The notes beneath the pieces were generated by a model, which was given only the letters and a program-made list of their open reading frames with translations, searched no databases and was not told the DNA's origin. Below are positions 1 through 64,000 of a DNA stretch of 64,000 nt, piece by piece. Location: positions 930,001 to 994,000 of the forward strand of contig NZ_JAEMNV010000001.1 of assembly GCF_016482825.1 (NCBI RefSeq), given 5' to 3'. The stretch's first letter is position 1. Each line of letters starts with the position of its first letter. The position numbers and the translations under genes were made by a program. The DNA comes from Antrihabitans stalagmiti. Lineage in GTDB: Bacteria; Actinomycetota; Actinomycetes; Mycobacteriales; Mycobacteriaceae.

Positions 1-113
1 GGCTCGGTGTCACGCTCTTCCAGCTCGCGCACCCTGCGGTTCGCCGAACGCAGCTCCGTTGTGACCCGTCGCAGGTAGGTGCGTAGCTTCTCGTCCTCCG
101 AAGTGCCGGTCAT
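1..113 (-). CDS. modular type I polyketide synthase, N-terminal end only (runs off the left edge)
   Basis: Only the first 37 or so codons lie in the window. They encode a charged helix rich in Glu, Arg and Leu ([16 protein letters not shown]), the usual N-terminal docking coiled coil of a modular PKS subunit. The ATG at 113-111 overlaps the TGA of the upstream PKS by 4 bases (ATGA), so the two are translationally coupled. This subunit should accept the chain from the upstream module. Its domains cannot be seen. The PKS call rests on the docking helix and the coupling; another ACP-interacting subunit is possible but less likely. Confidence 0.75.
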
Positions 114-3100
114 AGCGATCCGAGCTCCTTGTCGATCAATTCGTACATCTCGTTGTCCGACACGGAATCGAGGTCGTCGTCGGACGAGTCGTCAGCTGCG
201 CCGAGAACGGTCCGTAGCCGGTTGCTCAGCGACCGCAGACGCGGCGCGATCTCGGCGAATTGCGCCTCGTCGGCCGCAACGGTCGCCAGCAGTGTTTCGA
301 GGCGGCCCAATTCGTCCTGGAAGGGCGAGCGGTCCGGTTCTGCGCCGACGCCGACCTCACCGAGAACGAGCCGCGCGACGGCAATCGGGGTCGGAAAGTC
401 GAAGACGAGTGTGGCGGGCAGTCGTACACCCGTTGCCTGGGTGAGCCGGTTGCGCAACTCGACCGCAGCGAGTGAATCGAACCCGATGTCCTTGAACGCC
501 CGGTCCGGCTGCACGGCTGCGGAGCTGGCGTGGCCGAGGACGGCTGTGACGTTGGCCAGCACCAACTCGAGCACGACGTGTTCGCGGTCAGCCTCGGCGA
601 CCCCGGCGAGGCGCTCGGACAGCGTCGCGTTGGCAGGCTCGGCGCGTCGTGCCGACGTGCGGACGAGTCCGCGGAGCAGCGCAGGCAACAGGCCGGCGCG
701 CGATTGCGCCCGCAGCGCAACCGGATCCAGCTGGACCGGCGCCAACATCGACACCTCAGCGTTCAGCGCACGATCGAACAGGTCCAGCCCGAGCTCGGCA
801 GGCAGCGCCCCGATGCCGGTACGTTGCATTCGCTCGAGGTCCGCGACGCCGAGCTCACCGGTCATGCCCGTCGCATCGGCCCACAGTCCCCAGGCGAGGG
901 AGACCGCGGGCAGCCCCGTGGCGTGTCTGCGCGCAGCGAGTGCGTCGAGCGCAGCGTTGGCGGCCGCATAGTTCGCTTGACCCGCGTTGCCGAGAACTGC
1001 TGCGGCCGAGGAGAACAGCACGAACGCCGAGAGGTCGGAACGCTCTGTGAGTTCGTGCAAGTTCCACGCTGCATCGAGTTTCGGCCGCAGTACTGCATCG
1101 ATCTTGTCGGGTGTGAGTGATTCGATGAGTCCGTCGTCGAGTACGCCCGCGGTGTGAACCACCGCGGTCAACGGTATGTCCAGCGAATCCAGCAGCGCCG
1201 CAGCCTGATCGCGGTCGGCGACATCGCATGCCACGATTCGTGGCCGGGCCCCGAGCGCTTCGAGTTCGATACGCAGGTTGTCCGCACCGGGTGCGAGCGG
1301 TCCGCGCCGCGAAACGAGCAACAGATGCCGGATACCGTGCGATTCGACCAGGTGCTTTGCGACCCGCGCTCCGAGTCCGCCGGTGCCACCGGTGACGAGG
1401 ACCGTCTTGTCCGGGTCGAGTGGTGCTGGAACGGTCAACACGACCTTGCCGATGTTGCGGCCCTCGCGCAGGTACCTGAACGCGTCCGGTCCCCGACGGA
1501 CATCCCAGGTGCGTATCGGAGCCGGGGCCAGTACCTCCTGTTCGAACATCGCTGCGATCCGGGTGAGCATCTGCTGGATTCGCTCGAGACCGGCCTCCGC
1601 GAGATCGAACGAGCGGTAGCGAATGCCGGGGTGATCGTCGGCAACGACCCGCGGGTCGCGGATGTCGGTCTTGCCCATCTCTATGAACCGACCGCCACGG
1701 GGTAGGAGATCCAGTGTTGCGTCGACGAATTCGCCTGCCAACGAATCGAGCACCACGTCGACGCCCGCGCCTGCGGTGGCCGAAAGGAACGTGTCCCGGA
1801 AGTCGAGATCCCGTGAAGAGGCTATCCGCTCGTCGCTTATCCCTAACGCGCGCAACGCATCCCATTTCGATGGGCTCGCCGTTGCGAAGACTTCCGCGCC
1901 CGCATGCTGCGCCAACTGCACCGCTGCCATGCCGACTCCACCGGCTGCGGCGTGCACGAGCAGCGTCTGCCCTGCCCGCAGGTCGGCGAGATCGAACAGG
2001 CCGTAGAAGGCAGTCAAGTACACCACCGGCACTGCCGCTGCCTCGGTGAACGACAGCCGCTGCGGGATCGGCGCGATCGTGCGTCGGTCTGCGACCGCAA
2101 CTGGTCCGAACGCATCGGTCACCAGACCGAACACCCGATCGCCGGTCGCGAGATCGGTGACACCCGAACCGGTTTCGAGCACGACGCCGGCGGCCTCGCT
2201 GCCGAGCGGAGCGTCGCCGGGATACATACCCAACGCGATCAATACGTCGCGAAAATTGAGGCCTGCCGCGCGGACGCCGATCCGCACCTCGTCGACACCC
2301 AGCGCGCGACCGCCGTCGGAGTCGAGAATCGTCAACTCGTCCAGCGAACCCTTCCGCGTGGTGCCGAGGTGCCACAGGTCGTCGCTTCGACCGGTCTCGA
2401 CCCGGCCTAGCCGGGGCGCCGACACAGCACCGTCGCGCACCGCAAGTTGCGGCTCGTCGGCAGCGAGCAATCCGGCCCAATCCGGAACCTCACCGCCGTC
2501 GACATCCACAAGCAGGAACCGGTCGGGATGTTCGGCCTGCGCGCTGTGGACCAGACCCCACACCGCCGCCTGGACCGGGTCCGCAATCTCGCCACCCACC
2601 GCTACCGCCCGGTGAGTCACGATTATCAGCGTCGCAGCACCGAGCCATTCGCTCGCCAGCCACCGCTGTAGGAGTTCCGTTGCGCGCCAGGTAGCGACCC
2701 GCGCTGCGTCGGACACACCGGACTCGCCGGGCGTCTCGACCTCGAACACGACCGCGTCCGGGGAGTCACCCTGTGCGCAGGCATGTTCCAGCTCGGTCAG
2801 GTCCGGGTCGGTCGACACGGCAATGCTGCCCGATGGGGCAGCGACCGGCACCGGCGCCCATTCCAATGCGAACAGTGCGTTGCCCTTTGGTCGCGCGCCC
2901 GACAACTGCGCCGGGTCCACGGGTCGCAGTGTGAGCCGTTCGACGGAGACGACCTGCACACCGGCCTCGTCGACCACATCGATCCGGAAGGCTGCGTCGC
3001 CGACCGCCACGATCCGCGCGCGCAGTGCGGTGTTCGAGGTCCGGTCGATGCGTACCCCGGATAGCGAAAACGGTAGGTCGATCCCGGCGATCTTGTCGAG

Positions 3101-6100
3101 CATCGTCGCGTGCAGGGCAGCGTCGAACAACGCCGGATGGATGGCAAAGCCACCGTGCTCGGCGTCTTCGGGAAGCGCGACCTCCGCGTAAACCGCAGCA
3201 TCGGTACGCCAGGCCATGCGAAGTCCCTGGAACAGCGGACCGTACTCGAGGCCGAGGTCTGCGAGTGTCGGGTAGAACGCGTCAGTGTTCACAGGCACGG
3301 CACCGGCGGGCGGCCACTGCGCCGGAAACGGCTCCGGCGCAGAAGCATCGGTCGTGAGCCAACCGCGAGCGTGACACGTCGTCGTCTGCTGATCGTCGTT
3401 TGCTGCGAACTCGGATCGCGAGTACACCGTCGCCTCGCGTCGCCCATCCGGGTCGGGCGCGCCGACGATGACCTGGATCTGGCGTGCCCCGTCACCGGCG
3501 AGGACGAGTGGTGCCTCGATGACGAGTTCGTCGAGCGCGGGGCAATCCACCTCGCGGCCGGCGGCGATCAGCGAGTCGACCACTGCCGTCGCGGGCACGA
3601 TCACCACGTCGGACACGACGTGGTCACGCAGCCACGGCTGCGATTCCTGCGAGATGCGTCCAGTGAAGACCCACTCGTCACGATCCCCCATCCGCATCGA
3701 CGCGACAAGCATCGGATGGTCGACCGCCCCGAGCCCGGCAGCCGCAGCGTTGCCGGCAGCTGCTCCTGGAAGCAACCAGTAGCGCTGCCGCTGGAATGCG
3801 TACGTCGGCAACGAGACCCGCATCGCGCCGGTACCTGCGAAGTGCGCGGGCCAATCGACCTCGACACCCGATACATGGGCCTCGGACAGCGAGGTGACGA
3901 ACCGTGCCATTCCCCCGTCGTCACGGCGCAGCGACGCCACCGTCGTGACGCGACCGTCCGCACCGTGCGCCGCGACCGTGTCCTCGACGGCCAGGGTGAG
4001 GACGGGATGTGGGGAAACTTCCACGAAGCAACCTGCTCCGAATTCGATGAGCGCACGCACCGCGGGCTCGAAGTCGACTCGGCCCCGCAGGTTTCGGTAC
4101 CAGTAGCTCGCGTCCAGGGTCGCTGTATCGACGAAATCGCCTACCGCAGTGGAGAAGAACGGAAGTCGACCCGATTCGGGAGCGATCGGCGAAAGTACCT
4201 CGAGAAGCTCGGCCTCGATGGCCTCGACCTGCGCGGAGTGCGACGCGTAGTCCACCGCCACCCGTCGGGCCCGCACACCCTCGGCCTCACATGCCGCGAG
4301 CAACTCCGTGAGCGCTTCGGGTTCACCGGAAACGACAACTGCCGCTGGACCGTTCACTGCGGCGACGGAGAGCCTGCCTGCATAGGGTTCGACAAGCTCC
4401 GCAGCGCGCTGCGCCGTGACCGCGACCGAGCCCATGCCGCCTCGACCCGCCAACCTGTCGCGCACGAGGCGGCTGCGCAGGGTGACCACGCGCGCGGCGT
4501 CCGCCAACGACAGCCCACCCGCGACGTAGGCCGCTGCGATTTCACCCTGTGAATGACCAACCACCGCAACGGGTTCGACTCCGTATGAACGCCAGAGCGC
4601 GGCGAGCGACACCATTACCGCGAACAACGCGGGTTGCACCACGTCCACCCGCTCGAGCGACGGCGCACCCGGCGCCTCGCGCAGCACATCCTCCAGGCGC
4701 CATTCGACGAACGGATCGAACGCGGCAGCGCACGTGGCGATCTCGGCGGCGAACACCGTCGAGGTATCGAGCAGGTCCACGGCCATCCGCGCCCATTGCG
4801 CTCCCTGCCCAGGAAACACGAAGACTGCCTTGCCGCTTCCCGTCGGCACGCCCTCGACCACGTGTACTGCGGGATCTGCGGCCGAGATGGCAGCCAATCC
4901 GCTGAGCAACGCACCACGATCTGCCGCAACGACGACCGCGCGCCGCTCCAACTGTGCCCTTGTGGTCACGGTCGCGAAACCGACGTCGAGAACCGAAAGC
5001 TCCGGTTGGGCGATCAGCTGCGCGCGTAGGCGATCCGCCTGCTGGCGCACGGCACCGTCGCTGCGTCCCGACAGCAGCACAGGAACGACCTGTTGACGCC
5101 GCGGTTGGCCGGCACCGTCGGCCACGGGCTCGTCGAGCGGCGGCTCTTCCAGAATCAGATGCGCGTTCGTCCCGCTCACGCCGAACGACGAGATGCCTGC
5201 ACGCCGCGGCCGACCGTTACGCGACCACTTCTGGGGTTCGGTCAGCAGCGCGACTTCTCCCGAGGCCCAATCCACATGCGCTGAGGGTGAATCGACGTGC
5301 AAGGTCGGTGGCAGCGTCTCGTGCCGCATCGCAAGAACCATCTTGATCACGCTCGCGACACCTGCAGCCGCCTGAGTGTGCCCGATGTTCGATTTGATCG
5401 ACCCCAGCTGCAACGGCCCCTTCGATCGCTCCTGGCCATAGGTGGCCAGCAGGGCTTCCGCCTCGATCGGGTCACCGAGCCCGGTACCCGTGCCGTGACC
5501 GTCCACCGCGTCGATGTCCGCAGCGCCCACGCCGGCGTTCGCCAGTGCCTGCCGGATGACACGTTGCTGACTCGGTCCGTTCGGTGCTGTGAGCCCGTTG
5601 CTGGCACCGTCCTGGTTCACCGCGCTCCCGCGGATCAGTCCGAGGATTCGATGGGAGTTCCGTCGGGCGTCGGAAAGTCGTTCGAGCACAAGCAGACCCG
5701 AGCCTTCGCTCCAACCGACGCCATCGGCGGCCGCCGCGTACGACTTGCATCGTCCGTCCGCCGAGATTGCGCGCTGGCGGCTGAACTCGACGAAGATGTT
5801 CGGCCGAGCAAGCACGGTGACGCCACCGGCGAGGGCAAGAGAGCATTCCCCCGCACGCAGCGATTTGGTCGCAAGGTCGAGCGCGACCAGCGACGACGAG
5901 CACGCCGTGTCCACCGACACCGCCGGACCTTCGAACCCGAACGTGTAGGAAATCCGTCCAGCCGCGACACTCGCCGCCGACGCGATCATCAGATAGCCCT
6001 CGACCTCGGCACGCCGCTCGCTCTGGCCCGCGACGAACTGGTAGTCCGCGTACATCAACCCGCAGAACACACCGGTGTCAGTGCCGCGCAACGACATCGG

Positions 6101-6526
6101 ATCGATGCCGGCGTCTTCGAGCGCCTCCCAGGTCCCCTCGAGAAGGAGCCGCTGCTGCGGATCCATCACGACTGCCTCACGCGGACTGATGCCGAAGAAC
6201 TCGGCGTCGAACTCGCCGACGTTGTCGACGAACCCACCCTCGCGGGTGTAGGCGGTGCCGGGGTGGTCAGGATCGGGATGGTAGAGCCCGTCGAGGTCCC
6301 AGCCACGATCGTCGGGAAACTCCGACAACGCGTCGCGGCCGGCGGCCACCAGGTCCCACAGGGCCTCCGGCGACGTCACCCCGCCGGGATAGCGACAACT
6401 CATCCCGACGATCGCGATCGGTTCGTTGCTGCGATCCAGCAGTTGCTGATTCTCGCGCCGAAGGCGCTCGGTCTCCTTCAGCGACTTGCGAAGTGCGCCG
6501 ACCAGATCATTGCGTCCATCGACCAT
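110..6526 (-). CDS. modular type I PKS, one fully reducing module (KS-AT-DH-ER-KR-ACP)
   Basis: A 2138-residue single-module PKS. An N-terminal docking helix (1-32) precedes KS (about 34-455; DTACSSS Cys at 209, HGTGT and NIGH histidines), AT (about 565-880; GHSQG Ser at 659; YASH near 760, typical of methylmalonyl-CoA), DH (about 935-1210), ER (about 1395-1700; NADPH loop HAAAGGVG), KR (about 1705-1920; LDD motif of B-type KRs, YAAAN), ACP (GFDSL Ser at 2018) and an acidic C-terminal docking tail. It should add one alpha-methylated, fully reduced extender. The ER carries Tyr in ALGMYP, a residue linked to 2S methyl outcome. The DH motif HxxxGxxxxP reads [10 protein letters not shown], with Asp for Gly, although His and the second-motif Asp (FDAAL) remain, so DH activity is uncertain. 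The chosen ATG at 6526 has a GGGGG Shine-Dalgarno; a GTG lies 9 codons upstream. Confidence 0.95.
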
Positions 6527-6619
6527 CGAACAACCCCCAACATCCGCACTCACCCGGTATCAATCCAATAGATCGCGACCGTGCTCGTCTGGATACAGTT
6601 GGGCCGAATTCGGCGGATG

Positions 6620-6811
6620 TCAGCGTCTGGTGTCGCTCTCCCATACTCCTTCGATACTCACGTCGAACGAGTCGTCCAACGGAACTTTGCGGTGCGGATC
6701 GTCGACAGCGACGTACGGCGGGCAGACTCCCGCATAGGTCGCCACCAGCCCTTGGAAATGCGGGAGCACATCCAGAATTCGTTCCAGCCACGACTTCGGG
6801 TCATTCGGCAT
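6620..6811 (-). CDS. small unknown acidic protein (63 aa) in the biosynthetic operon
   Basis: I do not recognise this protein. The start at 6811 is preceded by GGAGG with good spacing; an upstream in-frame ATG at 6844 would add 11 residues but has no such site. It reads MPNDPKSWLERILDVLPHF and ends in an acidic stretch with D-D-S-F-D-V-S-I-E-G-V-W-E-S-D. No signal peptide or membrane segment is visible. It lies 36 bases after the O-methyltransferase and 93 bases before the PKS in the same direction, which favours a real gene. It could be a helper protein for one of these enzymes; that is a guess from position alone. Confidence 0.5.
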   Translation of the reverse strand: MPNDPKSWLERILDVLPHFQGLVATYAGVCPPYVAVDDPHRKVPLDDSFDVSIEGVWESDTRR

Positions 6812-6847
6812 CGTCCGACCTCCGCCTTTGCTCACCGAATGCAACTT

Positions 6848-7918
6848 TCAGGCGACCTTCGTTGCCGAGATGATGGCCTGGACAGGAATGACGTCCGGTG
6901 GAATGTCGTTGGAGCCCTTGGTGATCGCCTTCGTTACCTCGAAACCGCACTCTTCCAGCCAGGTCGTGTACGTCGAAAGCTTCTGTGGTCCGCCCTGCCC
7001 CATGGTGGCGCCGATGAAGAAGGCCGGGAAGAAGTCGACGTTGTAGTTGTCGGAGTCTTCGATGTTCTCGGGGTACACGGGCACCATGATGTGAACCTGA
7101 CCGCCTACGTGAAGCGACTTGGCTACGCCCTCGACAATTCTGACGACGTCGTCCTTGTCGAACATGTCCAGGAAATGCTTGATGAGCACCACGTCGAAGC
7201 CTTCGGGGATGCCCTCGAACACGTCCCCGCCGATGAACGAGCAGTGCTCGGCCACACCATGTGCCTCGAAGTTCGCCAGGCACTCCGCTTCCTTCGGCGG
7301 CAGGTCGAAGGTCGTTACCCGAAGCCCGGGTGAGGCCTTGTGCCGATAGGCATGAATCGCCCCGAGGCCGGTGTTGCCCGCCAGGTCGAGCACCTGCGCG
7401 CCCGGTGGTACGTCGATCGTGTCGAAGAACCATGGATCGATACGGGCGGTGACGGCGTCCATCAACGTCGCCCAGGACTGACGCAGGTCGTCGTGCTCGG
7501 CCACAGCCTGATACAGCGTGCCATCAGCTCCGTACAGCTCCTGGAGGCCGACGAGCGTGCCGGTCCGCGCGCTCTCGGTGAGATAGAACATCTGCCGAAG
7601 CGCGACGACTTTGATCATGTTCATGTAGGTACGCGCGCGGCCGAGGTCGGCCTCGGCGACACCAGCGAGCGCACCGAGGCAGTAGCCACGGGAATCGGAG
7701 TCGAAAGCGACGAAGCCTTCTTTGACCATCAGAAACAGGAGTTGTTCGACAGCATCGGGTTTGGCGCCGACGGCGGCGCCGAGCTCGACGGCAGTCGAGT
7801 CGGGGCGTTCTCGGAGCACATCGAAGATGCCGAGCTCGAAGCACGACATCAGGGTCGCAAACCGCGTCGGTCCCACCATGTATTCGCGAAACCGCCCAAG
7901 TACATCGTCCGGTGTCAT
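6848..7918 (-). CDS. SAM-dependent O-methyltransferase (winged-helix dimerisation type)
   Basis: A 356-residue protein of the plant-type/hydroxyneurosporene O-methyltransferase family. The N-terminal third is the helical dimerisation part with MSCFELGIFDVL and a winged-helix region. The Rossmann part begins at motif I, VLDLAGNTGLG, near residue 178; most relatives have DVGGGxG, so this motif is divergent. VLIKHFLDMFDKDD matches the post-II/III segment that carries the catalytic base in the family. The last helices with F-F-I-G-A-T-M-G-Q-G-G and the Trp-Leu-Glu region are typical. Its ATG overlaps the stop of the upstream AMP-ligase by 4 bases. Within the cluster it probably methylates a hydroxyl of the aromatic core or the polyketide; the substrate cannot be read from the sequence. 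Confidence 0.85.
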   Translation of the reverse strand: MTPDDVLGRFREYMVGPTRFATLMSCFELGIFDVLRERPDSTAVELGAAVGAKPDAVEQLLFLMVKEGFVAFDSDSRGYCLGALAGVAEADLGRARTYMNMIKVVALRQMFYLTESARTGTLVGLQELYGADGTLYQAVAEHDDLRQSWATLMDAVTARIDPWFFDTIDVPPGAQVLDLAGNTGLGAIHAYRHKASPGLRVTTFDLPPKEAECLANFEAHGVAEHCSFIGGDVFEGIPEGFDVVLIKHFLDMFDKDDVVRIVEGVAKSLHVGGQVHIMVPVYPENIEDSDNYNVDFFPAFFIGATMGQGGPQKLSTYTTWLEECGFEVTKAITKGSNDIPPDVIPVQAIISATKVA

Positions 7919-9507
7919 TTCACTGTCCCTTTCGAATCGGATTGCTGCTGGAGGAGCCGCGAGAGCGCAATCCGCTGCACTTTCAGCGTCGCTGTGCGAG
8001 GCAGCTCGGACTGCGGGATCTGAATCGGGTCGGCCAGCTCAGGGAATTCGGCAGCAGCGTCGCGCCATCGGTTCCTGTCCAACGGCCTGTCTCCGGACGT
8101 ACACAGCACCGGCACCGCCTCGGCGTTCGAACCGCGCACCACAACGAGCTCGTTCAGCTCGATCAACCTGCTCAACAGGACATCCTCCACTTCGAGCGAG
8201 CTTCGAACTCCGGGGATCATGTCGATCTCACGGTCGAGGAGGTGCACACAACCGCGTTTGGTGCGATATCCGACGTCTCCGGTCCGCCACCAGCTGCCGA
8301 ACCGATTGGCGTCGTATCGCGCCTGCTCGGCGAAGTACGTTTGCGCCAAGCCGTTCCACGCGACCTCGATGTAGCCCGGATTTTGCTCGGAGGGACGCTT
8401 ACCGTCTCGGCCGACGACTCGAACCCGTGCACAGCCCGGCATCGCCCAGCCGACACAGCGCCCGTTCGTCTTGTGCGCGGATCGGCGGAAGTAGGCGCGC
8501 CCGACTGCCGGACCGACCTCGCTCTGGCCGTAGATCTGAAAGAAAAGCGCCCCGCGGCGCTCGGAGGAGTTGAGCAGCCGGCTCATCGTCCTTGGGTGAA
8601 TCGCGTCGAACGTGCTGCTGAAGTACTTGATCGATGCGAACGGCTTTCGCGGATCGGTTGTCAGCCCCTCCCAGTCCATAAACGAGTTGGGCAGCGCCTC
8701 GATGAATCCTGGTCGGTGCTCGAGGAAGAAGCCGGCAACCTGCTCGGGATCGGACTCTCGCATAAGCAGAATCGGCATTCCCTCGTGTAGTGCCAGCGTC
8801 ATCGCCGCGAACATCCGCGAATGCACGAACGAGATGTGAATCGCAACGGTCTCCCGCTTCCGGATCAGCGACAGCAGCCGCCACTGCGGAGTGAGCCGAG
8901 CTGCCATGCTCCGCGGGGTGTGTACGACCAGTTTGGGTAGGCCGGTCGTGCCGGAGGTGTGTGTGATCAACGCGGGCTCGTCCTGCTGCCGAAAGACCGG
9001 TACGGCGCGCGGTGCCCCGCCCAAATCGGACAGCGAAACCACACCCGGCCTGCTTCCGGCCACGATGATCACCCGCTCGGTGAGGTCCTGCAAGTGCACA
9101 TCGGCGAGAGCGTCGAACTTGTGCACGTCCGTCAGCAGGTTCGGACCGTCGAGCTTGGCAAGTAGGGCGCCGACTGTCGCGCCGTCGAGTGCGGGCGACA
9201 GCATCACAGGAATTGCTCCGATGCGTGCGGCTGCGGTTGCCAGTATCCAGACGTCGAAGTTGGCGGCCTTGTGAACAACGGTGTGTTCGCCTGGTCGGAT
9301 CCCAGCGGCCCAGAGCCTGTCGGCGAGATCGTCGACCAGGTCGGCCAGCCCTGCCACGGTCAGTTGCCTGCCGGCCTGCGGACGGACGTCGAGATCGTGG
9401 TCGAGCCTGATCAGCGGCGAGTTCATCTTTGCCGCAGCCATTTCCGGCACAATCCCGAGTTGGAGACCGCGCCGGCGGATCGATCGTCGGATCGTGAAGC
9501 TGGTCAT
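7915..9507 (-). CDS. acyl/aryl-CoA synthetase-like AMP-forming ligase
   Basis: A 530-residue ANL-superfamily adenylating enzyme. The P-loop motif is HTSGTTGLPK, followed by Y-G-Q-S-E-V-G for the aromatic/A5 region and WWRTGDVG for the hinge-side aspartate motif. The C-terminal segment RTATLKVQRIA supplies a Lys where the catalytic A10 lysine is expected. The A8 region (DREIDMIPGVRS) lacks the usual glycine pattern, so the second half-reaction may be unusual. It should activate a carboxylic acid as its adenylate and pass it to CoA or a carrier. The start at 9507 has a GGGAGA upstream. It overlaps the O-methyltransferase start by 4 bases. It is distinct from the FAAL-like enzyme of the same cluster (17712-19364). 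Confidence 0.82.
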   Translation of the reverse strand: MTSFTIRRSIRRRGLQLGIVPEMAAAKMNSPLIRLDHDLDVRPQAGRQLTVAGLADLVDDLADRLWAAGIRPGEHTVVHKAANFDVWILATAAARIGAIPVMLSPALDGATVGALLAKLDGPNLLTDVHKFDALADVHLQDLTERVIIVAGSRPGVVSLSDLGGAPRAVPVFRQQDEPALITHTSGTTGLPKLVVHTPRSMAARLTPQWRLLSLIRKRETVAIHISFVHSRMFAAMTLALHEGMPILLMRESDPEQVAGFFLEHRPGFIEALPNSFMDWEGLTTDPRKPFASIKYFSSTFDAIHPRTMSRLLNSSERRGALFFQIYGQSEVGPAVGRAYFRRSAHKTNGRCVGWAMPGCARVRVVGRDGKRPSEQNPGYIEVAWNGLAQTYFAEQARYDANRFGSWWRTGDVGYRTKRGCVHLLDREIDMIPGVRSSLEVEDVLLSRLIELNELVVVRGSNAEAVPVLCTSGDRPLDRNRWRDAAAEFPELADPIQIPQSELPRTATLKVQRIALSRLLQQQSDSKGTVK

Positions 9508-9587
9508 GTCGACATGTCTCCCTGTTCGATGAATGAAACGGTGATCGATCGTTCGGTGGCGCGCAGCTCATCGCGGCGGCGAACCCG

Positions 9588-10199
9588 TCAGGCCGCGGCG
9601 CGACCCAACTTGAGTGCAGCGGCAATGTCGACGACGCGGCGGGCCTGGTAATGCGCCGCTCGCAGGGTGACGTCGCTCGGCGGGCCGCTACTCGCTGCAT
9701 GGGAGGTGCCGTACGGATTGCCCGTCTCGAACTGGACGGGATCGGTGTAGCCGGGAGGCACGATGATGCCGCCCCAGTGATAGAACACGTGCCCGAGCGC
9801 AAGCAGGGTGGACTCCTGCCCGCCGTGGGCAGTGCCGGTGGCGGTGAAGGCCGAGCACACCTTGTCTGCGATCGACCCTTGCCGCCACAGCACACCGGCG
9901 CCCTCGATGAATCTCGTGAGCGCACTGGCCGGCGTCCCGAAGCGGGTCGGGGTGCCGAACAGTACCGCGTCCGCCCAAGCAAGGTCGTCGATGCTCGCCT
10001 CGGCGACGTCGGCGCTGTCCGCTATGTGTTTCCCCCATGCCGGATTGGCGTCGATCGTCTCAGCGGAGGCCAGCTCACCCACCTTGCGCAGTCGCACATT
10101 CGCCCCTGCTTTCTCGGCCCCCTCTGCGGCGGCCTTCGCAAGGGTGTGGACGTTGCCGGTGGCGCTGTAGTAGATGATCGCGGCGTTGACGGGTTCCAT
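9588..10199 (-). CDS. WrbA-like NAD(P)H:quinone oxidoreductase / flavodoxin-fold protein
   Basis: A 203-residue flavodoxin-fold protein. Residues 7-20 (IIYYSATGNVHTLA) form the FMN phosphate-binding loop of the WrbA family. DAVLFGTPTRFG gives the second FMN loop, and a G-T-A-H-G-G-Q-E segment with HWGGIIVPPGYTDP follows, as in WrbA quinone reductases. Such enzymes carry out two-electron reduction of quinones and avoid semiquinones. In a cluster predicted to make naphthoquinones, it may reduce a quinone intermediate or protect the host. The ATG at 10199 is preceded by AAGGGAA. Gaps of about 80 bases separate it from its neighbours, unlike the overlapping genes around it. Confidence 0.85.
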   Translation of the reverse strand: MEPVNAAIIYYSATGNVHTLAKAAAEGAEKAGANVRLRKVGELASAETIDANPAWGKHIADSADVAEASIDDLAWADAVLFGTPTRFGTPASALTRFIEGAGVLWRQGSIADKVCSAFTATGTAHGGQESTLLALGHVFYHWGGIIVPPGYTDPVQFETGNPYGTSHAASSGPPSDVTLRAAHYQARRVVDIAAALKLGRAAA

Positions 10200-10280
10200 G
10201 ATCGAATTCCCTTTGTTCGGTGGTGTGTGCCGATGTCGCGGAAGAGAATGTGTGGCGAATTATTTCGACCAATTGGTGCG

Positions 10281-11042
10281 CTACAGGTAGGCTCGCGCGA
10301 TCTGGATCAGCAGGCGGGCGTGTTCGCCCTCGAACTCGAATGACCGCTCCAGCAAACGATCTCGCCGACCGGCGGCCAGAAGCGCCCAGCTCTGCAGCGA
10401 GCCTCGTACCGATTCTGCGGCGTCGTCCTTGCCAAGCATATGGACACGCCCCGATTCATCGTCGACAAGGACCAGGCGCACATCTTGCCAATCGTCAACT
10501 CTGACGCGGGCTTTCGCCAATGCATATCGCACGGAATACAGCGACAACTCGGCTACGCAGACCGCTCCCTCGGCAGAACCGTGGCCCTCGAGTCCCAGCG
10601 CCACGCGGACATCGCCATGATGGGCCCAGTACTCCATGACGCGACCCATGACCAGGTGCGTTGCCCGCATTCCGAACCCCCATCGCACGCGCTCGGTTCC
10701 GGTGCATGCGGACAGCGCCGCAGCGCTCGATCGCCCCGCCGCCGCCGACCACTCGCGAAGTTCGGCCAACGTCAGATCCGCGCCGCGATCGCAACCCGCC
10801 CTGGTGAAGTCTTGCGGGGTCGAGAAGTTCGGAACGACACGCGTGAACGCACGTGGCCCTTCGCGGACCGTGTCGGCGGCAACCTCGTCGGTATCGGCGA
10901 GGTGCGCGACCTGATCTCGCACAGTCCAACCCGGACAACGGGTTTCCATATCCAGCTCGCACTGTCCCAGCCTCGCCAACGTGTCTTGGAAAGACCGAAC
11001 TTCGCGATGCAGAAGCGCCAACCGATCTCGGTGGGAACTCAC
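10281..11042 (-). CDS. mycothiol-dependent maleylpyruvate isomerase-like (DinB-fold) protein
   Basis: A 253-residue protein of the actinobacterial MDMPI/DinB family. The segment CPGWTVRDQVAHLADTDEVA near residues 38-57 carries the first metal-binding His, and MRATHLVMGRVMEYWAHHGD carries two more His residues, giving the three-histidine zinc site of DinB-fold mycothiol S-transferases. The C-terminal third looks like the SCP2-like MDMPI_C domain (V-R-V-D-D-W-Q-D-V-R-L-V-L-V-D-D). Family members are mycothiol-dependent isomerases or transferases; the substrate here is unknown. The GTG start at 11042 overlaps the stop of the ATP-grasp gene (GTGA). Its job may be to open, isomerise or detoxify an electrophilic quinone or enone intermediate; this is inferred from context only. 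Confidence 0.78.
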   Translation of the reverse strand: MSSHRDRLALLHREVRSFQDTLARLGQCELDMETRCPGWTVRDQVAHLADTDEVAADTVREGPRAFTRVVPNFSTPQDFTRAGCDRGADLTLAELREWSAAAGRSSAAALSACTGTERVRWGFGMRATHLVMGRVMEYWAHHGDVRVALGLEGHGSAEGAVCVAELSLYSVRYALAKARVRVDDWQDVRLVLVDDESGRVHMLGKDDAAESVRGSLQSWALLAAGRRDRLLERSFEFEGEHARLLIQIARAYL

Positions 11043-12088
11043 CGGAATACCCGGCCGCCGTCACCGTCCACGGTGACCCACGCCATGTCGGCAAGTGCCT
11101 GCGTACCTGTCCCAGTGCCTGTCACACAGGGAATTCCGAGTTCTCTCGAAATTATCGCCGCATGGCTCAGCCCACCGCCGATATCGGTGACGACCGCCGA
11201 CGCCTCGGTCATGAGCGGCACCCATTCGATCGACGTGTAGCGAACGACGAGAATGTCGCCTGCCGCCCACGCCTCGTCATCGTGGGAAAGCACGACCCGC
11301 GGTCGCCCACGGCTGATGCCCGCGGCCGCCGCGATCCCACTCACCACGACCTCGCCATTGGACTGGCCCGCAACACCACTCGGAACGAACGCCGTCACCG
11401 GGCGGCACTGCAGCCAGACCAACTGTCCAGCGTGTACACAGAATTCCAGGTCACACGCCTCACCCATCGCACGCTCGACGGCGAGGCAACCAGCGCCCAT
11501 CTCGCGGCCGGCGACGCGAAGGGCGTTGCCGCCGAGAGGTTCTTCCGACCGCCAGAGCTCCCTGGCGGGCGTCACGGTACCCGCGACAACGGCGTCGGTA
11601 CCGGCCGACGACCACTCCAGTACGCCACCTCCCGCACCGTCCCCGATCCAGACTCCGGCGAGTTCGGCATCCAGAAACGGCTGCAGCACAACCGGAATGG
11701 GACCATGGTCGACGAGGTCGTACACCGCACGCAACCGCGAGTTCGCCCCGGACGCACGAACACGAGCCACAGCGTCGGGTACGGCGGTCGCAACGACCGC
11801 CAACTCCGAGGAGAACAGGCCCGCGTAGGAGCGCTGCTCGCCGTCTTCGTTCGCAGACGAGGAACGCACTGCCCACCGACTCACTTGGAGGTCGAGCGTC
11901 GTGACGTCGATTATGCCCAGCCCGACCTGCGGTGGGACGAACCAGGTCGGCGGAGTTCGAAATCCACTGCGCTGCAGGCGAACCAACCCAGCAGCTTTGC
12001 CGCCGAACGCCACCGCAACCTCGTCGAGCGGCAGCGCTGATGCAGCGATCGTCCCGATATCACAGATGCCGCCGATGCCCGATCTCAC
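11039..12088 (-). CDS. compact PEP-synthase-like protein: ATP-grasp domain plus swivelling phospho-His domain
   Basis: A 349-residue protein. The N-terminus has the PPDK/PEP-synthase pattern FGGKAAGLVRLQRSGF near residues 28-43 and WAVRSSSANEDGEQRSYAGL near 92-111, the nucleotide-binding loops of this ATP-grasp family. LEFCVHAGQLVWLQCRPVT closes the ATP-grasp domain. The C-terminal 90 residues form a swivel domain with GGGLSHAAIISRELGIP, whose His is the phosphate carrier. The ATP-grasp part is about 250 residues, shorter than usual. There is no PEP-binding barrel. In rifampin phosphotransferase the same domains give ATP to AMP plus Pi with transfer to an antibiotic hydroxyl. The acceptor domain appears to be a separate gene (12944-14434). 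It starts with GTG at 12088, one base after the upstream stop codon. Confidence 0.82.
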   Translation of the reverse strand: MRSGIGGICDIGTIAASALPLDEVAVAFGGKAAGLVRLQRSGFRTPPTWFVPPQVGLGIIDVTTLDLQVSRWAVRSSSANEDGEQRSYAGLFSSELAVVATAVPDAVARVRASGANSRLRAVYDLVDHGPIPVVLQPFLDAELAGVWIGDGAGGGVLEWSSAGTDAVVAGTVTPARELWRSEEPLGGNALRVAGREMGAGCLAVERAMGEACDLEFCVHAGQLVWLQCRPVTAFVPSGVAGQSNGEVVVSGIAAAAGISRGRPRVVLSHDDEAWAAGDILVVRYTSIEWVPLMTEASAVVTDIGGGLSHAAIISRELGIPCVTGTGTGTQALADMAWVTVDGDGGRVFR

Positions 12089-12089
12089 G

Positions 12090-12683
12090 TCAGTACCCGT
12101 CGGCGGTGGTGCGTACGCGCCCGCTCAGCTGGATCAGTTCGGCGTGTAGCTCCATCCAGACCGAGTGGAACGATTCGGTTCGAATCCCCGACAGTGCCGC
12201 AGCGTCGCCGCCCGCAGCGCGCTCGACCACCTTCGTCAGCCGTTGGCGGTACGCATCCAGCAGACGTGCGACGTCGCCGACGCCATCCGAAGGGAAGGCG
12301 AGATCGTCTACTGCGCCGCGTAATCGGGCGGCGAAGCTGCCGACGACTTCCTCACAGCGATTGGCCTGCCACTCCGAGAGCGCTGCCTTCACGATCTCGT
12401 TGACGGCGCGGAAGCGGCGGTCGAACTCCTCGACCAGATCCAGGTCCGCCCGCAGCGCCCGACCCCGCCACCGGTGTACGGCCGCATCGTCGGCGGCGAG
12501 CCCGGCGGTAGTGACGATGACACTGCCGCGCACCGACCGCGCGTGCCCGGCGGCGCGGATCTTCCCGACGATCGACTGGGCCTCGTCGCCCATGACGCCG
12601 ATGACTTCGGCAAGCTCTTCGACGCTCACGCCCGATCGGAGGCGAATGACGTGCAACGCCTCGTCTACTTTCGTTTCGAACAT
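12090..12683 (-). CDS. winged-helix plus helical-bundle protein associated with PEP-utilising enzymes
   Basis: A 197-residue protein lying between the ACP and the ATP-grasp gene. The first 60 residues (V-D-E-A-L-H-V-I-R-L-R-S-G-V-S and on) look like a small winged helix of the kind found next to, or fused to, actinobacterial PPDK-like proteins. The rest is helical and ends in S-F-H-S-V-W-M-E-L-H-A-E-L-I-Q-L-S-G-R, which resembles the conserved V-W-F-E-L-H-E-D-L-L end I recall for that family. The internal ATG at 12683 is chosen because GAGGA precedes it; an ATG at 12704 would overlap the ACP gene. It is probably a structural subunit of the split phosphotransferase, not a transcription factor. 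That assignment rests on context and remembered family features. Confidence 0.6.
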   Translation of the reverse strand: MFETKVDEALHVIRLRSGVSVEELAEVIGVMGDEAQSIVGKIRAAGHARSVRGSVIVTTAGLAADDAAVHRWRGRALRADLDLVEEFDRRFRAVNEIVKAALSEWQANRCEEVVGSFAARLRGAVDDLAFPSDGVGDVARLLDAYRQRLTKVVERAAGGDAAALSGIRTESFHSVWMELHAELIQLSGRVRTTADGY

Positions 12684-12693
12684 GTCGCAGTCC

Positions 12694-12951
12694 TCACGCC
12701 ACACGGCCGGTTTGCAGGTCGTTGATGAGATCGACCAGCTGCAGAACGGTTTCGGTACCGACGATGCGGGGATTGTCGATCAGGTTCACCCCGAATCGGC
12801 TCTCCAGCAGGCCCATCATCTCGATGCTCGCAATCGAATCGATACCGAGATCCTTTGTCAGCGAATCGTCCGGCCGCAGATCCCGCGAGATCCCTGTGGC
12901 CGAGCCGAAAGCGGTCGCTATATCCGCGACTCCCGCCAATGTTTCACTCAT
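12694..12951 (-). CDS. stand-alone acyl carrier protein
   Basis: An 85-residue acyl carrier protein. The motif L-G-I-D-S-I-A-S-I-E-M-M contains the Ser that takes the phosphopantetheine arm, near residue 39, followed by the usual recognition helix II. The length and acidic character are normal. Its ATG overlaps the end of the phosphotransferase acceptor gene by 8 bases, so the two are tightly coupled. It probably carries the acyl chain loaded by the FAAL-like ligase (17712-19364) while the acyl-CoA dehydrogenase, the SDRs and perhaps the phosphotransferase act on it. This order of events is inferred. Confidence 0.9.
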   Translation of the reverse strand: MSETLAGVADIATAFGSATGISRDLRPDDSLTKDLGIDSIASIEMMGLLESRFGVNLIDNPRIVGTETVLQLVDLINDLQTGRVA

Positions 12952-14434
12952 GCTTGCTCACCTTTCCTGTCGCGCCGTCGACGGTGATGACGACTCCGGT
13001 GGGGATACTTTCGATGTCGGCGCCGACGACGCAGGGGATGCCGTACTCCCGGCACAGAATCGCCAGGTGCGACATCGCACTGCCTCGCCGACTGACGACG
13101 CCCGAGGCAAACCTCAGTAGCGGAACGACATCCGCGTCGGCGGCCTCGCACACGAGGATGAATTCCTCGTCAGGGATGTCCTGCTCCGGTCGCACCGCGA
13201 TCCCGCTCGCGTTGCCACCCGACACACCGCGCGGTTGCACTCGCACCGCCGCCGCGACCGGTTCGACGATCGTCCCGTCGTGCAGGATCTCGATGTTCTC
13301 CGGTAGCACGACAGTGAGCGCCTCTTCGCACAGCGTCGCTCGCTCGTCTGCGATCTTGCTCAGATCACCTCGCGGCGCACCGCACAGTTCGGCCACGGTG
13401 AGAAACGGCCACAACTCCTCGGCAATCGACTGCTCGGCTGCCAACGCCGGACCGATCGTGCGGAAAACATGCAGCACCCGCATCACCATCGACTTCGAGT
13501 GCTCCCGGCAGGCCATCGTCTCGGCGACCGTCTTCGTGACGCCGGCGATCACCCGATACCGAGCGCCCTTGTACATTCCCGCTATGGCCTCCGCGGGAGT
13601 CAGAAACGACTCGAATCGTTCGGTGCGATCGAATTCGACCTGATGCCGATGGGAATACTTGGCCCACAGCGGATGTCGATACGCGACCTCGTAGAAGGGG
13701 TGGTTCAGGAACGCTGCGGAGGTCTGGTCACCGGTCGTGGTCAGCCGGTGCAGTCGCTTCCACACCAATTCGTCCGGACGAGTGAGGAAGCCGATGATGT
13801 CGGCCGGATCGTCGCATACCCGCGCGAGGATCTTTTCCTGGTAGCTGGTCAGCGGCACCAGGGCCGTAGTCGACAGAATGTGTTCGTACCAACAGGAACT
13901 CAGCAACTCGGTGGCCTCGTTCGCGCGCAGTCGGACGTCGAAGCCCGGCTCGGCGGTATGCGCCTCCAACTCGAACAGCCGTTCCTCGAGATTGCGGATC
14001 CGAACTACCGCCATCGATACTTCCTGTGTGATCCGAACTACGCCCTTCGCCTTGACGAAAGGATTCTCGGCAAGCGCCCCGTACGGATCCGGAGCGGGCA
14101 CCCCCTCGAAGTACGCCAGCCCGACGTCGTCGCCCTCGATCCAGGGCACCGAGGCCGCGATCTGTGCGTAGGCCGAATAGTTGTGGTACGGACGGCATTT
14201 GATGTATCCGAGAAACGTGAAGAACTCGCCCGACGTCCACGACCGCTTGCCCCACATCTTGGTCGTCAGCCGACGGGTGGCCGCCTCCATCGGCAGGCCG
14301 ACAAGCGACCAGGAGAACGGGGACAACCGCTCCGGCGCGACCTCACCGAAATTGCCGGCGGAGTAAGTGCGAAATACGGGATGGGGATCAGTGTCTAGTG
14401 GCCCGACAACACCAAGCTTCTGAGGTTCACGCAT
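12944..14434 (-). CDS. rifampin-phosphotransferase-like acceptor domain plus swivelling phospho-His domain (no ATP-grasp)
   Basis: A 496-residue protein. Residues near 25-40 (AGNFGEVAPERLSPFSWSL) match the opening of the acceptor-binding domain of rifampin phosphotransferase and PEP-synthase-like proteins, which reads NxGEVxPxPxTPLTWS. A large helical middle region follows. The last 90 residues are a swivel domain with SRRGSAMSHLAILCREYGIP, whose His is the predicted phospho-carrier. No ATP-grasp domain is present, so it needs a partner; 11039-12088 supplies one. The natural substrate would be a hydroxyl on a cluster intermediate. The start at 14434 is taken because it overlaps the upstream stop by 8 bases; an ATG at 14488 lies deep in the upstream gene. 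Confidence 0.75.
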   Translation of the reverse strand: MREPQKLGVVGPLDTDPHPVFRTYSAGNFGEVAPERLSPFSWSLVGLPMEAATRRLTTKMWGKRSWTSGEFFTFLGYIKCRPYHNYSAYAQIAASVPWIEGDDVGLAYFEGVPAPDPYGALAENPFVKAKGVVRITQEVSMAVVRIRNLEERLFELEAHTAEPGFDVRLRANEATELLSSCWYEHILSTTALVPLTSYQEKILARVCDDPADIIGFLTRPDELVWKRLHRLTTTGDQTSAAFLNHPFYEVAYRHPLWAKYSHRHQVEFDRTERFESFLTPAEAIAGMYKGARYRVIAGVTKTVAETMACREHSKSMVMRVLHVFRTIGPALAAEQSIAEELWPFLTVAELCGAPRGDLSKIADERATLCEEALTVVLPENIEILHDGTIVEPVAAAVRVQPRGVSGGNASGIAVRPEQDIPDEEFILVCEAADADVVPLLRFASGVVSRRGSAMSHLAILCREYGIPCVVGADIESIPTGVVITVDGATGKVSKHE

Positions 14435-15425
14435 GGGCGTACCACGCCTCGCTTCGATCGGGCCAGGCATGGCCAGCCATGGCGGCACTCATGGCCTGGA
14501 TGTAGTCGACGCGGCAGTGTGCCGCAGTCGTATGCTCCAAGTCGGCACCGCAGTCGACGTCGATCCAGCGGTGCGCGTAGTCGGTGAGATTGGCGTCGGT
14601 CCCGATGCGGCGCATGGCCATTCGCAACAACCACTCGGCCCGCGTGACATCGGCCTTCAGCAGGCGGGGGTACTTGCCGAAAGGCAGGCACACCCGACTC
14701 AAAATCTCGACCAGGCTCGGCGTCTGGGGATCGAACCAGGTGAGCGTGCGGCCGTGCGCTGTCCACTCCACCATCTCGGCGACCAACTCCGCGGCACCCA
14801 GTACGTCTCCGACGTAACAGGGGTAGCGTCCGCCCTCTGTGATCGGCACCGGATAGTTGGCCAAAACCATCGGGAAGAGCGCGGGCAGGCCGTCCTGAGT
14901 CGACGGAACCCGGCCTTCGTATCCGAGCCCGAGCAGCGGACCGAACCGCACGATGTTGTGCTGCGTCTTCGAATTCCGCACCCGATGTTCGGCGACGTAC
15001 TTGCCGTACTCGTACCAGTTCCGGAAGCGTTGCCCGACATAGAGCTGGTCGCTTGTCATCGTCTTGTTCGGCTCACCGAGAGCGAGAATCGAGGACACAT
15101 GCACGATCCGCGGCGGCTGGGGTGCGGACTCCACGAGTTGCAGCAGGGTCGCGATCCCTCGGTCATGGATCTGCAGGCTCGCGGCACCTGTCGACTGCCA
15201 CGAAACACCACCGACTGCGACGACACACACGTCGCTACCGGCGATCACCGCCTGTGTGTCCTCGTCCATTCCGAGGCTCGGCGCCGTGAAATCGCAATGC
15301 CGATGTTCCCATGCCCCACGACCAGGGTTGCGGGACAGCGCGACAACCTCGTGACCGCGGGCGTGGCAGCGATCCGTGACGAGCTCGCCGAGATAGCCAG
15401 TGCCGCCGAATACCGTTACCTTCAT
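14427..15425 (-). CDS. NAD(P)-dependent epimerase/reductase (extended SDR)
   Basis: A 332-residue extended short-chain dehydrogenase. Residues 5-12 (VFGGTGYLG) are the nucleotide-binding loop and the segment R-N-W-Y-E-Y-G-K supplies the YxxxK catalytic pair. HVSSILALG provides the upstream Ser. Lengthwise it fits NAD-dependent epimerase/dehydratases and hydroxysteroid-type reductases. The ATG at 15425 overlaps the stop of the upstream SDR by 4 bases. The paired SDRs are different in sequence, so this is not a recent duplication. The likely role is ketone reduction or epimerisation on the acyl chain or the core; the substrate cannot be told from sequence. Confidence 0.78.
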   Translation of the reverse strand: MKVTVFGGTGYLGELVTDRCHARGHEVVALSRNPGRGAWEHRHCDFTAPSLGMDEDTQAVIAGSDVCVVAVGGVSWQSTGAASLQIHDRGIATLLQLVESAPQPPRIVHVSSILALGEPNKTMTSDQLYVGQRFRNWYEYGKYVAEHRVRNSKTQHNIVRFGPLLGLGYEGRVPSTQDGLPALFPMVLANYPVPITEGGRYPCYVGDVLGAAELVAEMVEWTAHGRTLTWFDPQTPSLVEILSRVCLPFGKYPRLLKADVTRAEWLLRMAMRRIGTDANLTDYAHRWIDVDCGADLEHTTAAHCRVDYIQAMSAAMAGHAWPDRSEAWYAHA

Positions 15426-16549
15426 GCTCCGAACCTCACAAGCGAACGATGTTTCTGCGAGACGACCGACTCGCGGGCAGGGTGCAGACCGAAGGTCAGC
15501 CGTGCCGCGGCCTCGATCGAGATCGCAGGTGCTGCAGCGGATTTGTCGAGCGAATCCAGCGCAGAGAGCAGGTTGGCCCGGTCGAAGCTTCGGTCGAGGC
15601 CGATGTAGCGCAGCCCGATCAGGGTGTTCTGCCATTTGGCTGGCAGCCTGCCGAAGCGCTCGCCGAGGGCGGACGCGTTGACAACGTGATCACGGCCGGC
15701 AGGAACGACACGAACCCACTTGTCGAAGGCATGCTGGTCGACCATGCGCGCCGCCTCCAGCAGGGCACGTAGCGTGGGAGCATTGACGCCGTTCGTGATG
15801 TGCACGATCTTGATATCCGGAAACGACCGTGCCGCAAGCCCGTTCGCGAGCGCGATCAGCACCTGCGCGGCAGTGTCGCGCGGCACGCAATCCACACGCG
15901 CGTTCTTCATCGCCGGCAGCAGGCCCAACGGAATGTCGTTCCACCGCTCGGACAACTGGTACAGCGAGTTCTTGTACAGGGTCTCCCCCGTGTGCGAATC
16001 ACCCAGCAGCGCAGGCATTCGGGCAAGCAATACGGGCACGCCGACGTCGGCCGCTTGGCGCAGCACGGCTTGTTCGCCCATCCACTTGAAGTGCTCGTAG
16101 CGTGTGCGATCGGCGCCTGCGCCGAGTCGGGTCTCCGGCACGACGCCGATCGCCGAGCCGGCAACATAGGTCGTCGAGGTATGCAGATACGGCACGGAGC
16201 GGCCGGAGATTTCGGCGAGCCGGGCCGCGAAGCCGACGCCGTAGACCGCGCCGACGACGTTGCTCACATGTAGTGACTCGGCGCTACCTTGCCAATCGGT
16301 GCTCCCGGCACAGTTGACGACGCACGTGACCTCCGCAGCGAGCTTCTCCAGTGCACCGCGTTCGAGTCCCCAGTGCGGCACGGTGATGTCGCCGTAAACC
16401 AATTCGATTTCCCGCGAACGGGATTCGATCCGCCTGCGCAACCGTGTGGTGCCGGTCGAGCGGCGCACGAGTCCGATCACCTTCGTGGCACCGTGATCGA
16501 CCACCGCATGCCCGATCTGTCCGCTGAGGCCGGCCACGAAAATCGTCAT
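15422..16549 (-). CDS. NAD(P)-dependent thioester-reductase-like extended SDR
   Basis: A 375-residue Rossmann protein. The nucleotide-binding loop VAGLSGQIG lies near residues 5-12. It resembles the NAD_binding_4 family (thioester reductase domains and fatty acyl-CoA reductases) in the pattern V-Y-G-D-I-T near residue 60, NCAG near 85-90, L-H-T-S-T-T-Y-V-A-G and T-R-Y-E-H-F-K, which holds the Tyr and Lys. Enzymes of this group reduce acyl thioesters to aldehydes or alcohols. Here it may release or reduce an acyl-ACP or acyl-CoA made from the fatty acyl ligase product. ATG at 16549 overlaps the acyl-CoA dehydrogenase stop by 4 bases. A simple sugar-epimerase-type function is the main alternative. 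Confidence 0.7.
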   Translation of the reverse strand: MTIFVAGLSGQIGHAVVDHGATKVIGLVRRSTGTTRLRRRIESRSREIELVYGDITVPHWGLERGALEKLAAEVTCVVNCAGSTDWQGSAESLHVSNVVGAVYGVGFAARLAEISGRSVPYLHTSTTYVAGSAIGVVPETRLGAGADRTRYEHFKWMGEQAVLRQAADVGVPVLLARMPALLGDSHTGETLYKNSLYQLSERWNDIPLGLLPAMKNARVDCVPRDTAAQVLIALANGLAARSFPDIKIVHITNGVNAPTLRALLEAARMVDQHAFDKWVRVVPAGRDHVVNASALGERFGRLPAKWQNTLIGLRYIGLDRSFDRANLLSALDSLDKSAAAPAISIEAAARLTFGLHPARESVVSQKHRSLVRFGA

Positions 16550-17715
16550 GACATCCTCACATCGGTGCTGTAGCGATCCTCGCCCTGCAGTCCACCCGCA
16601 ACCATCTCCAGCATCATCTCGTCGCTGCCGCCGCCGAGGCGGGCCAAGCGGGCATCGCGCCACAGCCTGCTCATCGGCGTCTCGTCTTCGAGGTATCCGG
16701 AGCCGCCGAAGATGTGCATACATTCGCTCATGACCCGCTCGCCGAGCCGGGCTGTCGTCACCTTGAGACCCGCGACATCTCTTGCATTACAGCCGTTTCC
16801 GGTGGCCAGCCGCTCCCCCACTCCGTAGACGGCGAGCTCGGCCATCGTCACCTGGGCTGCCAATTCGGCCAGCCGCAACCGCAATGCCTGATGATTGATC
16901 AGCGTCGTGCCGAACTGCTTGCGCTGGCGTGCGTGCGAAACCGCCAGTCCAAGAGCGTATTTGCAGCCACCGACCAGCTGGGCGACGATCGAGAGTCGCT
17001 CGTGCATCAGCGCCCAGGATGCCACCGCCAGTCCGCCGCCGACCCGGCCGAGGATGGCTCCCGCACCCAACTCGGCGTCGACGCGGACCCACGACGTGTC
17101 CAGGCAGGACGTTCCGGTCTTGTTGTGCCGCTTCACCGTCGTCAACGCCGACGAGGGCACGATCACCGTCGTCAACAGTGGTGCCTGGCTGCCGTCGACT
17201 ACGTACTTGCCGAGAATGATCGCGACGTCGCATACCTCACCGAGCGACAGGTACTTCTTCTCCCCGGTCACGCGGATGCGACCGTCGCCCAGCGGGGTGA
17301 TCCGGGTTTCGATTCCGAGCAGATCCGAGCCACCAACCGGCTCCGACGCGCCGAACGCGCAGATCGTGTCGCCGTCGAGCAGGCCGTTCAACAACCGTTC
17401 GTGCTCGGCTGTGTTACCGAATCGCCGCAGAGCCGACGCACACGTTTCCAATTGCAGGCTCAGTCCAACTGCGATCCCGAACATGCCTCGATTGGCGACT
17501 CGCTCGGCGATCAGCAAGCCGAGGATCGGGTCGCCGGCTGCAGGTTCCTGCGGCCACCGCTGCCGGAAGAGCCCCTCGGCCGCGAGCTCCTTCACGAGTC
17601 CATGGGGGAAGATCCCCAAGCGCTCGGCCTCGGCACCGTAGCGATCGACGGCCGCGCCGATAATTTTGTCCAGGCGCGCCCGCTCGGCGTCGCCGACGAT
17701 CCCCGCGTACTTCAC
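16546..17715 (-). CDS. acyl-CoA (or acyl-ACP) dehydrogenase
   Basis: A 389-residue FAD-dependent acyl-CoA dehydrogenase. Recognisable segments are C-A-F-G-A-S-E-P-V-G-G-S-D near residue 125-137 (FAD/substrate loop), the helix with R-K-Q-F-G-T-T-L-I-N-H-Q-A near residue 270, and HIFGGSGYLEDETPMSRLWRD near 340-360. The stretch DARLARLGGGSDEMMLEMV replaces the usual I-Y-E-G-T-S/T-E, so the canonical Glu base position should be checked. GTG at 17715 overlaps the stop of the FAAL-like gene (GTGA). In such loci an acyl-CoA dehydrogenase often introduces an alpha,beta double bond into an ACP-bound fatty chain. That role is inferred from the neighbouring FAAL and ACP. Confidence 0.85.
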   Translation of the reverse strand: MKYAGIVGDAERARLDKIIGAAVDRYGAEAERLGIFPHGLVKELAAEGLFRQRWPQEPAAGDPILGLLIAERVANRGMFGIAVGLSLQLETCASALRRFGNTAEHERLLNGLLDGDTICAFGASEPVGGSDLLGIETRITPLGDGRIRVTGEKKYLSLGEVCDVAIILGKYVVDGSQAPLLTTVIVPSSALTTVKRHNKTGTSCLDTSWVRVDAELGAGAILGRVGGGLAVASWALMHERLSIVAQLVGGCKYALGLAVSHARQRKQFGTTLINHQALRLRLAELAAQVTMAELAVYGVGERLATGNGCNARDVAGLKVTTARLGERVMSECMHIFGGSGYLEDETPMSRLWRDARLARLGGGSDEMMLEMVAGGLQGEDRYSTDVRMS

Positions 17716-19364
17716 GTCTGATCGCCGTCCACGGTGGCAGCAGTGTGGTGACGCAGCCACACCTCGCGCCGGCGGGGCTTACCGCTGGTGGTTACCGGAA
17801 GCTCGTTAGGCTCCAATTGCAGCCAACGCAATTCCGTTGCATTGCCGATGATTCCGGACAGGATCCGCGAGATCGCCACACGTTCGGCCGGTGTGACGAC
17901 GAACTCGGCCGCCACCACGACGACCGGCTGGTCCCCCGAGTTCGAACCCACCACGCAGGAGCGCCGAAAGATGCTGGGCCGCAGGACATCAGCCAGCTGT
18001 CCTTCGAGGTCCTCCATGTGCACAACCTCGCCGCGGACCTTGATCGAATCTCCGATTCGCCCCACGACATAGAGTTCGCCGTTGTAGACGAACCCGCTAT
18101 CGCCCGTGCATAGCCAATCGCCGACTCGGTTGGTGTCGATCACGCCCCCGTCGGTGGAATACTGCCGGGCGACCGACGCGCCGCAGACCCAGATCTCGCC
18201 GACGACACATTCGGGCAACTCCTGCTGATCGTCGCCGCGGATGGACATTTCCAGTCCTGCCAGCGGAACACCACAGCTCACCATCCACCCGGCACCGACC
18301 GATCCCGCGCCGTCGATTTCGGCTTCGAGCAAGACCTCGACGCGCCGTCCGAACGGCGCAGTAGTCTGCCCGAGGTTTATCGCAACCGCGTTCTGATCCA
18401 ACGGAACTCCGGTCACGGCCAGCGTGCCTTCCGCGAGTCCGTAAGCCGGTGTGAGCGCGGTGAACTTGAACCCGCGCGGCTCGAGAAGTGCACCGAACTG
18501 CGAGATCGTGCTCGGCTGTACGCGCTCGGCTCCGCTGATCACCGAACGGATCGATGAGAAGTCGCAGTCCCGCACGTCCTGCGGCTCGACCCGCTTCACC
18601 AGCCACTCGAAACCGAAGTTGGGCATGACCATGACGGTGAACCGCTCGTGCCCGTATTCACGCAGCCAACGCAGCGGCTCGCGCACGAAGTCGCGTGGTG
18701 ACATCATCTTCAGCTCGGCCTGTGCGGTGACCGGCGTGAGCATGCCGCCGATCAGACCCATGTCGTGATAAAGCGGAAGCCAGGACACCCCAAAGTGGTC
18801 GCCCAGGGTCTGCCATTCGTACAGCATGGCTAGGTTTGCCTCGACATTTTCGCGAGTGATGCACAGCCCCTTCGGGTTTCCGCGCGACCCCGACGTGAAC
18901 TGCATGATCGCCGGACCGTCGTTGCGCTGCTCCCCGGACTCGGCGCACGAAGTCCACCCCGACTCGAGCGGAAGTACCCGACGATCGGTGGTGCCCAAAG
19001 CTGCAGTGAGGGTCTCGCTGTAGCGCTCCTCGGATACGAAGTGCTGCACGCCACTGATTCCGGCGATGCCTGCGACGAACGGCGTGTAACCGCTGGTCCC
19101 TGACAAAGCCTTCGGCGCCGGCAGTACCGTCGGCACAGCACCCATCCAGATCAACCCGAAGAAGCTCAGGACGAAATCGGCGCTCTGCCCGATCACGATC
19201 GGCACCACCTCGCCGTGGCGGACGCCTGCCTCGCGGAATTGCGTTGCCTTGCGGCGAACACCATCGGCCAATTCGGCATAGCTGAACCGCTGCCACTGCT
19301 CATCGCGCCAGAAGCTTATTCCGCGGTCGGTAACGGGATGCTCGATCCATGCCGTCAGAGTCAT
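17712..19364 (-). CDS. fatty acyl-AMP ligase (FAAL-like)
   Basis: A 550-residue adenylating enzyme of the FAAL type. The P-loop is QFTSGSRGNPKG, and SWLPLYHDMGLIGGMLTP, highly typical of FAALs, follows near residue 205-222. TPAYGLAEGTLAV is the A5 region, WLCTGDSGF the A7 motif, and V-R-G-E-V-V-H-M-E-D-L-E the FAAL-style A8. The C-terminus has TSGKPRRREV with the A10 Lys. FAALs adenylate a fatty acid and transfer it to an ACP without CoA. The adjacent free ACP is the natural acceptor. The start at 19364 is chosen because GGAG stands ahead of it; an ATG five codons upstream is less well placed. It is the first gene of the downstream, tightly overlapping group. Confidence 0.88.
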   Translation of the reverse strand: MTLTAWIEHPVTDRGISFWRDEQWQRFSYAELADGVRRKATQFREAGVRHGEVVPIVIGQSADFVLSFFGLIWMGAVPTVLPAPKALSGTSGYTPFVAGIAGISGVQHFVSEERYSETLTAALGTTDRRVLPLESGWTSCAESGEQRNDGPAIMQFTSGSRGNPKGLCITRENVEANLAMLYEWQTLGDHFGVSWLPLYHDMGLIGGMLTPVTAQAELKMMSPRDFVREPLRWLREYGHERFTVMVMPNFGFEWLVKRVEPQDVRDCDFSSIRSVISGAERVQPSTISQFGALLEPRGFKFTALTPAYGLAEGTLAVTGVPLDQNAVAINLGQTTAPFGRRVEVLLEAEIDGAGSVGAGWMVSCGVPLAGLEMSIRGDDQQELPECVVGEIWVCGASVARQYSTDGGVIDTNRVGDWLCTGDSGFVYNGELYVVGRIGDSIKVRGEVVHMEDLEGQLADVLRPSIFRRSCVVGSNSGDQPVVVVAAEFVVTPAERVAISRILSGIIGNATELRWLQLEPNELPVTTSGKPRRREVWLRHHTAATVDGDQT

Positions 19365-19431
19365 TTTCTCGCTCCACATCGTCGTAACTCGTAGTCGGGC
19401 TCACCACCGGATCGTTTGCGCGGGAACGACA

Positions 19432-19474
19432 AGTGCCCCGCCAAAGGAAGGGTCAGCTTCCTCGACGGGGCACT
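19432..19474 (-). terminator. hairpin between the MmpL and FAAL genes
   Basis: A perfect 9-base inverted repeat (AGTGCCCCG at 19432-19440 and CGGGGCACT at 19466-19474) encloses a second small stem (GGAAG with CTTCC). It lies in the 136-base gap after the MmpL stop. The trailing minus-strand bases are only weakly T-rich, so it may be a partial terminator or a processing/stability element that separates two expression blocks. Confidence 0.55.
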
Positions 19475-19500
19475 CGCAGCGAATACGCTTGCGCGGCGGC

Positions 19501-21654
19501 TCAGTTCAGCCGAGCAAACTCGCGCTTGTCGTCCTCCTCGGCGTTCGCATTCTCGGCGTCGACGAACAGCGGCTTCTCGGGCTGTCGAGCTAGTGCACTC
19601 GGCCACCAGATCTTCGGGCCGAGGTCCAGGTTCAGTGCGGTCACCAGAATCGAGCGCACGATCAGCGCGTCGATCAGCAAGCCGACTGCAACCAGCACGC
19701 CGATCTCGGCCAGGAACAAGATCGACAACGACGCGAGCACCGCGAACGTACCAGCGAGCACCAGCCCGGCCGAGGTGATCACGCTTCCGGTCGATGCCAG
19801 CGCGATGAGCGCTGCTCGCCGGGTGCCGTGTTGCACCGCTTCTTCCCGGACCCGGGTCATCAGGAAGATGTTGTAGTCGACCCCGAGTGCGACCATGAAG
19901 ACGAAACCGAGCAGAGGCAGAGACGGATCGGCACCCTCGAACCCGAACAGTTCGAATAGCCAGCGACTCAGACCCAGCGCCGTGAAGAAGGACAGCACGA
20001 CCGTTGCGATCAGCAAGACCGGAGCCAATACCGCGCGGAGTAGCACCATCAAGATCAACAGGATCAGCACGAGCACCAATGGCACGATGACCTTGTTGTC
20101 GCGCTCTGCTGCGCGCTTGGAATCCAGCAGGACCGCGGTACTTCCACCGACCTTTGCGTCGGCACCTTCGATCCCATGCACGACATCACGAGTGCGGTCG
20201 ATCGTCGCCTCCGCGGCGTTGCTGTCGGGCGGATCGGCAAGGGTCCCTTCGATGTAGAACAGCCCGTCTTTCACCACTGGGGCTTTCACGGATCCGAGGC
20301 CATCGACTCGTGTCAGTGCCGACTCGACGACCGATACGCGGTCGGCAGAACCGACGACAACAAATGGATTGCCGGTTCCGATGTCGAAGTGTCGACCGAG
20401 TATCTCCTCACCGGCCACCGGGTCTGCTTCGCCGACGAACGAGTCCTTGGCCGCGATCCCGTCCCTGTCGAAACCGATCACTCCGGCCGTGCCCAAGAGC
20501 AGCACCGCCGTTGTGGCAACCCATATCGTTCGTGGCCGAATCGAGATCGCCTTGCCGATGCGTTCCCAGATACCGTTGGTCGGCTCACTGGATCCGACCT
20601 CTGGGTGACGCGGCCAGAAGACCCACCGACCACATATCACCAGCAAGGCCGGCAACAACGTGGTCATCACTCCGAACGAGACGACGATTCCGATAGCGCA
20701 GACCGGCCCCAAGCCCTTCGTCGAATTCATGTCGGCGACAAGGAATGCCAGCGTCCCGACCACCACCGTCGCCGCGCTCGCCAGGATTGCCGGGACGGCC
20801 CGCTGCAACGCAACCGCCATTGCCTCGTGTTTGTCGTCGTGCCTTCGCAGTTCCTCCCGATAGCGCGCCACGAGCAGCAACGCATAATCCGTACCCGCGC
20901 CGAACACGAGCACCATCAGCGTGGACGCACCCATCGCGGTGACCGTCACTCCGCCCTTGGTCGCCAGGTAGACGACACCCTGCGCGATCGTCAAGCCGAA
21001 TATCGCTGCGGTGAGTGGCAACAACCACAACACGGGTCCGTAGCTGATCAACAGGATGACGATGACGACAGCGGCCGCCGCCAGTAGCAGGATGCCGTCG
21101 GCACCCTTGAACGCTTCGCCGTAGCCCGCCGCGTACCCGACAGGGCCTGTGACGTGGAATGCGAGGCCGTCGGGCCGATCCGACAACGGTTGCTTCAGCT
21201 CTGCCACGATTTCGGCGATGTCGGGCCAGCTACCGCCGCCCGTGCGTACTGGAAGCAGAATCTGCAGCGCTTGGCCATCCTCGGACGGCACCGGTCCGAG
21301 GACCTTTTCCGCGATGACGCGATCACTCGTCTTGAATGCTGCGACGTCCGCCTGGGCCGTCGCCAAGTCGGCAGGAGTGATGCCGCTCGGACGTTCGTAC
21401 ACGACGACAGCGGGCGATTCGTCTGCGTCCTGGAACGTTTGGGCGGCTTCGAATGCCTGGGTCGATTCCGCGCCCCCTGGCAACCACTCCACAGCGTCGT
21501 TCGTTTGTGCGCCAGTAAGTTTGGACGCCAAACCACCGACTGCGAGCAGCGCAATGATCCAGACGACGAGCACAATCCATTTGGACTTTCTGCCTGCGGG
21601 AATTCGCGCGAACCGGCCGACCGCGTCGGCTGCGTTCAACTTCAACGAACTCAT
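19501..21654 (-). CDS. MmpL-family RND transporter
   Basis: A 717-residue membrane protein with two MmpL repeats. A first membrane helix (about residues 27-47, IVLVVWIIALLAVGGLA) is followed by a large extracytoplasmic loop, a five-helix block with GAGTDYALLLVARYREE, a second loop and a second helix block with GVDYNIFLMTRVREEA. The paired Asp-Tyr residues in these helices are the proton-relay signature of the family. MmpL proteins export lipids, siderophores and polyketide-like products in mycolate actinobacteria. It probably exports the cluster product or a lipidic intermediate. The ATG at 21654 has GGAGGAA just upstream; an ATG four codons earlier is less likely. Confidence 0.9.
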   Translation of the reverse strand: MSSLKLNAADAVGRFARIPAGRKSKWIVLVVWIIALLAVGGLASKLTGAQTNDAVEWLPGGAESTQAFEAAQTFQDADESPAVVVYERPSGITPADLATAQADVAAFKTSDRVIAEKVLGPVPSEDGQALQILLPVRTGGGSWPDIAEIVAELKQPLSDRPDGLAFHVTGPVGYAAGYGEAFKGADGILLLAAAAVVIVILLISYGPVLWLLPLTAAIFGLTIAQGVVYLATKGGVTVTAMGASTLMVLVFGAGTDYALLLVARYREELRRHDDKHEAMAVALQRAVPAILASAATVVVGTLAFLVADMNSTKGLGPVCAIGIVVSFGVMTTLLPALLVICGRWVFWPRHPEVGSSEPTNGIWERIGKAISIRPRTIWVATTAVLLLGTAGVIGFDRDGIAAKDSFVGEADPVAGEEILGRHFDIGTGNPFVVVGSADRVSVVESALTRVDGLGSVKAPVVKDGLFYIEGTLADPPDSNAAEATIDRTRDVVHGIEGADAKVGGSTAVLLDSKRAAERDNKVIVPLVLVLILLILMVLLRAVLAPVLLIATVVLSFFTALGLSRWLFELFGFEGADPSLPLLGFVFMVALGVDYNIFLMTRVREEAVQHGTRRAALIALASTGSVITSAGLVLAGTFAVLASLSILFLAEIGVLVAVGLLIDALIVRSILVTALNLDLGPKIWWPSALARQPEKPLFVDAENANAEEDDKREFARLN

Positions 21655-21830
21655 CGATTCCTCCATCGTGAGCTACAGCGGATAAAACCGGGTCCCGACG
21701 TGGTCTGCGGAGGCGCTGGAAAATTGTTCTCGCGGCGCATCCCCATCACCGTCTTCGAGCATCGTGACACGCATTCGACGCACGTCACGGAAGGTGTCCG
21801 CAAGCGGACATCGAACCGCGAACTTCGCCG
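21655..21830 (-). other. intergenic gap of 176 bases
   Basis: This gap between the HTH-less TetR-like gene and the MmpL gene is the largest inside the upstream half of the operon. It could hold a promoter for the MmpL gene. I see no convincing hairpin or operator in it. Confidence 0.3.
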
Positions 21831-22295
21831 CTAACCAACCAGATAGCGCTGGACAGTCGGCGCGATGATGGCACGGATCTCTTCGGGCGCTGCCGAGGCG
21901 ATCGGCTCCACCTTCACGACATAGCGCAGCATGATCACGCCCATCACCTGCGAAACCGCTGCGTTGACCTGAAGCGGGGGAACACCGAGCAGCTTCGCCA
22001 CCTCTTCGATGTTCTTCGGTGGATCATCGAGCTTCCCAACCGCCTGTGCGAACAGGCCGGAGGACATGAAGTGTCGCATTTCTGCTGCCCCCGTTTCGCT
22101 GGTGAACGCGGCGCGATACTTCTCGAGGAGCTGTGGCCTGAGCTGGGGATCATCCCAGAATTTCAGAAAAGTACCGATGAGGGTTTCGCCCAACTGCGCC
22201 CGATCTCCGGTGTGCGCCTCCACCGCGGCCGCCGCCAGAGCCTCGCCGTACTCGGTGAAGGCGGCCGAACCTTCTGTCTCGGCTACTGCAGACAT
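21831..22295 (-). CDS. TetR-type ligand-binding domain without a DNA-binding domain
   Basis: A 154-residue all-helical protein. From about residue 45 onward (L-I-G-T-F-L-K-F-W-D-D-P-Q-L-R-P) to the end (E-I-R-A-I-I-A-P-T-V-Q-R-Y-L-V-G) it follows the C-terminal ligand-binding domain of a large actinobacterial TetR group. Residues 1-40 are an Ala/Glu-rich helix, not a helix-turn-helix. The start at 22295 is firm: AAGGAG stands just before it. The prenyltransferase ends only 20 bases upstream, so no room exists for a lost HTH exon. A regulator missing its DNA-binding part cannot repress by itself. It may sequester the product, act as an antirepressor, or have become a binding protein. Confidence 0.65.
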   Translation of the reverse strand: MSAVAETEGSAAFTEYGEALAAAAVEAHTGDRAQLGETLIGTFLKFWDDPQLRPQLLEKYRAAFTSETGAAEMRHFMSSGLFAQAVGKLDDPPKNIEEVAKLLGVPPLQVNAAVSQVMGVIMLRYVVKVEPIASAAPEEIRAIIAPTVQRYLVG

Positions 22296-22315
22296 TATTT
22301 CTCCTTCTGATCTTG

Positions 22316-23230
22316 TTATCCGCCGCCTGCGACGGCGTTGAACACTTCCAATTTCCGCCACATTGTTTGCGGTTCCTGGTAGTACCAGCCGAGCTTGTAG
22401 TTCTCGCTACCGCTTGGCGACAGCACGCCGGCATAGACGATGATCGGTTTGCCCGTGTATGTATGCGGCGCATTCGCCAAGAATCGCTCGATTTCCGGTC
22501 CGCCTCGCGTCGGCAGCGGTATCGGATCCGGCGTCACGATGGAGAAACAAATTCGCTCGACTTTACCGGTGTCCCAGCTGAACGTCGGATAGATCGAGAA
22601 CGATCGTCCGACGAATTCCATCATCTGCTCGCTTGGTTCCGGAATTCCAATCTCCCCGAGTATCGAAAGTACCGTCTCCGATTTCAGGACACCGTCGGGC
22701 AGCTTGCCGAAATAGATGTTGACCGACCTGGATAGATAGTCGATCGCGAACATGGAGACGTTGTCGGCAATGCCCCAGTGTGTGAAACTGTCGACGTGCT
22801 CGGCCACGCTCGGCGGCATGGACGGCAAAGCCGCTAGCTTTGCAATCCCCTGCAGGTCTTCAAGTGGAAACGCCGCATAGATCTTCTTGAAGCCCTGATC
22901 GATGCCACAGTCGACCCCGTAGCCATAAACGGGGCAATTGTTGAGAACCTCGCCGAGCAGGTTGGCGACCGGATGATCGTTCGCCTGAACGAAACCGCGC
23001 GATCGGGCAAGTTCGTAGGGATCGTCCGGAAAGTCGCGCAACGGCACTCCGAAGCTGACGTCGAGTTCGCCGCCGCCGTCCGCCGGAATTCCGACGATGA
23101 CCATCGCGTTCGCAAGTTCGTCCCGATATGCGGTAAAGACCGGTTCGACTTTGTCAGGCGCGTATTCCAATCCCAGAGTTGCAGCCGATTCCGCGAGGAC
23201 CGCGAGCAGTTCTTCCGTTTCGACAGCCAT
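22316..23230 (-). CDS. ABBA-type aromatic prenyltransferase (NphB/CloQ family)
   Basis: A 304-residue protein close in layout to NphB. Shared features are a G-F-K-K-I-Y-A-A-F-P segment near residue 115, LPSMPPSVAEH near 140, R-S-V-N-I-Y-F-G-K-L-P near 175, SFSIYPTFSWDTGKVERICF near 215-235 and Y-K-L-G-W-Y-Y near the end; all have direct counterparts in NphB. The family transfers geranyl or dimethylallyl groups to electron-rich phenols and naphthols, without the DDxxD metal motif. With a THN synthase next door, the acceptor is probably a THN-derived naphthol. The start at 23230 has AGGA upstream. No prenyl diphosphate synthase is present in the window, so the donor must come from general metabolism or another locus. 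Confidence 0.92.
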   Translation of the reverse strand: MAVETEELLAVLAESAATLGLEYAPDKVEPVFTAYRDELANAMVIVGIPADGGGELDVSFGVPLRDFPDDPYELARSRGFVQANDHPVANLLGEVLNNCPVYGYGVDCGIDQGFKKIYAAFPLEDLQGIAKLAALPSMPPSVAEHVDSFTHWGIADNVSMFAIDYLSRSVNIYFGKLPDGVLKSETVLSILGEIGIPEPSEQMMEFVGRSFSIYPTFSWDTGKVERICFSIVTPDPIPLPTRGGPEIERFLANAPHTYTGKPIIVYAGVLSPSGSENYKLGWYYQEPQTMWRKLEVFNAVAGGG

Positions 23231-23239
23231 TTTGTTGTC

Positions 23240-24238
23240 CTATCTGGCGAGGATCAGCGTCGCGGGCGACGGTGTCGGGTGGAAGGTAATGTCGCCGAAG
23301 CCCGCCTTTTCGAGCCAGGCAACGTAGTCGCCTCGCCGCCAAGTTCCTCCGTTTTTGCTTTTCACAAGCATTTCCGAAGCAAAGAGCAGCGGGAACGGCG
23401 GACCGCTCAGGTCGTCGTCGACGACAAAGTCGCAAATGACGAACGTGCCTGCCGGTGCGAGCGCGTCGCGGACCTTGGCGAATATCTCGGCGTTGTCCTC
23501 CGGCCCCTCCTGATGGGCGATGTGGGAATACACCACGACGTCGTAGGAGGCGGCACCGAAGTCCACGGTGTGCAAATCACCGTCTACGCAGGTGAAACGG
23601 TCCGCGACGCCACGGTCGGCAAGGAGTCTGCGCGCGATCGCATTCACCGGCGCCCAGTCCAGCTGCGTCGACCGCGCAGCCGGGTTGAGCTCGAGCCAGG
23701 TGGCCGAATAAATGCCCGAGCCACCGCCGATGTCGAGGATGGAGATCGGTCCGGCGTCCGCGATGTGCAAGAGTTCTGCCGCGACTGCCGTTACTGGAGT
23801 CGACATAGCAGCGATTGCCGTGACCAGCTTTTCCCAATGCGGGTTGTCTGCCACCTCGACGGTCGGTTCAGTCACCGGCCCGCCTGCGCTGACGATCTGG
23901 GGCAGTTCTGTCAACTCGCCCATGTGGCCAAGCTTGAGAATCGCAAGGTCGCTCAACGAGGTGGGTGTGCCTTCGACAAGGTAGGCGGCGGTATCCGCGG
24001 CGTTGCGGTACTTGCCGTCGAGCACTTCGACGAGGCCGAGGCCGACAAGCCCGTTCAGCAGCGTTTGCGTGCCGCGCTCGGAGGTTCCAGCTTCGGCAGC
24101 AAGCAGGACGGCAGTGTCCGCGCCCGACTCGAGATGGGCAAACAACGAGTGGCTCGCCGCAGCGCCGATGATGCCGGTGGCCCAGTAGCCGTTGGTCAGT
24201 TGCAGAATCCGATCGGGGGTCGGTTGGGTGTTGCTCAT
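23240..24238 (-). CDS. SAM-dependent methyltransferase (O- or C-methyltransferase of the dimerisation-domain type)
   Basis: A 332-residue protein. The N-terminal 100 residues are a helical winged-helix dimerisation part (G-Y-W-A-T-G-I-I-G-A-A-A near residue 18). Motif I is ILDIGGGSGIYSA near residue 158, with D-V-V-V-Y-S-H-I-A-H-Q near 226. The C-terminal substrate-binding part is short. Relatives act on phenolic and quinone polyketides. In furaquinocin-type loci a methyltransferase acts on the aminated THN core, so a similar role is plausible. The ATG at 24238 has AAGGAAC upstream. It lies 10 bases after the aminotransferase and 9 bases before the prenyltransferase. Confidence 0.82.
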   Translation of the reverse strand: MSNTQPTPDRILQLTNGYWATGIIGAAASHSLFAHLESGADTAVLLAAEAGTSERGTQTLLNGLVGLGLVEVLDGKYRNAADTAAYLVEGTPTSLSDLAILKLGHMGELTELPQIVSAGGPVTEPTVEVADNPHWEKLVTAIAAMSTPVTAVAAELLHIADAGPISILDIGGGSGIYSATWLELNPAARSTQLDWAPVNAIARRLLADRGVADRFTCVDGDLHTVDFGAASYDVVVYSHIAHQEGPEDNAEIFAKVRDALAPAGTFVICDFVVDDDLSGPPFPLLFASEMLVKSKNGGTWRRGDYVAWLEKAGFGDITFHPTPSPATLILAR

Positions 24239-24248
24239 AAAGGTTCCT

Positions 24249-25382
24249 TCACGATTTCCGGTGAGTTCGGATGGCGGTGTGCAGGACGTCAGAGACTCGC
24301 TCGACCTGACTCGAACTGAGTTCGGCGTGCATCGGCAACGCCAGATTCCGGTGAAACAGATCCGCCGAGACTGGGCACGCATACTTCGTGTCGTACACCG
24401 GCTGTAGGTGGCACGCCCACGTACCGTGCCCGCAGCCGATGCCGTTGGCGCGGAGTTCGGTAGCGACTGCGCCGCGGTCCACCGACGGATCCAGCGTCAC
24501 CACATAGGACTGCCAGGCGTGGGTGCGGTCGTCCGGCACGTGTGGCACAGTGACGAGGTCTTCGGCACCGAACAGGTGCCCGTAGTGAGCGGCTACCGCG
24601 CGCCGGCGTTCGAGCAGCTCGCCGATCCGCCCGAGTTGTACCTGCAATATCGCCGCAGCAATGTCGGAAAGCTTGTAGTTGTAGCCGATTTCGGTGAACA
24701 CCGGAATCGGTAGACCGACGACCTGTGCCTCCTCGAAGATGCTTCCTATGCCGAACGACGATCGCACGCGTGCGGCAGCGGCGAGAGCTGGGTCGGCTGT
24801 GAGCAGCGCCCCTCCCTCACCACTCGTCGCACCTTTGCGCCCGTGAAAGGACAGGCACGCAACGGGCGCCAAAGCGCCTGCCTCGATCCCGTGGTAGGTC
24901 GCGCCGACCGCACACGCGGCGTCTTCGACAAGGAAAAGCCCGTGGCGTTGCGCAATCGACCTCAGTTCCGCGTAATCGGCGGGAAGGCCCACCGTGTCCA
25001 CGGCGATCACACCGACGGTTCGCGGACCGATCAGGTCCGCGACTGCCTGCGGGTCGACGGTGCCGGTGTCGGCCCGGACGTCGGCGAAGACCGGGGTCGC
25101 GTCGACATACCGCACAGCGTGGGCCGGTGCGGGGAAGGTGTAGTCGGCGACGATCACTTCGTCGCCCGGCTCGACTCCAAGCGCAAGAAGGGCAAGGTGT
25201 AGTGCGGCACCACAGTTGCTGACTGCAACCGCGCCGCCAACCCCGTAGCGTCGAGCGAGTTCCAACTCGAGCGCTTTGCCGCGGGGCCCCTGACCGGCCG
25301 GCCATCCCGACGAGAACACCGCTGCGATCGCTGCCAACTCCTGCTCGCCGAGGCTCGCGTGCACCAGTGGAATCGCGTCCAT
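24249..25382 (-). CDS. DegT/DnrJ/EryC1-type PLP aminotransferase
   Basis: A 377-residue sugar-type (fold I) aminotransferase. SFHGRKGATSGEGG carries the PLP Lys near residue 183, E-D-A-A-C-A-V-G-A near 153-161 holds the Asp that pairs with the pyridine nitrogen, and G-P-R-G near 32-35 is the substrate-side loop. No other sugar-pathway gene is present. As I recall, Fur3-like members of this family transaminate THN-derived hydroxynaphthoquinones at C-8 in furaquinocin/naphterpin pathways, and this gene sits between the cupin and methyltransferase as expected for that role. The ATG at 25382 is taken (GAGG 8 bases upstream); a GTG at 25391 overlaps the cupin stop. Confidence 0.88.
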   Translation of the reverse strand: MDAIPLVHASLGEQELAAIAAVFSSGWPAGQGPRGKALELELARRYGVGGAVAVSNCGAALHLALLALGVEPGDEVIVADYTFPAPAHAVRYVDATPVFADVRADTGTVDPQAVADLIGPRTVGVIAVDTVGLPADYAELRSIAQRHGLFLVEDAACAVGATYHGIEAGALAPVACLSFHGRKGATSGEGGALLTADPALAAAARVRSSFGIGSIFEEAQVVGLPIPVFTEIGYNYKLSDIAAAILQVQLGRIGELLERRRAVAAHYGHLFGAEDLVTVPHVPDDRTHAWQSYVVTLDPSVDRGAVATELRANGIGCGHGTWACHLQPVYDTKYACPVSADLFHRNLALPMHAELSSSQVERVSDVLHTAIRTHRKS

Positions 25383-25387
25383 CCTGA

Positions 25388-25906
25388 TCACCTCGGTTCG
25401 AATCGAAGGGGTGTGATCGGGTTGATGTCGTAGCGATCACGCAGGTCTTGAATTGCTTCGGCATCGACCGACCGACCTGACGCGAAGATCTCGACGATCT
25501 CCTCGAAGTAGTGCTCGTGGTCGGGTGCCGGATAACTCTGGAACAACATTCGAACAGGCTTGTCGGTCGCATTCCTGAACGCGTGCGGACACCCGGCAGG
25601 AACGAACATGCAGTCCCCTGGGCCGGCGTGGACGACTCGATCGCCTGCCGCGGATTCCCAGTTCTGCCAGCCCTCCGGCGTTCGTTCGATCGGCTCGAAT
25701 GCCAGCAGGTCCGGCTCGCCTTCCAGTACGTAGAAGAATTCTTGGGAGTTGCGGTGGGAATGCGCTCCTACGTCGAAACCGGGTGGGACGACAACTTCGA
25801 ATATCGAAACCACGGATCCTTGCGCTCCGGTGACTTTGAAGGTGACTTCCTGTTTGTCGGTGGCAAGAACTCGACCTTGGCCGGCCGGGACAATGAGGTC
25901 GCTCAT
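25388..25906 (-). CDS. MomA-like cupin oxygenase
   Basis: A 172-residue single-domain cupin. The first metal-binding motif is AHSHRNSQEFFYVLEGE (residues about 48-64) and the second is GDCMFVPAGCPHAFRN near 97-112. MomA-type cupin monooxygenases oxidise tetrahydroxynaphthalene to the quinone flaviolin and are encoded next to THN synthases. The position beside a THN synthase here supports that function. A DegT start follows its stop directly, and its own ATG is preceded by AAGGAG. A generic regulatory or isomerase cupin would be the alternative. Confidence 0.8.
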   Translation of the reverse strand: MSDLIVPAGQGRVLATDKQEVTFKVTGAQGSVVSIFEVVVPPGFDVGAHSHRNSQEFFYVLEGEPDLLAFEPIERTPEGWQNWESAAGDRVVHAGPGDCMFVPAGCPHAFRNATDKPVRMLFQSYPAPDHEHYFEEIVEIFASGRSVDAEAIQDLRDRYDINPITPLRFEPR

Positions 25907-25950
25907 ACTTCGGCTCCTTGTCGGATCGTGCGGAGGAATTTCACCGGAGG

Positions 25951-27045
25951 TCAGGAAGCCGGCGCGATCTTTCTCGTCCGGTCGGTTTCACGATGTCCGT
26001 CGACTGCCCATCGGCCGAGCGACATCTCGGCGGTGATGCCAGGACCGAATCCTGCGATCACACCGGTTGCGCCTGCGATCGGCATGTCCTCCTCGAACAG
26101 CCTGCGTAGCGCATCGAGCACGACAGCGCTGGCGATGTTGCCGTACTGGGTGAGGGTGGCCCAGCTGTGGCGGAACATCGTGCGATCTACACCGAGGTGC
26201 TTGCTGAGATCGTCCAGGATCCGCGGACCACCCGCGTGAATGATGTAGTAGTCGAGGTTGGCGACGTCCCAGCCGTTGGCAGTGACGAGGTCCCGCAACA
26301 CCGGCGCCAACGGTTCCATCGTTCCCGGGACCCTTCGATCCAGCTGGAAATGGAAGCCGGTGGAACGCACGGCGTAGGAGATCCAGTCCTCGGTGTTCGG
26401 AATCAGATACGCGGCATTCCGCTCGAGCGATATTCCGGTCCCGCCGCTTCCGCGCACTACAGCTGCAGCGACGGCATCACCGAACAACCCGTCGGAAAGC
26501 AGCGAGCCGACATCGTCGTCGTCGGGCTGGTAGCACAGCGAACACAGTTCGCACGCGACGACCAACACGTTGCTTCCGGGGTGGGCCACGCAGAAGTCGT
26601 GCGCACGATTGATCGCCGCGGCACCTGCCGCGCAACCTAGCTGTGCGATCGGAATCTGGCGGGTGTCCGACCGAAATCCCATGTCGTTGATCAGCCAGGC
26701 AGTCAATGACGGCATGAGAAATCCCGTACACGACACATATATGATTGCGTCGATTTCGCGTTCGGTCACGCCCGCGTTCGCGAGGGCCTTTTCGATGACC
26801 TCGGGGCAGCGCTTCTTCGACTCACGCTCGTAAATCTTGTTGCGTTCCTCGAATCCCGGATGCCGCAACGTCGTATCGATGTCCTGAACGATGTGCCGCG
26901 TCTGTACACCCGTATTCTGAATCAACTTCAGCGCAAGCGGAAGTTGCTCCTTTCCGGCATGCATCTTCTCCGCGAATTTCAGCGTGTCTTCCATTGTGAC
27001 TACATTTTCCGGCACATTCACCGAAGGTTTGCACAGCCTTGGCAT
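25951..27045 (-). CDS. rppA: type III polyketide synthase, 1,3,6,8-tetrahydroxynaphthalene synthase
   Basis: A 364-residue chalcone-synthase-fold enzyme. The catalytic triad is Cys138 (in IAQLGCAAG), His270 (in IIHAGGPR) and Asn303 (in YGNIAS). Cys106 in VSCTGF, a THN-synthase-specific residue, is conserved at the same number as in the Streptomyces coelicolor enzyme, and CELCSLCYQP also matches that group. It condenses five malonyl-CoA into THN, the precursor of flaviolin and of naphthoquinone meroterpenoids. It is the first gene of the long minus-strand cluster. A clear Shine-Dalgarno is not seen; AGAGAAAG lies about 12 bases upstream of the ATG at 27045. Confidence 0.95.
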   Translation of the reverse strand: MPRLCKPSVNVPENVVTMEDTLKFAEKMHAGKEQLPLALKLIQNTGVQTRHIVQDIDTTLRHPGFEERNKIYERESKKRCPEVIEKALANAGVTEREIDAIIYVSCTGFLMPSLTAWLINDMGFRSDTRQIPIAQLGCAAGAAAINRAHDFCVAHPGSNVLVVACELCSLCYQPDDDDVGSLLSDGLFGDAVAAAVVRGSGGTGISLERNAAYLIPNTEDWISYAVRSTGFHFQLDRRVPGTMEPLAPVLRDLVTANGWDVANLDYYIIHAGGPRILDDLSKHLGVDRTMFRHSWATLTQYGNIASAVVLDALRRLFEEDMPIAGATGVIAGFGPGITAEMSLGRWAVDGHRETDRTRKIAPAS

Positions 27046-27544
27046 TTCTTGGGCAACTTTCTCTAGAGATACGAAACGGATCGATCACCTCGAGGTTGCG
27101 GATCCACACCGATATCATTGACTACACACCGAATACATCTCAGCTGTCTGCGGAAAGCATGTTCGGGCATTTATCGACACGTGGACGCGTGCTTTGCTAA
27201 ATGAATTTCGGATGAAGAGATTCCGTTTCCGAATACGGCCTGCGGGTTGTTTCGATGAATTCCACCGGCAGGCACAGCAATGCCGCCCGATCAGCATGAC
27301 AGATTTGCCGCCGAGCGCCAACGGGTCCGCAGAGTGACGTAGATCACACTCCCTTTTCGGCGTTCGAGCAGCGGCCGACGTCAATTACAGCTGATAAGGA
27401 AGCGTGTCAAGCGGCCTGCAGGTTCCGGCCAAGCGAAATGTTCGAACGTGCGTCACTGCGGAATTCGAGGGAACCATTTCAGGGGTCCCACTTCTCCTTA
27501 CCAACGAAGCGATCCGAATCGATTTCGGGGCATGAGGGGTTCGC
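27046..27544. promoter_or_regulatory. divergent promoter region between the THN synthase and the HTH regulator
   Basis: A 499-base gene-free region that must drive the minus-strand cluster and the plus-strand regulator. It is richer in A and T than the genes. Apart from a CRP-like site I see no clear repeat or riboswitch. Confidence 0.55.
27333..27348. promoter_or_regulatory. possible CRP/Cmr-type site
   Basis: AGTGA-CGTAGA-TCACA matches the TGTGA-N6-TCACA operator of actinobacterial CRP proteins at nine of ten bases. It lies about 290 bases before the THN synthase start and about 200 before the plus-strand HTH gene. One such match can arise by chance. Confidence 0.4.
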
Positions 27545-28261
27545 GTGAAAAAAACATGGACAGATTCACTTCCACAGGAGCGCGCGCGCGAGCAACTGCG
27601 CCAATTGCCGCTCGTTCACGATGCGTGCCAGGCGGCGTTGCAGCTGCCGGCAATCTCGGGGGTCCGAGAAAGAATCCGAGGCACCAAGAGCAACAATCTC
27701 CCACTGCGCGAGTCCGCCTTGTCCGCGCGACTGGAGATCAACGACTTTCTGCGAACGTGGAGTGCGCTTGTGGTCGACGAGCGCAGGCCACAGCCCTCTC
27801 CCGGCGTCACGGTCGGCGAGCTGACAGATTTTCTGCTGCAGCACCTGAGCTGGGTGATGCACCATTTCGCGGCACACGACTTTGTCGACGAACTGGACGC
27901 CACCGTGAAAGTTGGCCTGGCAGTGGTCGAATCGATCGCAGTGCCACAGCAGCACGAGGCCGGACGTGGCTGCCCAACGCCGGAGTGCGCCGGAACAGTC
28001 CATGCTCGGCATCGGAGCGGCCTCGGAAAGCAGCCGGTGGAGATACTGTGCACTTACGGACATCGTTTCGTCACCGACGGCCAGGAGCAATCGGAGACCG
28101 TCACGACGAGCGTCGCCGCGTGGGCCGCCGGCGTATCGGAAGACACCCTCCGACATTGGGTGCACCGCGGGCAGATCGTCAGGCATGGCACACCGCGGCG
28201 CGCCGAGTTCGACCTCTCCGAAGTGCTTCGCGTCGCCGGAAAGCGACATCGCCGACAGTGA
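27545..28261 (+). CDS. putative DNA-binding regulator with zinc-ribbon and MerR-like helix-turn-helix
   Basis: A 238-residue protein. The first 130 residues are helical and unrecognised. Residues near 145-180 contain GRGCPTPEC and ILCTYGH, a Cys-x4-Cys plus Cys-x3-His arrangement that may bind zinc. The C-terminal 50 residues (V-A-A-W-A-A-G-V-S-E-D-T-L-R-H-W-V-H-R-G) are a MerR/excisionase-like HTH. It starts with GTG at 27545, with AGGGG six bases upstream. The family occurs as an uncharacterised actinobacterial regulator type. Being divergent from the THN synthase, it may control the cluster; this is inferred from position. Confidence 0.65.
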   Translation: MKKTWTDSLPQERAREQLRQLPLVHDACQAALQLPAISGVRERIRGTKSNNLPLRESALSARLEINDFLRTWSALVVDERRPQPSPGVTVGELTDFLLQHLSWVMHHFAAHDFVDELDATVKVGLAVVESIAVPQQHEAGRGCPTPECAGTVHARHRSGLGKQPVEILCTYGHRFVTDGQEQSETVTTSVAAWAAGVSEDTLRHWVHRGQIVRHGTPRRAEFDLSEVLRVAGKRHRRQ

Positions 28262-28515
28262 CCTCGCGCGAACTTCGCGGCCTCGCGCACGGCAAAGCTT
28301 CGGTAAAGGGATACCGATTTTTCTGATACGCGCCAGTGCGCGGCCGCTTGCGGACGCAACCATCTTTCGCGCCATTCGATGGTGTTACGTTCGAGCCGCC
28401 CGACAGAAGTGGGGCGACGGGGATGCGCCAACAACCGCGCAACAGGCTGAACTTTGCAGTGTCGCAATCCTTTTGACGAACGGTACTCCAATCCAGGCTG
28501 CCTGGGAGTTGCACG

Positions 28516-29079
28516 ATGACAGAACGAATCAACAATGCCCGGCCGCGACGGCTACCGATCGATATCAGTGCCGACATGCTGCATCGCGCCCAACGCGGCG
28601 AGGTTCTCGCGCTGCATGAGCTACTTCAACAACTGGAGCCGTACGTCGGGCGGATCTGCGGTTCCATCGCCCTCGACGAGGGTGAAGACGCGGCGCAGGA
28701 GACGTTGCTGATCATCTTCAAGAACCTGGAGACGCTCCACGAACCGAAAGCTCTCGCCAGCTGGGCACGAACGATCGCAACACGTGAATCGATCCGTATC
28801 GCGCGCCGCATACCGCTCGCGATCGATCAGCTGGACATCGCCGACGTCTCCGACGTTCACGAGCTGGATTTGCGGATCGACGTCCGGCGGACGCTCGAAC
28901 GACTCTCGCCCGAACATCGCGCAGTTCTAGTGTTGAGCTCGTTCGAGGACATGGCCGAGGCCAGGATCGCCGAGCATCTCGATGTTTCGCCTGGGACCGT
29001 GAAATCCAGGCTCAGCCGAGCGCGGAACCGGTTCCGCGAAGAGTGGCGCTCGTGGCCGACTTCCCGGCGGCCGGCCTGA
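28516..29079 (+). CDS. ECF-type RNA polymerase sigma factor
   Basis: A 187-residue sigma-70 family protein of ECF size. Region 2 spans about residues 22-100 with E-D-A-A-Q-E-T-L-L-I-I-F-K-N and S-W-A-R-T-I-A-T-R-E. Region 4 spans about 128-180 with L-S-P-E-H-R-A-V-L-V-L-S-S-F and the HTH I-A-E-H-L-D-V-S-P-G-T-V-K-S-R-L-S-R-A-R. No anti-sigma gene with a membrane segment follows. The ATG has GGGAG seven bases upstream. It is one of two such sigma genes between the aromatic-core genes and the nitrite cassette, so it may activate one or both. Confidence 0.9.
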   Translation: MTERINNARPRRLPIDISADMLHRAQRGEVLALHELLQQLEPYVGRICGSIALDEGEDAAQETLLIIFKNLETLHEPKALASWARTIATRESIRIARRIPLAIDQLDIADVSDVHELDLRIDVRRTLERLSPEHRAVLVLSSFEDMAEARIAEHLDVSPGTVKSRLSRARNRFREEWRSWPTSRRPA

Positions 29080-29133
29080 GTCCGCAGGCGGCGGAGATGA
29101 TCTTGTCCGGCTCAGCGGAACTCCACGGGGTCG

Positions 29134-30021
29134 TCATCGTCTAGATCCTCCTGGTCGATATGGATACGCGCGCTCGATGAAGTCGGCCGCCAGACGATGA
29201 ACTGCCGCAGGCTGTTCCGCATGCAACCAGTGCCCGGCACCCTGGACGAACGCCACGTGCAAGAACTCGCGTAACGGATCCGGCACGTGCAGCATCGCCG
29301 GTGGGTACACCGGATCGTGCGAACCGCCGATAAGCAGCGTCGGCACCTGCAAGGGCATACGGCGAAGCCTGTTCGTCATGAGCTTCGGGATGTCTCGCGC
29401 GACGAACTGGAAGTGCAGCTGTTCCGCGGCGCGGGCGGCTGCCCGCGCGTCGGAATCGTCTTCGTACACAGCGACGTGCACGTCCATGGGCGCCCGCCCA
29501 GTGCGCGTGACGTACGCGTCGACAACAGCAGGTATCCGGCGGATCACGAACCGACCGAGATACGGGACTTCGAACAGCAGGGTGTAGTACTGCCGCCACA
29601 GGTTCGGGACAACGCGCCGGTGGTTCGTCCAGGGGTGGATGACATTCAACGCGATAAGTCTGGAAAACCTGTCCGGGTGGCGCTCACACGCGACGAAAGC
29701 CGCCCAGGCCCCCCACCCGTGCGCAATCACCGCGGCCCGGTCGATACCGAGATCGTCGAATACCGCGACGATATCGCCGGCTCGCGTACGAGTGTCGTAG
29801 CCGCGCAGGGGCTTCGACGAACGCCCGAACCCACGCATGTCCACCGCAAGAACACGGTAATGCGGTGCGAGTAGTGCACCGAGATCGTTCCAGACGCGGG
29901 AATCCTGTGGAAACGAGTGCACAAGTAGCACCGGCGTGCCGCTGCCCCCGCTGTCGAACACCGCCAGCTCGGCGTCATGCCGACGAACCCAATGGATCGC
30001 GCCCGCAGCAAGGCCGGACAT
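29134..30021 (-). CDS. alpha/beta-hydrolase lacking the catalytic nucleophile
   Basis: A 295-residue protein close to epoxide hydrolase/dehalogenase-type alpha/beta hydrolases. LLVHSFPQDSRVW is the oxyanion segment and D-M-R-G-F-G-R-S-S-K-P follows. At the nucleophile elbow, where relatives have GHDWGA or GHSMGG, the sequence is AHGWGA near residue 100, so Gly replaces the Asp or Ser. The codon is GGG and the surrounding reading frame is clean. The acid (G-G-S-H-D-P-V-Y) and the His (Q-G-A-G-H-W-L-H) remain. It may be a non-hydrolytic binding protein, a cofactor-free dioxygenase-like or lyase-like enzyme, or inactive. The start has a strong GGGGGGACC site. Confidence 0.82.
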   Translation of the reverse strand: MSGLAAGAIHWVRRHDAELAVFDSGGSGTPVLLVHSFPQDSRVWNDLGALLAPHYRVLAVDMRGFGRSSKPLRGYDTRTRAGDIVAVFDDLGIDRAAVIAHGWGAWAAFVACERHPDRFSRLIALNVIHPWTNHRRVVPNLWRQYYTLLFEVPYLGRFVIRRIPAVVDAYVTRTGRAPMDVHVAVYEDDSDARAAARAAEQLHFQFVARDIPKLMTNRLRRMPLQVPTLLIGGSHDPVYPPAMLHVPDPLREFLHVAFVQGAGHWLHAEQPAAVHRLAADFIERAYPYRPGGSRR

Positions 30022-30189
30022 CGCTGGTCCCCCCTTCGTTCGACGACGCAGATCCCCAGCCAGTTGTCTGGGGTCCTGCTCGGGTCGTCGAAAGCAAATG
30101 TTCTACTGACTCGAAGAGGCGCGTGACAAGCCGAACGGTTCCGTTCCGGTCCGATTCGATCGATCTGTCGATTCCGTGCAGACGAAGGG

Positions 30190-30762
30190 TCAGGCAACGC
30201 CATCCAATAATGCTGACGGCAACAAATTTCGCAGACGTGTCAATGCACGCCGCCGCAATGGTCCGATCGATCCCCGCGGAATACCGAGCTGTTCACTCAC
30301 CGTGTCGTAGTTGGGAGCACTGTCGCACATCAGCAATCCAAGTAGCGTCTGGTCACGTGGCGGCAGCAGCTGAAAGGAAGCTCGAATCTGTTCGCACATC
30401 AACTTGCGAATTGCGGCCTCGTCGGGTTGCTCGATATCTGGACCGACTACGTCGAGCACGGCGTCGTTGTCCGTCGGCAAATACTTGCTGTTGCGATTGA
30501 GGCATTTCAACGACTCGCGTCGCGCGGTCGTCGCAATCCAAGCAGGTAACCGATCGGACGACCGTACCTGTGCGAGATGTATGAAAACATTCGTCCACGT
30601 GGACTGATACACATCGCCGCAGTCATGCGTGGCAAGGCGATAGTTTCGCGCAATTGCCCAGACCATCGCAGAATACTCGTCTATCAGTAGCTTCCACGCA
30701 TCGCTTCGACCCTCCAAGCAGGCGGAAATAACAGCAGATTCATCGAACTCCGACTTTTCCAT
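30190..30762 (-). CDS. ECF-type RNA polymerase sigma factor
   Basis: A 190-residue sigma-70-family protein. Region 2 covers about residues 10-95 (Y-S-A-M-V-W-A-I-A-R-N-Y-R-L, G-D-V-Y-Q-S-T-W-T-N-V-F, L-P-A-W-I-A-T-T-A-R-R-E). Region 4 covers about 125-185 (F-Q-L-L-P-P-R-D-Q-T-L-L-G-L-L-M and Y-D-T-V-S-E-Q-L-G-I-P-R-G-S-I). It differs clearly from the sigma factor at 28516. The ATG at 30762 is chosen for the GGAG six bases upstream; an in-frame TTG lies four codons earlier. It is divergent from the nitrite cassette, a common arrangement for a pathway-specific activator. Confidence 0.88.
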   Translation of the reverse strand: MEKSEFDESAVISACLEGRSDAWKLLIDEYSAMVWAIARNYRLATHDCGDVYQSTWTNVFIHLAQVRSSDRLPAWIATTARRESLKCLNRNSKYLPTDNDAVLDVVGPDIEQPDEAAIRKLMCEQIRASFQLLPPRDQTLLGLLMCDSAPNYDTVSEQLGIPRGSIGPLRRRALTRLRNLLPSALLDGVA

Positions 30763-31449
30763 CGACCACTCCAAGCGCAGCTGAATAAGACGCGCCGATA
30801 CAGATCACTGAATACCTCAGCAATCCGCGTCGGCCTGAGTAATTTGATCGCCCTCGTCGGCTGCCAAATCTCCGAAATTATTGGATTTACAGAATTGTTC
30901 CGAGAATTGTTCGATGCCCCCGGCGGTAAACGTCATCGGTACCACCCGATCACTCGAGAATGCCTCCCACGAGCCGATAGCCAGAACCGTACATCAGCAA
31001 CGGAGTCCAGGCACGGTGTGCTGAACCCGATCGACAGTGCGTTTCGTTGCGAGAAGATTAAATGCGCACGAACGAACGGTTGCGCACGACATTCGTTCAA
31101 TTCAAAACATTCGAACGACAGGGATCGCGCACGCGAGCAAAGTCCCTGCACAATCGACAACTGGGCGGCTGATTTCAGCGAAACGCGTATGGAAAGGTCC
31201 GCCACCTACTTGGCACCCAACCCCGCGACGGGTCGTCGGCAGCCGACCGCACCGCCCGCCAAGAAAATGTGGCTATTGTCCGCTTGCGGTCATCGAGCCG
31301 CCTCGGACCGCGCCTTTCGCACCGTGTTGCTGGTCGTAGCCAGTACGTCGAGTCTCCCTGAGACTTTCGGAGGCACGCCAACACCCCGACAGCCACCATG
31401 GAACCGATCCGACGCGACTTCACCTCTTTCAGATGTGGAGGAGGCAACC
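30763..31449. promoter_or_regulatory. 687-base gene-free region upstream of the nitrite cassette
   Basis: The region separates the minus-strand sigma gene from the plus-strand cassette. It is A/T-richer than its surroundings. Long reading frames that cross it have no sensible protein pattern, so I treat it as non-coding. It holds the direct repeat listed separately. Its length leaves room for a long leader transcript. Confidence 0.5.
31063..31089 (+). repeat. 9-base direct repeat, TGCGCACGA
   Basis: TGCGCACGA occurs at 31063-31071 and again at 31081-31089, 18 bases apart, with CGAACGAACGG-like bases between. The spacing is close to two helical turns. It could be an activator site for the nitrite cassette about 370 bases downstream. 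Confidence 0.35.
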
Positions 31450-31527
31450 ATGGCCCACTACCCGATCGGAACACGCGCCGTCCTCGACCTCGATATCGTC
31501 GTCGCAGCCGGGGCACCTGACTCATGA
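31450..31527 (+). CDS. 25-residue leader peptide coupled to the CreE/CreD fusion
   Basis: A short frame with an excellent ribosome site (GGAGGAGG seven bases before the ATG at 31450). It starts MAHYPIGTRAVLDLD, continues hydrophobic and ends A-P-D-S. Its TGA overlaps the ATG of the 1105-residue gene (ATGA). It could be a leader peptide that sets translation of the big gene by coupling, or a small functional peptide. It has no Cys, Ser/Thr-rich core or leader pattern of a known RiPP type. I find no homologue from memory. Confidence 0.55.
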   Translation: MAHYPIGTRAVLDLDIVVAAGAPDS

Positions 31528-34500
31528 GCGAAACGAGCCGGGTGTTGCGCGTGGCCATAGTCGGTGTAGGTCCCCGCGGGCTCAGTGTGTTCGAGCGGCT
31601 GTGCGCCAACGAGTCCGAGTTCGATCATTACGACGCGATCGACGTCGTTCTCATCGACTCGACCGCAGTCGGGTCGGGAGCAGTGTGGCGGCGAAGCCAA
31701 TCCACCCAACTTCTGATGAACACAGTTGCCTCGCAGGTGACGATCTTCACCGATTCCTCCGTCGCGATGAGCGGTCCGGTGGTTGCAGGCCCGAGCCTGC
31801 ACGAGTGGGCCGCGTACGTCACTGAATTCGCTGTCGTCGAGGACCTTCCGCCACACGTCGTCAGCGAAGCCCGCAGCGTCGGACCGAACACGTATCCGAC
31901 ACGCGCGTTCTATGGTCACTACCTGCGGTGGGCTTTCGAACAGATCAGAGCTCGGTCGCGATCGCGGGTTCGAGTCGTCGAGGTCCACGCGACGGCCGTC
32001 GACCTGCGCGACAGCGCCGACGGGCGCCAGGAGATCGAGCTCGATTCCCGCACGGTCCTCGGTGCGCTCGATGCAGTGGTCCTCACCCAGGGCCATCTAG
32101 CCCTCGTCGGATCCGACGACACACGCCGAACCGCCGCACGCGCAACAGCGCTCGGTTTGGCATACTTCCCTCCCGGAAACGCGGCGGACGCCGCGGTGCA
32201 CGGCATTCCGGCAGACGCACCCGTGCTGATCCGTGGCCTCGGCCTCACCTTCTTCGACTACGTCGCCTTGCTGACCAGCGGTCGTGGCGGTCGTTTCGAG
32301 GAAGAGGGACCGCGGCTGCGATATCTGCGGTCCGGACGCGAGCCTGTGGTGTTCGCGGGTTCTCGGCGCGGCGTGCCACACCACGCCCGTGGCGAGAACG
32401 AGAAGGGCAGCGCAGGCAGACATCAAGCGCTGTTGCTCGTACCCGAGCGCATCGACCATTTGCGCACGCGGGCAAAACAATTCGGCAATGTCGATTTTCG
32501 ACGTGATGTGTGGCCGCTGGTGGCCCGCGAGGTCGAAGTGACCTACTACTCGGCGCTCGTCACCGACCGACTGAGCCCGAGCGAGCTGCGTTGGTTTCGC
32601 ACGCTGTTCCTCGATGCTCCCACCGCAGCAGCCGCAGTCGAAATACTCGGCCAATACAAGGTCGGCAGCGACGAGCGGTGGGATTGGACCCGCATTACCG
32701 ATCCCGCCTACGGACTCGAGTTCTCGGACCTGGACGACTATCGGAGCTGGCTGTTGGGCTACCTGGACGAGGATGCACGACAGGCCCGCCTGGGAAACGT
32801 GCGCGGACCCGTCAAGGCAGCACTCGACGTCCTGCGCGACCTCCGCAACGAGATCAGGCTGATCGTCGACCACGGCGGGATCTCCGGCCGCTCGTACCGC
32901 GACGACCTGGACCGCTGGTACACGCCGATGAACGCTTTCCTGTCGATCGGTCCGCCTGCCTCCCGAATCGCCGAGCTCGCGGCCCTTGTGCGCGCGGGGG
33001 TCGTGCGATTCGTCGGACCCCGACTCACATTCGATATCGACGGCACCATCCCGGCTTTCGTCGCGACGTCACCCGTCGTCGACGGCGCAACCGTGCGTGC
33101 ACGCTTCCTCATCGACGCCAGAATTCAGGAACCCGACGTCCGGAACACAGGCGACCCGTTGTTGACGGGGCTACTCCGCACCGGTGCCGTTCGCGCGTAC
33201 ACGCTGTGCGACCCGGACGGGACACGACATCAGACCGGTGGACTCGACGTCGACCGCGCGACGCACGCCGTGATCGACAGTCGGGGTCGGGTCCACCAGC
33301 GCCGCTACGCATTCGGCGTGCCGACCGAATCGGTGCGTTGGGTCACCGCCGCCGGTCCGCGGCCGGGCGTCAACTCGGTCTCCCTCGCCGACGCCGATGC
33401 AATTGCGCGGTCGGTTCTCGGAACCGACCTGATACCGACCGCAGTCGACGCTAGTTCTGAAAGGACACCCTCCATGCATGACACCGGCCTGCTCTCCCCC
33501 GTTCGCGCAGGAACTCCGATCGAGCGTCTGGTCTCCGACAGCGCCTGGATCGACGCCATGGTCGATGTCGAGCTGGCATTGTCACGCGCGCAAGCACGAC
33601 TCGGAATGGTCCCCGCGCAGGCGACACAGGACATTGCAAAAGCTGTGCGCACATACACATTCGACCCGCGTCGCCTCGCCGTGGCATCGAGAGGGGCCGC
33701 AAATCCTGTCGTGGCGTTCGTCGCCGAACTAACCAGCGCGGTTGCGGCGATAGACGAAGGGAGCGCGAACTACGTGCACCGCGGTTGCACAAGCCAAGAT
33801 GTGCTCGACACAGCGACGATGGTGATCGCCGAACGCGCGGTCGGTGCCATCGTCGCCGATCTCGACCGCGTCCTCGACTCACTCGCCCGGCTCGCTCGCG
33901 CGCACCGCAATACGCCGGTTGCCGGTAGAACTCTCGCCATGCACGCCGTACCGACCACCTTCGGCGCGAAAGTTGCCACGTGGATGCATGGCATCTTCGA
34001 TGCGCGAGACCGCCTCCGGGCAGTCGAACTGCCGGTACAACTCGGCGGGGCGGCAGGAACGTTCGCCTCCTACGTCGAGTGCGCGAGCAGCGCGGACAAC
34101 GAGTCTCCCGGCGTGATCTACACGAAGTTGACCGACGAGTTCGCGGCCGAACTCGGGATGGCAGCCCCTAAGGCGCCGTGGCACACCGTACGTACTCCGA
34201 TCGCGGATCTCGCCAGCGCAATTGCAATTACATCAGGTGCGCTCGGGAAGTTCGCGACGGACGTTATTTCTCAGTCCCGCAACGAGATTCAGGAAGTACT
34301 CGAGCCTGCAGCCGACGGCCGCGGGGAATCGTCGGCTATGCCGCAGAAGCGAAACCCTGTGCTCAGCGCAATGATTCGCTCAGCGGCGCTGCAGGTTCCA
34401 GCGTTGACCGCGACCGTGTTCGGAGCCATGCTCGCAGAAGACGAACGTCCTGCAGGAGCATGGCACGCCGAATGGCAACCTTTTCGGGAGTGCCTACTCC

Positions 34501-34841
34501 TCGTCGGCGGCGCGGCCACCACCGCGGCGGAACTCGCAGCCGGACTGTCGGCAGACACCGACCGGATGCGCTCCAACCTCGAACTCACGGGCGGGCAGAT
34601 AGTCTCCGAGCGTCTGGCCATGCGACTGACACCGCTACTCGGCAAGACGGCCACCAAGAAGACTCTCCAGGCGGCGGCGTTCGAAGCCGCACAGACTCAT
34701 CGCCTGCTCGCCGATATTCTTGCCGAAGACGCAGGGGTCCGTACGCACCTCGATTCGGATGAGATCGCCGAACTCTTGCGACCCGAGAATTACCTCGGAG
34801 CGACAAGCGAACTGGTGGACAGGGCCTTGTTGCGCCTGTAG
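31524..34841 (+). CDS. fused CreE-like FAD aspartate N-monooxygenase and CreD-like nitrosuccinate lyase
   Basis: A 1105-residue two-domain protein. Residues 1-650 form an FAD/NAD(P)-binding monooxygenase of the CreE/FzmM kind: VAIVGVGPRGLSVFERL near 10-26 is the FAD Rossmann loop, and LLMNTVASQVTIFTD near 69-83 is typical of that family. Residues 651-1105 are a complete aspartase/fumarase-superfamily lyase (455 residues, normal length) with the signature SSAMPQKRNPV near 936-946 and H-R-G-C-T-S-Q-D near 752. In the cremeomycin and fosfazinomycin pathways the separate enzymes turn aspartate into nitrosuccinate, then fumarate plus nitrite. The junction keeps an internal ATG at 33474 behind GAAAGGA. 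A CMLE-like function of the lyase domain would be the alternative, but the pairing argues against it. Confidence 0.8.
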   Translation: MSETSRVLRVAIVGVGPRGLSVFERLCANESEFDHYDAIDVVLIDSTAVGSGAVWRRSQSTQLLMNTVASQVTIFTDSSVAMSGPVVAGPSLHEWAAYVTEFAVVEDLPPHVVSEARSVGPNTYPTRAFYGHYLRWAFEQIRARSRSRVRVVEVHATAVDLRDSADGRQEIELDSRTVLGALDAVVLTQGHLALVGSDDTRRTAARATALGLAYFPPGNAADAAVHGIPADAPVLIRGLGLTFFDYVALLTSGRGGRFEEEGPRLRYLRSGREPVVFAGSRRGVPHHARGENEKGSAGRHQALLLVPERIDHLRTRAKQFGNVDFRRDVWPLVAREVEVTYYSALVTDRLSPSELRWFRTLFLDAPTAAAAVEILGQYKVGSDERWDWTRITDPAYGLEFSDLDDYRSWLLGYLDEDARQARLGNVRGPVKAALDVLRDLRNEIRLIVDHGGISGRSYRDDLDRWYTPMNAFLSIGPPASRIAELAALVRAGVVRFVGPRLTFDIDGTIPAFVATSPVVDGATVRARFLIDARIQEPDVRNTGDPLLTGLLRTGAVRAYTLCDPDGTRHQTGGLDVDRATHAVIDSRGRVHQRRYAFGVPTESVRWVTAAGPRPGVNSVSLADADAIARSVLGTDLIPTAVDASSERTPSMHDTGLLSPVRAGTPIERLVSDSAWIDAMVDVELALSRAQARLGMVPAQATQDIAKAVRTYTFDPRRLAVASRGAANPVVAFVAELTSAVAAIDEGSANYVHRGCTSQDVLDTATMVIAERAVGAIVADLDRVLDSLARLARAHRNTPVAGRTLAMHAVPTTFGAKVATWMHGIFDARDRLRAVELPVQLGGAAGTFASYVECASSADNESPGVIYTKLTDEFAAELGMAAPKAPWHTVRTPIADLASAIAITSGALGKFATDVISQSRNEIQEVLEPAADGRGESSAMPQKRNPVLSAMIRSAALQVPALTATVFGAMLAEDERPAGAWHAEWQPFRECLLLVGGAATTAAELAAGLSADTDRMRSNLELTGGQIVSERLAMRLTPLLGKTATKKTLQAAAFEAAQTHRLLADILAEDAGVRTHLDSDEIAELLRPENYLGATSELVDRALLRL

Positions 34842-34851
34842 AAACCCTCCC

Positions 34852-36315
34852 CTAGGAGGCGTCTTCGTGCAGATCTCGTCGATTGATCTTCCCACTCGAC
34901 GTGAGGGGAAGTGCATCGCGAAAATACACCCGCGCCGGGATCTTGTATTCCGCAATCTTGTTGTGCAAGAACGAAACAAGTTCGTCGGTTGTCAGTACAG
35001 CGCCAGCTCGCGCTACGACGAATGCAACCGGTACCTGACCTTCTTCCGGATCGGGAACCCCGATGACCGCTGCTGCGACGACGTCGGGATGTCGATCGAG
35101 GACCGACTCGACCTCGCCGGGCGCGATCTTCGACGTGCGGCGCACGATGATGTCCTTGCTGCGACCGGTGAACCACCAGACTCCGTCGGCGTCCTGTTCG
35201 CCGAGGTCTCCCGTGTGCAGCCAACCGTCGGTGACGGTTGCGGCTGTGAGGGTTTCGTCCTCCCAGTAGTGGTCCATCATCATCGGCCCGCGCACGAGTA
35301 GTTCCCCTGTCTCGTCGTCGGTGCGAATGTCGACGCCCGACACCGGCACGCCGATGCATCCGTCTCGATCGAGCTGGGGTTCGCGGTTGATCGTCAACCA
35401 GATCGCTTCCGTCATGCCCCAGCCGACGCAGATGGGTAAGCCACTGGCTGCCAGGAATTCTCGCTGTAGCGCTTCGGGTACCGTATCGCCGCCGGTGTAG
35501 ACACCTCGAAGCGATGCGAACCATTCACGCTGCATCCCGGGTTGCCGCAGCACCTGCGCGATGATGTCGATATGCGTGCACACGAGCGTCGGCCGATGCT
35601 CCTGCAACGCCTCCACGTACCGAGTTGGTTCGAAGCCGTCGTACAGCGCAACTGTGCCACCCGCCAACAGAGTCGTCATCGTTGCGATGAAGCCGCTGAC
35701 ATGGACAAGCGGTTCGAAGACCTGCGTTACGTCGTTCGCGGTGACGTCACCCATGGCCTCGGAGGTGCTCGTCAGCACTGCGAGTGTCGAACGGTGGCTG
35801 TGGACAACGCCTTTCGGTTGCCCCGTTGATCCAGACGTGAAGAACATGACCGCAGGTGCACCAGCATCCGAAGCAACCGGCTCGTTGGCATCGGACGGTG
35901 CGCGCAGCGCGCCGAAGTCCTCGTACGCGCCGATCGAGTCCCCGACGACGAGCACGCGAACGTCGCCGAGGACGCCCGGATCGATGTGTTCGAGGTCTGC
36001 CAACTTGCCCGAGTGCGTCACGAGCCAGCGCGGACGGGCACGACGAAGGGCCTGCTCGAGTTCCGGTGGCGCGTACCGCGTGTTCAACGGCGTCGCGACC
36101 GCACCCGAGGTGAAGCAGGCGAGATAACCGAGCACCAACTCCGAACAATTCGGAAGTGCCAGCGCGACACGTTCGCCCCGCAGTCCCGCAGCGATCATGA
36201 CGCGCGCCAATTGGTCTGCAGCAGTCGTTAGTTCGGCATAGGACCACGACGTGCCCGCTGCCAGGAGCGCTGTTCTGTCGCTCGCCGACACAAGGCTGCT
36301 CAGCTGGTGTGTCAT
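34852..36315 (-). CDS. AMP-forming ligase, candidate CreM-like diazotase
   Basis: A 487-residue ANL enzyme. The P-loop is FFTSGSTGQPKG near residue 148, GWGMTEAI the A5 segment, GWLHTGDLG the A7 motif and SSGKINRRDL holds the A10 Lys at the C-terminus. The A8 loop reads G-R-S-K-D-I-I-V-R-R-T-S-K-I-A-P; relatives usually have a Gly where T-S stands. As I recall, CreM of cremeomycin is an ANL ligase homologue that uses ATP and nitrite to diazotise an aryl amine. The convergent nitrite-forming fusion gene supports the same role here. A normal acyl-CoA ligase function cannot be excluded. The ATG at 36315 fits the family N-terminus; no strong Shine-Dalgarno is visible. Confidence 0.65.
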   Translation of the reverse strand: MTHQLSSLVSASDRTALLAAGTSWSYAELTTAADQLARVMIAAGLRGERVALALPNCSELVLGYLACFTSGAVATPLNTRYAPPELEQALRRARPRWLVTHSGKLADLEHIDPGVLGDVRVLVVGDSIGAYEDFGALRAPSDANEPVASDAGAPAVMFFTSGSTGQPKGVVHSHRSTLAVLTSTSEAMGDVTANDVTQVFEPLVHVSGFIATMTTLLAGGTVALYDGFEPTRYVEALQEHRPTLVCTHIDIIAQVLRQPGMQREWFASLRGVYTGGDTVPEALQREFLAASGLPICVGWGMTEAIWLTINREPQLDRDGCIGVPVSGVDIRTDDETGELLVRGPMMMDHYWEDETLTAATVTDGWLHTGDLGEQDADGVWWFTGRSKDIIVRRTSKIAPGEVESVLDRHPDVVAAAVIGVPDPEEGQVPVAFVVARAGAVLTTDELVSFLHNKIAEYKIPARVYFRDALPLTSSGKINRRDLHEDAS

Positions 36316-36410
36316 TGCTACATTGTCGACCGATCGAACCACGAATTCGAGGCAAAAAGCGCAATTGAGTTGCGGAAAAGCCCCGGCCGCACGACGGCAA
36401 CTGCCGACGT

Positions 36411-36854
36411 TCAACGAATGTGGTCGGTACCGGTCGCCAGTGCGAGATCGATCAGCGCACGTTTGAACTCGCCCTTTCGATCCGGTCCGAGTACGGCTTC
36501 CCAGGCGCGGCCGAGTTTGTCGAAACCAGACGTGGCTCCGACCACCGCTTGCTCGCCTTTCGGTGTGATGATGATCAGCTTCGCGCGGCCGTCGGCCGGA
36601 TCCGGTCGGCGCTCGAGGTAGCCCTGCCGTTCCAGCGCGTTGACCATCTCGGACACCGACTGCACGCTGATTCGCGCCCTGGCAGCGATTGCAGTGATGC
36701 GAGTCCCCTCGCGGTCGAGCATGTGCATGACCACGCCCTGACTACGCGTGATGTCGCCGCACCCCGCCGCGTCCAGACCTTCGTGGATGTAGTCCTGCAG
36801 CGTGCGGTCGAGAATGGACACGAGAGTACCGAGGGAATACCCGCTCAAGTCCAT
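36411..36854 (-). CDS. MarR-family transcriptional regulator
   Basis: A 147-residue MarR protein. The winged helix runs from about residue 50 to 105: I-T-A-I-A-A-R-A-R-I-S-V-Q-S-V-S-E-M-V-N-A-L is the HTH, and R-R-P-D-P-A-D-G-R-A-K-L-I-I-I-T-P-K-G is the wing with its conserved DxR pattern. It lies 95 bases before the AMP-ligase on the same strand, so the two may form one transcript. A matching inverted repeat lies just upstream of its start. MarR proteins usually respond to phenolic or quinone ligands, which suits the predicted pathway. Confidence 0.9.
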   Translation of the reverse strand: MDLSGYSLGTLVSILDRTLQDYIHEGLDAAGCGDITRSQGVVMHMLDREGTRITAIAARARISVQSVSEMVNALERQGYLERRPDPADGRAKLIIITPKGEQAVVGATSGFDKLGRAWEAVLGPDRKGEFKRALIDLALATGTDHIR

Positions 36855-36878
36855 AAAAACCCGCTCTCACTCGACAAT

Positions 36879-36895
36879 AGTCAGGCTACCTGAGT
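36879..36895. promoter_or_regulatory. inverted repeat, probable MarR operator
   Basis: AGTCAGG-CTA-CCTGAGT is an inverted repeat with six of seven arm bases paired. It lies 24 bases upstream of the MarR start, between MarR and the divergent GGDEF-EAL gene, as expected for an autoregulatory operator. A second perfect palindrome CCGATATCGG lies about 45 bases further on. Confidence 0.55.
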
Positions 36896-37105
36896 ACTCT
36901 TGGTTCGGTGAAGCCATGATAAACCGACTGATAGTCCGATATCGGCGGTCGAGAGTGGTGTCCACACGCGGAACGCGTGTCGACTAATTGAGGAGGGCTA
37001 CCTTGGTCCCCTTCCACGATTGCCCGGCTCCACGATTGGTCGCCGAAGCTCGCAAGCAGCGGCCTCACCGTCAGCCCCATTCGCGTCGCGGAGTTTCTTC
37101 GTGCC

Positions 37106-38734
37106 GTGCCTGCGATCGTGTTCGCGATCGACCTCGACGCCGTGATCACCTTCTCGAGCGGATCCGGGCTCCGACCACTCGGCTTCGAACCGGACCAACT
37201 CGTCGGACAAAGTATCTTCGACATCTATCCGGACCGAACCGACTTCAGCCAAGAGTTCGTCCGCGCTATTGCCGGCGAAGAGTTCCGGCTGCAGACAACG
37301 CTCGGCGATCGGATCTTCGATACGCAGTACACGCCGCTGTTCGATCGGCGTGGTGTACTCGAAGGCAGCCTGGGTATCGCTGTCGACATCACCGAACTCG
37401 TTCACAACCAACGTTCGTTGCAGCAGATGGCGCTCAGCGATGCCGTCACCGGATTGGCCAGCCGTGCACACGTCGAAACTTTGCTCGACACGTTGCTGAC
37501 GGGCACCCACACCGTGAGTGTGTTGCTCGTCGACGTCGACGGATTCCGCGACGTCAACGACACCCACGGCCACGCAGTAGGCGACGACGTGTTGCGACAG
37601 ATCGGTGCGAGAGTGCGCGACAGCCTCCCCGCATATTCGATTGTCGGACGCTTCGGCGGCGATCAGTTCGCCGTCGCAATACAAGAAACGGACAACCGCA
37701 GCATCGCGCGGCACGCGGACAATCTGCTGAATCAGATTTCCAGGCCGCTGCAGGTGGACGTCATGGTCGACGGCGCCCCCGCATACGCCGAGCTGCGGTT
37801 GAGCGCAAGCATCGGTATTTCCGTCGCCGACAACTACAACGGCCCTACGACCTCGTCGCTGCTCTCGCGTGCGGACAGTGCATCGCACGTCGCGAAGCGA
37901 TCCGGTGGTGGCAGCTACAGCTTCTACAGCGCCGACCACGATCGTTCGGCGCGCAGGCTCAGCCTCTCGACTCGAATTCGACACGCAATCGAATCGGGCG
38001 ACATCACAACCGAGTTTCAACCGGTCGTTCGGCTACAGGACCGGTCGATCGCTGGGTTCGAAGCACTCGCGCGCTGGACCGATCCGATCCTCGGCAAAGT
38101 GTGCCCGAGCGAGTTCATTGCGCTCATCGAGGCCTCACCGCTGATCGACGACCTGTTCGACGCCGTGCTGCATCAAGCCCTCTCCGCCGCCCTCGCGTGG
38201 CAGCCCGAATCCGACGACCGTCCGCCGGTGTGGGTCAGCGTCAACCTCTCCGCACGTCAGCTACGAAACCCGGAGCTGCCGGGTCTGATCCTGCGCGCGG
38301 TGTCCGAGGTCGGATTGCCGACCGACCTGCTCACCCTGGAACTGACCGAGACCGCGATCCTCGAACCGGATCCAACCACCGACCGCGCCCTACACGTACT
38401 TCGTGACGCGGGAATCGGATTCCACGTCGACGACTTCGGAGTCGGCTACTCGAACCTCGCTCGCCTCGGCGAACTGATCGCGAAGGGGCTACTGCGCAGC
38501 GTGAAGATCGACCGCAGGTTGGTGCAGCCACTTCCCGACGATGGCGCGCACGCCTTGCTCAACGCGCTCCGCAGCATGACCCACGCTCTGGGCCTCGACG
38601 TCATCGCCGAAGGTGTCGAAACCGAAGCCCAACTCGACGCACTGACCGGCCTCGGCTACGACTACGTGCAAGGTTGGCTGTTCCACCGTTCGATGCCTGC
38701 GCACGACGCACGCAAGCTGATCATCGGCCGCTGA
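37106..38734 (+). CDS. PAS-GGDEF-EAL cyclic-di-GMP protein (5' end probably frameshifted)
   Basis: The readable frame from the GTG at 37106 gives 542 residues: a PAS-like sensor (about 1-105), a GGDEF domain (about 110-285) and an EAL domain (about 290-535). The EAL part has GFEALARW, V-D-D-F-G-V-G-Y-S and I-A-E-G-V-E-T, so phosphodiesterase activity is likely. The cyclase signature reads FGGDQF instead of GGDEF, so the cyclase half is probably inactive or a GTP sensor. Protein-like sequence in the same frame continues upstream to about 37012 (R-L-H-D-W-S-P-K-L-A-S-S-G) but has no start codon. A TTG with perfect AGGAGGG at 37003 is one base out of frame. Confidence 0.85.
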   Translation: MPAIVFAIDLDAVITFSSGSGLRPLGFEPDQLVGQSIFDIYPDRTDFSQEFVRAIAGEEFRLQTTLGDRIFDTQYTPLFDRRGVLEGSLGIAVDITELVHNQRSLQQMALSDAVTGLASRAHVETLLDTLLTGTHTVSVLLVDVDGFRDVNDTHGHAVGDDVLRQIGARVRDSLPAYSIVGRFGGDQFAVAIQETDNRSIARHADNLLNQISRPLQVDVMVDGAPAYAELRLSASIGISVADNYNGPTTSSLLSRADSASHVAKRSGGGSYSFYSADHDRSARRLSLSTRIRHAIESGDITTEFQPVVRLQDRSIAGFEALARWTDPILGKVCPSEFIALIEASPLIDDLFDAVLHQALSAALAWQPESDDRPPVWVSVNLSARQLRNPELPGLILRAVSEVGLPTDLLTLELTETAILEPDPTTDRALHVLRDAGIGFHVDDFGVGYSNLARLGELIAKGLLRSVKIDRRLVQPLPDDGAHALLNALRSMTHALGLDVIAEGVETEAQLDALTGLGYDYVQGWLFHRSMPAHDARKLIIGR

Positions 38735-38757
38735 TCGCCCGATCCGGTAGGACGGTT

Positions 38758-39045
38758 TCAGCTCCCGACTGCCTGCCGGACTGCTCCCCCGAACAGTTCG
38801 GTGAGTGGTATGCCCGCCGCGTCCGCCATCATCGCGATCACGCTCTTGGTTGCAAACGAGCAGTAGAGCCCCGCTTCGAGGAACCAGGGTTGGCCGCCCG
38901 GGTCGATTCGGAAATCGAACAGGCTGTAGTGCCTGCAGCCCAACGCGGTGTGACACAGTGTCGCGACGTCCCAACCCCGTTGCGTCATTGAATCGTTCGC
39001 GTCGACGATCCAGGATTCGGCACCACCCTTGGCGACGAGCTCGAC
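38758..39045 (-). pseudogene. C-terminal remnant of an ATP-grasp (D-Ala-D-Ala ligase-like) protein
   Basis: About 95 codons on the minus strand read as the last part of an ATP-grasp ligase: V-E-L-V-A-K-G-G-A-E-S-W-I-V-D-A-N-D near the top and Y-S-L-F-D-F-R-I-D-P-G-G and W-F-L-E-A-G-L-Y-C-S-F after it, where D-F-R and E-A-G are the metal-binding end of the fold. An in-frame TAG at 39048-39046 cuts it off, and nothing of the N-terminal domains is present upstream. It is a decayed fragment, not an independent gene. Confidence 0.65.
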
Positions 39046-39222
39046 CTACCCCGACGAAACGATGCGCAAACGCTGCATTCTCCGAAAATCTCGGACCTCG
39101 CTTTCGAATTGGCGTGAGCCGAACTCTGTTGTTCACGATCGGACTTCTGCGACGCTCTGCGGCGACACCGCCCCTCTCGGCGGCGGTGCCTGCGTGCGAA
39201 AAGGACGAAAAGGGCAGCGACG
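39046..39222 (+). other. region upstream of metN
   Basis: The 177 bases before metN should hold its promoter. I looked for a SAM-responsive or other riboswitch fold and could not recognise one. Translation probably starts at 39223, after AAGGGCAG. Confidence 0.3.
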
Positions 39223-40218
39223 ATGATCGAAGTGAACGACCTGACCAAGGCCTACGGCGACACCGTCGTACTCGACGGCCTCAACTTCGCCGTCGACTCC
39301 GGTGAGATCTTTGCCGTCGTCGGGCCGAGTGGCGCAGGCAAAAGCACGCTGGCGCAGTGCATCAACCTGTTGGAACGCCCGACGAGTGGTTCGGTGGTCG
39401 TCAACGGCGAGGATCTGACACGGTTGAGCTACAAGCAACTTCGGGTCGCGCGTCGTCGCATCGGCACGGTATTCCAGTCGTCCAGCCTGCTATCGCGTCG
39501 AACCGCCGCCGAGAACATCGCGCTACCACTCGAGTACCTCGGTGTCACGAAAGGTGAGGCCGAGCGCCGTGTACGGGAATTGCTGGACCGCGTCGGACTG
39601 ACCGACCGCGCGAACGCCTACCCCTTTCAACTGTCCGGCGGTCAGCGGCAACGGGTTGGCATCGCCCGCGCGCTCGCGCTGCGGCCATCGGTCCTGCTCT
39701 CCGACGAGGCGACGTCAGGACTCGATCCGCAATCCACGTCGTCGGTGGTGGCACTGTTGCGCGAACTGCGCGACGACCTGAACCTCGCCATCGTCTTCAT
39801 CACCCACGAAATGAACACGGTGCTCGAGATTGCCGACTCGGTGGCGCGACTCGATCGGGGCAGCATCGTCGAAAGTGGCCGACTGGTAGACCTGTTGACC
39901 GATCACGCATCGGCACTGGGTCGTGACCTGCAGCCCCGACGCCTCGACGGCGACGCCAAGTCCGGCGATGCGGTGTGGGTTGTCACCTACGACTCGCCGG
40001 ATGTTCCCGCCGACTGGATCGGGCGGGTTGCTGCCGATCTCGGCGCCCCGGTGTCGCTGTTGGGCGCGTCGGTACAGGTGGTCGGTGGTGTGAGCATCGG
40101 AAGCGCGACCATCGGTGTGGCAAAGGATCTTTCGGCACATGTGCCCGCGACACTCGCACGCTACGGCCTGCAGACGTCGTCCCAGCACGACGCGCGAACA
40201 CTGGGAGTTGTCGCGTGA
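39223..40218 (+). CDS. metN: methionine ABC transporter ATP-binding protein MetN
   Basis: A 331-residue ABC ATPase. Walker A is GPSGAGKS near residue 36-43, the signature is LSGGQRQRVGIARAL near 137-151, and Walker B with L-L-S-D-E-A-T-S-G-L-D follows. The C-terminal 90 residues form the NIL ligand-sensing domain of MetN (W-V-V-T-Y-D-S-P and G-G-V-S-I-G-S-A). It powers methionine import with the permease and binding protein encoded next. GTGA overlap with the permease start supports an operon. Methionine supply feeds SAM, which the methyltransferases of the cluster use, but the operon looks like housekeeping. Confidence 0.93.
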   Translation: MIEVNDLTKAYGDTVVLDGLNFAVDSGEIFAVVGPSGAGKSTLAQCINLLERPTSGSVVVNGEDLTRLSYKQLRVARRRIGTVFQSSSLLSRRTAAENIALPLEYLGVTKGEAERRVRELLDRVGLTDRANAYPFQLSGGQRQRVGIARALALRPSVLLSDEATSGLDPQSTSSVVALLRELRDDLNLAIVFITHEMNTVLEIADSVARLDRGSIVESGRLVDLLTDHASALGRDLQPRRLDGDAKSGDAVWVVTYDSPDVPADWIGRVAADLGAPVSLLGASVQVVGGVSIGSATIGVAKDLSAHVPATLARYGLQTSSQHDARTLGVVA

Positions 40219-40916
40219 TCATGTCGGCGAGCACCAAAGTTCCGGTCTCAGAGCTACCCGATCTGCTCTTGCCTGCGTTCGTGGATACCTTGATCATGGT
40301 CGGGATCGTCATGACGATCGTTGTGCTGGTAGGGATCCCGCTCGGTGCGGTTCTGCACAACCTGGCACCGGGCGGACTCTTCGAGAACCCGGTGCTGCAC
40401 ACGCCGCTGAGTTGGACCGTGAGCGTTGGTCGCTCGCTGCCGTTCCTGATTCTGATGGCGTCGATCATGCCGTTCACCCGCTTCATCACCGGAACCAACA
40501 TCGGCATTCCCGCTGCGGTGGTGCCGATGTCGTTGGCGGGCATAGCGTTCTTCACCCGCATCGTCGAAAACTCGCTCCGGTCCGTGCCGCCGTCCGTCGT
40601 CGCCGTGGCGCGGGCATCCGGCGGGTCGAACGCGCAGATCATTCGCACCGCCCAACTGAGCGAAGCTGTTCCGTCGATCATCGGCGGATTGACGATCAAC
40701 ACCATCGCGATGATCGAATACTCGGCGATCGCCGGAACCATCGGCGCAGGCGGGATCGGTTATGTGGCAGTGACATACGGCTACCAGCGCTTCGATCACA
40801 CCGTCATGATCGCAACCATCGTGATCCTTGTTGCCACCGTCGCCGTCGTCCAACTGGTCGGCGATGCACTGGTCCGCTTCACCACGCCACACAGCCGCGC
40901 TCGCGTCGCGGCCTGA
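40215..40916 (+). CDS. metI: methionine ABC transporter permease MetI
   Basis: A 233-residue integral membrane protein with about five predicted membrane helices. The EAA loop (A-R-A-S-G-G-S-N-A-Q-I-I-R-T-A-Q-L) near residue 135 contacts MetN, and G-A-G-G-I-G-Y-V-A-V near 175 is typical for MetI. The GTG at 40215 overlaps the metN stop and has GGGAG at good distance; the ATG at 40221 is a close alternative. Confidence 0.92.
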   Translation: MIMSASTKVPVSELPDLLLPAFVDTLIMVGIVMTIVVLVGIPLGAVLHNLAPGGLFENPVLHTPLSWTVSVGRSLPFLILMASIMPFTRFITGTNIGIPAAVVPMSLAGIAFFTRIVENSLRSVPPSVVAVARASGGSNAQIIRTAQLSEAVPSIIGGLTINTIAMIEYSAIAGTIGAGGIGYVAVTYGYQRFDHTVMIATIVILVATVAVVQLVGDALVRFTTPHSRARVAA

Positions 40917-40960
40917 CTCACCCTCACACCCCACACAGTCACATCCCCACACAGAGAGAT

Positions 40961-41884
40961 ATGTCGATGACCGCTACCCCCACCCAGGACACAACCGCCG
41001 ATATCGGCGATCACGGCTTCGAATTGCAGAAGCGGCGAAAGCTGCCATGGATCATCGGATTCGTCGTGCTCGTGTTCGCCATTGCAGCCGTCGTGCGCTT
41101 CACGCTCTTCGACGACAAGCAATCGGCCAACGAGATCGCCGGTGCAACACTGGTTGTGGCGACAGCCGAGGGCAACGCGTCGGAACAGGCGCTCGTCAAT
41201 TTCGTCGCCGAGAAGATCGCACCCAAGTACGGCATCAAGGTCGCGTTCCGTGGTCTCGCCGACAGCAACACGATCAACCGCGCCGTCAGTGAGGGCGAAG
41301 TTGCGGCCACGATCTATCAGCACAAGCTGTGGCTCGGCCAGGTACTCGAAGCCAACCCGGATTTCCGCGAGACTGCGGCAACCCCGGTGTTTCGTTGGGG
41401 CTTCGGGTTGTGGTCGGACAAGTACACCGATCCGGCCCAATTGCCCGACGGCGCAACAGTATCGCTGTACTCGGATCCGGCAAACGAGTCACAGGGTCTG
41501 TGGGTCCTCGAACGCGCCGGCTTGATCCAGTTGGATCCGGCGATCGACAAGTCGAAGGCGACACAGAAGGACATCGTCGGTAACCCGAAGAACCTGAAGT
41601 TCACGCTGCTCGACTTCGCCGCGCAGTCGCGCGCCCTGCCCGACCTCGATGCCGCTGTCGGCTACACCGAGTACTACCTCGCAGCGGGCATCCCGGTACA
41701 GAAGCAGATCTTCGCCCCGCCGGCCCCGGACGAGTTTGCGGGACAACTCACCATCGGAAGCGACTGGGCAGACACAGAGAACATCGAGAAGCTGGTCGAA
41801 GCGTTCAAGGATCCCGAGGTCCAGCAGTTCCTCGCCACCGATCCGCAGGTGAAGGACATCTTGCTGCCACTCGACGCGAAGTAG
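40961..41884 (+). CDS. metQ: methionine-binding protein MetQ-like with an N-terminal membrane anchor
   Basis: A 307-residue NlpA/MetQ family protein. Residues 1-28 are cytoplasmic and charged (K-R-R-K), and residues 31-52 form a single membrane helix (IIGFVVLVFAIAAVVRFTLF). No lipobox Cys follows, so it is anchored by the helix and not by a lipid, unlike most MetQ proteins. The ligand-binding part starts at T-L-V-V-A-T-A-E-G-N and ends E-V-Q-Q-F-L. It delivers D/L-methionine to MetNI. Spacing of 44 bases after metI fits an operon. Confidence 0.88.
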   Translation: MSMTATPTQDTTADIGDHGFELQKRRKLPWIIGFVVLVFAIAAVVRFTLFDDKQSANEIAGATLVVATAEGNASEQALVNFVAEKIAPKYGIKVAFRGLADSNTINRAVSEGEVAATIYQHKLWLGQVLEANPDFRETAATPVFRWGFGLWSDKYTDPAQLPDGATVSLYSDPANESQGLWVLERAGLIQLDPAIDKSKATQKDIVGNPKNLKFTLLDFAAQSRALPDLDAAVGYTEYYLAAGIPVQKQIFAPPAPDEFAGQLTIGSDWADTENIEKLVEAFKDPEVQQFLATDPQVKDILLPLDAK

Positions 41885-41889
41885 ACCGC

Positions 41890-41919
41890 CCGACCGCAGG
41901 GCTACGGCTCTGCGGTCGG
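41890..41919 (+). terminator. terminator-like hairpin after metQ
   Basis: CCGACCGCAG at 41890-41899 pairs perfectly with CTGCGGTCGG at 41910-41919 across a 10-base loop. It starts six bases after the metQ stop. No T-run follows, which is common in high-GC actinobacteria. Confidence 0.65.
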
Positions 41920-41985
41920 CGGCACCCGCTCGAAGTCGAGGTCGCGATCTGTCTCGATCGTCCAAATGCGGGTACCTACAGCGCT

Positions 41986-43356
41986 ATGACCGATAAACAG
42001 GTGGCCGAGCGCGGCGACGTACAAGCGGACAACGACAACACTCCGCTGCGGCGCGCAATCACCGGCAAGTTGCTGTTCTTGTTCATCCTCGGCGACATGC
42101 TCGGAGCCGGCATCTATGCGCTGCTCGGTGAGATCGCCGGCGAAGTCGGCGGCGCCCTCTGGGTGCCACTTGCGCTCGCGCTGGCGATGGCTCTGCTCAC
42201 GGCCGCCTCGTACGCGGAGCTGGTCACCAAATATCCTCGTGCCGGCGGCGCCGCGGTGTTCGCACGCCATGCGTATCGCTCGCCGCTCGTCTCGTTCCTC
42301 GTCGGTTTCTGCATGCTGGCCGCGGGCGTCACCAGCGCGGCCGGGCTCGCACTCGCCTTCTCCGGCGACTACCTGAAATCCTTTGTCGACGTTCCGACTT
42401 CGGCCGCCGCATTGGTCTTTCTGCTCGCGGTCGGGGCGCTCAACGCGCGCGGAATCAGCGAGTCGCTGCGCGCCAACGTCGTGATGACGGTGGTCGAGGT
42501 CTCCGGTCTCGTGCTCGTCATCGTCTTGGCAGGCATCGTCCTCGGCCGAGGAGACGGCGAGCCGCACCGTGTGCTCGAATTCGACAGCGACACAACGCCT
42601 GCGCTCGCCGTGTTGAGCGCAGCATTGCTCGCCTACTACTCGTTCGTCGGCTTCGAAACGTCGGCCAACATTGCGGAAGAAGTCCGCGATGTCAGGCGCG
42701 TCTACCCGAAGGCGCTGTTCGGGTCGCTGCTCACGGCTGGAGTTGTGTACGTCCTCGTCGGCCTGGCCGTCTCGGTAGTTGCACCGCCACAGCAACTCGC
42801 TGAATCCTCCGGTCCACTCCTCGAAGTGGTCTCGATCGCCGATGTCGGCATTCCGGACCGACTCTTCGCGCTCATTGCTCTGATCGCCGTCGCCAACGGT
42901 GCACTGCTGACCATGATCATGGCGTCGCGCCTGACGTTCGGGATGGCACGAGACGGGCTACTCCCGGCCGCCCTGGCCAAGGTGCTCCCCCGTCGCCGCA
43001 CTCCGTGGACAGCGATCGTCGCAACCACCGCCGTCGCGATGGTGCTCTCGGCAACCGGCTCGGTCGCAGCGCTCGCCGAGACCGTCGTGCTTCTCCTTCT
43101 GTTCGTGTTCGTCAGCACGAACGTCGCGGTGCTTGTGCTGCGGCGCGATCGCGCGGATTCGGATCACTTCCACGCGCCCACGATCCTCCCGGTGCTCGCG
43201 GTGGGGACGTGCATCGTGTTGATGACCCAGCAGAGTGCGTCCACGTGGCTGCGGACGGCAATCCTGATAGGCGTCGGACTAGTCCTGTACGGGCTCGCGC
43301 GACTGACAGGAACGGGCGGAAAGCAACCGTCCGACGACAGCGATCGTCTTCACTGA
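41986..43356 (+). CDS. APC-family amino-acid permease
   Basis: A 456-residue membrane protein with about 12 hydrophobic helices. The first helix region reads L-F-I-L-G-D-M-L-G-A-G-I-Y-A-L-L-G, the glycine-rich APC unwound-helix motif. Y-Y-S-F-V-G-F-E-T-S-A-N near residue 213 is the second substrate-site helix. It is a proton- or sodium-coupled amino-acid importer; the substrate is not evident. The end overlaps the convergent MaoC gene by 7 bases. Confidence 0.9.
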   Translation: MTDKQVAERGDVQADNDNTPLRRAITGKLLFLFILGDMLGAGIYALLGEIAGEVGGALWVPLALALAMALLTAASYAELVTKYPRAGGAAVFARHAYRSPLVSFLVGFCMLAAGVTSAAGLALAFSGDYLKSFVDVPTSAAALVFLLAVGALNARGISESLRANVVMTVVEVSGLVLVIVLAGIVLGRGDGEPHRVLEFDSDTTPALAVLSAALLAYYSFVGFETSANIAEEVRDVRRVYPKALFGSLLTAGVVYVLVGLAVSVVAPPQQLAESSGPLLEVVSIADVGIPDRLFALIALIAVANGALLTMIMASRLTFGMARDGLLPAALAKVLPRRRTPWTAIVATTAVAMVLSATGSVAALAETVVLLLLFVFVSTNVAVLVLRRDRADSDHFHAPTILPVLAVGTCIVLMTQQSASTWLRTAILIGVGLVLYGLARLTGTGGKQPSDDSDRLH

Positions 43357-43751
43357 GCAGCGGGAGGACGCGCAAAGGTTGCCCACGACTGCACGGCAAC
43401 CTCCCCACCCTGTGCCGTACCGACGAGAGCCACGTCCACACGCAACTCGCCGTCCTGAAAGTATTCCTGCACAACGGTTCCTGTGCATGTCAACGTGTCC
43501 CCCGGCCACAGCTGACGTTTGAAACGGGTGCGGAATCGTCGAATCGAGTCCGCGCCGAGCCAGTCCGTCGCATACGTCGCGAGCAAGCCCGCCGACAACA
43601 TCCCGACAGCAAGCGGTGTGTCGTAACCTGCTGCCCGCGCGACGGTTTCGTCGTGATGGATGGGGTTCATGTCGCCCGACGCGCCCTGATACCGAACGAA
43701 GTCGGTCCGCGTGAACGGCCCGTACACGGCCGGGCTCGCTGCAGGCGTCAT
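43350..43751 (-). CDS. MaoC-like (R)-specific enoyl-CoA hydratase
   Basis: A 133-residue single hot-dog domain. F-V-R-Y-Q-G-A-S-G-D-M-N-P-I-H-H-D near residue 18-33 contains the catalytic Asp and His of MaoC hydratases, and V-G-M-L-S-A-G-L is the following helix. It forms a coupled pair with the FAS1-type dehydratase gene (ATGA overlap at 43748-43751). Such heterodimers hydrate bulky enoyl-CoA esters in steroid side-chain or ring degradation. Placement next to kshA supports this. Confidence 0.88.
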   Translation of the reverse strand: MTPAASPAVYGPFTRTDFVRYQGASGDMNPIHHDETVARAAGYDTPLAVGMLSAGLLATYATDWLGADSIRRFRTRFKRQLWPGDTLTCTGTVVQEYFQDGELRVDVALVGTAQGGEVAVQSWATFARPPAAQ

Positions 43752-44209
43752 CGCGACGCCCTAGCCGGATTGCGGTCTGTCTCGACGCCGGTGAGCGAGG
43801 CCTCAGCCACCAGTCGTCCCTGCTCGTCCCGGAACTCCGTGATCATCTCGGCGAGCGTCAAGGTTCCGCCGAGCGCGCCGGCCTTCTCGTAGATCCGCTC
43901 GATACGCGACGTCGCGAACAGCCGGTCACCTGCCCGAGGCGGTGGACCGAAGAAGACGAAGTCCTGTTCGGCATGCATCCCACGCTGTTGGTCGAGTTCG
44001 ACCTGATGCCACGGGTTCGCGTCCGGACCTGCCCACTCCTGCCAGAACATCTGAGTGGTAAGGAAAGTGGCTGGAACGGAGGGCGTTTCACCCTCCCAGT
44101 ACTCGGGGTTGGCAGACTGCGTCGCCTGCGCGAACTCGCGAATCTTCCCGCGCTCCAGGTCGATGACGAAGGGCGATCCCACTCTGCCGACCGCTGCTGT
44201 GTTGACCAT
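43748..44209 (-). CDS. FAS1-type/MaoC-N dehydratase subunit
   Basis: A 153-residue hot-dog protein of the MaoC N-terminal (FAS1-like dehydratase) family. I-R-E-F-A-Q-A-T-Q-S-A-N-P-E-Y near residue 20 and H-A-E-Q-D-F-V-F-F-G-P-P-P-R-A-G-D near 85 are typical. This kind usually lacks the catalytic pair and supports the MaoC partner. The start at 44209 is picked because AGGAG precedes it; a longer frame to 44323 has no site. The gene is divergent from kshA. Confidence 0.85.
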   Translation of the reverse strand: MVNTAAVGRVGSPFVIDLERGKIREFAQATQSANPEYWEGETPSVPATFLTTQMFWQEWAGPDANPWHQVELDQQRGMHAEQDFVFFGPPPRAGDRLFATSRIERIYEKAGALGGTLTLAEMITEFRDEQGRLVAEASLTGVETDRNPARASR

Positions 44210-44345
44210 TCCATCTCCTGTCCGGGCAATGAGTGTCCACACGGTAGCTGTCGAATCGCTCTGTCCGATGCGCGCTTTCCCGCCCACAGGGACACCGATC
44301 GACGCGAAACCATGGACGTGCAAAAGGTGTCCGCTGGGCGGGACA

Positions 44346-44375
44346 GCGCGGTCGATCCCGCGGTTGCGCGGTCGA
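44346..44375. repeat. 10-base direct repeat in the kshA-dehydratase promoter region
   Basis: GCGCGGTCGA occurs at 44346-44355 and 44366-44375, exactly 20 bases apart, so on one face of the helix. It lies about 50 bases upstream of kshA and 140 upstream of the divergent dehydratase. A regulator of the steroid genes (the IclR or PadR protein) might bind here. Confidence 0.4.
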
Positions 44376-44420
44376 CTATGAGCGTCATCACACCGAACGG
44401 TGGACTAGATGGAGGTAATG

Positions 44421-45581
44421 ATGGCGCTGCAATCGAATTCTCACGCAGACGAAATCAGGATGATCGAGGCGGCCGCAGCGCCGACACGGTTTGCCAGAGG
44501 CTGGCACTGCTTGGGTCTACTGAAGACCTTTCAGGATGGAAAGCCGCACCAGATCAAAGCTTTCGGTACTTCGCTGGTCGTCTTCCAAACATCGAACGGC
44601 AAGCTCAATGTGCTCGACGCGTTCTGCAGGCACATGGGTGGCAACCTTGCCCTCGGAACGGTCAAGGGCGACTCGATCGCTTGCCCGTTCCACGATTGGC
44701 GGTGGGGCGGAAACGGCAAATGCAACGACATTCCGTATGCCCGTCGGGTGCCGCCGATCGCGCGCACCCGCTCCTGGGTCACGCTCGAACGCAACGGCCA
44801 GCTCTACGTCTGGAACGATCCGCAAGGCCGGAAGCCACCTGAGGACATCACGATCCCTGAAATCGAGGGATACGGTACCGCCGAATGGACCGACTGGACC
44901 TGGAATTCACTGCTGGTCGAAGGCTCGCACTGTCGTGAAATCGTCGACAACGTCGTCGACATGGCGCACTTCTTCTACGTGCATTACTCGTTTCCACGCT
45001 TCTTCAAAAATGTTTTCGAAGGACACGTCGCGACGCAGTACATGCGCTCGACACCACGTCATGACATCTCGGTCGGAACCAGCTACGACGATCCCAACTC
45101 GACGCTGCGGTCCGATGCGTCGTATTTCGGCCCGTCGTACATGATCGACAAGCTGTGGAGCGAAGCCAACGGCATGCTCATCGAGACAGTCCTGATCAAC
45201 TGCCATTACCCGATCAGCGAAAACTCTTTCGTGTTGCAGTACGGCGCGATGGTGAAGAAGCCCGAAGGGGTGTCCGACGAGGTAGCGGCCGGCATGGCCG
45301 CACAGTTTGCTGCGGGCGTCGAAATGGGCTTCGAACAGGACATCGAGATCTGGAAGACCAAGGCGCCCATCGACAATCCACTGCTGTCGGAAGAGGACGG
45401 CCCTGTCTACCAGCTTCGCCGTTGGTACAAGCAGTTCTACGTGGACGTCGAGGACATCACCGACGACATGACCAAGCGGTTCGAATTCGAGATCGACACC
45501 GACCGTGCGGTCCAGAGCTGGGAGGCCGAGGTCGCCGAGAACATTGCGAACGGCGTTGTGCCGCTGCAGATCGATGCTTGA
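44421..45581 (+). CDS. kshA: 3-ketosteroid 9alpha-hydroxylase oxygenase KshA
   Basis: A 386-residue Rieske oxygenase. The [2Fe-2S] ligands are Cys69, His71, Cys88 and His91 (CRHMGG and CPFHDW). The mononuclear iron ligands fit Asp180, His183 and His188 in V-V-D-M-A-H-F-F-Y-V-H. The sequence follows Mycobacterium tuberculosis KshA through the whole length, for example the RGWHCLG start and Y-Q-L-R-R-W-Y-x-Q-F-Y-V-D end. It hydroxylates C-9 of 3-ketosteroids, which opens ring B once ring A is dehydrogenated. Electrons come from KshB (60566-61624). GGAGGT precedes the ATG at 44421; another ATG is directly upstream. Confidence 0.93.
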   Translation: MALQSNSHADEIRMIEAAAAPTRFARGWHCLGLLKTFQDGKPHQIKAFGTSLVVFQTSNGKLNVLDAFCRHMGGNLALGTVKGDSIACPFHDWRWGGNGKCNDIPYARRVPPIARTRSWVTLERNGQLYVWNDPQGRKPPEDITIPEIEGYGTAEWTDWTWNSLLVEGSHCREIVDNVVDMAHFFYVHYSFPRFFKNVFEGHVATQYMRSTPRHDISVGTSYDDPNSTLRSDASYFGPSYMIDKLWSEANGMLIETVLINCHYPISENSFVLQYGAMVKKPEGVSDEVAAGMAAQFAAGVEMGFEQDIEIWKTKAPIDNPLLSEEDGPVYQLRRWYKQFYVDVEDITDDMTKRFEFEIDTDRAVQSWEAEVAENIANGVVPLQIDA

Positions 45582-45622
45582 CCGCACACCCGAGACCAAC
45601 CGACGCACCTAAGGACACGATC

Positions 45623-46804
45623 ATGGCCAACCAGGTTCTCGACAACATCATGGAGATCGCGGACCAACTCCGCGACCAGGCAACCGAAGCGGAACGAATC
45701 GGCAGACTACCGGACGAAACCGCGAAGAAACTCAAAGCCGCAGGCCCCATCCGGCTGTTGCAACCCAAGCAGTACGGTGGCTTCGAAGCACATCCTCGAG
45801 CTTTCGCGGAAACCGTAATGGCAGCCGCCGCACAGGATCCCGCAACCGGATGGATCTGCGGCATCGTCGGCGTGCATCCGTGGCAACTCGCCTTCGCGGA
45901 CCCGTTGGTACAGGAAGAGGTCTGGGGCGCCGACAACGACACGTGGATGGCGTCGCCTTACGCACCAACAGGAATCGCCACACCGGTCGATGGCGGCTAC
46001 ATCTTCAACGGACGGTGGCAATTCTCCTCGGGCACCGACCATTGCGACTGGATCTTCCTCGGTGCGATGGCAGGCGACAAGGACGGCAACATGGCACTGC
46101 CTCCGCGCATGCTGCACATGATCCTGCCGCGCAAGGACTACGAGATCGTCGAAGACTCATGGAATGTGGTTGGCCTCAAGGGAACCGGCTCCAAGGACAT
46201 CATCGTCCGCGACGCGTTCGTTCCGTCCTACCGCGTGATGGACGGCGACGAGGTGATCAACGGCATCGCGCAGAAGAATTCCGGCCGAACCGAAACGCTG
46301 TACAGGATGCCGTGGTCGAACATGTTCCCGTTGGGCATATCCGCTGCCGTCATCGGCATTGCCGAGGGTGCGCTCGCCGCTCATCTCGACTACCAGCGCG
46401 AGCGGGTCGGAGCCCAAGGCACCGCGATCAAAGACGACCCCTACGTGTTGTTCGCCATCGGCGAGGCCGCTGCGGACATCAACGCTGCCCGCCAGGAGTT
46501 GCTGGCGAACGTCGACACGATGTGGGACATCGTCGATTCGGGAGCCGAGGTCTCGTTTGCCGAACGCGCCGCCGGCCGCCGTACGCAGGTGCGTGCCGCC
46601 TGGCGCGCCGTCGGTGCCGTCGATCAGATCTTTGCCCGATCCGGCGGCAACGCGTTGCGTATGGACAAGCCGCTGCAGCGGTACTGGCGCGACGCACACG
46701 CGGGCCTTGCGCACGCAATCCACGTACCCAGCACGGTGTACCACGCGTCGGCACTCAGTTCGCTCGGACTCGAGCCGCCGAACAATCTCCGGTCGATGAT
46801 CTGA
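45623..46804 (+). CDS. hsaA: 3-HSA hydroxylase, oxygenase component HsaA
   Basis: A 393-residue flavin-dependent monooxygenase of the acyl-CoA dehydrogenase fold (two-component group D). Typical segments are Q-D-P-A-T-G-W-I-C-G-I-V near residue 75, N-G-R-W-Q-F-S-S-G-T-D-H-C-D-W near 130 and V-V-G-L-K-G-T-G-S-K-D-I near 180, all as in HsaA. It hydroxylates the phenolic secosteroid 3-HSA to the catechol 3,4-DHSA and needs reduced FMN from HsaB. The only hsaB-like gene here is broken (50534). It follows kshA by 41 bases. Confidence 0.92.
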   Translation: MANQVLDNIMEIADQLRDQATEAERIGRLPDETAKKLKAAGPIRLLQPKQYGGFEAHPRAFAETVMAAAAQDPATGWICGIVGVHPWQLAFADPLVQEEVWGADNDTWMASPYAPTGIATPVDGGYIFNGRWQFSSGTDHCDWIFLGAMAGDKDGNMALPPRMLHMILPRKDYEIVEDSWNVVGLKGTGSKDIIVRDAFVPSYRVMDGDEVINGIAQKNSGRTETLYRMPWSNMFPLGISAAVIGIAEGALAAHLDYQRERVGAQGTAIKDDPYVLFAIGEAAADINAARQELLANVDTMWDIVDSGAEVSFAERAAGRRTQVRAAWRAVGAVDQIFARSGGNALRMDKPLQRYWRDAHAGLAHAIHVPSTVYHASALSSLGLEPPNNLRSMI

Positions 46805-46839
46805 CCACGGTTTACGAATCCCAAAGAAGGACAATAGAA

Positions 46840-47745
46840 ATGACTGACATCAAAGCCCTCGGCTACGTCAAGATCCAGACCGACGACATCGCACGCTGGC
46901 GGACCTTCGCATTCGACGTACTCGGCTTTGCCGAAGGCAAAGGCCCGGACGAGAATGCGCTGTACCTGCGGATGGACGAGCGAGCTGCCCGTATCGTCGT
47001 CGTCGAAGGGGCGACCGACGAGATCGTCACCATCGGTTGGGAAGTACGCGATCACTCCGCATTGGTTCGCGTGCAGGAGGCCGTCGAAAATGCGGGCATC
47101 GGCGTGAAGCCGCTGTCGGTGGAGGAAGCGGACGCCCGTCGAGTCGAAGAAGCGATCACGTTCCAGGACCCGACCGGTGCCACACTAGAAATCTTCCACG
47201 GCGCAGTCCTCGACCACAGCCCGGTGGTCACACCGTTCGGCGCCACTTTCGTCACCGGCGGGCAGGGGCTCGGGCACGTCGTGCTGCCGGTGATGGACAT
47301 CAACGGTGCATTCGACTTCTACACGGAGGTCCTCGGCTTCCTCCCGCGTGGCGCGTTCCGTATCCCGGCCCCGGCGGAGTTCGGCCCGCTTCGGGTCCGG
47401 TTCATGGGTGTGAACGAGCGGCATCACAGCCTGGCTTTGTGCCCGGCTCCGCACGGCGGTGCTCCCGGCCTCGTTCACATCATGGTCGAGGTCGAGACGC
47501 TCGACGCCGTCGGACAGGCTTTGGACCGGGTCGTCAAGGACGGCTTTTCTGTCTCGTCCACTCTCGGCCGTCACACGAACGACAAGATGGTCTCGTTCTA
47601 CGTTCGTGCACCCGGTGGTTGGGACGTCGAATTCGGGACGGATGGAACGAAAGTCGACGAGCGGTACTACTCGGCCGAGGAGATCACCGCCGACAGCTAC
47701 TGGGGTCACGACTGGTCCGGCAGCGAGCCGCTGGCAGCCATGTAG
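46840..47745 (+). CDS. hsaC: extradiol catechol dioxygenase HsaC
   Basis: A 301-residue type I extradiol dioxygenase of two vicinal-oxygen-chelate modules. Iron ligands fit His146 (G-L-G-H-V-V-L), His213 (G-L-V-H-I-M-V-E) and Glu264 (W-D-V-E-F-G-T). His196, the acid/base near V-N-E-R-H-H-S, is present. It cleaves 3,4-DHSA meta to the hydroxyls, giving the substrate of HsaD. BphC-type activity on other bicyclic catechols is possible, but gene order points to steroids. It follows hsaA by 35 bases. Confidence 0.92.
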   Translation: MTDIKALGYVKIQTDDIARWRTFAFDVLGFAEGKGPDENALYLRMDERAARIVVVEGATDEIVTIGWEVRDHSALVRVQEAVENAGIGVKPLSVEEADARRVEEAITFQDPTGATLEIFHGAVLDHSPVVTPFGATFVTGGQGLGHVVLPVMDINGAFDFYTEVLGFLPRGAFRIPAPAEFGPLRVRFMGVNERHHSLALCPAPHGGAPGLVHIMVEVETLDAVGQALDRVVKDGFSVSSTLGRHTNDKMVSFYVRAPGGWDVEFGTDGTKVDERYYSAEEITADSYWGHDWSGSEPLAAM

Positions 47746-47764
47746 GCAGCGATGCAACAACACG

Positions 47765-47805
47765 AAACAGGTCTTCGGGTCGACATTCGATCCAGAGGCC
47801 TGTTT
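47765..47805 (+). terminator. rho-independent-type terminator after hsaC
   Basis: AAACAGGTCT at 47765-47774 pairs with AGGCCTGTTT at 47796-47805 (with G-U pairs), followed by TTGG. It lies 20 bases after the hsaC stop, ending the kshA-hsaA-hsaC operon before the IclR gene. Confidence 0.75.
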
Positions 47806-47850
47806 TGGTCGTTCGGGGGTCGATCCGGGGGTGACACACCCCACACCATG

Positions 47851-47868
47851 TGCTATCAATAGGTATAT
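47851..47868 (+). promoter_or_regulatory. TGCTATCAAT motif upstream of the IclR gene
   Basis: TGCTATCAATAGGTATAT lies 73 bases before the IclR start. The first ten bases recur exactly at 50416-50425 before the PadR gene, followed by a similar GGATA. It may be a shared operator or a promoter element. Confidence 0.4.
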
Positions 47869-47940
47869 GCCTAATCGAAATACCCAGTTCGGACGCCTTT
47901 CTCCGAACCAGGCAGCACAGCGCATCACATCGGAGGACCA

Positions 47941-48801
47941 ATGACTATTCAGCCCGACGCCGCAACACCGAGCGCCGTACTCGATCGGGTATCACTTGTG
48001 CTCGACGCATTCGAAGGCCCCGGGCGGCTCACCCTGGCACAGGTCGTCCGCCGCACCGGTCTCCCCCGCTCGTCTGCGCACCGCATGCTGGAACGCCTCG
48101 TACACCTGCGTTGGCTACGCAGGCAGGGCCGTGACTACGAACTCGGAATGCGGTTGGTAGAGCTCGGTTCCCTCGCCGTCCATCAGGACCGCCTACACCG
48201 AGCCGCACTCCCATTCCTGCACGAACTACACCGTGTCACCGGACATGTCGTGCACTTGGCAATCATGGACGGGGCCGATGTCGTCTACCTCGAAAAGATC
48301 GGCGGACGGATGGCGGCTGCAGTGCCTACCCGAGTCGGCGGACGACACCCCGCGCACTGCACCGGAGTCGGCAAAGCGATCCTCGGCTTCTCCGATGCGG
48401 ATCTGCGAACGGTCCTCGCGAGTGGCCAACTCGCACGCAAGACGCGATACACGATTTCGACCGGCGACCAGCTGAGGACCGAACTCTCGAAGGTCCGCGC
48501 GCATGGAATTGCTTACGAGCGTGAAGAATCCATTCCAGGATTCGGCTGCATCGCCGCGCCGATCGGAGACCTCGGCGAAGCCGTGGCAGCGGTCTCGATC
48601 TGTGGGCCGCTCTCGCAGTTGAAGCTCGACGCACAACTTGCAGCACCGTTGCGTATGGCCGCACTCGGAATCTGGCGCAACATAGAAGGCGGGCCGGTCA
48701 GGGTGCAGCCGACACTTCAGCAAGCTCGAATTCGTTTGGGCGGAGCGGTGATACAACATCATCCTGCCTCGACGTCGGCTGCGGACCTGCAGTACGCGTG
48801 A
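47941..48801 (+). CDS. IclR-family transcriptional regulator
   Basis: A 286-residue IclR protein. The winged helix is about residues 15-75 (T-L-A-Q-V-V-R-R-T-G-L-P-R-S-S-A-H-R-M-L-E-R-L). The C-terminal effector domain runs from about 85 to 260, with A-H-C-T-G-V-G-K-A-I-L and E-E-S-I-P-G-F-G-C-I-A-A-P-I, both standard. It probably controls the adjacent catabolic operon or its esterase neighbour. The lipase GTG overlaps its stop codon (GTGA), so the two are co-transcribed. The TGCTATCAAT motif is a candidate operator. Confidence 0.92.
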   Translation: MTIQPDAATPSAVLDRVSLVLDAFEGPGRLTLAQVVRRTGLPRSSAHRMLERLVHLRWLRRQGRDYELGMRLVELGSLAVHQDRLHRAALPFLHELHRVTGHVVHLAIMDGADVVYLEKIGGRMAAAVPTRVGGRHPAHCTGVGKAILGFSDADLRTVLASGQLARKTRYTISTGDQLRTELSKVRAHGIAYEREESIPGFGCIAAPIGDLGEAVAAVSICGPLSQLKLDAQLAAPLRMAALGIWRNIEGGPVRVQPTLQQARIRLGGAVIQHHPASTSAADLQYA

Positions 48802-49724
48802 CACTCGACGCCGAGGTGGCAGCGTTGCTGGAGGCGCTCAACTCGGGATTCCCCAAAGTCGAAGAGATGACAGGCGCACGCGCTCGCGCGGCGATCCGTG
48901 CCCGGCTGCGTCCACCGGCCGCACCCGTACCGGTCGGCCGATGGGAAGATCGCTTGATTCCCGGACCCGACGGAGCTATTCGCATTCGGATCTATCGGCC
49001 CGCAGCGGCATCCGACACACCACTCCCGATCGTCGTCTTTGCACACGGCGGCGGATTCGTGTTCTGCGACCTCGACACCCACGACGACCTGTGCCGACGG
49101 ATGACGAACGGCGTTGGCGCAGTGGTGATCTCCGTGGACTATCGACTCGCGCCCGAGCATCCATGGCCTGCCGCGGTCACCGACGTCTATGCCGCGACTG
49201 CATGGGCAGCCGTCCACGCCACAGAAGTCGGCGGCGACGCAACCCGGGTGGCAGTCGCAGGCGACAGCGCCGGCGGCAACCTCGCTGCCGTGGCGACCAC
49301 GCTGGCCCGGGACCGCTCGGGCCCGAATGTCTGTGCGCAACTGCTGCTTTACCCCGTTATCGCGGCAGACTTCGAGACGGAGTCCTACCGCACCTTCGAA
49401 ACCGGCTTCTACAACACGCGGGCCGCCATGTGCTGGTACTGGGATCAATACCTACCCGACCTTGCCAACCGCGCACACCCGACCGCGTCACCACTGCGTG
49501 CCGAACTAGCCGGACTGCCACCGGCCGTCGTCGTCACCGCCACCTACGACCCGCTGGCCTCCGAGAGCACCGCCTACGTGAATGCTCTTCGCGCCGCTGG
49601 CATTTCAGTGGTGCACAGGACCTACGCTGCCGTGCACGGCTTTATGTCGATGAGTGCGCTGACAGTCGCAGCGGCGGCACAGGAACAGGCGTGGGCTGAT
49701 CTCGGAGAGTTGCTACAACCGTGA
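48798..49724 (+). CDS. HSL-type alpha/beta hydrolase (esterase/lipase)
   Basis: A 308-residue hormone-sensitive-lipase family esterase. HGGGFVFCDLDTHDD near residue 77 is the family oxyanion motif. GDSAGGN near 155 holds the nucleophilic Ser. D-P-L-A-S-E and V-H-G-F supply the acid and His. It hydrolyses short-chain or steroid esters. The GTG start overlaps the IclR stop, and the end lies six bases from the convergent PadR gene. It may release steroid acids or esters before ring degradation. Confidence 0.9.
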   Translation: MTLDAEVAALLEALNSGFPKVEEMTGARARAAIRARLRPPAAPVPVGRWEDRLIPGPDGAIRIRIYRPAAASDTPLPIVVFAHGGGFVFCDLDTHDDLCRRMTNGVGAVVISVDYRLAPEHPWPAAVTDVYAATAWAAVHATEVGGDATRVAVAGDSAGGNLAAVATTLARDRSGPNVCAQLLLYPVIAADFETESYRTFETGFYNTRAAMCWYWDQYLPDLANRAHPTASPLRAELAGLPPAVVVTATYDPLASESTAYVNALRAAGISVVHRTYAAVHGFMSMSALTVAAAAQEQAWADLGELLQP

Positions 49725-49730
49725 CCTCGG

Positions 49731-50408
49731 TCAGTCCGACTCGGAATGCCCCGCCTGGACCTGCCGTTCGACCTCGTGCCAGACGCCGGGGGTCGGTTTC
49801 GGAAACCCGGCGTCGCTGCCGGCTCGCCCCGCTCGGATAGTGGCGTCCGCTTCGTCGATGTCCTTGATCGCCTGCTCGGCCAGATCGCGCTCGGCCGCGT
49901 AGTACCGTTCCGCCCATTTCAGCGAAAGACGCGGGTAGGCCCATGCAGGCTCGGCTCGCGCGCCCTCCGCGTCGGCTGCCGCGCGCTGCCGCATACCCTC
50001 GACATAGTCGATGTGCTCGCGCAGGATTTGCTTCGACCGTTCCGGATCGTTCAGGTGTCCTAGCCAAATACGCAGCATCACACCGTGTTTCAAGACCGGA
50101 GGATCGATGGGAGCCTTGTTCGCCCAGTGCTGGACGGCGTCGGTACCTGCTGGCGTGATCTTGTAAAGCCGCCGACCGCGAACGCCGTCTTCGCTTTGCA
50201 CCCGCGACGTGACGAAGCCGTGAGTTTCGAGCTTCTTGAGTTCGGAGTAGACCTGACTGAAAGACGGACTCCAGTAGAAGAATCCGATGCTCCAGTCCGC
50301 CCACTTTTTCAAGTCGTATCCGGATAGCTCCTCTTCGAACGCCAGCATCCCCAGGACAGCCCAGCTCGTAGCCGGAAGGCTCGGCAGTTCGAACTCGGAC
50401 GCTGACAC
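49731..50408 (-). CDS. PadR-family transcriptional regulator
   Basis: A 225-residue PadR protein. The N-terminal winged helix (about 10-90) has A-V-L-G-M-L-A-F-E-E-E-L-S-G-Y-D-L-K and W-S-P-S-F-S-Q-V-Y-S-E-L-K-K-L-E, both typical. The C-terminal helical part (V-L-K-H-G-V-M-L-R-I-W-L-G) is the dimerisation domain of PadR group 2. The GTG at 50408 lies immediately after GGAG, so initiation may be weak. It is divergent from the hsaB remnant, which it once probably regulated. Confidence 0.88.
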   Translation of the reverse strand: MSASEFELPSLPATSWAVLGMLAFEEELSGYDLKKWADWSIGFFYWSPSFSQVYSELKKLETHGFVTSRVQSEDGVRGRRLYKITPAGTDAVQHWANKAPIDPPVLKHGVMLRIWLGHLNDPERSKQILREHIDYVEGMRQRAAADAEGARAEPAWAYPRLSLKWAERYYAAERDLAEQAIKDIDEADATIRAGRAGSDAGFPKPTPGVWHEVERQVQAGHSESD

Positions 50409-50415
50409 CTCCGAA

Positions 50416-50425
50416 TGCTATCAAT
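50416..50425. promoter_or_regulatory. second TGCTATCAAT motif, upstream of the PadR gene
   Basis: The same ten bases as at 47851 occur here, followed by GGATACCC. It lies eight bases upstream of the PadR start (on the opposite strand) and about 110 bases before the hsaB remnant. Confidence 0.4.
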
Positions 50426-50533
50426 GGATACCCGTGTTCGAGCAGAGCAAGTGCCCGCTGACCGGGAACCTGCCTGGCACTTGCCGACTGTGAACCCGAT
50501 TCTGGTGCATGCCAATACCTTCAGGAGGGCAGC

Positions 50534-50838
50534 ATGAGTTCGGAGAATCTACTTGTCGAGTTTGCGGAGATCGACAGCGCGACGTTGCGAAAGGTGATGG
50601 GACATTTCTGCACCGGCGTCGCGGTGATCACCGCACACGACGGCGACGTCCCACGAGGGTTCACCTGTCAATCGGTGGTATCGGTATCACTCGACCCGCC
50701 ATACGTGTCGTTCTGCCCATCGAAGACGTCGACGACGTGGCCGGTTCTGCGTGCGTCACGCAGCCTGTGCATCAATATCCTCGCCGAGGATCAACGCGAC
50801 ATCTGTTCGAGCTTCGCGGTGAGCGGCGGAGACAAGTC
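50534..50838 (+). pseudogene. hsaB: truncated hsaB (flavin reductase of the 3-HSA hydroxylase)
   Basis: The first 100 or so residues from the ATG at 50534 read as HsaB: A-T-L-R-K-V-M-G-H-F-C-T-G-V-A-V-I-T near residue 16 and F-T-C-Q-S-V-V-S-V-S-L-D-P-P-Y-V near 43 are the flavin-reductase FMN site. After V-S-G-G-D-K (about 50838) the frame becomes random and ends at 50932. The missing C-terminal half would carry the NADH side of the domain. The upstream AGGAGGG site is intact. HsaB normally supplies reduced FMN to HsaA, so this function must come from elsewhere. Confidence 0.75.
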
Positions 50839-51411
50839 TCGTTCGTGCACGAGCAGATCGCTGGCCGCCACGATCCGATCTGGTTCGTCTTCGACGGAAA
50901 AGCGAAGCGCCGCTACCAGTTCGGTGCGGTGATGCCCGGGCAGAAATTCCCGCAGTCGTGGTTCGATTCCGGACTGATGCACCGGGCCGACACTGTCGCC
51001 GAACTGGCCGCGGCGATCGGGATATCGGCAACAGGTCTGACGGAGACGGTAGCCCGCTTCAACGGCTTCGCCCGCGGCGGAAGGGACGAGGACTTCCGCC
51101 GAGGCGAGAGCGCCTACGACAACTACTACGGCGACCCGACGTTGGCGACCCCGACGCTGGATGTTCTGGATACGAAGCCGTACTACGCCGTGAAGATGAT
51201 CGCCGGCGACCTCGGCACCAAGGGCGGCGTCGTCTCCAACGAACACGCTCAGGTCGTGCGCGCAGACGGCACGGCGATCGACGGACTGTATGCGACCGGC
51301 AACGCGTCGGCCGCTGTGATGGGTAACGACTACGCGGGTGCCGGGGCGACAATCGGTCCCGCGATGGTGTTCGGCTGGATCAGCGCCCGCCATGCGGCCG
51401 GTGCACAGTAG
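50838..51411 (+). pseudogene. C-terminal fragment of a 3-ketosteroid delta1-dehydrogenase (kstD-like)
   Basis: About 190 codons after the junction read as the C-terminal part of KstD. G-D-L-G-T-K-G-G-V-V-S-N-E-H-A near residue 134 of the fragment, G-L-Y-A-T-G-N-A-S-A-A-V-M-G and G-A-G-A-T-I-G-P-A-M are the FAD/steroid-site ends of that family. The N-terminal FAD Rossmann domain is absent, so this cannot be active. It lies in another frame from the hsaB remnant. KstD introduces the C1-C2 double bond needed with KshA to open ring B, so an intact copy is expected elsewhere in the genome. Confidence 0.75.
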
Positions 51412-51426
51412 AAACGCGGCGACGAC

Positions 51427-51684
51427 ATGCAAGAACTCAGCTGCACCACCTGCGGCAACTGTGTGCTTGTCGACAAGTACAGCCCAACACACACCAGCAT
51501 CCAGTGGCTGACCGACGCCGAGCAATCCTGCCCGAGATTCGCCGAGCAGGTCGACGCCGGCATCCGCAGCATGTGGATTCCCACCTGCCCATCCCTGCGC
51601 GCGTCGATCGAACGCGCCGCTGTCGACGGCGCGCTCCGAACGGACGCATTGCGATCCGAGCCCCTTCCTGGCCGACTCCAGTGA
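51427..51684 (+). CDS. small cysteine-containing protein (85 aa) of steroid clusters
   Basis: An 85-residue protein that I do not recognise functionally. It begins M-Q-E-L-S-C-T-T-C-G-N-C with a C-x2-C-x2-C cluster near the N-terminus; two more Cys residues follow at about 35 and 54, so metal or iron-sulfur binding is possible. No membrane helix is seen. It follows the kstD fragment by 15 bases and precedes the SDR by 24, so it is likely co-transcribed. It could be an accessory protein of a steroid dehydrogenase. Confidence 0.55.
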   Translation: MQELSCTTCGNCVLVDKYSPTHTSIQWLTDAEQSCPRFAEQVDAGIRSMWIPTCPSLRASIERAAVDGALRTDALRSEPLPGRLQ

Positions 51685-53294
<1,610 letters not shown>

Positions 53295-53304
53295 CCTGCA
53301 CCGT

Positions 53305-53357
53305 GCGCGGTCGGCGAGTCCATGGACCCAACGGGGCTGTGAACTCCCCGACCGCGC
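53305..53357. terminator. terminator between convergent SDR and hsaD genes
   Basis: GCGCGGTCGGCGAGT (53305-53319) pairs with ACTCCCCGACCGCGC (53343-53357) with one mismatch, and GTTTTT follows on the plus strand. It sits exactly between the convergent SDR and HsaD genes, so it probably works for the plus-strand transcript and perhaps both. Confidence 0.8.
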
Positions 53358-53365
53358 AGGGTTTT

Positions 53366-54214
53366 TCAACGACCGAGAAACTCCAGGGCCAACCGCTCGA
53401 AGTCCGCCTTGCGCTCGATTTGCGCCCAATGACCACACTTGGCGAACACATGCAATTCGGCGTTCGGCATCTGCCGGAACGGGAACAGCGCGCCCTCGTA
53501 CGGCAGCATCCGGTCGTCGCGACCCCAGATCAGCAGCGTTTCGTGCTGGACCTCGGCTGCTCTCGCCCACAGCTGAGGGCGGTCCGCGAATCGCGGATCC
53601 GAAAACGTCTGGAAGATCGCGAGAGTACGAGCGATGGCGCCCGGCTGCAGAGCATTCTCCATTCGCTGGTCGATCAGTTCGTCGGACACGACTGCCGGGT
53701 TGCCGACCATGGTGTCCACCCAGGCGACCATGCCGTCCCGCGTCGGATTCGCCAGAAACTCGAACAACCGTCGGGAGCCCTCGCTAACCGAAGGCGCGAA
53801 ACTGTTGACCGCGAGCCCGCCCGGTCCCATCAACACCATCCGGCGGACTCGGTCCGGATGTGCGAGGGCGAACTCCGTAGCGACGTTGCCGCCCATGGAA
53901 TTTCCGATGATGTCCACCCTGTCGATACCGAGTTCGTCGAGAAAGAACCGTATCGAGTCGGCAGCGACGCGCGGATATACGTCGTTCCACTCCAGCGCGG
54001 GACTGCGACCGAAGCCAGACAGGTCGAGGATGATCGTGCGGTACTGCTGCGCGAATACCGGGAAATTGCCAGCGAAGTTCGACCAGCCGCTGACCCCCGG
54101 ACCGGATCCGTGCAGCAGCAACAGGACCGGTCCGCTGCCGGCCTCGTGGTAGTGCAGGTCGTACTCACCCGCTACGGTCCTGCTCGTCGGCTCGAATCCG
54201 AGAGTCGTTGTCAT
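53366..54214 (-). CDS. hsaD: meta-cleavage product hydrolase HsaD
   Basis: A 282-residue alpha/beta hydrolase of the BphD/HsaD type. G-N-S-M-G-G has the nucleophile Ser106, L-L-L-H-G-S-G-P-G near residue 32-40 the oxyanion loop, W-G-R-D-D the acid and C-G-H-W-A-Q-I-E the His. It hydrolyses the C-C bond of the HsaC product, giving 9,17-dioxo acid plus 2-hydroxyhexa-2,4-dienoate. Its start at 54214 has AAGGGAAA upstream; a longer frame to 54463 is spurious. It is divergent from hsaE. Confidence 0.9.
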   Translation of the reverse strand: MTTTLGFEPTSRTVAGEYDLHYHEAGSGPVLLLLHGSGPGVSGWSNFAGNFPVFAQQYRTIILDLSGFGRSPALEWNDVYPRVAADSIRFFLDELGIDRVDIIGNSMGGNVATEFALAHPDRVRRMVLMGPGGLAVNSFAPSVSEGSRRLFEFLANPTRDGMVAWVDTMVGNPAVVSDELIDQRMENALQPGAIARTLAIFQTFSDPRFADRPQLWARAAEVQHETLLIWGRDDRMLPYEGALFPFRQMPNAELHVFAKCGHWAQIERKADFERLALEFLGR

Positions 54215-54261
54215 GGTTTCCCTTTCGTCGGTCATTGCCTCTGGTACACGACCAACGTATT

Positions 54262-54272
54262 CAACTTTGTTG
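54262..54272. promoter_or_regulatory. CAAC-TTT-GTTG palindrome between hsaD and hsaE
   Basis: A symmetric CAAC-N3-GTTG lies in the 178-base divergent region. It is a plausible small regulator half-site pair, somewhat like the AAC...GTT sites of steroid TetR regulators, but it is short. Confidence 0.3.
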
Positions 54273-54392
54273 CGCCCGAATCGATCTCCTTCCGCTGAGC
54301 GGGAATGCGCACCTACCGTGCCCGCCGTGGCACCTAGAGTCCCCAACGGAGAGCCACCGGACTCGGTGGACAACCGGCAACAAGGAGACCCC

Positions 54393-55187
54393 ATGCTCGA
54401 TACCGCCGAGCGGAAGACCGCGGCGACCCTGCTCTGGGATGCCGAGACCACTCGCTCCCCCATCGAGCCACTCGGTACGACCTTCCCAGCAATCGACGCG
54501 ACGGACGCCTACGAGATTCAGCGCAGCAACATCGCACGCAAACTGGCTCTGGGTTCGACCGTCTGCGGACACAAGGTGGGACTGTCGTCACCGGTGATGC
54601 AGCAGATGATGGGAGTGGACGAGCCCGATTACGGCCACCTGCTCACCGACATGAGGATCGAAGACAGCTCGACCGTCGATCTGTCGAGGTACTGCTGTCC
54701 ACGCATCGAGGTCGAGATCGGGTTCGTACTCCGCGCTGCGCTACCCATGGTCGGCTGCACAGAAGCTGACGTTCTCGCCGCGACCGCCAGCGTGGTCGCG
54801 GCAATCGAGCTGATCGACAGTCGGATCATCAACTGGCAGATCGGTATTGCGGACACGATCGCGGACAACGCGTCGTCCGCGGGCTTCACACTCGGCCGGC
54901 CCCGCGACGCCGGGGACCTGGATCTCGCAAACGTTGCGGCAGTGCTCTACTCGGGCGAGCCCCACGCCGAGATCGAGGTGACGAGCGGCAACTCCGCTGC
55001 CGTGCTCGGCAATCCGCTGACCGCTGTCGCGTGGCTTGCGAACACGGTCGGCGCCTTCGGGGTCCGCCTGGAGGCCGGCCACGTCGTGTTACCGGGCTCG
55101 TGCACACGGGCGGTCGATGTGGTTGCAGGACAGAGATTTCGGGCGGACTTCGCCGGACTAGGCAGCGTATCGCTGCGATTCGTCTGA
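54393..55187 (+). CDS. hsaE: 2-hydroxypentadienoate hydratase-like HsaE
   Basis: A 264-residue hydratase of the MhpD/HsaE family. G-H-K-V-G-L-S near residue 56 and [10 protein letters not shown] near 102 hold the active-site and metal Glu residues. S-A-G-F-T-L-G and V-V-L-P-G-S follow as in the family. It hydrates 2-hydroxyhexa-2,4-dienoate. The ATG at 54393 follows GGAG; the longer frame upstream has no site. It opens the hsaEGF operon. Confidence 0.9.
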
Positions 55188-55206
55188 CAGATCGAGGAGA
55201 TTTCAC

Positions 55207-56136
55207 GTGGACAAGTTGAAAGCCGCCATCGTCGGCTCCGGCAATATCGGCACCGACCTGATGTACAAACTCCTTCGCTCGGATGCCATCGAGCCAGCCT
55301 GGATGATCGGCGTCGATCCGGAAAGCCCCGGCCTGAAGCGGGCTGCCGAGCAGGGCATTTCGGTCAGCGCCGGTGGCGTCGATTGGCTTCTCGCCCAGAA
55401 AGAGCTACCGGACCTGATCTTCGAGGCCACCTCGGCGTACGTCCATCGCGCCAACGCCCCACGATACGAACGGTTGGGGATCCAGGCCATCGACCTGACG
55501 CCGGCTGCGCTCGGACCGGCAGTCGTGCCGGCAGTGAATATGGGCACACACCTCGACGCGCCGAATGTCAACCTGATCACCTGCGGCGGCCAAGCAACGA
55601 TTCCGATGGTCCATGCGGTCTCCCGTGTCGTTCCCGTGCCGTATGCCGAGATCGTCGCCAGCGTCGCTTCACCCTCCGCCGGGCCCGGAACCCGGGCGAA
55701 CATCGACGAGTTCACACTCACCACCAGCCGCGGCATCGAGACGATCGGCGGTGCCGGACGTGGCAAGGCCATCATCATTCTCAATCCTGCCGAGCCACCG
55801 ATGTTCATGCGTGACACTGTGTTCTGCGCGATTCCCGAGGACGCAGACCGAGAGGCGATCACTCGTTCCGTTCGCGAGATCGTCGATTTCATCGCAGCCT
55901 ACGTGCCGGGGTACCGCCTCGTTGCCGACCCGCAGTTCGACGATCCGAGCCCGACCAACGGCGGTATGGCGCGCGTTGCGATCTTCCTCGAAGTCGAAGG
56001 GGCAGGTGACTTTCTGCCGCCCTATTCCGGCAACCTCGACATCATGACCGCGACGGCAGCCAAGGTCGCCGAATCGTTCGCCGCGGCCAAACTCGCGCCA
56101 CAAGCAGAAGGAGCACGCTATGCCGTTTCCCGCTGA
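55207..56136 (+). CDS. hsaG: acylating propionaldehyde/acetaldehyde dehydrogenase HsaG
   Basis: A 309-residue BphJ/HsaG-type dehydrogenase. G-S-G-N-I-G-T-D near residue 10-17 binds NAD. Cys126 in [10 protein letters not shown] is the catalytic thiol, and [15 protein letters not shown] is typical. It converts the aldolase product to acyl-CoA in a channel with HsaF. GTG start with GAGGAG upstream. It overlaps the HsaF gene by 17 bases. Confidence 0.93.
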
Positions 56137-57184
56137 GCAGTTTGGAGCTGTGCCAAAGACCGTCGAGCCTTTCGGTTCGACCCTCGATGTCCGCGTAACC
56201 GATTCGTCGTTACGCGACGGGTCTCATGCCAAGGCACATCAGTTCACGACCGAGGACGTGCGAAAGATCGTGGCCGCGCTCGACGGCGCCGGCGTGCCGG
56301 TCATCGAAGTGGCGCACGGCGACGGATTGGGTGGATCGTCGTTCAACTACGGCTTCAGCCGGACGCCGGAGCAAGACCTGATCAGAACAGCCGTCGCCAC
56401 CGCGCACAACGCCAAGATAGCTTTTCTGATGCTTCCCGGCCTTGGCACGCAGGCCGACATCAGAGCCGCGGCCGACAACGGTGCCCAAATCTGCCGCATT
56501 GCAACACATTGCACAGAAGCCGACATAGCCGTTCAACATTTCGGGTTCGCACGCGAGATCGGCCTCGAGACGGTCGGCTTTCTGATGATGTCTCACAGCC
56601 AACCGCCGGAAGTTCTTGCTACCCAGGCCCGAATCATGGCAGATGCCGGCTGCCAGTGCGTCTACGTCGTCGATTCCGCGGGTGCGCTGATCACGAAACA
56701 GGTCAGCGACCGGGTTGCTGCCATCGTTGCCGAACTGGGCAACGATGCCCGTGTCGGGTTCCACGGACACGAGAATCTCGGCCTCGGAGTAGCAAATTCG
56801 ATTCTCGCCGTCGAAGCCGGTGCGACACAGATCGACGGCTCGACCAGGCGCCTCGGCGCGGGGGCAGGTAACACCCCGGTCGAAGCGTTCGTCGCGGTCG
56901 CCGAAAAGCTCGGCATCCGAACGGGAATCGACACGCTCGCGATCATCGACGCCGCCGAGGACGTCGTGGCGCCGGTAATGGACAGGGAATGCACATTGGA
57001 TCGCATGTCGCTGATGATGGGCTACGCCGGGGTCTATTCGAGCTTCTTGCGCCACGCCTACCGCCAAGCCGAGCGCTACGGCGTCAGCGGAGCTGAAATT
57101 CTGCTGACGGCAGGTCGCCGCAAGTTGGTCGGGGGTCAGGAAGACCAGCTCATCGATATCGCCGTGGAACTCGCTGCGCTGTAA
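56120..57184 (+). CDS. hsaF: 4-hydroxy-2-oxoacid aldolase HsaF
   Basis: A 354-residue DmpG/HsaF-type aldolase. [13 protein letters not shown] near residue 26-38 holds the catalytic Arg, Asp and His. [11 protein letters not shown] gives the metal-binding HxH, and [12 protein letters not shown] follows. It cleaves 4-hydroxy-2-oxohexanoate to pyruvate and propionaldehyde. Its start overlaps hsaG, as expected for a paired complex. Confidence 0.93.
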
Positions 57185-57206
57185 TTGGATCTGGCTCTCA
57201 TTGGAC

Positions 57207-57246
57207 ACGGCCCTCGTCCGAGCCGAAGCAGTCGGACGAGGGCCGT
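57207..57246. terminator. strong bidirectional terminator
   Basis: A perfect 15-base inverted repeat (ACGGCCCTCGTCCGA with TCGGACGAGGGCCGT) has a 10-base loop. It lies 22 bases after hsaF and 17 bases from the end of the convergent SDR. GATTTATG follows on the plus side. Confidence 0.85.
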
Positions 57247-57263
57247 CGATTTATGAGCGACGC

Positions 57264-57983
57264 TCAGCGTTGCCTGTTGCCGCCATCCACCGGCAACGTC
57301 ACCGCCGTGATGTAACGCGCCTCATCGGAGGCCAGGAACAGCGTTGCGTTCGCCACGTCGATCGGCTGGATCATCGGTGTGTCGCCGTTGGCCGGATGCA
57401 CGGAGTTGACCCGAATGTTGTGCGCAGAAAACTCTTTCGACATCGCACGCATCAGTCCGACCACACCGTGCTTCGCAGCGACGTAATGCGCGACTCCCGT
57501 CGGTCCCCGGCGCGCCTCGACCGGGTTGGTCAGGATCATCGAACCCGCACCGCGCCGGATCAGGTGCGGGGCTGCGGCTTTGCATGTCTGCCATACGCCG
57601 GTGAGGTTGACGTCGAGCATCGTTTGCCAGGCGTCCTCGGTCAACTCCACAGCGGCACCGGTCGGAGTGATTCCGGCTGTGGCACAGACGATATCGAGAC
57701 CGCCGAACCGGGACGTCCCACGGTCGACCGCATCGCGCAAGGCGTCTGCGTGTCGCGCGTCGGCAACGACTGCGCACATCCGCCCGCCTACCGCCTCGAC
57801 CTGTCGCTGCGTCTCCGCCAGGTCTGCGTGTGTTGCCGCTGGAGCGATCACGGTGTCGACGGATGCACACCTGTCGACAGCGATGACAGCTGCACCCTCC
57901 GCTGCGAGGCGAACTGCCTGAGCGCGTCCGATACCGTGGGCTGCTCCGGTGACCAGGGCAACCTTGCCTGCTACTCGCCCCAT
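57264..57983 (-). CDS. mycofactocin-type SDR with altered active site
   Basis: A 239-residue SDR whose N-terminus fits mycofactocin-coupled SDRs (G-A-A-H-G-I-G-R, then a longer NAD segment with I-A-V-D). Two things are odd. The catalytic Ser, 13 residues before Tyr, is Pro (S-M-I-L-T-N-P-V-E-A), while Tyr-x3-Lys (Y-V-A-A-K) is kept. Also, about 35-40 residues of the substrate loop present in the neighbour SDR are missing between N-G-D-T-P-M-I-Q and P-I-D-V-A-N. The gene is probably non-catalytic or has a changed role. It ends at the terminator. Confidence 0.82.
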   Translation of the reverse strand: MGRVAGKVALVTGAAHGIGRAQAVRLAAEGAAVIAVDRCASVDTVIAPAATHADLAETQRQVEAVGGRMCAVVADARHADALRDAVDRGTSRFGGLDIVCATAGITPTGAAVELTEDAWQTMLDVNLTGVWQTCKAAAPHLIRRGAGSMILTNPVEARRGPTGVAHYVAAKHGVVGLMRAMSKEFSAHNIRVNSVHPANGDTPMIQPIDVANATLFLASDEARYITAVTLPVDGGNRQR

Positions 57984-57986
57984 GTT

Positions 57987-58787
57987 TCAGTCCACCTTCT
58001 GCGTCAGGCCGGCGTCGACGACCAGCTGAGTGCCGGTCACGTATCGGGATTCCTCGGATGCCAGAAAAAGCACGGCATTGCTCACGTCGATCGGATCGAC
58101 CCACGGCACCGGGAGCAGATTCTTCGCGGCAAGCAAGGCGACGGCATCCCGCTCCGAGGGGTTTTCCAGGTCCGGACGCAAGTTTGCGAATACATCGGGG
58201 TTGCGGATCATGGACGTTCCGACCGCGCCGGGATGCACGGTGTTGACCCGAATTCCGCGGGGACCCAATTCGTTTGCGAGCGTGCGTGCCAGCCCGACAA
58301 CCGCGTGCTTACTGGCCGAGTAGTGGGCAGTGTTCGCAGTTCCTTTGACCCCGTTGGTCGAGCTGATTATCACGACCGAACCACCGTCGGACAGGTGTGG
58401 CATCGCGGCCCTGATCGTGTGCCAGACGCCGGTGAGGTTGATGTCGAGGGTCCCCCGCCAGGCTGACTCCTGCAGCTCCCAGGACGGGGCAAGATCGGCA
58501 TAGATGCCTGCGTTGGCGACAATCACGTCGAGGCGCCCGAGTTCGGCGACGCCGTTGGATACTGCCGCGGCCAACGACTCCGGTTCGCGCACATCGGCGG
58601 CCGAGGTAGTGCAGCGGCGGCCAAGGTTGCGCACGAGCAATGCGGTCTCGTCGAGGTCTGCAGACGATGGGGCCAAGTCGACTGCGATGATGTCGGCACC
58701 TTCCGCGGCCATCCGGACGCAGTGGCTTCGCCCCATACCGCGGGCCGCACCGGTGACGAACGCGACAGTGCCTCGCAATCTGCTCAT
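57987..58787 (-). CDS. mycofactocin-coupled SDR family oxidoreductase
   Basis: A 266-residue SDR of the mycofactocin-coupled group. G-A-A-R-G-M-G-R is the coenzyme loop, V-A-N-A-G the NNAG, I-I-S-S-T-N-G the Ser and Y-S-A-S-K the Tyr-Lys pair. The insert after the Rossmann loop (I-I-A-V-D-L-A-P-S) that traps NAD is present. It oxidises alcohols, passing electrons to mycofactocin. Its start overlaps the BVMO stop and the next SDR starts three bases after its own stop. Confidence 0.88.
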   Translation of the reverse strand: MSRLRGTVAFVTGAARGMGRSHCVRMAAEGADIIAVDLAPSSADLDETALLVRNLGRRCTTSAADVREPESLAAAVSNGVAELGRLDVIVANAGIYADLAPSWELQESAWRGTLDINLTGVWHTIRAAMPHLSDGGSVVIISSTNGVKGTANTAHYSASKHAVVGLARTLANELGPRGIRVNTVHPGAVGTSMIRNPDVFANLRPDLENPSERDAVALLAAKNLLPVPWVDPIDVSNAVLFLASEESRYVTGTQLVVDAGLTQKVD

Positions 58788-60409
58788 CGACTGTCGCCTT
58801 CGATGACACGAAATCCTTTGTACCCGGCGGTCGCGACCTCGGCACAGATGCTGCCGTACACCCCGAACCCGCCGATGAACGGCATAAATACCCGCGGCTT
58901 ACCCGGGATGTTCGTGCCGAGGTACCACGAATTGGCGATCGGAAACAACGTCGCCGCGGCCCTTTCGTTGCACTCGGCGACCCAGTCGTCGACTGCTCGA
59001 GGCATGGCTTCGATTGCAACACAACCATGTTCGTCGAGGTAGGCAAGACAGTCGGCAATCCAATCGACGTGCTGTTCGGCGCCCAACACCATATTCGCAA
59101 GTACGGACGGGCTACCCGGTCCGGTCACGATGAACATGTTCGGAAAGCCGTCCACGCCGAGGCCGAGGTAACTCCGTGGACCGTCTGCCCATCGATTCTT
59201 CAGCGCAACCGCGCCGCGGCCACGGATATCGATCCGATCGAGCGAACCTGTCATCGCGTCGAAGCCGGTGGCGAAGATCAGCACATCGAGGTCGTAGCGA
59301 CCTGCCGTCGTGAGGACTCCGTTTGCATCGATGGAATCGATCGGAGCGTCGCGCAGATCGACCAGTGTGACGTTGTCCTTGTTGAACGTCCGGTAGTAGT
59401 CGGAATCTGTGCAAATTCGTTTGGTTCCGATCGGATGGTCCTTCGGGATCAGCCGCTCGGCAACCTCTTGGTTTTCGACGATCTCGCGAATCTTGGCTTC
59501 CACAAATGCTTTTGCCTCGTCGTTGGCGACAGGGTCGATCGTTTGATCGGGAAAGGTCTTGCTGAACAACACGCCGCCGAGCTGCCAGCGCGCCTCGAAA
59601 GCTGCTCGCCGCTCGTCGGGCGGCGTGTCCATCGTCTTCGTCGGATAGGCGTTGTACGGGGAGCCGCCTCCGCTCTCACGTGAGAGCCGTCGCCGCTCGG
59701 CGTAGGTAGCTTTTACCCGCGTCCGTGTTTCTGGATCGATCGCCGTATTACCAGCAGGCACACTGTAATTCGCGCTGCGCTGAAAGACGAACACGTGATC
59801 CGCCTGCTCGGCGACAATCGGAATCGATTGGATGCCGGAGGATCCGGTGCCGATCACGCCGACACGTCTGCCCTCGAGTTCGACGCCACCGTGCGGCCAA
59901 TGACCGGTGTGGTGCGTTTCGCCGGCGAACAGTTCGAGTCCAGGAATGTTCGGCGTCATCGCCGTCGACAGCGCCCCGGTGGCGAAGACGCAATACCGTG
60001 CCGTCACCGTTTCGCGGTCGGACTCGACAGTCCAGCGCATCGTGTCCTCGTCGAGGTGAGCGGTCAGCACTCTGGTGTCGAACCGGATATCGCGCCGGAG
60101 GTCGAAACGGTCGGCGACGTGCCGAACGTAGCTCAGAATCTCGGGTTGAGATGCGTACTTCTCGGTCCAGTCCCATTCCTGTTGCAGATCCTCGGAGAAC
60201 GAGTAGGAGTAGTCGACGCTCTCCACGTCACACCGCGCGCCCGGGTACCTGTTCCAGTACCAGGTCCCGCCGACGTCGGAACCCGCTTCGTACACCCGGA
60301 CCGACAAACCCTGTGCGCGAAAGCGATACAGCGCGTACAACCCTGCGAATCCGGCGCCGACGACAACCACGTCGACTGTCGGCTCAGCGGGAGTCCTTGT
60401 GGTGACCAT
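58784..60409 (-). CDS. Baeyer-Villiger monooxygenase (cyclohexanone monooxygenase type)
   Basis: A 541-residue flavoprotein. G-A-G-F-A-G near residue 18 is the FAD loop. G-G-T-W-Y-W-N-R-Y-P-G-A-R-C-D near 47-61 and F-A-G-E-T-H-H-T-G-H-W-P near 170-181 are the BVMO fingerprints, and G-T-G-S-S-G-I-Q near 191 binds NADPH. It inserts oxygen next to ketones. Substrate could be a steroid or a ring-cleavage ketone such as the C/D-ring diketone, or an exogenous cyclic ketone. The SDR pair downstream would oxidise the alcohol to the ketone. Confidence 0.92.
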   Translation of the reverse strand: MVTTRTPAEPTVDVVVVGAGFAGLYALYRFRAQGLSVRVYEAGSDVGGTWYWNRYPGARCDVESVDYSYSFSEDLQQEWDWTEKYASQPEILSYVRHVADRFDLRRDIRFDTRVLTAHLDEDTMRWTVESDRETVTARYCVFATGALSTAMTPNIPGLELFAGETHHTGHWPHGGVELEGRRVGVIGTGSSGIQSIPIVAEQADHVFVFQRSANYSVPAGNTAIDPETRTRVKATYAERRRLSRESGGGSPYNAYPTKTMDTPPDERRAAFEARWQLGGVLFSKTFPDQTIDPVANDEAKAFVEAKIREIVENQEVAERLIPKDHPIGTKRICTDSDYYRTFNKDNVTLVDLRDAPIDSIDANGVLTTAGRYDLDVLIFATGFDAMTGSLDRIDIRGRGAVALKNRWADGPRSYLGLGVDGFPNMFIVTGPGSPSVLANMVLGAEQHVDWIADCLAYLDEHGCVAIEAMPRAVDDWVAECNERAAATLFPIANSWYLGTNIPGKPRVFMPFIGGFGVYGSICAEVATAGYKGFRVIEGDSR

Positions 60410-60531
60410 GTGAGCACGCTAGGGGCGCCGCACGAGAAATCGGCTGCTTGTTCCCGGTGAGTGGGTTGTCGACTGTGACCGTCCCGGCCAGCGGAAGTCG
60501 CTCTCCCCCAGACCACTTCGTATTCGCATAA

Positions 60532-60557
60532 TTCCTCTCGTTGTCGAACGAGAGGAA
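60532..60557 (+). promoter_or_regulatory. perfect inverted repeat covering the kshB ribosome site
   Basis: TTCCTCTCGTT pairs perfectly with AACGAGAGGAA around a GTCG loop. The second arm contains the probable Shine-Dalgarno (AGAGGA), nine bases before the ATG at 60566. It can be an operator for a dimeric regulator or an RNA hairpin that hides the ribosome site. Confidence 0.7.
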
Positions 60558-60565
60558 CAACGACG

Positions 60566-61624
60566 ATGACCACCGTCGACAAGCCCCGTACGTCTGCTTC
60601 GATTGCGCTCAGGGTTGCCGGCGTCATCGAAGAAACCGCCGATTCATGCTCAGTCGTCTTCCATGTGCCCGACGAGACGGACGGAGCGTTCGACTACCGC
60701 CCCGGACAATTTCTCACCCTTCGTATTCCAAGCGATCGCACAGGATCCGTCGCACGCTGCTACTCCCTGGCAAGCTCACCGTTCACCGACGAACACCCCA
60801 AAGTCACCGTCAAACGCACTGCGGACGGCTATGGGTCGAATTGGATCTGCGACAACGTCCGGATCGGTGACGTCCTCGAAGTCCTCCCGCCGTCGGGTGC
60901 GTTCACGCCGAAGAATCTCGACGACAACTTCCTGCTCTTCGCCGGAGGCAGTGGCATCACCCCTGTGATCTCGATACTGAAATCGGCTCTTACCCAAGGC
61001 AACGGCAAGGTCGCACTGGTCTACGCCAATCGTGACGAGAAGTCGGTGATCTTCGCCGATGAGCTGCGAGAGCTTGCGGCGGCGCAGCCGAAACGCCTGC
61101 TGATTTTCCATTTGCTCCAAAGCGAGCAAGGCCTCCCGAACGCCGAGCGAATGGCGACGCTCATCGCACCGTTCGAGGGCTACGAGTCCTTTCTGTGTGG
61201 GCCGGCGCCGTTTATGGACGCAGCCCGCGAAGCACTGAACCTCCTCGGCGTACCCCGTTCCCGAATCCATGCGGAAGCCTTCAATTCACTTGCCGGCGAC
61301 CCGTTTTCGCCCATCCCGGTTGTCGACCTCGGCGCGGACGACGCGGACGACGATGCCGCGACACTCGAGGTAGAACTCGACGGCGAGTCCCACCACCTCA
61401 CGTGGCCGCGCGCCCGGACCCTCGTCGACATCATGCTCGCCCGAGGACTCGACGTGCCGTACTCCTGCCGGGAAGGCGAATGCGGATCGTGCGCGTGCAG
61501 GGTTGTCGAAGGCGACGTCGTCATGGACAACTGCCGCGTGCTCGATCCCGACGATATCGACAGCGGCTACATCCTCGCCTGCCAATCCCGGCCGAGCACC
61601 GATCACGTCAAGATCGAGTTCTGA
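60566..61624 (+). CDS. kshB: KshB-like ferredoxin-NAD(P) reductase of the 3-ketosteroid 9alpha-hydroxylase
   Basis: A 352-residue class IA oxygenase reductase. R-C-Y-S-L-A-S-S-P near residue 58-66 binds FAD, G-G-S-G-I-T-P-V near 128-135 binds NAD(P). The C-terminal plant-type [2Fe-2S] ligands lie in Y-S-C-R-E-G-E-C-G-S-C-A-C and I-L-A-C. It passes electrons to the Rieske centre of KshA, which is 16 kb away here. A PaaE-like reductase for another oxygenase is a less likely alternative. Its start is placed right after the hairpin. Confidence 0.88.
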   Translation: MTTVDKPRTSASIALRVAGVIEETADSCSVVFHVPDETDGAFDYRPGQFLTLRIPSDRTGSVARCYSLASSPFTDEHPKVTVKRTADGYGSNWICDNVRIGDVLEVLPPSGAFTPKNLDDNFLLFAGGSGITPVISILKSALTQGNGKVALVYANRDEKSVIFADELRELAAAQPKRLLIFHLLQSEQGLPNAERMATLIAPFEGYESFLCGPAPFMDAAREALNLLGVPRSRIHAEAFNSLAGDPFSPIPVVDLGADDADDDAATLEVELDGESHHLTWPRARTLVDIMLARGLDVPYSCREGECGSCACRVVEGDVVMDNCRVLDPDDIDSGYILACQSRPSTDHVKIEF

Positions 61625-61715
61625 GCTTTCCAGATGTGACTTCGACGGCCTACTGCGACAATCGAGCGATGTACCGATGGCCGATGGCATCCGCCGATCG
61701 AGGGCGATCCAACTT

Positions 61716-62960
61716 ATGCGAACGGTAGTGATTCCCGCGTTCGGACCGCTCGGCGACGTCGACCCGTTCGTCGCGTTGGGAATCCGGCTACGTGGCGCAG
61801 GCCACCGCGTTGTGATCGCTACGACGAGGGCGTTCGAAGACCGCGTCACCGGTGCCGGTCTCGAGTACCGACCCCTGCCGCGCGACATCGAAGCCGAGAC
61901 GCGCAAATCTGCTATGGCACAGCGCATGTTGGAGGGTCAGCGTGTCAGGCCGTCGCGAAAACTGGTTCAGGACATGGTCGAAGACATGCGAGCGGTGGCC
62001 TTCGCTGTCATCGACGTGTCGTTCGATGCCGATCTGTTGCTCGTACCGGCCCCTGTGTCGCTGTTCGGGTTTCACATCGCCGAAGGTTTCGACATCCCCG
62101 CAATCGGCGTGTTTCTGCAGCCGCTCGCCCCTACCGGTGACTTTCCGCCACCCATGGCCGGAACTCGGTCGTTCGGGCGGGACGCGAACCGTGCGATGGG
62201 CAAGCTACTCGCGGTCGGAGAGCAGCCGTTTCTGTCGTTGATTAACGACGTCCGGGCAGCCTTCGGGCTGGCGCCCGTGTCGTTGCGCGAGCACATCCGC
62301 AAACGCCTCGACGACTGGCACGTCTTGCACGGATTCAGCGCAGAAGTTGTTGCGCGACCGTCGGATTGGCGGGCCGGGCTCGAAGTCGCCGGCTACTGGT
62401 GGCCGCCGTCCGTTCCAACCTGGACTCCGCCACAGGAACTGGTGGAGTTTCTCGCCGCAGGGCCCCCGCCTGTGTTCGTCGGACTCGGCAGTACCGCGAC
62501 CGAAGCCGGCGACCGCTACAGCCGAATCGTGTGCTCGGCGTTGCGCCGAGCCGGCAAGCGCGGAGTTGTCGATTCGGGGTGGGCACGCCTGCGGGGCGAC
62601 GGTCCGGACATGATCACGGTCGGCGATGTTCCGCACGCGTGGCTGTTTCCTCGAGTGAGTGCGGTGGTGCACCATGCGGGCGCCGGGACGACGGCGGCCG
62701 GACTCCGCGCGGGCGTACCCGCCGTGCCCTTGCCAGCGATCGGCGACCAACCGTTCTGGGCCAAACGCCTGCACTCGCTCGGGGTCGCCCCAGCGGTGAT
62801 CCAGCGAAAGGATCTAACTGTCGAACGGTTAGCCGACGCTGTCGTCGCGGCTACCTCCGATCCGCGCTACCGAGAGCGTGCAATGACCATCTCTGCACGG
62901 TTGCAGGCCGAAGACGGAGCCGTCGCCGTGCTCGAGGCGGTCGAAGAACGCCTGCGTTGA
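61716..62960 (+). CDS. GT1-family glycosyltransferase (MGT/sterol-glucosyltransferase type)
   Basis: A 414-residue GT-B enzyme. P-A-F-G-P-L-G-D-V-D-P near residue 7-17 is the N-terminal acceptor loop. V-V-H-H-A-G-A-G-T-T-A-A-G-L near 318-331 and P-A-I-G-D-Q-P-F-W-A near 340 form the sugar-nucleotide motif. It transfers a sugar from UDP- or dTDP-sugar to a lipid, sterol or polyketide hydroxyl. The ATG at 61716 gives a normal N-terminus. It is convergent to the NRPS and may belong to that pathway or to sterol metabolism. Confidence 0.88.
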   Translation: MRTVVIPAFGPLGDVDPFVALGIRLRGAGHRVVIATTRAFEDRVTGAGLEYRPLPRDIEAETRKSAMAQRMLEGQRVRPSRKLVQDMVEDMRAVAFAVIDVSFDADLLLVPAPVSLFGFHIAEGFDIPAIGVFLQPLAPTGDFPPPMAGTRSFGRDANRAMGKLLAVGEQPFLSLINDVRAAFGLAPVSLREHIRKRLDDWHVLHGFSAEVVARPSDWRAGLEVAGYWWPPSVPTWTPPQELVEFLAAGPPPVFVGLGSTATEAGDRYSRIVCSALRRAGKRGVVDSGWARLRGDGPDMITVGDVPHAWLFPRVSAVVHHAGAGTTAAGLRAGVPAVPLPAIGDQPFWAKRLHSLGVAPAVIQRKDLTVERLADAVVAATSDPRYRERAMTISARLQAEDGAVAVLEAVEERLR

Positions 62961-62987
62961 TCCAAGCCAATGCACCTGTTGCACTTG

Positions 62988-64000
62988 CTACTTCATCGTT
63001 TCGAGGTATTCGTGCAAGATCTTCGCGACTTCGGCGGCAGGCTTGGGCAGGTCGAGATCCATGTGTGCGGTGTGGATGTCGCGCGTGACGATTCGACCGT
63101 CGATGTATTCGCCCCAGGTTTCGGGGAGTGCTTCGATCGATGTCTTCTGAACCGGACTGACCGTCGCCCGCAGTAGTAGCGCATCGCCGGGATACACCGG
63201 CATCGTGTGTTCGGTCATGATCGTCACGTTGTTCTTGAAGATGCGGAAAGCCTGATCGAGGAACGTCGAGTATTCGGCAGTGTCGACCACGTCTCCGTAG
63301 CGGTGGCGAATCCATTCGCGAATCTCGTTGCGCACGAAGTCGTCCGATGGCGCCTGATCCATTGCCCGACGGGCTTCCTCGCCGATCGGCGCGCTGTCGA
63401 GTAGGCCGAGGAAGGCAACCTCGTGGCCGCGTTTGTCCAACTCTGCCGCGACAGCGTGCGCGACCACACCTCCGAAAGACCAACCGAGGACATAGAACGG
63501 TCCGCTCTGCTGGATCGCCAGGATGTCTTCGATGTAGTCGGTGACCATCGCGTCGACGGATACGGCCAACGGTGTCGAGCCGTCGAAGCCGCGGGCCTGA
63601 ATCCCGTAGATGGGTCGGTCCTGCAGATGCTTCGCCAAGCCGCGATAGCACCAGCTGAGCCCGCCGCCGGGGTGCATGCACCACACCGGCGGTTTCGAGC
63701 CTGCTTCCCTGATCGGCAACACTCCCGCAAACGCCTCCGCGGCCATAGCCGTGAACTCGACGGCCTGCGCCTCGGTGGATTCGTTGGCGACCGGCGCGCG
63801 GTCGGCTTTCGCCAATTCGACGGCGAGGCCACCGACGGTCGGGGTCTCGAACATCACCCTGACCGGCAGGTCGATACCGAGTTCCGCCCGGATCCGGCCC
63901 AATAGCTTTGTAGCACTGAGTGAGTGGCCGCCGAGTTCGAAGAAATCGTCATCGACACCGACCTGCCCAACACCCAACACCTCCGCAAACAACCCCGCCA
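62988..64000 (-). CDS. NRPS C-terminal end: peptidyl carrier protein plus thioesterase (runs off the right edge)
   Basis: The frame stays open to the right edge. It begins with a PCP ([14 protein letters not shown], with the phosphopantetheine Ser) and continues into a type I thioesterase. The TE has [10 protein letters not shown] with the catalytic Ser, L-L-D-S-A-P and a C-terminal H-T-A-H-M-D-L. It releases the final peptide as acid, lactone or macrocycle. The C-terminus carries no further domain. The main NRPS lies beyond the window, so its product cannot be predicted. Confidence 0.93.

Follow-up and report, generated by a model that had tools for sequence, protein, structure and literature searches.

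A gene block of Antrihabitans stalagmiti predicted to couple a naphthoquinone meroterpenoid pathway to an acyl-handling cassette

The window analyzed, a stretch of 64,000 nucleotides from Antrihabitans stalagmiti (assembly GCF_016482825.1, contig NZ_JAEMNV010000001.1, positions 930,001 to 994,000 of the forward strand), contains a block of 19 genes at positions 6848 to 27045. We consider it reasonably probable that a naphthoquinone meroterpenoid cluster of the furaquinocin/napyradiomycin kind is fused in this block with a cassette of acyl-handling genes and follows the course proposed below. All 19 genes are on the minus strand, and the gaps from gene to gene range from -214 to 164 bases. An earlier note on this DNA had advised looking for the same gene set in related genomes, and a syntenic block was indeed found in Nocardia amamiensis and Nocardia lijiangensis, in which 18 of the genes have counterparts with 57 to 87% identity; the gene for the acyl carrier protein (ACP) is additionally conserved at 78%. 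Within the block, a furaquinocin/napyradiomycin-type suite is extended by a cassette comprising a fatty-acyl-AMP ligase (FAAL), the ACP, an acyl dehydrogenase, two SDR proteins, and two PEP-utilizer proteins. The earlier note had tentatively treated aromatic genes and a type I PKS/FAAL half as one pathway. Synteny upholds the linkage of aromatic and acyl genes, but not the type I PKS as the partner: this gene (110-6553) is not part of the 19-gene block, it is not conserved beside the block in the 77 and 80 kb searched in the two Nocardia species, and it was rejected as a block member. Judged by gene order and sequence, the aromatic and acyl-chain genes thus belong together through the block.

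Aromatic genes and the diazotization step

The genes that the earlier note had named, encoding a 1,3,6,8-tetrahydroxynaphthalene (THN) synthase (THNS), a cupin, a DegT-type aminotransferase, a methyltransferase, a prenyltransferase, a CreE-CreD fusion, and an AMP ligase, were all recovered by Pfam or PDB matches at the positions it had given. The aromatic suite comprises (i) a type III PKS (25951-27045; PF00195/PF02797), assigned as THNS by orthology, (ii) a cupin (25388-25906; PF07883), which we take to be MomA-like and which by analogy would oxidize THN to mompain, (iii) the aminotransferase (24249-25391; PF01041, E value of 6.9e-93), which by the same reasoning would convert mompain into 8-aminoflaviolin, (iv) a SAM methyltransferase (23240-24382; PF00891) predicted to act in naphthol C- or O-methylation, the true start of which is probably downstream of the listed one, and (v) an ABBA/NphB-like aromatic prenyltransferase of the Orf2 type (22316-23230; PF11468, E value of 1.5e-43; 57 to 58% identity to its counterparts in both Nocardia species). 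At the other end of the block are an O-methyltransferase-type enzyme (6848-7918; PF00891; 78 to 79% in both Nocardia species), the adjoining diazotase candidate (7915-9507), and a WrbA-type NAD(P)H:quinone oxidoreductase (9588-10199), which passed the cutoff of model NF002999 (156.7 versus 141 bits). Four further members are conserved in both Nocardia species, namely, a TetR-type regulator (21831-22361; PF17920; 64 to 65%), an MMPL-family exporter (19501-21666; PF03176; 78%), a small protein (12090-12704; 73%) with no Pfam match above the cutoff and of no known family, and a DinB/mycothiol-dependent-isomerase-like protein (10281-11042; PF11716; 77%).

To place this suite, loci were collected by a scan with two peptide patterns only, so that aminotransferase orthologues lacking these patterns were missed. 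Of 79 loci found, 73 carry true orthologues of the aminotransferase; the other six were left out as nonorthologous (L133, L134, L135, L137, and L140, with 30 to 35% identity, and L141, a fragment). Around the 73 aminotransferases, THNS orthologues were present in all cases (65 to 87% identity, with 85% and 87% for the orthologues of the two Nocardia species), cupin orthologues of at least 55% identity in 72, and orthologues of the diazotase candidate in 62. Counterparts were less frequent for the methyltransferase at 23240-24382 (at least 45% identity; 54 loci), the O-methyltransferase-type enzyme (at least 55%; 28 loci), and the WrbA-type protein (at least 60%; 21 loci). The gene order THNS-cupin-aminotransferase of the window recurs in locus L131, and 12 Streptomyces loci with THNS encode counterparts of the MMPL exporter with 49 to 52% identity. 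The window thus shares with the furaquinocin, marfuraquinocin, napyradiomycin, and naphterpin systems of Streptomyces the THNS, cupin, DegT aminotransferase, NapB4-type ligase, methyltransferases, and ABBA prenyltransferase, and the aminated-THN naphthoquinone suite proposed earlier is borne out by Pfam matches, orthology, and synteny. It differs from these systems in that the acyl cassette separates the suite into two parts and is continuous with it.

Two ligases had to be considered for the diazotization step. The protein encoded at 7915-9507 is probably the NapB4/CreM-type diazotase, a NapB4 orthology judged by locus. Its orthologues (59 to 76% identity) in the 62 loci include one of Streptomyces aculeolatus, a napyradiomycin-type locus, where the ligase beside THNS, cupin, and aminotransferase is 69% identical and groups with it in the tree with support of 100/100. 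The sequence contains the motifs YGQSE and HTSGTTGLPK, and a single match was found in the window's own genome (E value of 1e-15). With 84.1 bits, it remained below the cutoff of 975 of the AvaA6 equivalog NF058622, and it is only 24 to 27% identical to 12 AvaA6-like proteins, from which it is set apart in a separate THN group. The passages on the arylamine diazotases AvaA6, CmaA6, and CreM and on AvaA7 in PMC10777205 describe an ATP- and nitrite-dependent diazotization followed by loss of nitrogen, a scheme like that proposed here.

The earlier note had seen the CreM-like diazotase in the AMP ligase at 34852-36414 (minus strand; PF00501 and PF13193), an assignment that we rejected. This acyl/aryl-CoA ligase-like protein, which is paired with a MarR regulator, had no counterpart of at least 40% identity in any of the 73 THN loci and fell outside both diazotase groups, those of the NapB4 and AvaA6 types, with 24 to 28% identity to each. 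Its best PDB match was feruloyl-CoA synthetase (213 bits), and it is probably not part of the pathway. The scheme in which this ligase would act with the neighboring CreE-CreD on an aminated THN and an acyl chain from the type I PKS would be added to a diazo-bearing product, can draw on the convergent arrangement of the two genes and on the soundness of both halves of the fusion. It is nevertheless highly improbable, given the survey and the tree, the usual ligase C-terminal domain and the MarR partner gene, the lack of the PKS in the syntenic block, and the strong diazotase orthologue within that block. A diazotization step as such, which the earlier note had also predicted, is supported through the orthology of the ligase at 7915-9507.

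Nitrite supply

The CreE-CreD fusion is encoded on the plus strand (31524-34841) by a single open reading frame of 1,105 amino acids and is predicted to convert aspartate via nitrosuccinate to nitrite. Residues 8 to 632 match PDB entry 8cp2, named FAD-binding protein (587 bits), and residues 648 to 1104 match CreD, 5xny (470 bits), so that both halves are homologous to the ANS pathway enzymes, the CreE-type monooxygenase and CreD, as the earlier note had read them. That note had regarded best hits of the lyase half to CMLE or adenylosuccinate lyase as fatal to its interpretation. The nitrosuccinate lyase model NF052556 was the best among the models listed, and its 618.6 bits, although just below the curated cutoff of 650, exceed the scores of CMLE (392, or 226 lower) and of the highest-scoring adenylosuccinate lyase model (255); the refutation therefore fails, and both alternatives were rejected on these scores and the 5xny match. 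A natural fusion of this kind, SpiED of spinamycin, is already described (PMC11705231); the fusion of the window shares both catalytic halves with SpiED and with separate CreE and CreD but differs in adjoining a THN cluster.

We infer that this fusion probably supplies the nitrite, and the data on its linkage bear on this point in both directions. An alternative is that two pathways lie side by side: the block would use nitrite from elsewhere, and CreE-CreD would be an orphan source of nitrite or would act for the ligase/MarR pair. We consider this possible but rather unlikely. In its favor, neither N. amamiensis nor N. lijiangensis was found to contain CreE-CreD, which is outside the conserved block. 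The fusion groups in the CreD tree with fusions from Nocardia and from the genus to which the window belongs, and its CreD clusters with those of family genomes in unrelated contexts, on a branch other than that of THN-linked CreD. By this tree, CreE-CreD is of separate ancestry from the THN suite, and a co-inheritance of the two is not supported. Furthermore, among 12 other genomes with the acyl cassette, six had a CreE-CreD match and five had both halves, with linkage only in G641. The closeness in the window may thus be due to chance.

Against the two-pathway alternative, CreE or CreD is present in the flanks of 19 of the 73 aminotransferase-orthologue loci, and in five of the 13 loci for which the gene order was examined they belong to the same codirectional string (L066, L076, L095, L136, and, for CreE only, L088). 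The fusion is also the only one found in the 6.39-Mb genome (3 of 19 first-look candidates scored), in which NarG was not found, and it is 4.5 kb from the block, a closeness expected with a chance of about 0.005 under random placement. The intervening regulator region contains an ECF sigma factor (28516-29079, plus strand), an alpha/beta hydrolase (29134-30021, minus strand), and a second sigma-like open reading frame (30190-30774, minus strand). NarG is present in the two Nocardia species in which CreE-CreD was not found. CreE-CreD and nitrate reductase may thus have taken each other's place as the nitrite source among close relatives, which would make the question of nitrite supply testable.

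The acyl cassette and the likely product

Going down the block, the cassette encodes (i) a FAAL-like enzyme, FAALb (17712-19379; PF00501), the best NCBIfam model of which is fatty acyl-AMP ligase (287.5 bits, cutoff of 600), (ii) an acyl-CoA/acyl-ACP dehydrogenase (16546-17760; PF00441) nearest to MbtN (284.8 bits, cutoff of 700), (iii) a thioester-reductase-like SDR, SDRb (15422-16723; PF07993 with 72 bits, cutoff of 20.1; TIGR01746 with 84.6 bits, cutoff of 213), with a YxxxK motif, (iv) a second SDR, SDRa (14427-15635; PF01370), (v) PEPb (12944-14488; PF00391 only), in which some 440 residues lacking any Pfam match precede a C-terminal phosphohistidine swivelling domain (histidine in MSHLAILCR from residue 472), (vi) an ACP of 85 amino acids with the motif LGIDS (PF00550 with 35.3 bits, cutoff of 20.8), which lies opposite a plus-strand shadow open reading frame, and (vii) PEPa (11039-12088; PF01326 and PF00391), consisting of a partial PPDK ATP-binding domain and a phosphohistidine domain (histidine in GGGLSHAAIISRE). 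All seven cassette proteins that were scanned remained below the NCBIfam equivalog cutoffs. The models of PigC (NF052631, cutoff of 1,300) and RedH (NF052632, cutoff of 1,350) gave 114.4 and 103.7 bits for PEPa and 49.9 and 41.3 bits for PEPb, with the best stretches in the C-terminal phosphohistidine region and a second stretch in PEPa. SDRa resembles the denitrifying reductase AvaA7 only weakly (NF058621 with 25.4 bits, cutoff of 400) and is not claimed as a clear orthologue; it was the sole match to this model among the NCBIfam-scanned proteins, in which no diazo-removing enzyme was identified.

Counts from the genome survey are lower bounds, with up to 3 or 4, elsewhere up to 10, candidates scored per genome. 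PEPb was found in at least 2 of 394 genomes of the class, one being the window's own (up to 3 candidates each), and, within genus g22, in at least 12 of the 148 genomes (up to 10 each). The cassette core is present in at least 14 genomes; FAALb, the dehydrogenase, SDRb, and SDRa had matches in all 13 genomes other than that of the window, with just 30 to 33% identity in nine of them for FAALb. This low identity and the changing partners of the cassette speak against the fused pathway favored below, as do the missed equivalog cutoffs. In seven genomes the flanking DNA examined contains THNS, cupin, and UbiA with no close aminotransferase or diazotase, in two a diazotase-like ligase accompanies an aminotransferase but THNS is missing, and two others have UbiA without THNS. 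Among the 73 orthologue loci, FAALb, the dehydrogenase, and SDRa reach at least 60% identity in the flanks of only two, both from Nocardia. The absence of THNS from the flanking DNA examined in four cassette genomes (G153, G604, G641, and G216) might indicate that the cassette is a separate lipid or siderophore-like pathway that is merely cotranscribed; this is quite unlikely, since the cassette adjoins THNS and cupin in 10 of the 14 genomes and does so in two different architectures.

The fused pathway that we favor would proceed as follows. THNS would form THN, to be oxidized by the cupin and aminated by the DegT enzyme; the ligase at 7915-9507 would diazotize 8-aminoflaviolin with ATP and nitrite, the latter probably from CreE-CreD. 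The diazo group would then be lost reductively, a step in which the WrbA-type reductase may assist, and the resulting pentahydroxynaphthalene would be methylated and prenylated. The steps up to pentahydroxynaphthalene are modeled on published relatives, the THN meroterpenoids. In the relevant passages of PMC12670698 and PMC12814520, the diazo compound figures as an intermediate en route to pentahydroxynaphthalene, with the nitrogen being lost reductively. A diazo-bearing end product, as the earlier note had envisaged, is accordingly weakened. Retention of the diazo group or of a derived N-N bond, as in diazo and pyridazine relatives of napyradiomycin, is very unlikely: a diazotase orthologue is present and azamerone is proposed to retain N-N (PMC11705231), but the relatives with these genes are described as losing nitrogen, and a WrbA-type quinone reductase adjoins the diazotase candidate.

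Separately, the FAAL would load an acid onto the ACP, the MbtN-like dehydrogenase would desaturate the bound chain, and the SDR reductases would release an aldehyde or alcohol. The two phosphohistidine proteins might activate a partner for condensation, joining the acyl-derived chain to the naphthoquinone, and the MMPL protein would export the lipid-like product. The most likely product is thus a prenylated, methylated naphthoquinone, predicted to bear an acyl-derived chain. A similar logic is found in the tambjamine tam cluster, where TamA, TamT, TamH, and TamQ provide ligase and ACP, dehydrogenase, thioester reductase, and a PigC-kind terminal condensing enzyme (PMC6667630 and PMC9594044); the likeness is one of gene roles. 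Unlike tam, the cassette has no transaminase fused to the reductase, a free-standing ACP, and two PEP-utilizer proteins, and its aromatic partner would be a THN product instead of bipyrrole.

Naphthoquinone genes accompany the cassette in at least two contexts, one with UbiA and no nitrogen step, the other with aminotransferase, diazotase, and ABBA prenyltransferase. The more far-reaching idea that FAAL-ACP-dehydrogenase-SDRb-SDRa-PEPb/PEPa is a new transplantable module hanging an acyl-derived chain, e.g., a 2-alkenal, on THN-type polyphenols, with the split phosphohistidine pair as the condensing catalyst, is speculative and, on balance, doubtful. In the version of the window, the diazo or amino position might serve as the coupling handle, in which case the "cryptic" nitrogen would be useful and not discarded. 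Naphthalene or naphthoquinone products are known from Nocardia through the thn cluster of Nocardia sp. CS682 and the isofuranonaphthoquinone cluster, one of which has THNS. The part of the thn gene table examined lists methyltransferases, a glycosyltransferase, and MFS genes and no cassette (PMC6358914), and the isofuranonaphthoquinone cluster is presented as a type II PKS cluster. A description of the cassette was not found in the parts of the open-access literature searched on the cassette and on Nocardia THN clusters, and this acyl-handling gene set is seemingly undescribed; the new part would be its coupling to a naphthoquinone pathway. If correct, an antibiotic-type naphthoquinone pathway that adds and then removes nitrogen has been fused to a lipid-handling module reused in other Nocardia naphthoquinone clusters, which offers a testable route to a class of lipid-tailed naphthoquinones and to a new PEP-utilizer-driven coupling step. 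The range 22316-36315 to which the earlier note referred does not include the diazotase orthologue or the acyl genes, which lie within 6848-21666, nor the ACP (12694-12951, minus strand).

A conserved block and its borders

The region analyzed (G000:C1:930001-994000, in a genome of 6.39 Mb) contained, where the earlier note had placed them, five aromatic genes, namely, THNS, cupin, DegT aminotransferase, methyltransferase, and ABBA/NphB-like prenyltransferase (22316-27045, minus strand), as well as a CreE-CreD fusion. All window ORFs of at least 70 aa and 40 kb upstream were compared with 77 and 80 kb of Nocardia amamiensis and Nocardia lijiangensis. From 6848 to 27045 there was an unbroken run of 18 orthologues with 57 to 87% identity, whose order and single strand are kept in both Nocardia; the ACP (12694-12951, minus strand) is a further member, with 78% identity. 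Intergenic distances, calculated from the longest ORF starts, lie between -214 and 164 bases; some of these starts certainly make the ORF too long. An ORF on the plus strand (12722-13120), conserved at 68%, masked the ACP in the first ORF list and appears to be its shadow on the opposite strand.

Three features lay outside the conserved run in the comparison with the two Nocardia: the CreE-CreD fusion, the ligase at 34852-36414, and the type I PKS (110-6553), which the earlier note had considered a possible partner of the naphthoquinone genes. Of the regulators past 27 kb, only the ORF at 27545-28261 was matched (29%), adjoining THNS in both Nocardia. The modular type I PKS locus (110-6553; G000:C1 about 892000-936500), with carrier-protein matches extending upstream as far as approximately 892 kb on the contig, borders the block on the left, is not conserved with it, and is probably a separate cluster. 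The segment 44409-64000 contains steroid/aromatic catabolism genes (KshA-type Rieske oxygenase, BphC/HsaC-type dioxygenase, IclR, SDR, and ferredoxin reductase). Homologues of KshA (64%), the dioxygenase (69%), and the reductase (57%) are likewise found within about 7 to 10 kb of THNS in N. lijiangensis, so the block may occupy a shared chromosomal place, and the CreE-CreD stretch may have been gained or lost between the block and the catabolism genes. A carrier-protein match near the contig end (63822-64000, minus strand; PF00550, 67.9 bits) may belong to a further PKS/NRPS gene.

The diazotase candidate

Three class-level genomes contained aminotransferase orthologues (75 to 82%) with adjoining THNS and cupin, along with close orthologues of the ligase at 7915-9507 (68 to 75%) and the methyltransferase at 6848-7918 (73 to 75%), two genes that fall within what the earlier note termed the PKS/FAAL half. 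Scanning a named collection of genomes with an alignment of aminotransferases resulted in 79 loci, 73 of which were orthologues at ≥55%. In the fetched DNA, up to 10 kb on each side of these 73 genes, we found THNS (≥60%) in all 73, the cupin (≥55%) in 72, the 7915-9507 ligase (≥55%) in 62, the methyltransferase (≥45%) in 54, the prenyltransferase (≥30%) in 40, the 6848-7918 methyltransferase (≥55%) in 28, and a WrbA-type reductase (≥60%) in 21. Among loci of at least 20 kb, the 7915-9507 ligase was present in 45 of 49 and missing from L070, L098, L128, and L130; two of these four are Nocardia loci, where it is located slightly farther off. An MMPL gene (49 to 52%) was found near THNS in 12 Streptomyces loci (L067, L082, L084, L085, L088, L090, L095 to L098, L126, and L136) and may encode that sub-branch's exporter.

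A tree of 28 proteins placed the 7915-9507 ligase in the THN group (100/100), together with a ligase of Streptomyces aculeolatus that directly follows THNS, cupin, and aminotransferase. From species and gene order, we infer that this is the napyradiomycin cluster, for which a section of PMC11705231 describes NapB4 as a CreM homologue (43% identity). The ligase at 34852-36414, proposed in the earlier note as a CreM-like diazotase, was rejected as a candidate: it had no match at ≥40% in the fetched flanks of any of the 73 loci and joined neither the THN nor the AvaA6-like group of the tree. The diazotase is probably the 7915-9507 ligase instead. At 34852-36854, this acyl/aryl-CoA ligase, whose nearest solved structure is feruloyl-CoA synthetase, overlaps a MarR regulator, and the two look like a catabolic pair.

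An acyl cassette joined to a THN meroterpenoid core

The core is of the THN meroterpenoid kind; what appears new is the cassette fused to it. Between the two naphthoquinone arms lie, on the minus strand, FAALb (17712-19379), an MbtN-like dehydrogenase (16546-17760), a thioester-reductase-like SDR (SDRb, 15422-16723), a second SDR (SDRa, 14427-15635), PEP-utiliser b (12944-14488), the ACP, a small unknown protein, PEP-utiliser a (11039-12088), and a DinB-like protein. Such cassette genes are absent from the portion of the published gene table of the Nocardia CS682 THN cluster that was compared (PMC6358914), and the searches of open-access literature yielded no description of the cassette.

PEP-utiliser b is rare, being present in at least 2 of 394 class genomes (one being the window's own) and in at least 12 of the 148 genomes from genus g22, taken as Nocardia because G661 and G699 share their coordinates with N. 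amamiensis and N. lijiangensis; these counts are lower bounds, as few candidates were scored per genome. The cassette survey comprised 13 regions and the window, hence 14 genomes, with N. amamiensis and N. lijiangensis (G661 and G699) counted once. The dehydrogenase, SDRb, SDRa, and PEP-utiliser b, in constant order, and a FAALb match were present in all 14; the position of FAALb is variable, and its identity is only 30 to 33% in nine. Thirteen contained the ACP (G583 by separate search only); it was not found in the cassette region of G594. Of the 13 other genomes, 8 contained PEP-utiliser a (G604 as a separate ORF, by separate search only) and 4 the small protein (weakly in G666 and G583, by separate search).

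Four contexts were observed. (i) The window and the two Nocardia contain THNS, cupin, aminotransferase, diazotase, and ABBA prenyltransferase. (ii) Seven genomes (G575, G603, G644, G628, G594, G666, and G583) contain THNS, cupin, and UbiA, with no diazotase or close aminotransferase in the 20 to 40 kb fetched; G666 has a DegT match of 31% about 20 kb away. (iii) G153 and G604 contain an aminotransferase (34 to 35%) and a diazotase-like ligase (37 to 38%) without THNS. (iv) G216 and G641 contain UbiA without THNS. UbiA was confirmed by Pfam in G641 and G666. The best evidence that the cassette acts on naphthoquinones is that, in two architectures, 10 of the 14 genomes have it beside THNS and cupin; the other four, in whose fetched DNA THNS was not found, are evidence that its use is not restricted to naphthoquinones. 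The G641 locus (L191-L192), where THNS was not found in 60 kb, contains the cassette (56 to 76%) with CreE/CreD, an AvaA6-like ligase, UbiA, an iron-containing haem-oxygenase-like protein, and an aconitase-type C-terminal subunit.

Sections of PMC12670698 and PMC12814520 describe a route from THN via mompain and 8-aminoflaviolin to a diazo intermediate, followed by reductive deamination to pentahydroxynaphthalene and then methylation and prenylation. The window contains orthologues for the THN pathway steps as far as the diazotase, so nitrogen is most likely added and then removed. The nearest published logic for the cassette is that of the tambjamine tail (PMC6667630 and PMC9594044), in which an acid is activated, bound to a carrier protein, and dehydrogenated, its thioester is reduced to an aldehyde, and a PigC-type condensing enzyme acts last. 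As none of the cassette proteins scanned exceeded the cut-off of the known condensing-enzyme models (NCBIfam), we state only that the cassette may work in this way.

The source of nitrite

The CreE-CreD fusion is a single ORF of 1105 aa, with GVGPRG as its FAD motif and an SSAMPQK loop. Both halves align over almost their full length with solved structures, the first with the FAD-binding protein 8cp2 (587 bits) and the second with CreD, 5xny (470 bits). The best NCBIfam match was the nitrosuccinate-lyase model with 618.6 bits, slightly under the curated 650 and far above the 392 bits of CMLE, one of the assignments that the earlier note had named as its counter-check.

CreE (≥45%) or CreD (≥50%) was present inside the fetched flank of 19 of the 73 THN loci, in several within the same gene string, which supports a role of the ANS pathway in these clusters. 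The CreD tree joins the window protein (100/99) to CreD from four family genomes, where the surroundings are unrelated, and not to the 18 THN-linked CreD. At E 1e-30, CreE-CreD was not found in either Nocardia, both of which contain NarG, and NarG was not found in the window's genome; this complementarity, seen in three genomes and with NarG as the nitrate reductase searched, is only suggestive. The window's genome has at least one CreE-CreD (3 of 19 candidates scored), and its closeness to the block would have a chance of about 0.005 if placed at random. Of the 12 g22 genomes that carry the cassette, 6 gave a CreE-CreD match at E 1e-90 (five with both halves, G594 with the CreE half only); the match was near the cassette only in G641. 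The CreE-CreD surroundings in the related genomes G132 and G061 (L017-L018 and L021-L022) have no conserved partner in common with those in the window, and these proteins are perhaps orphan nitrite makers.
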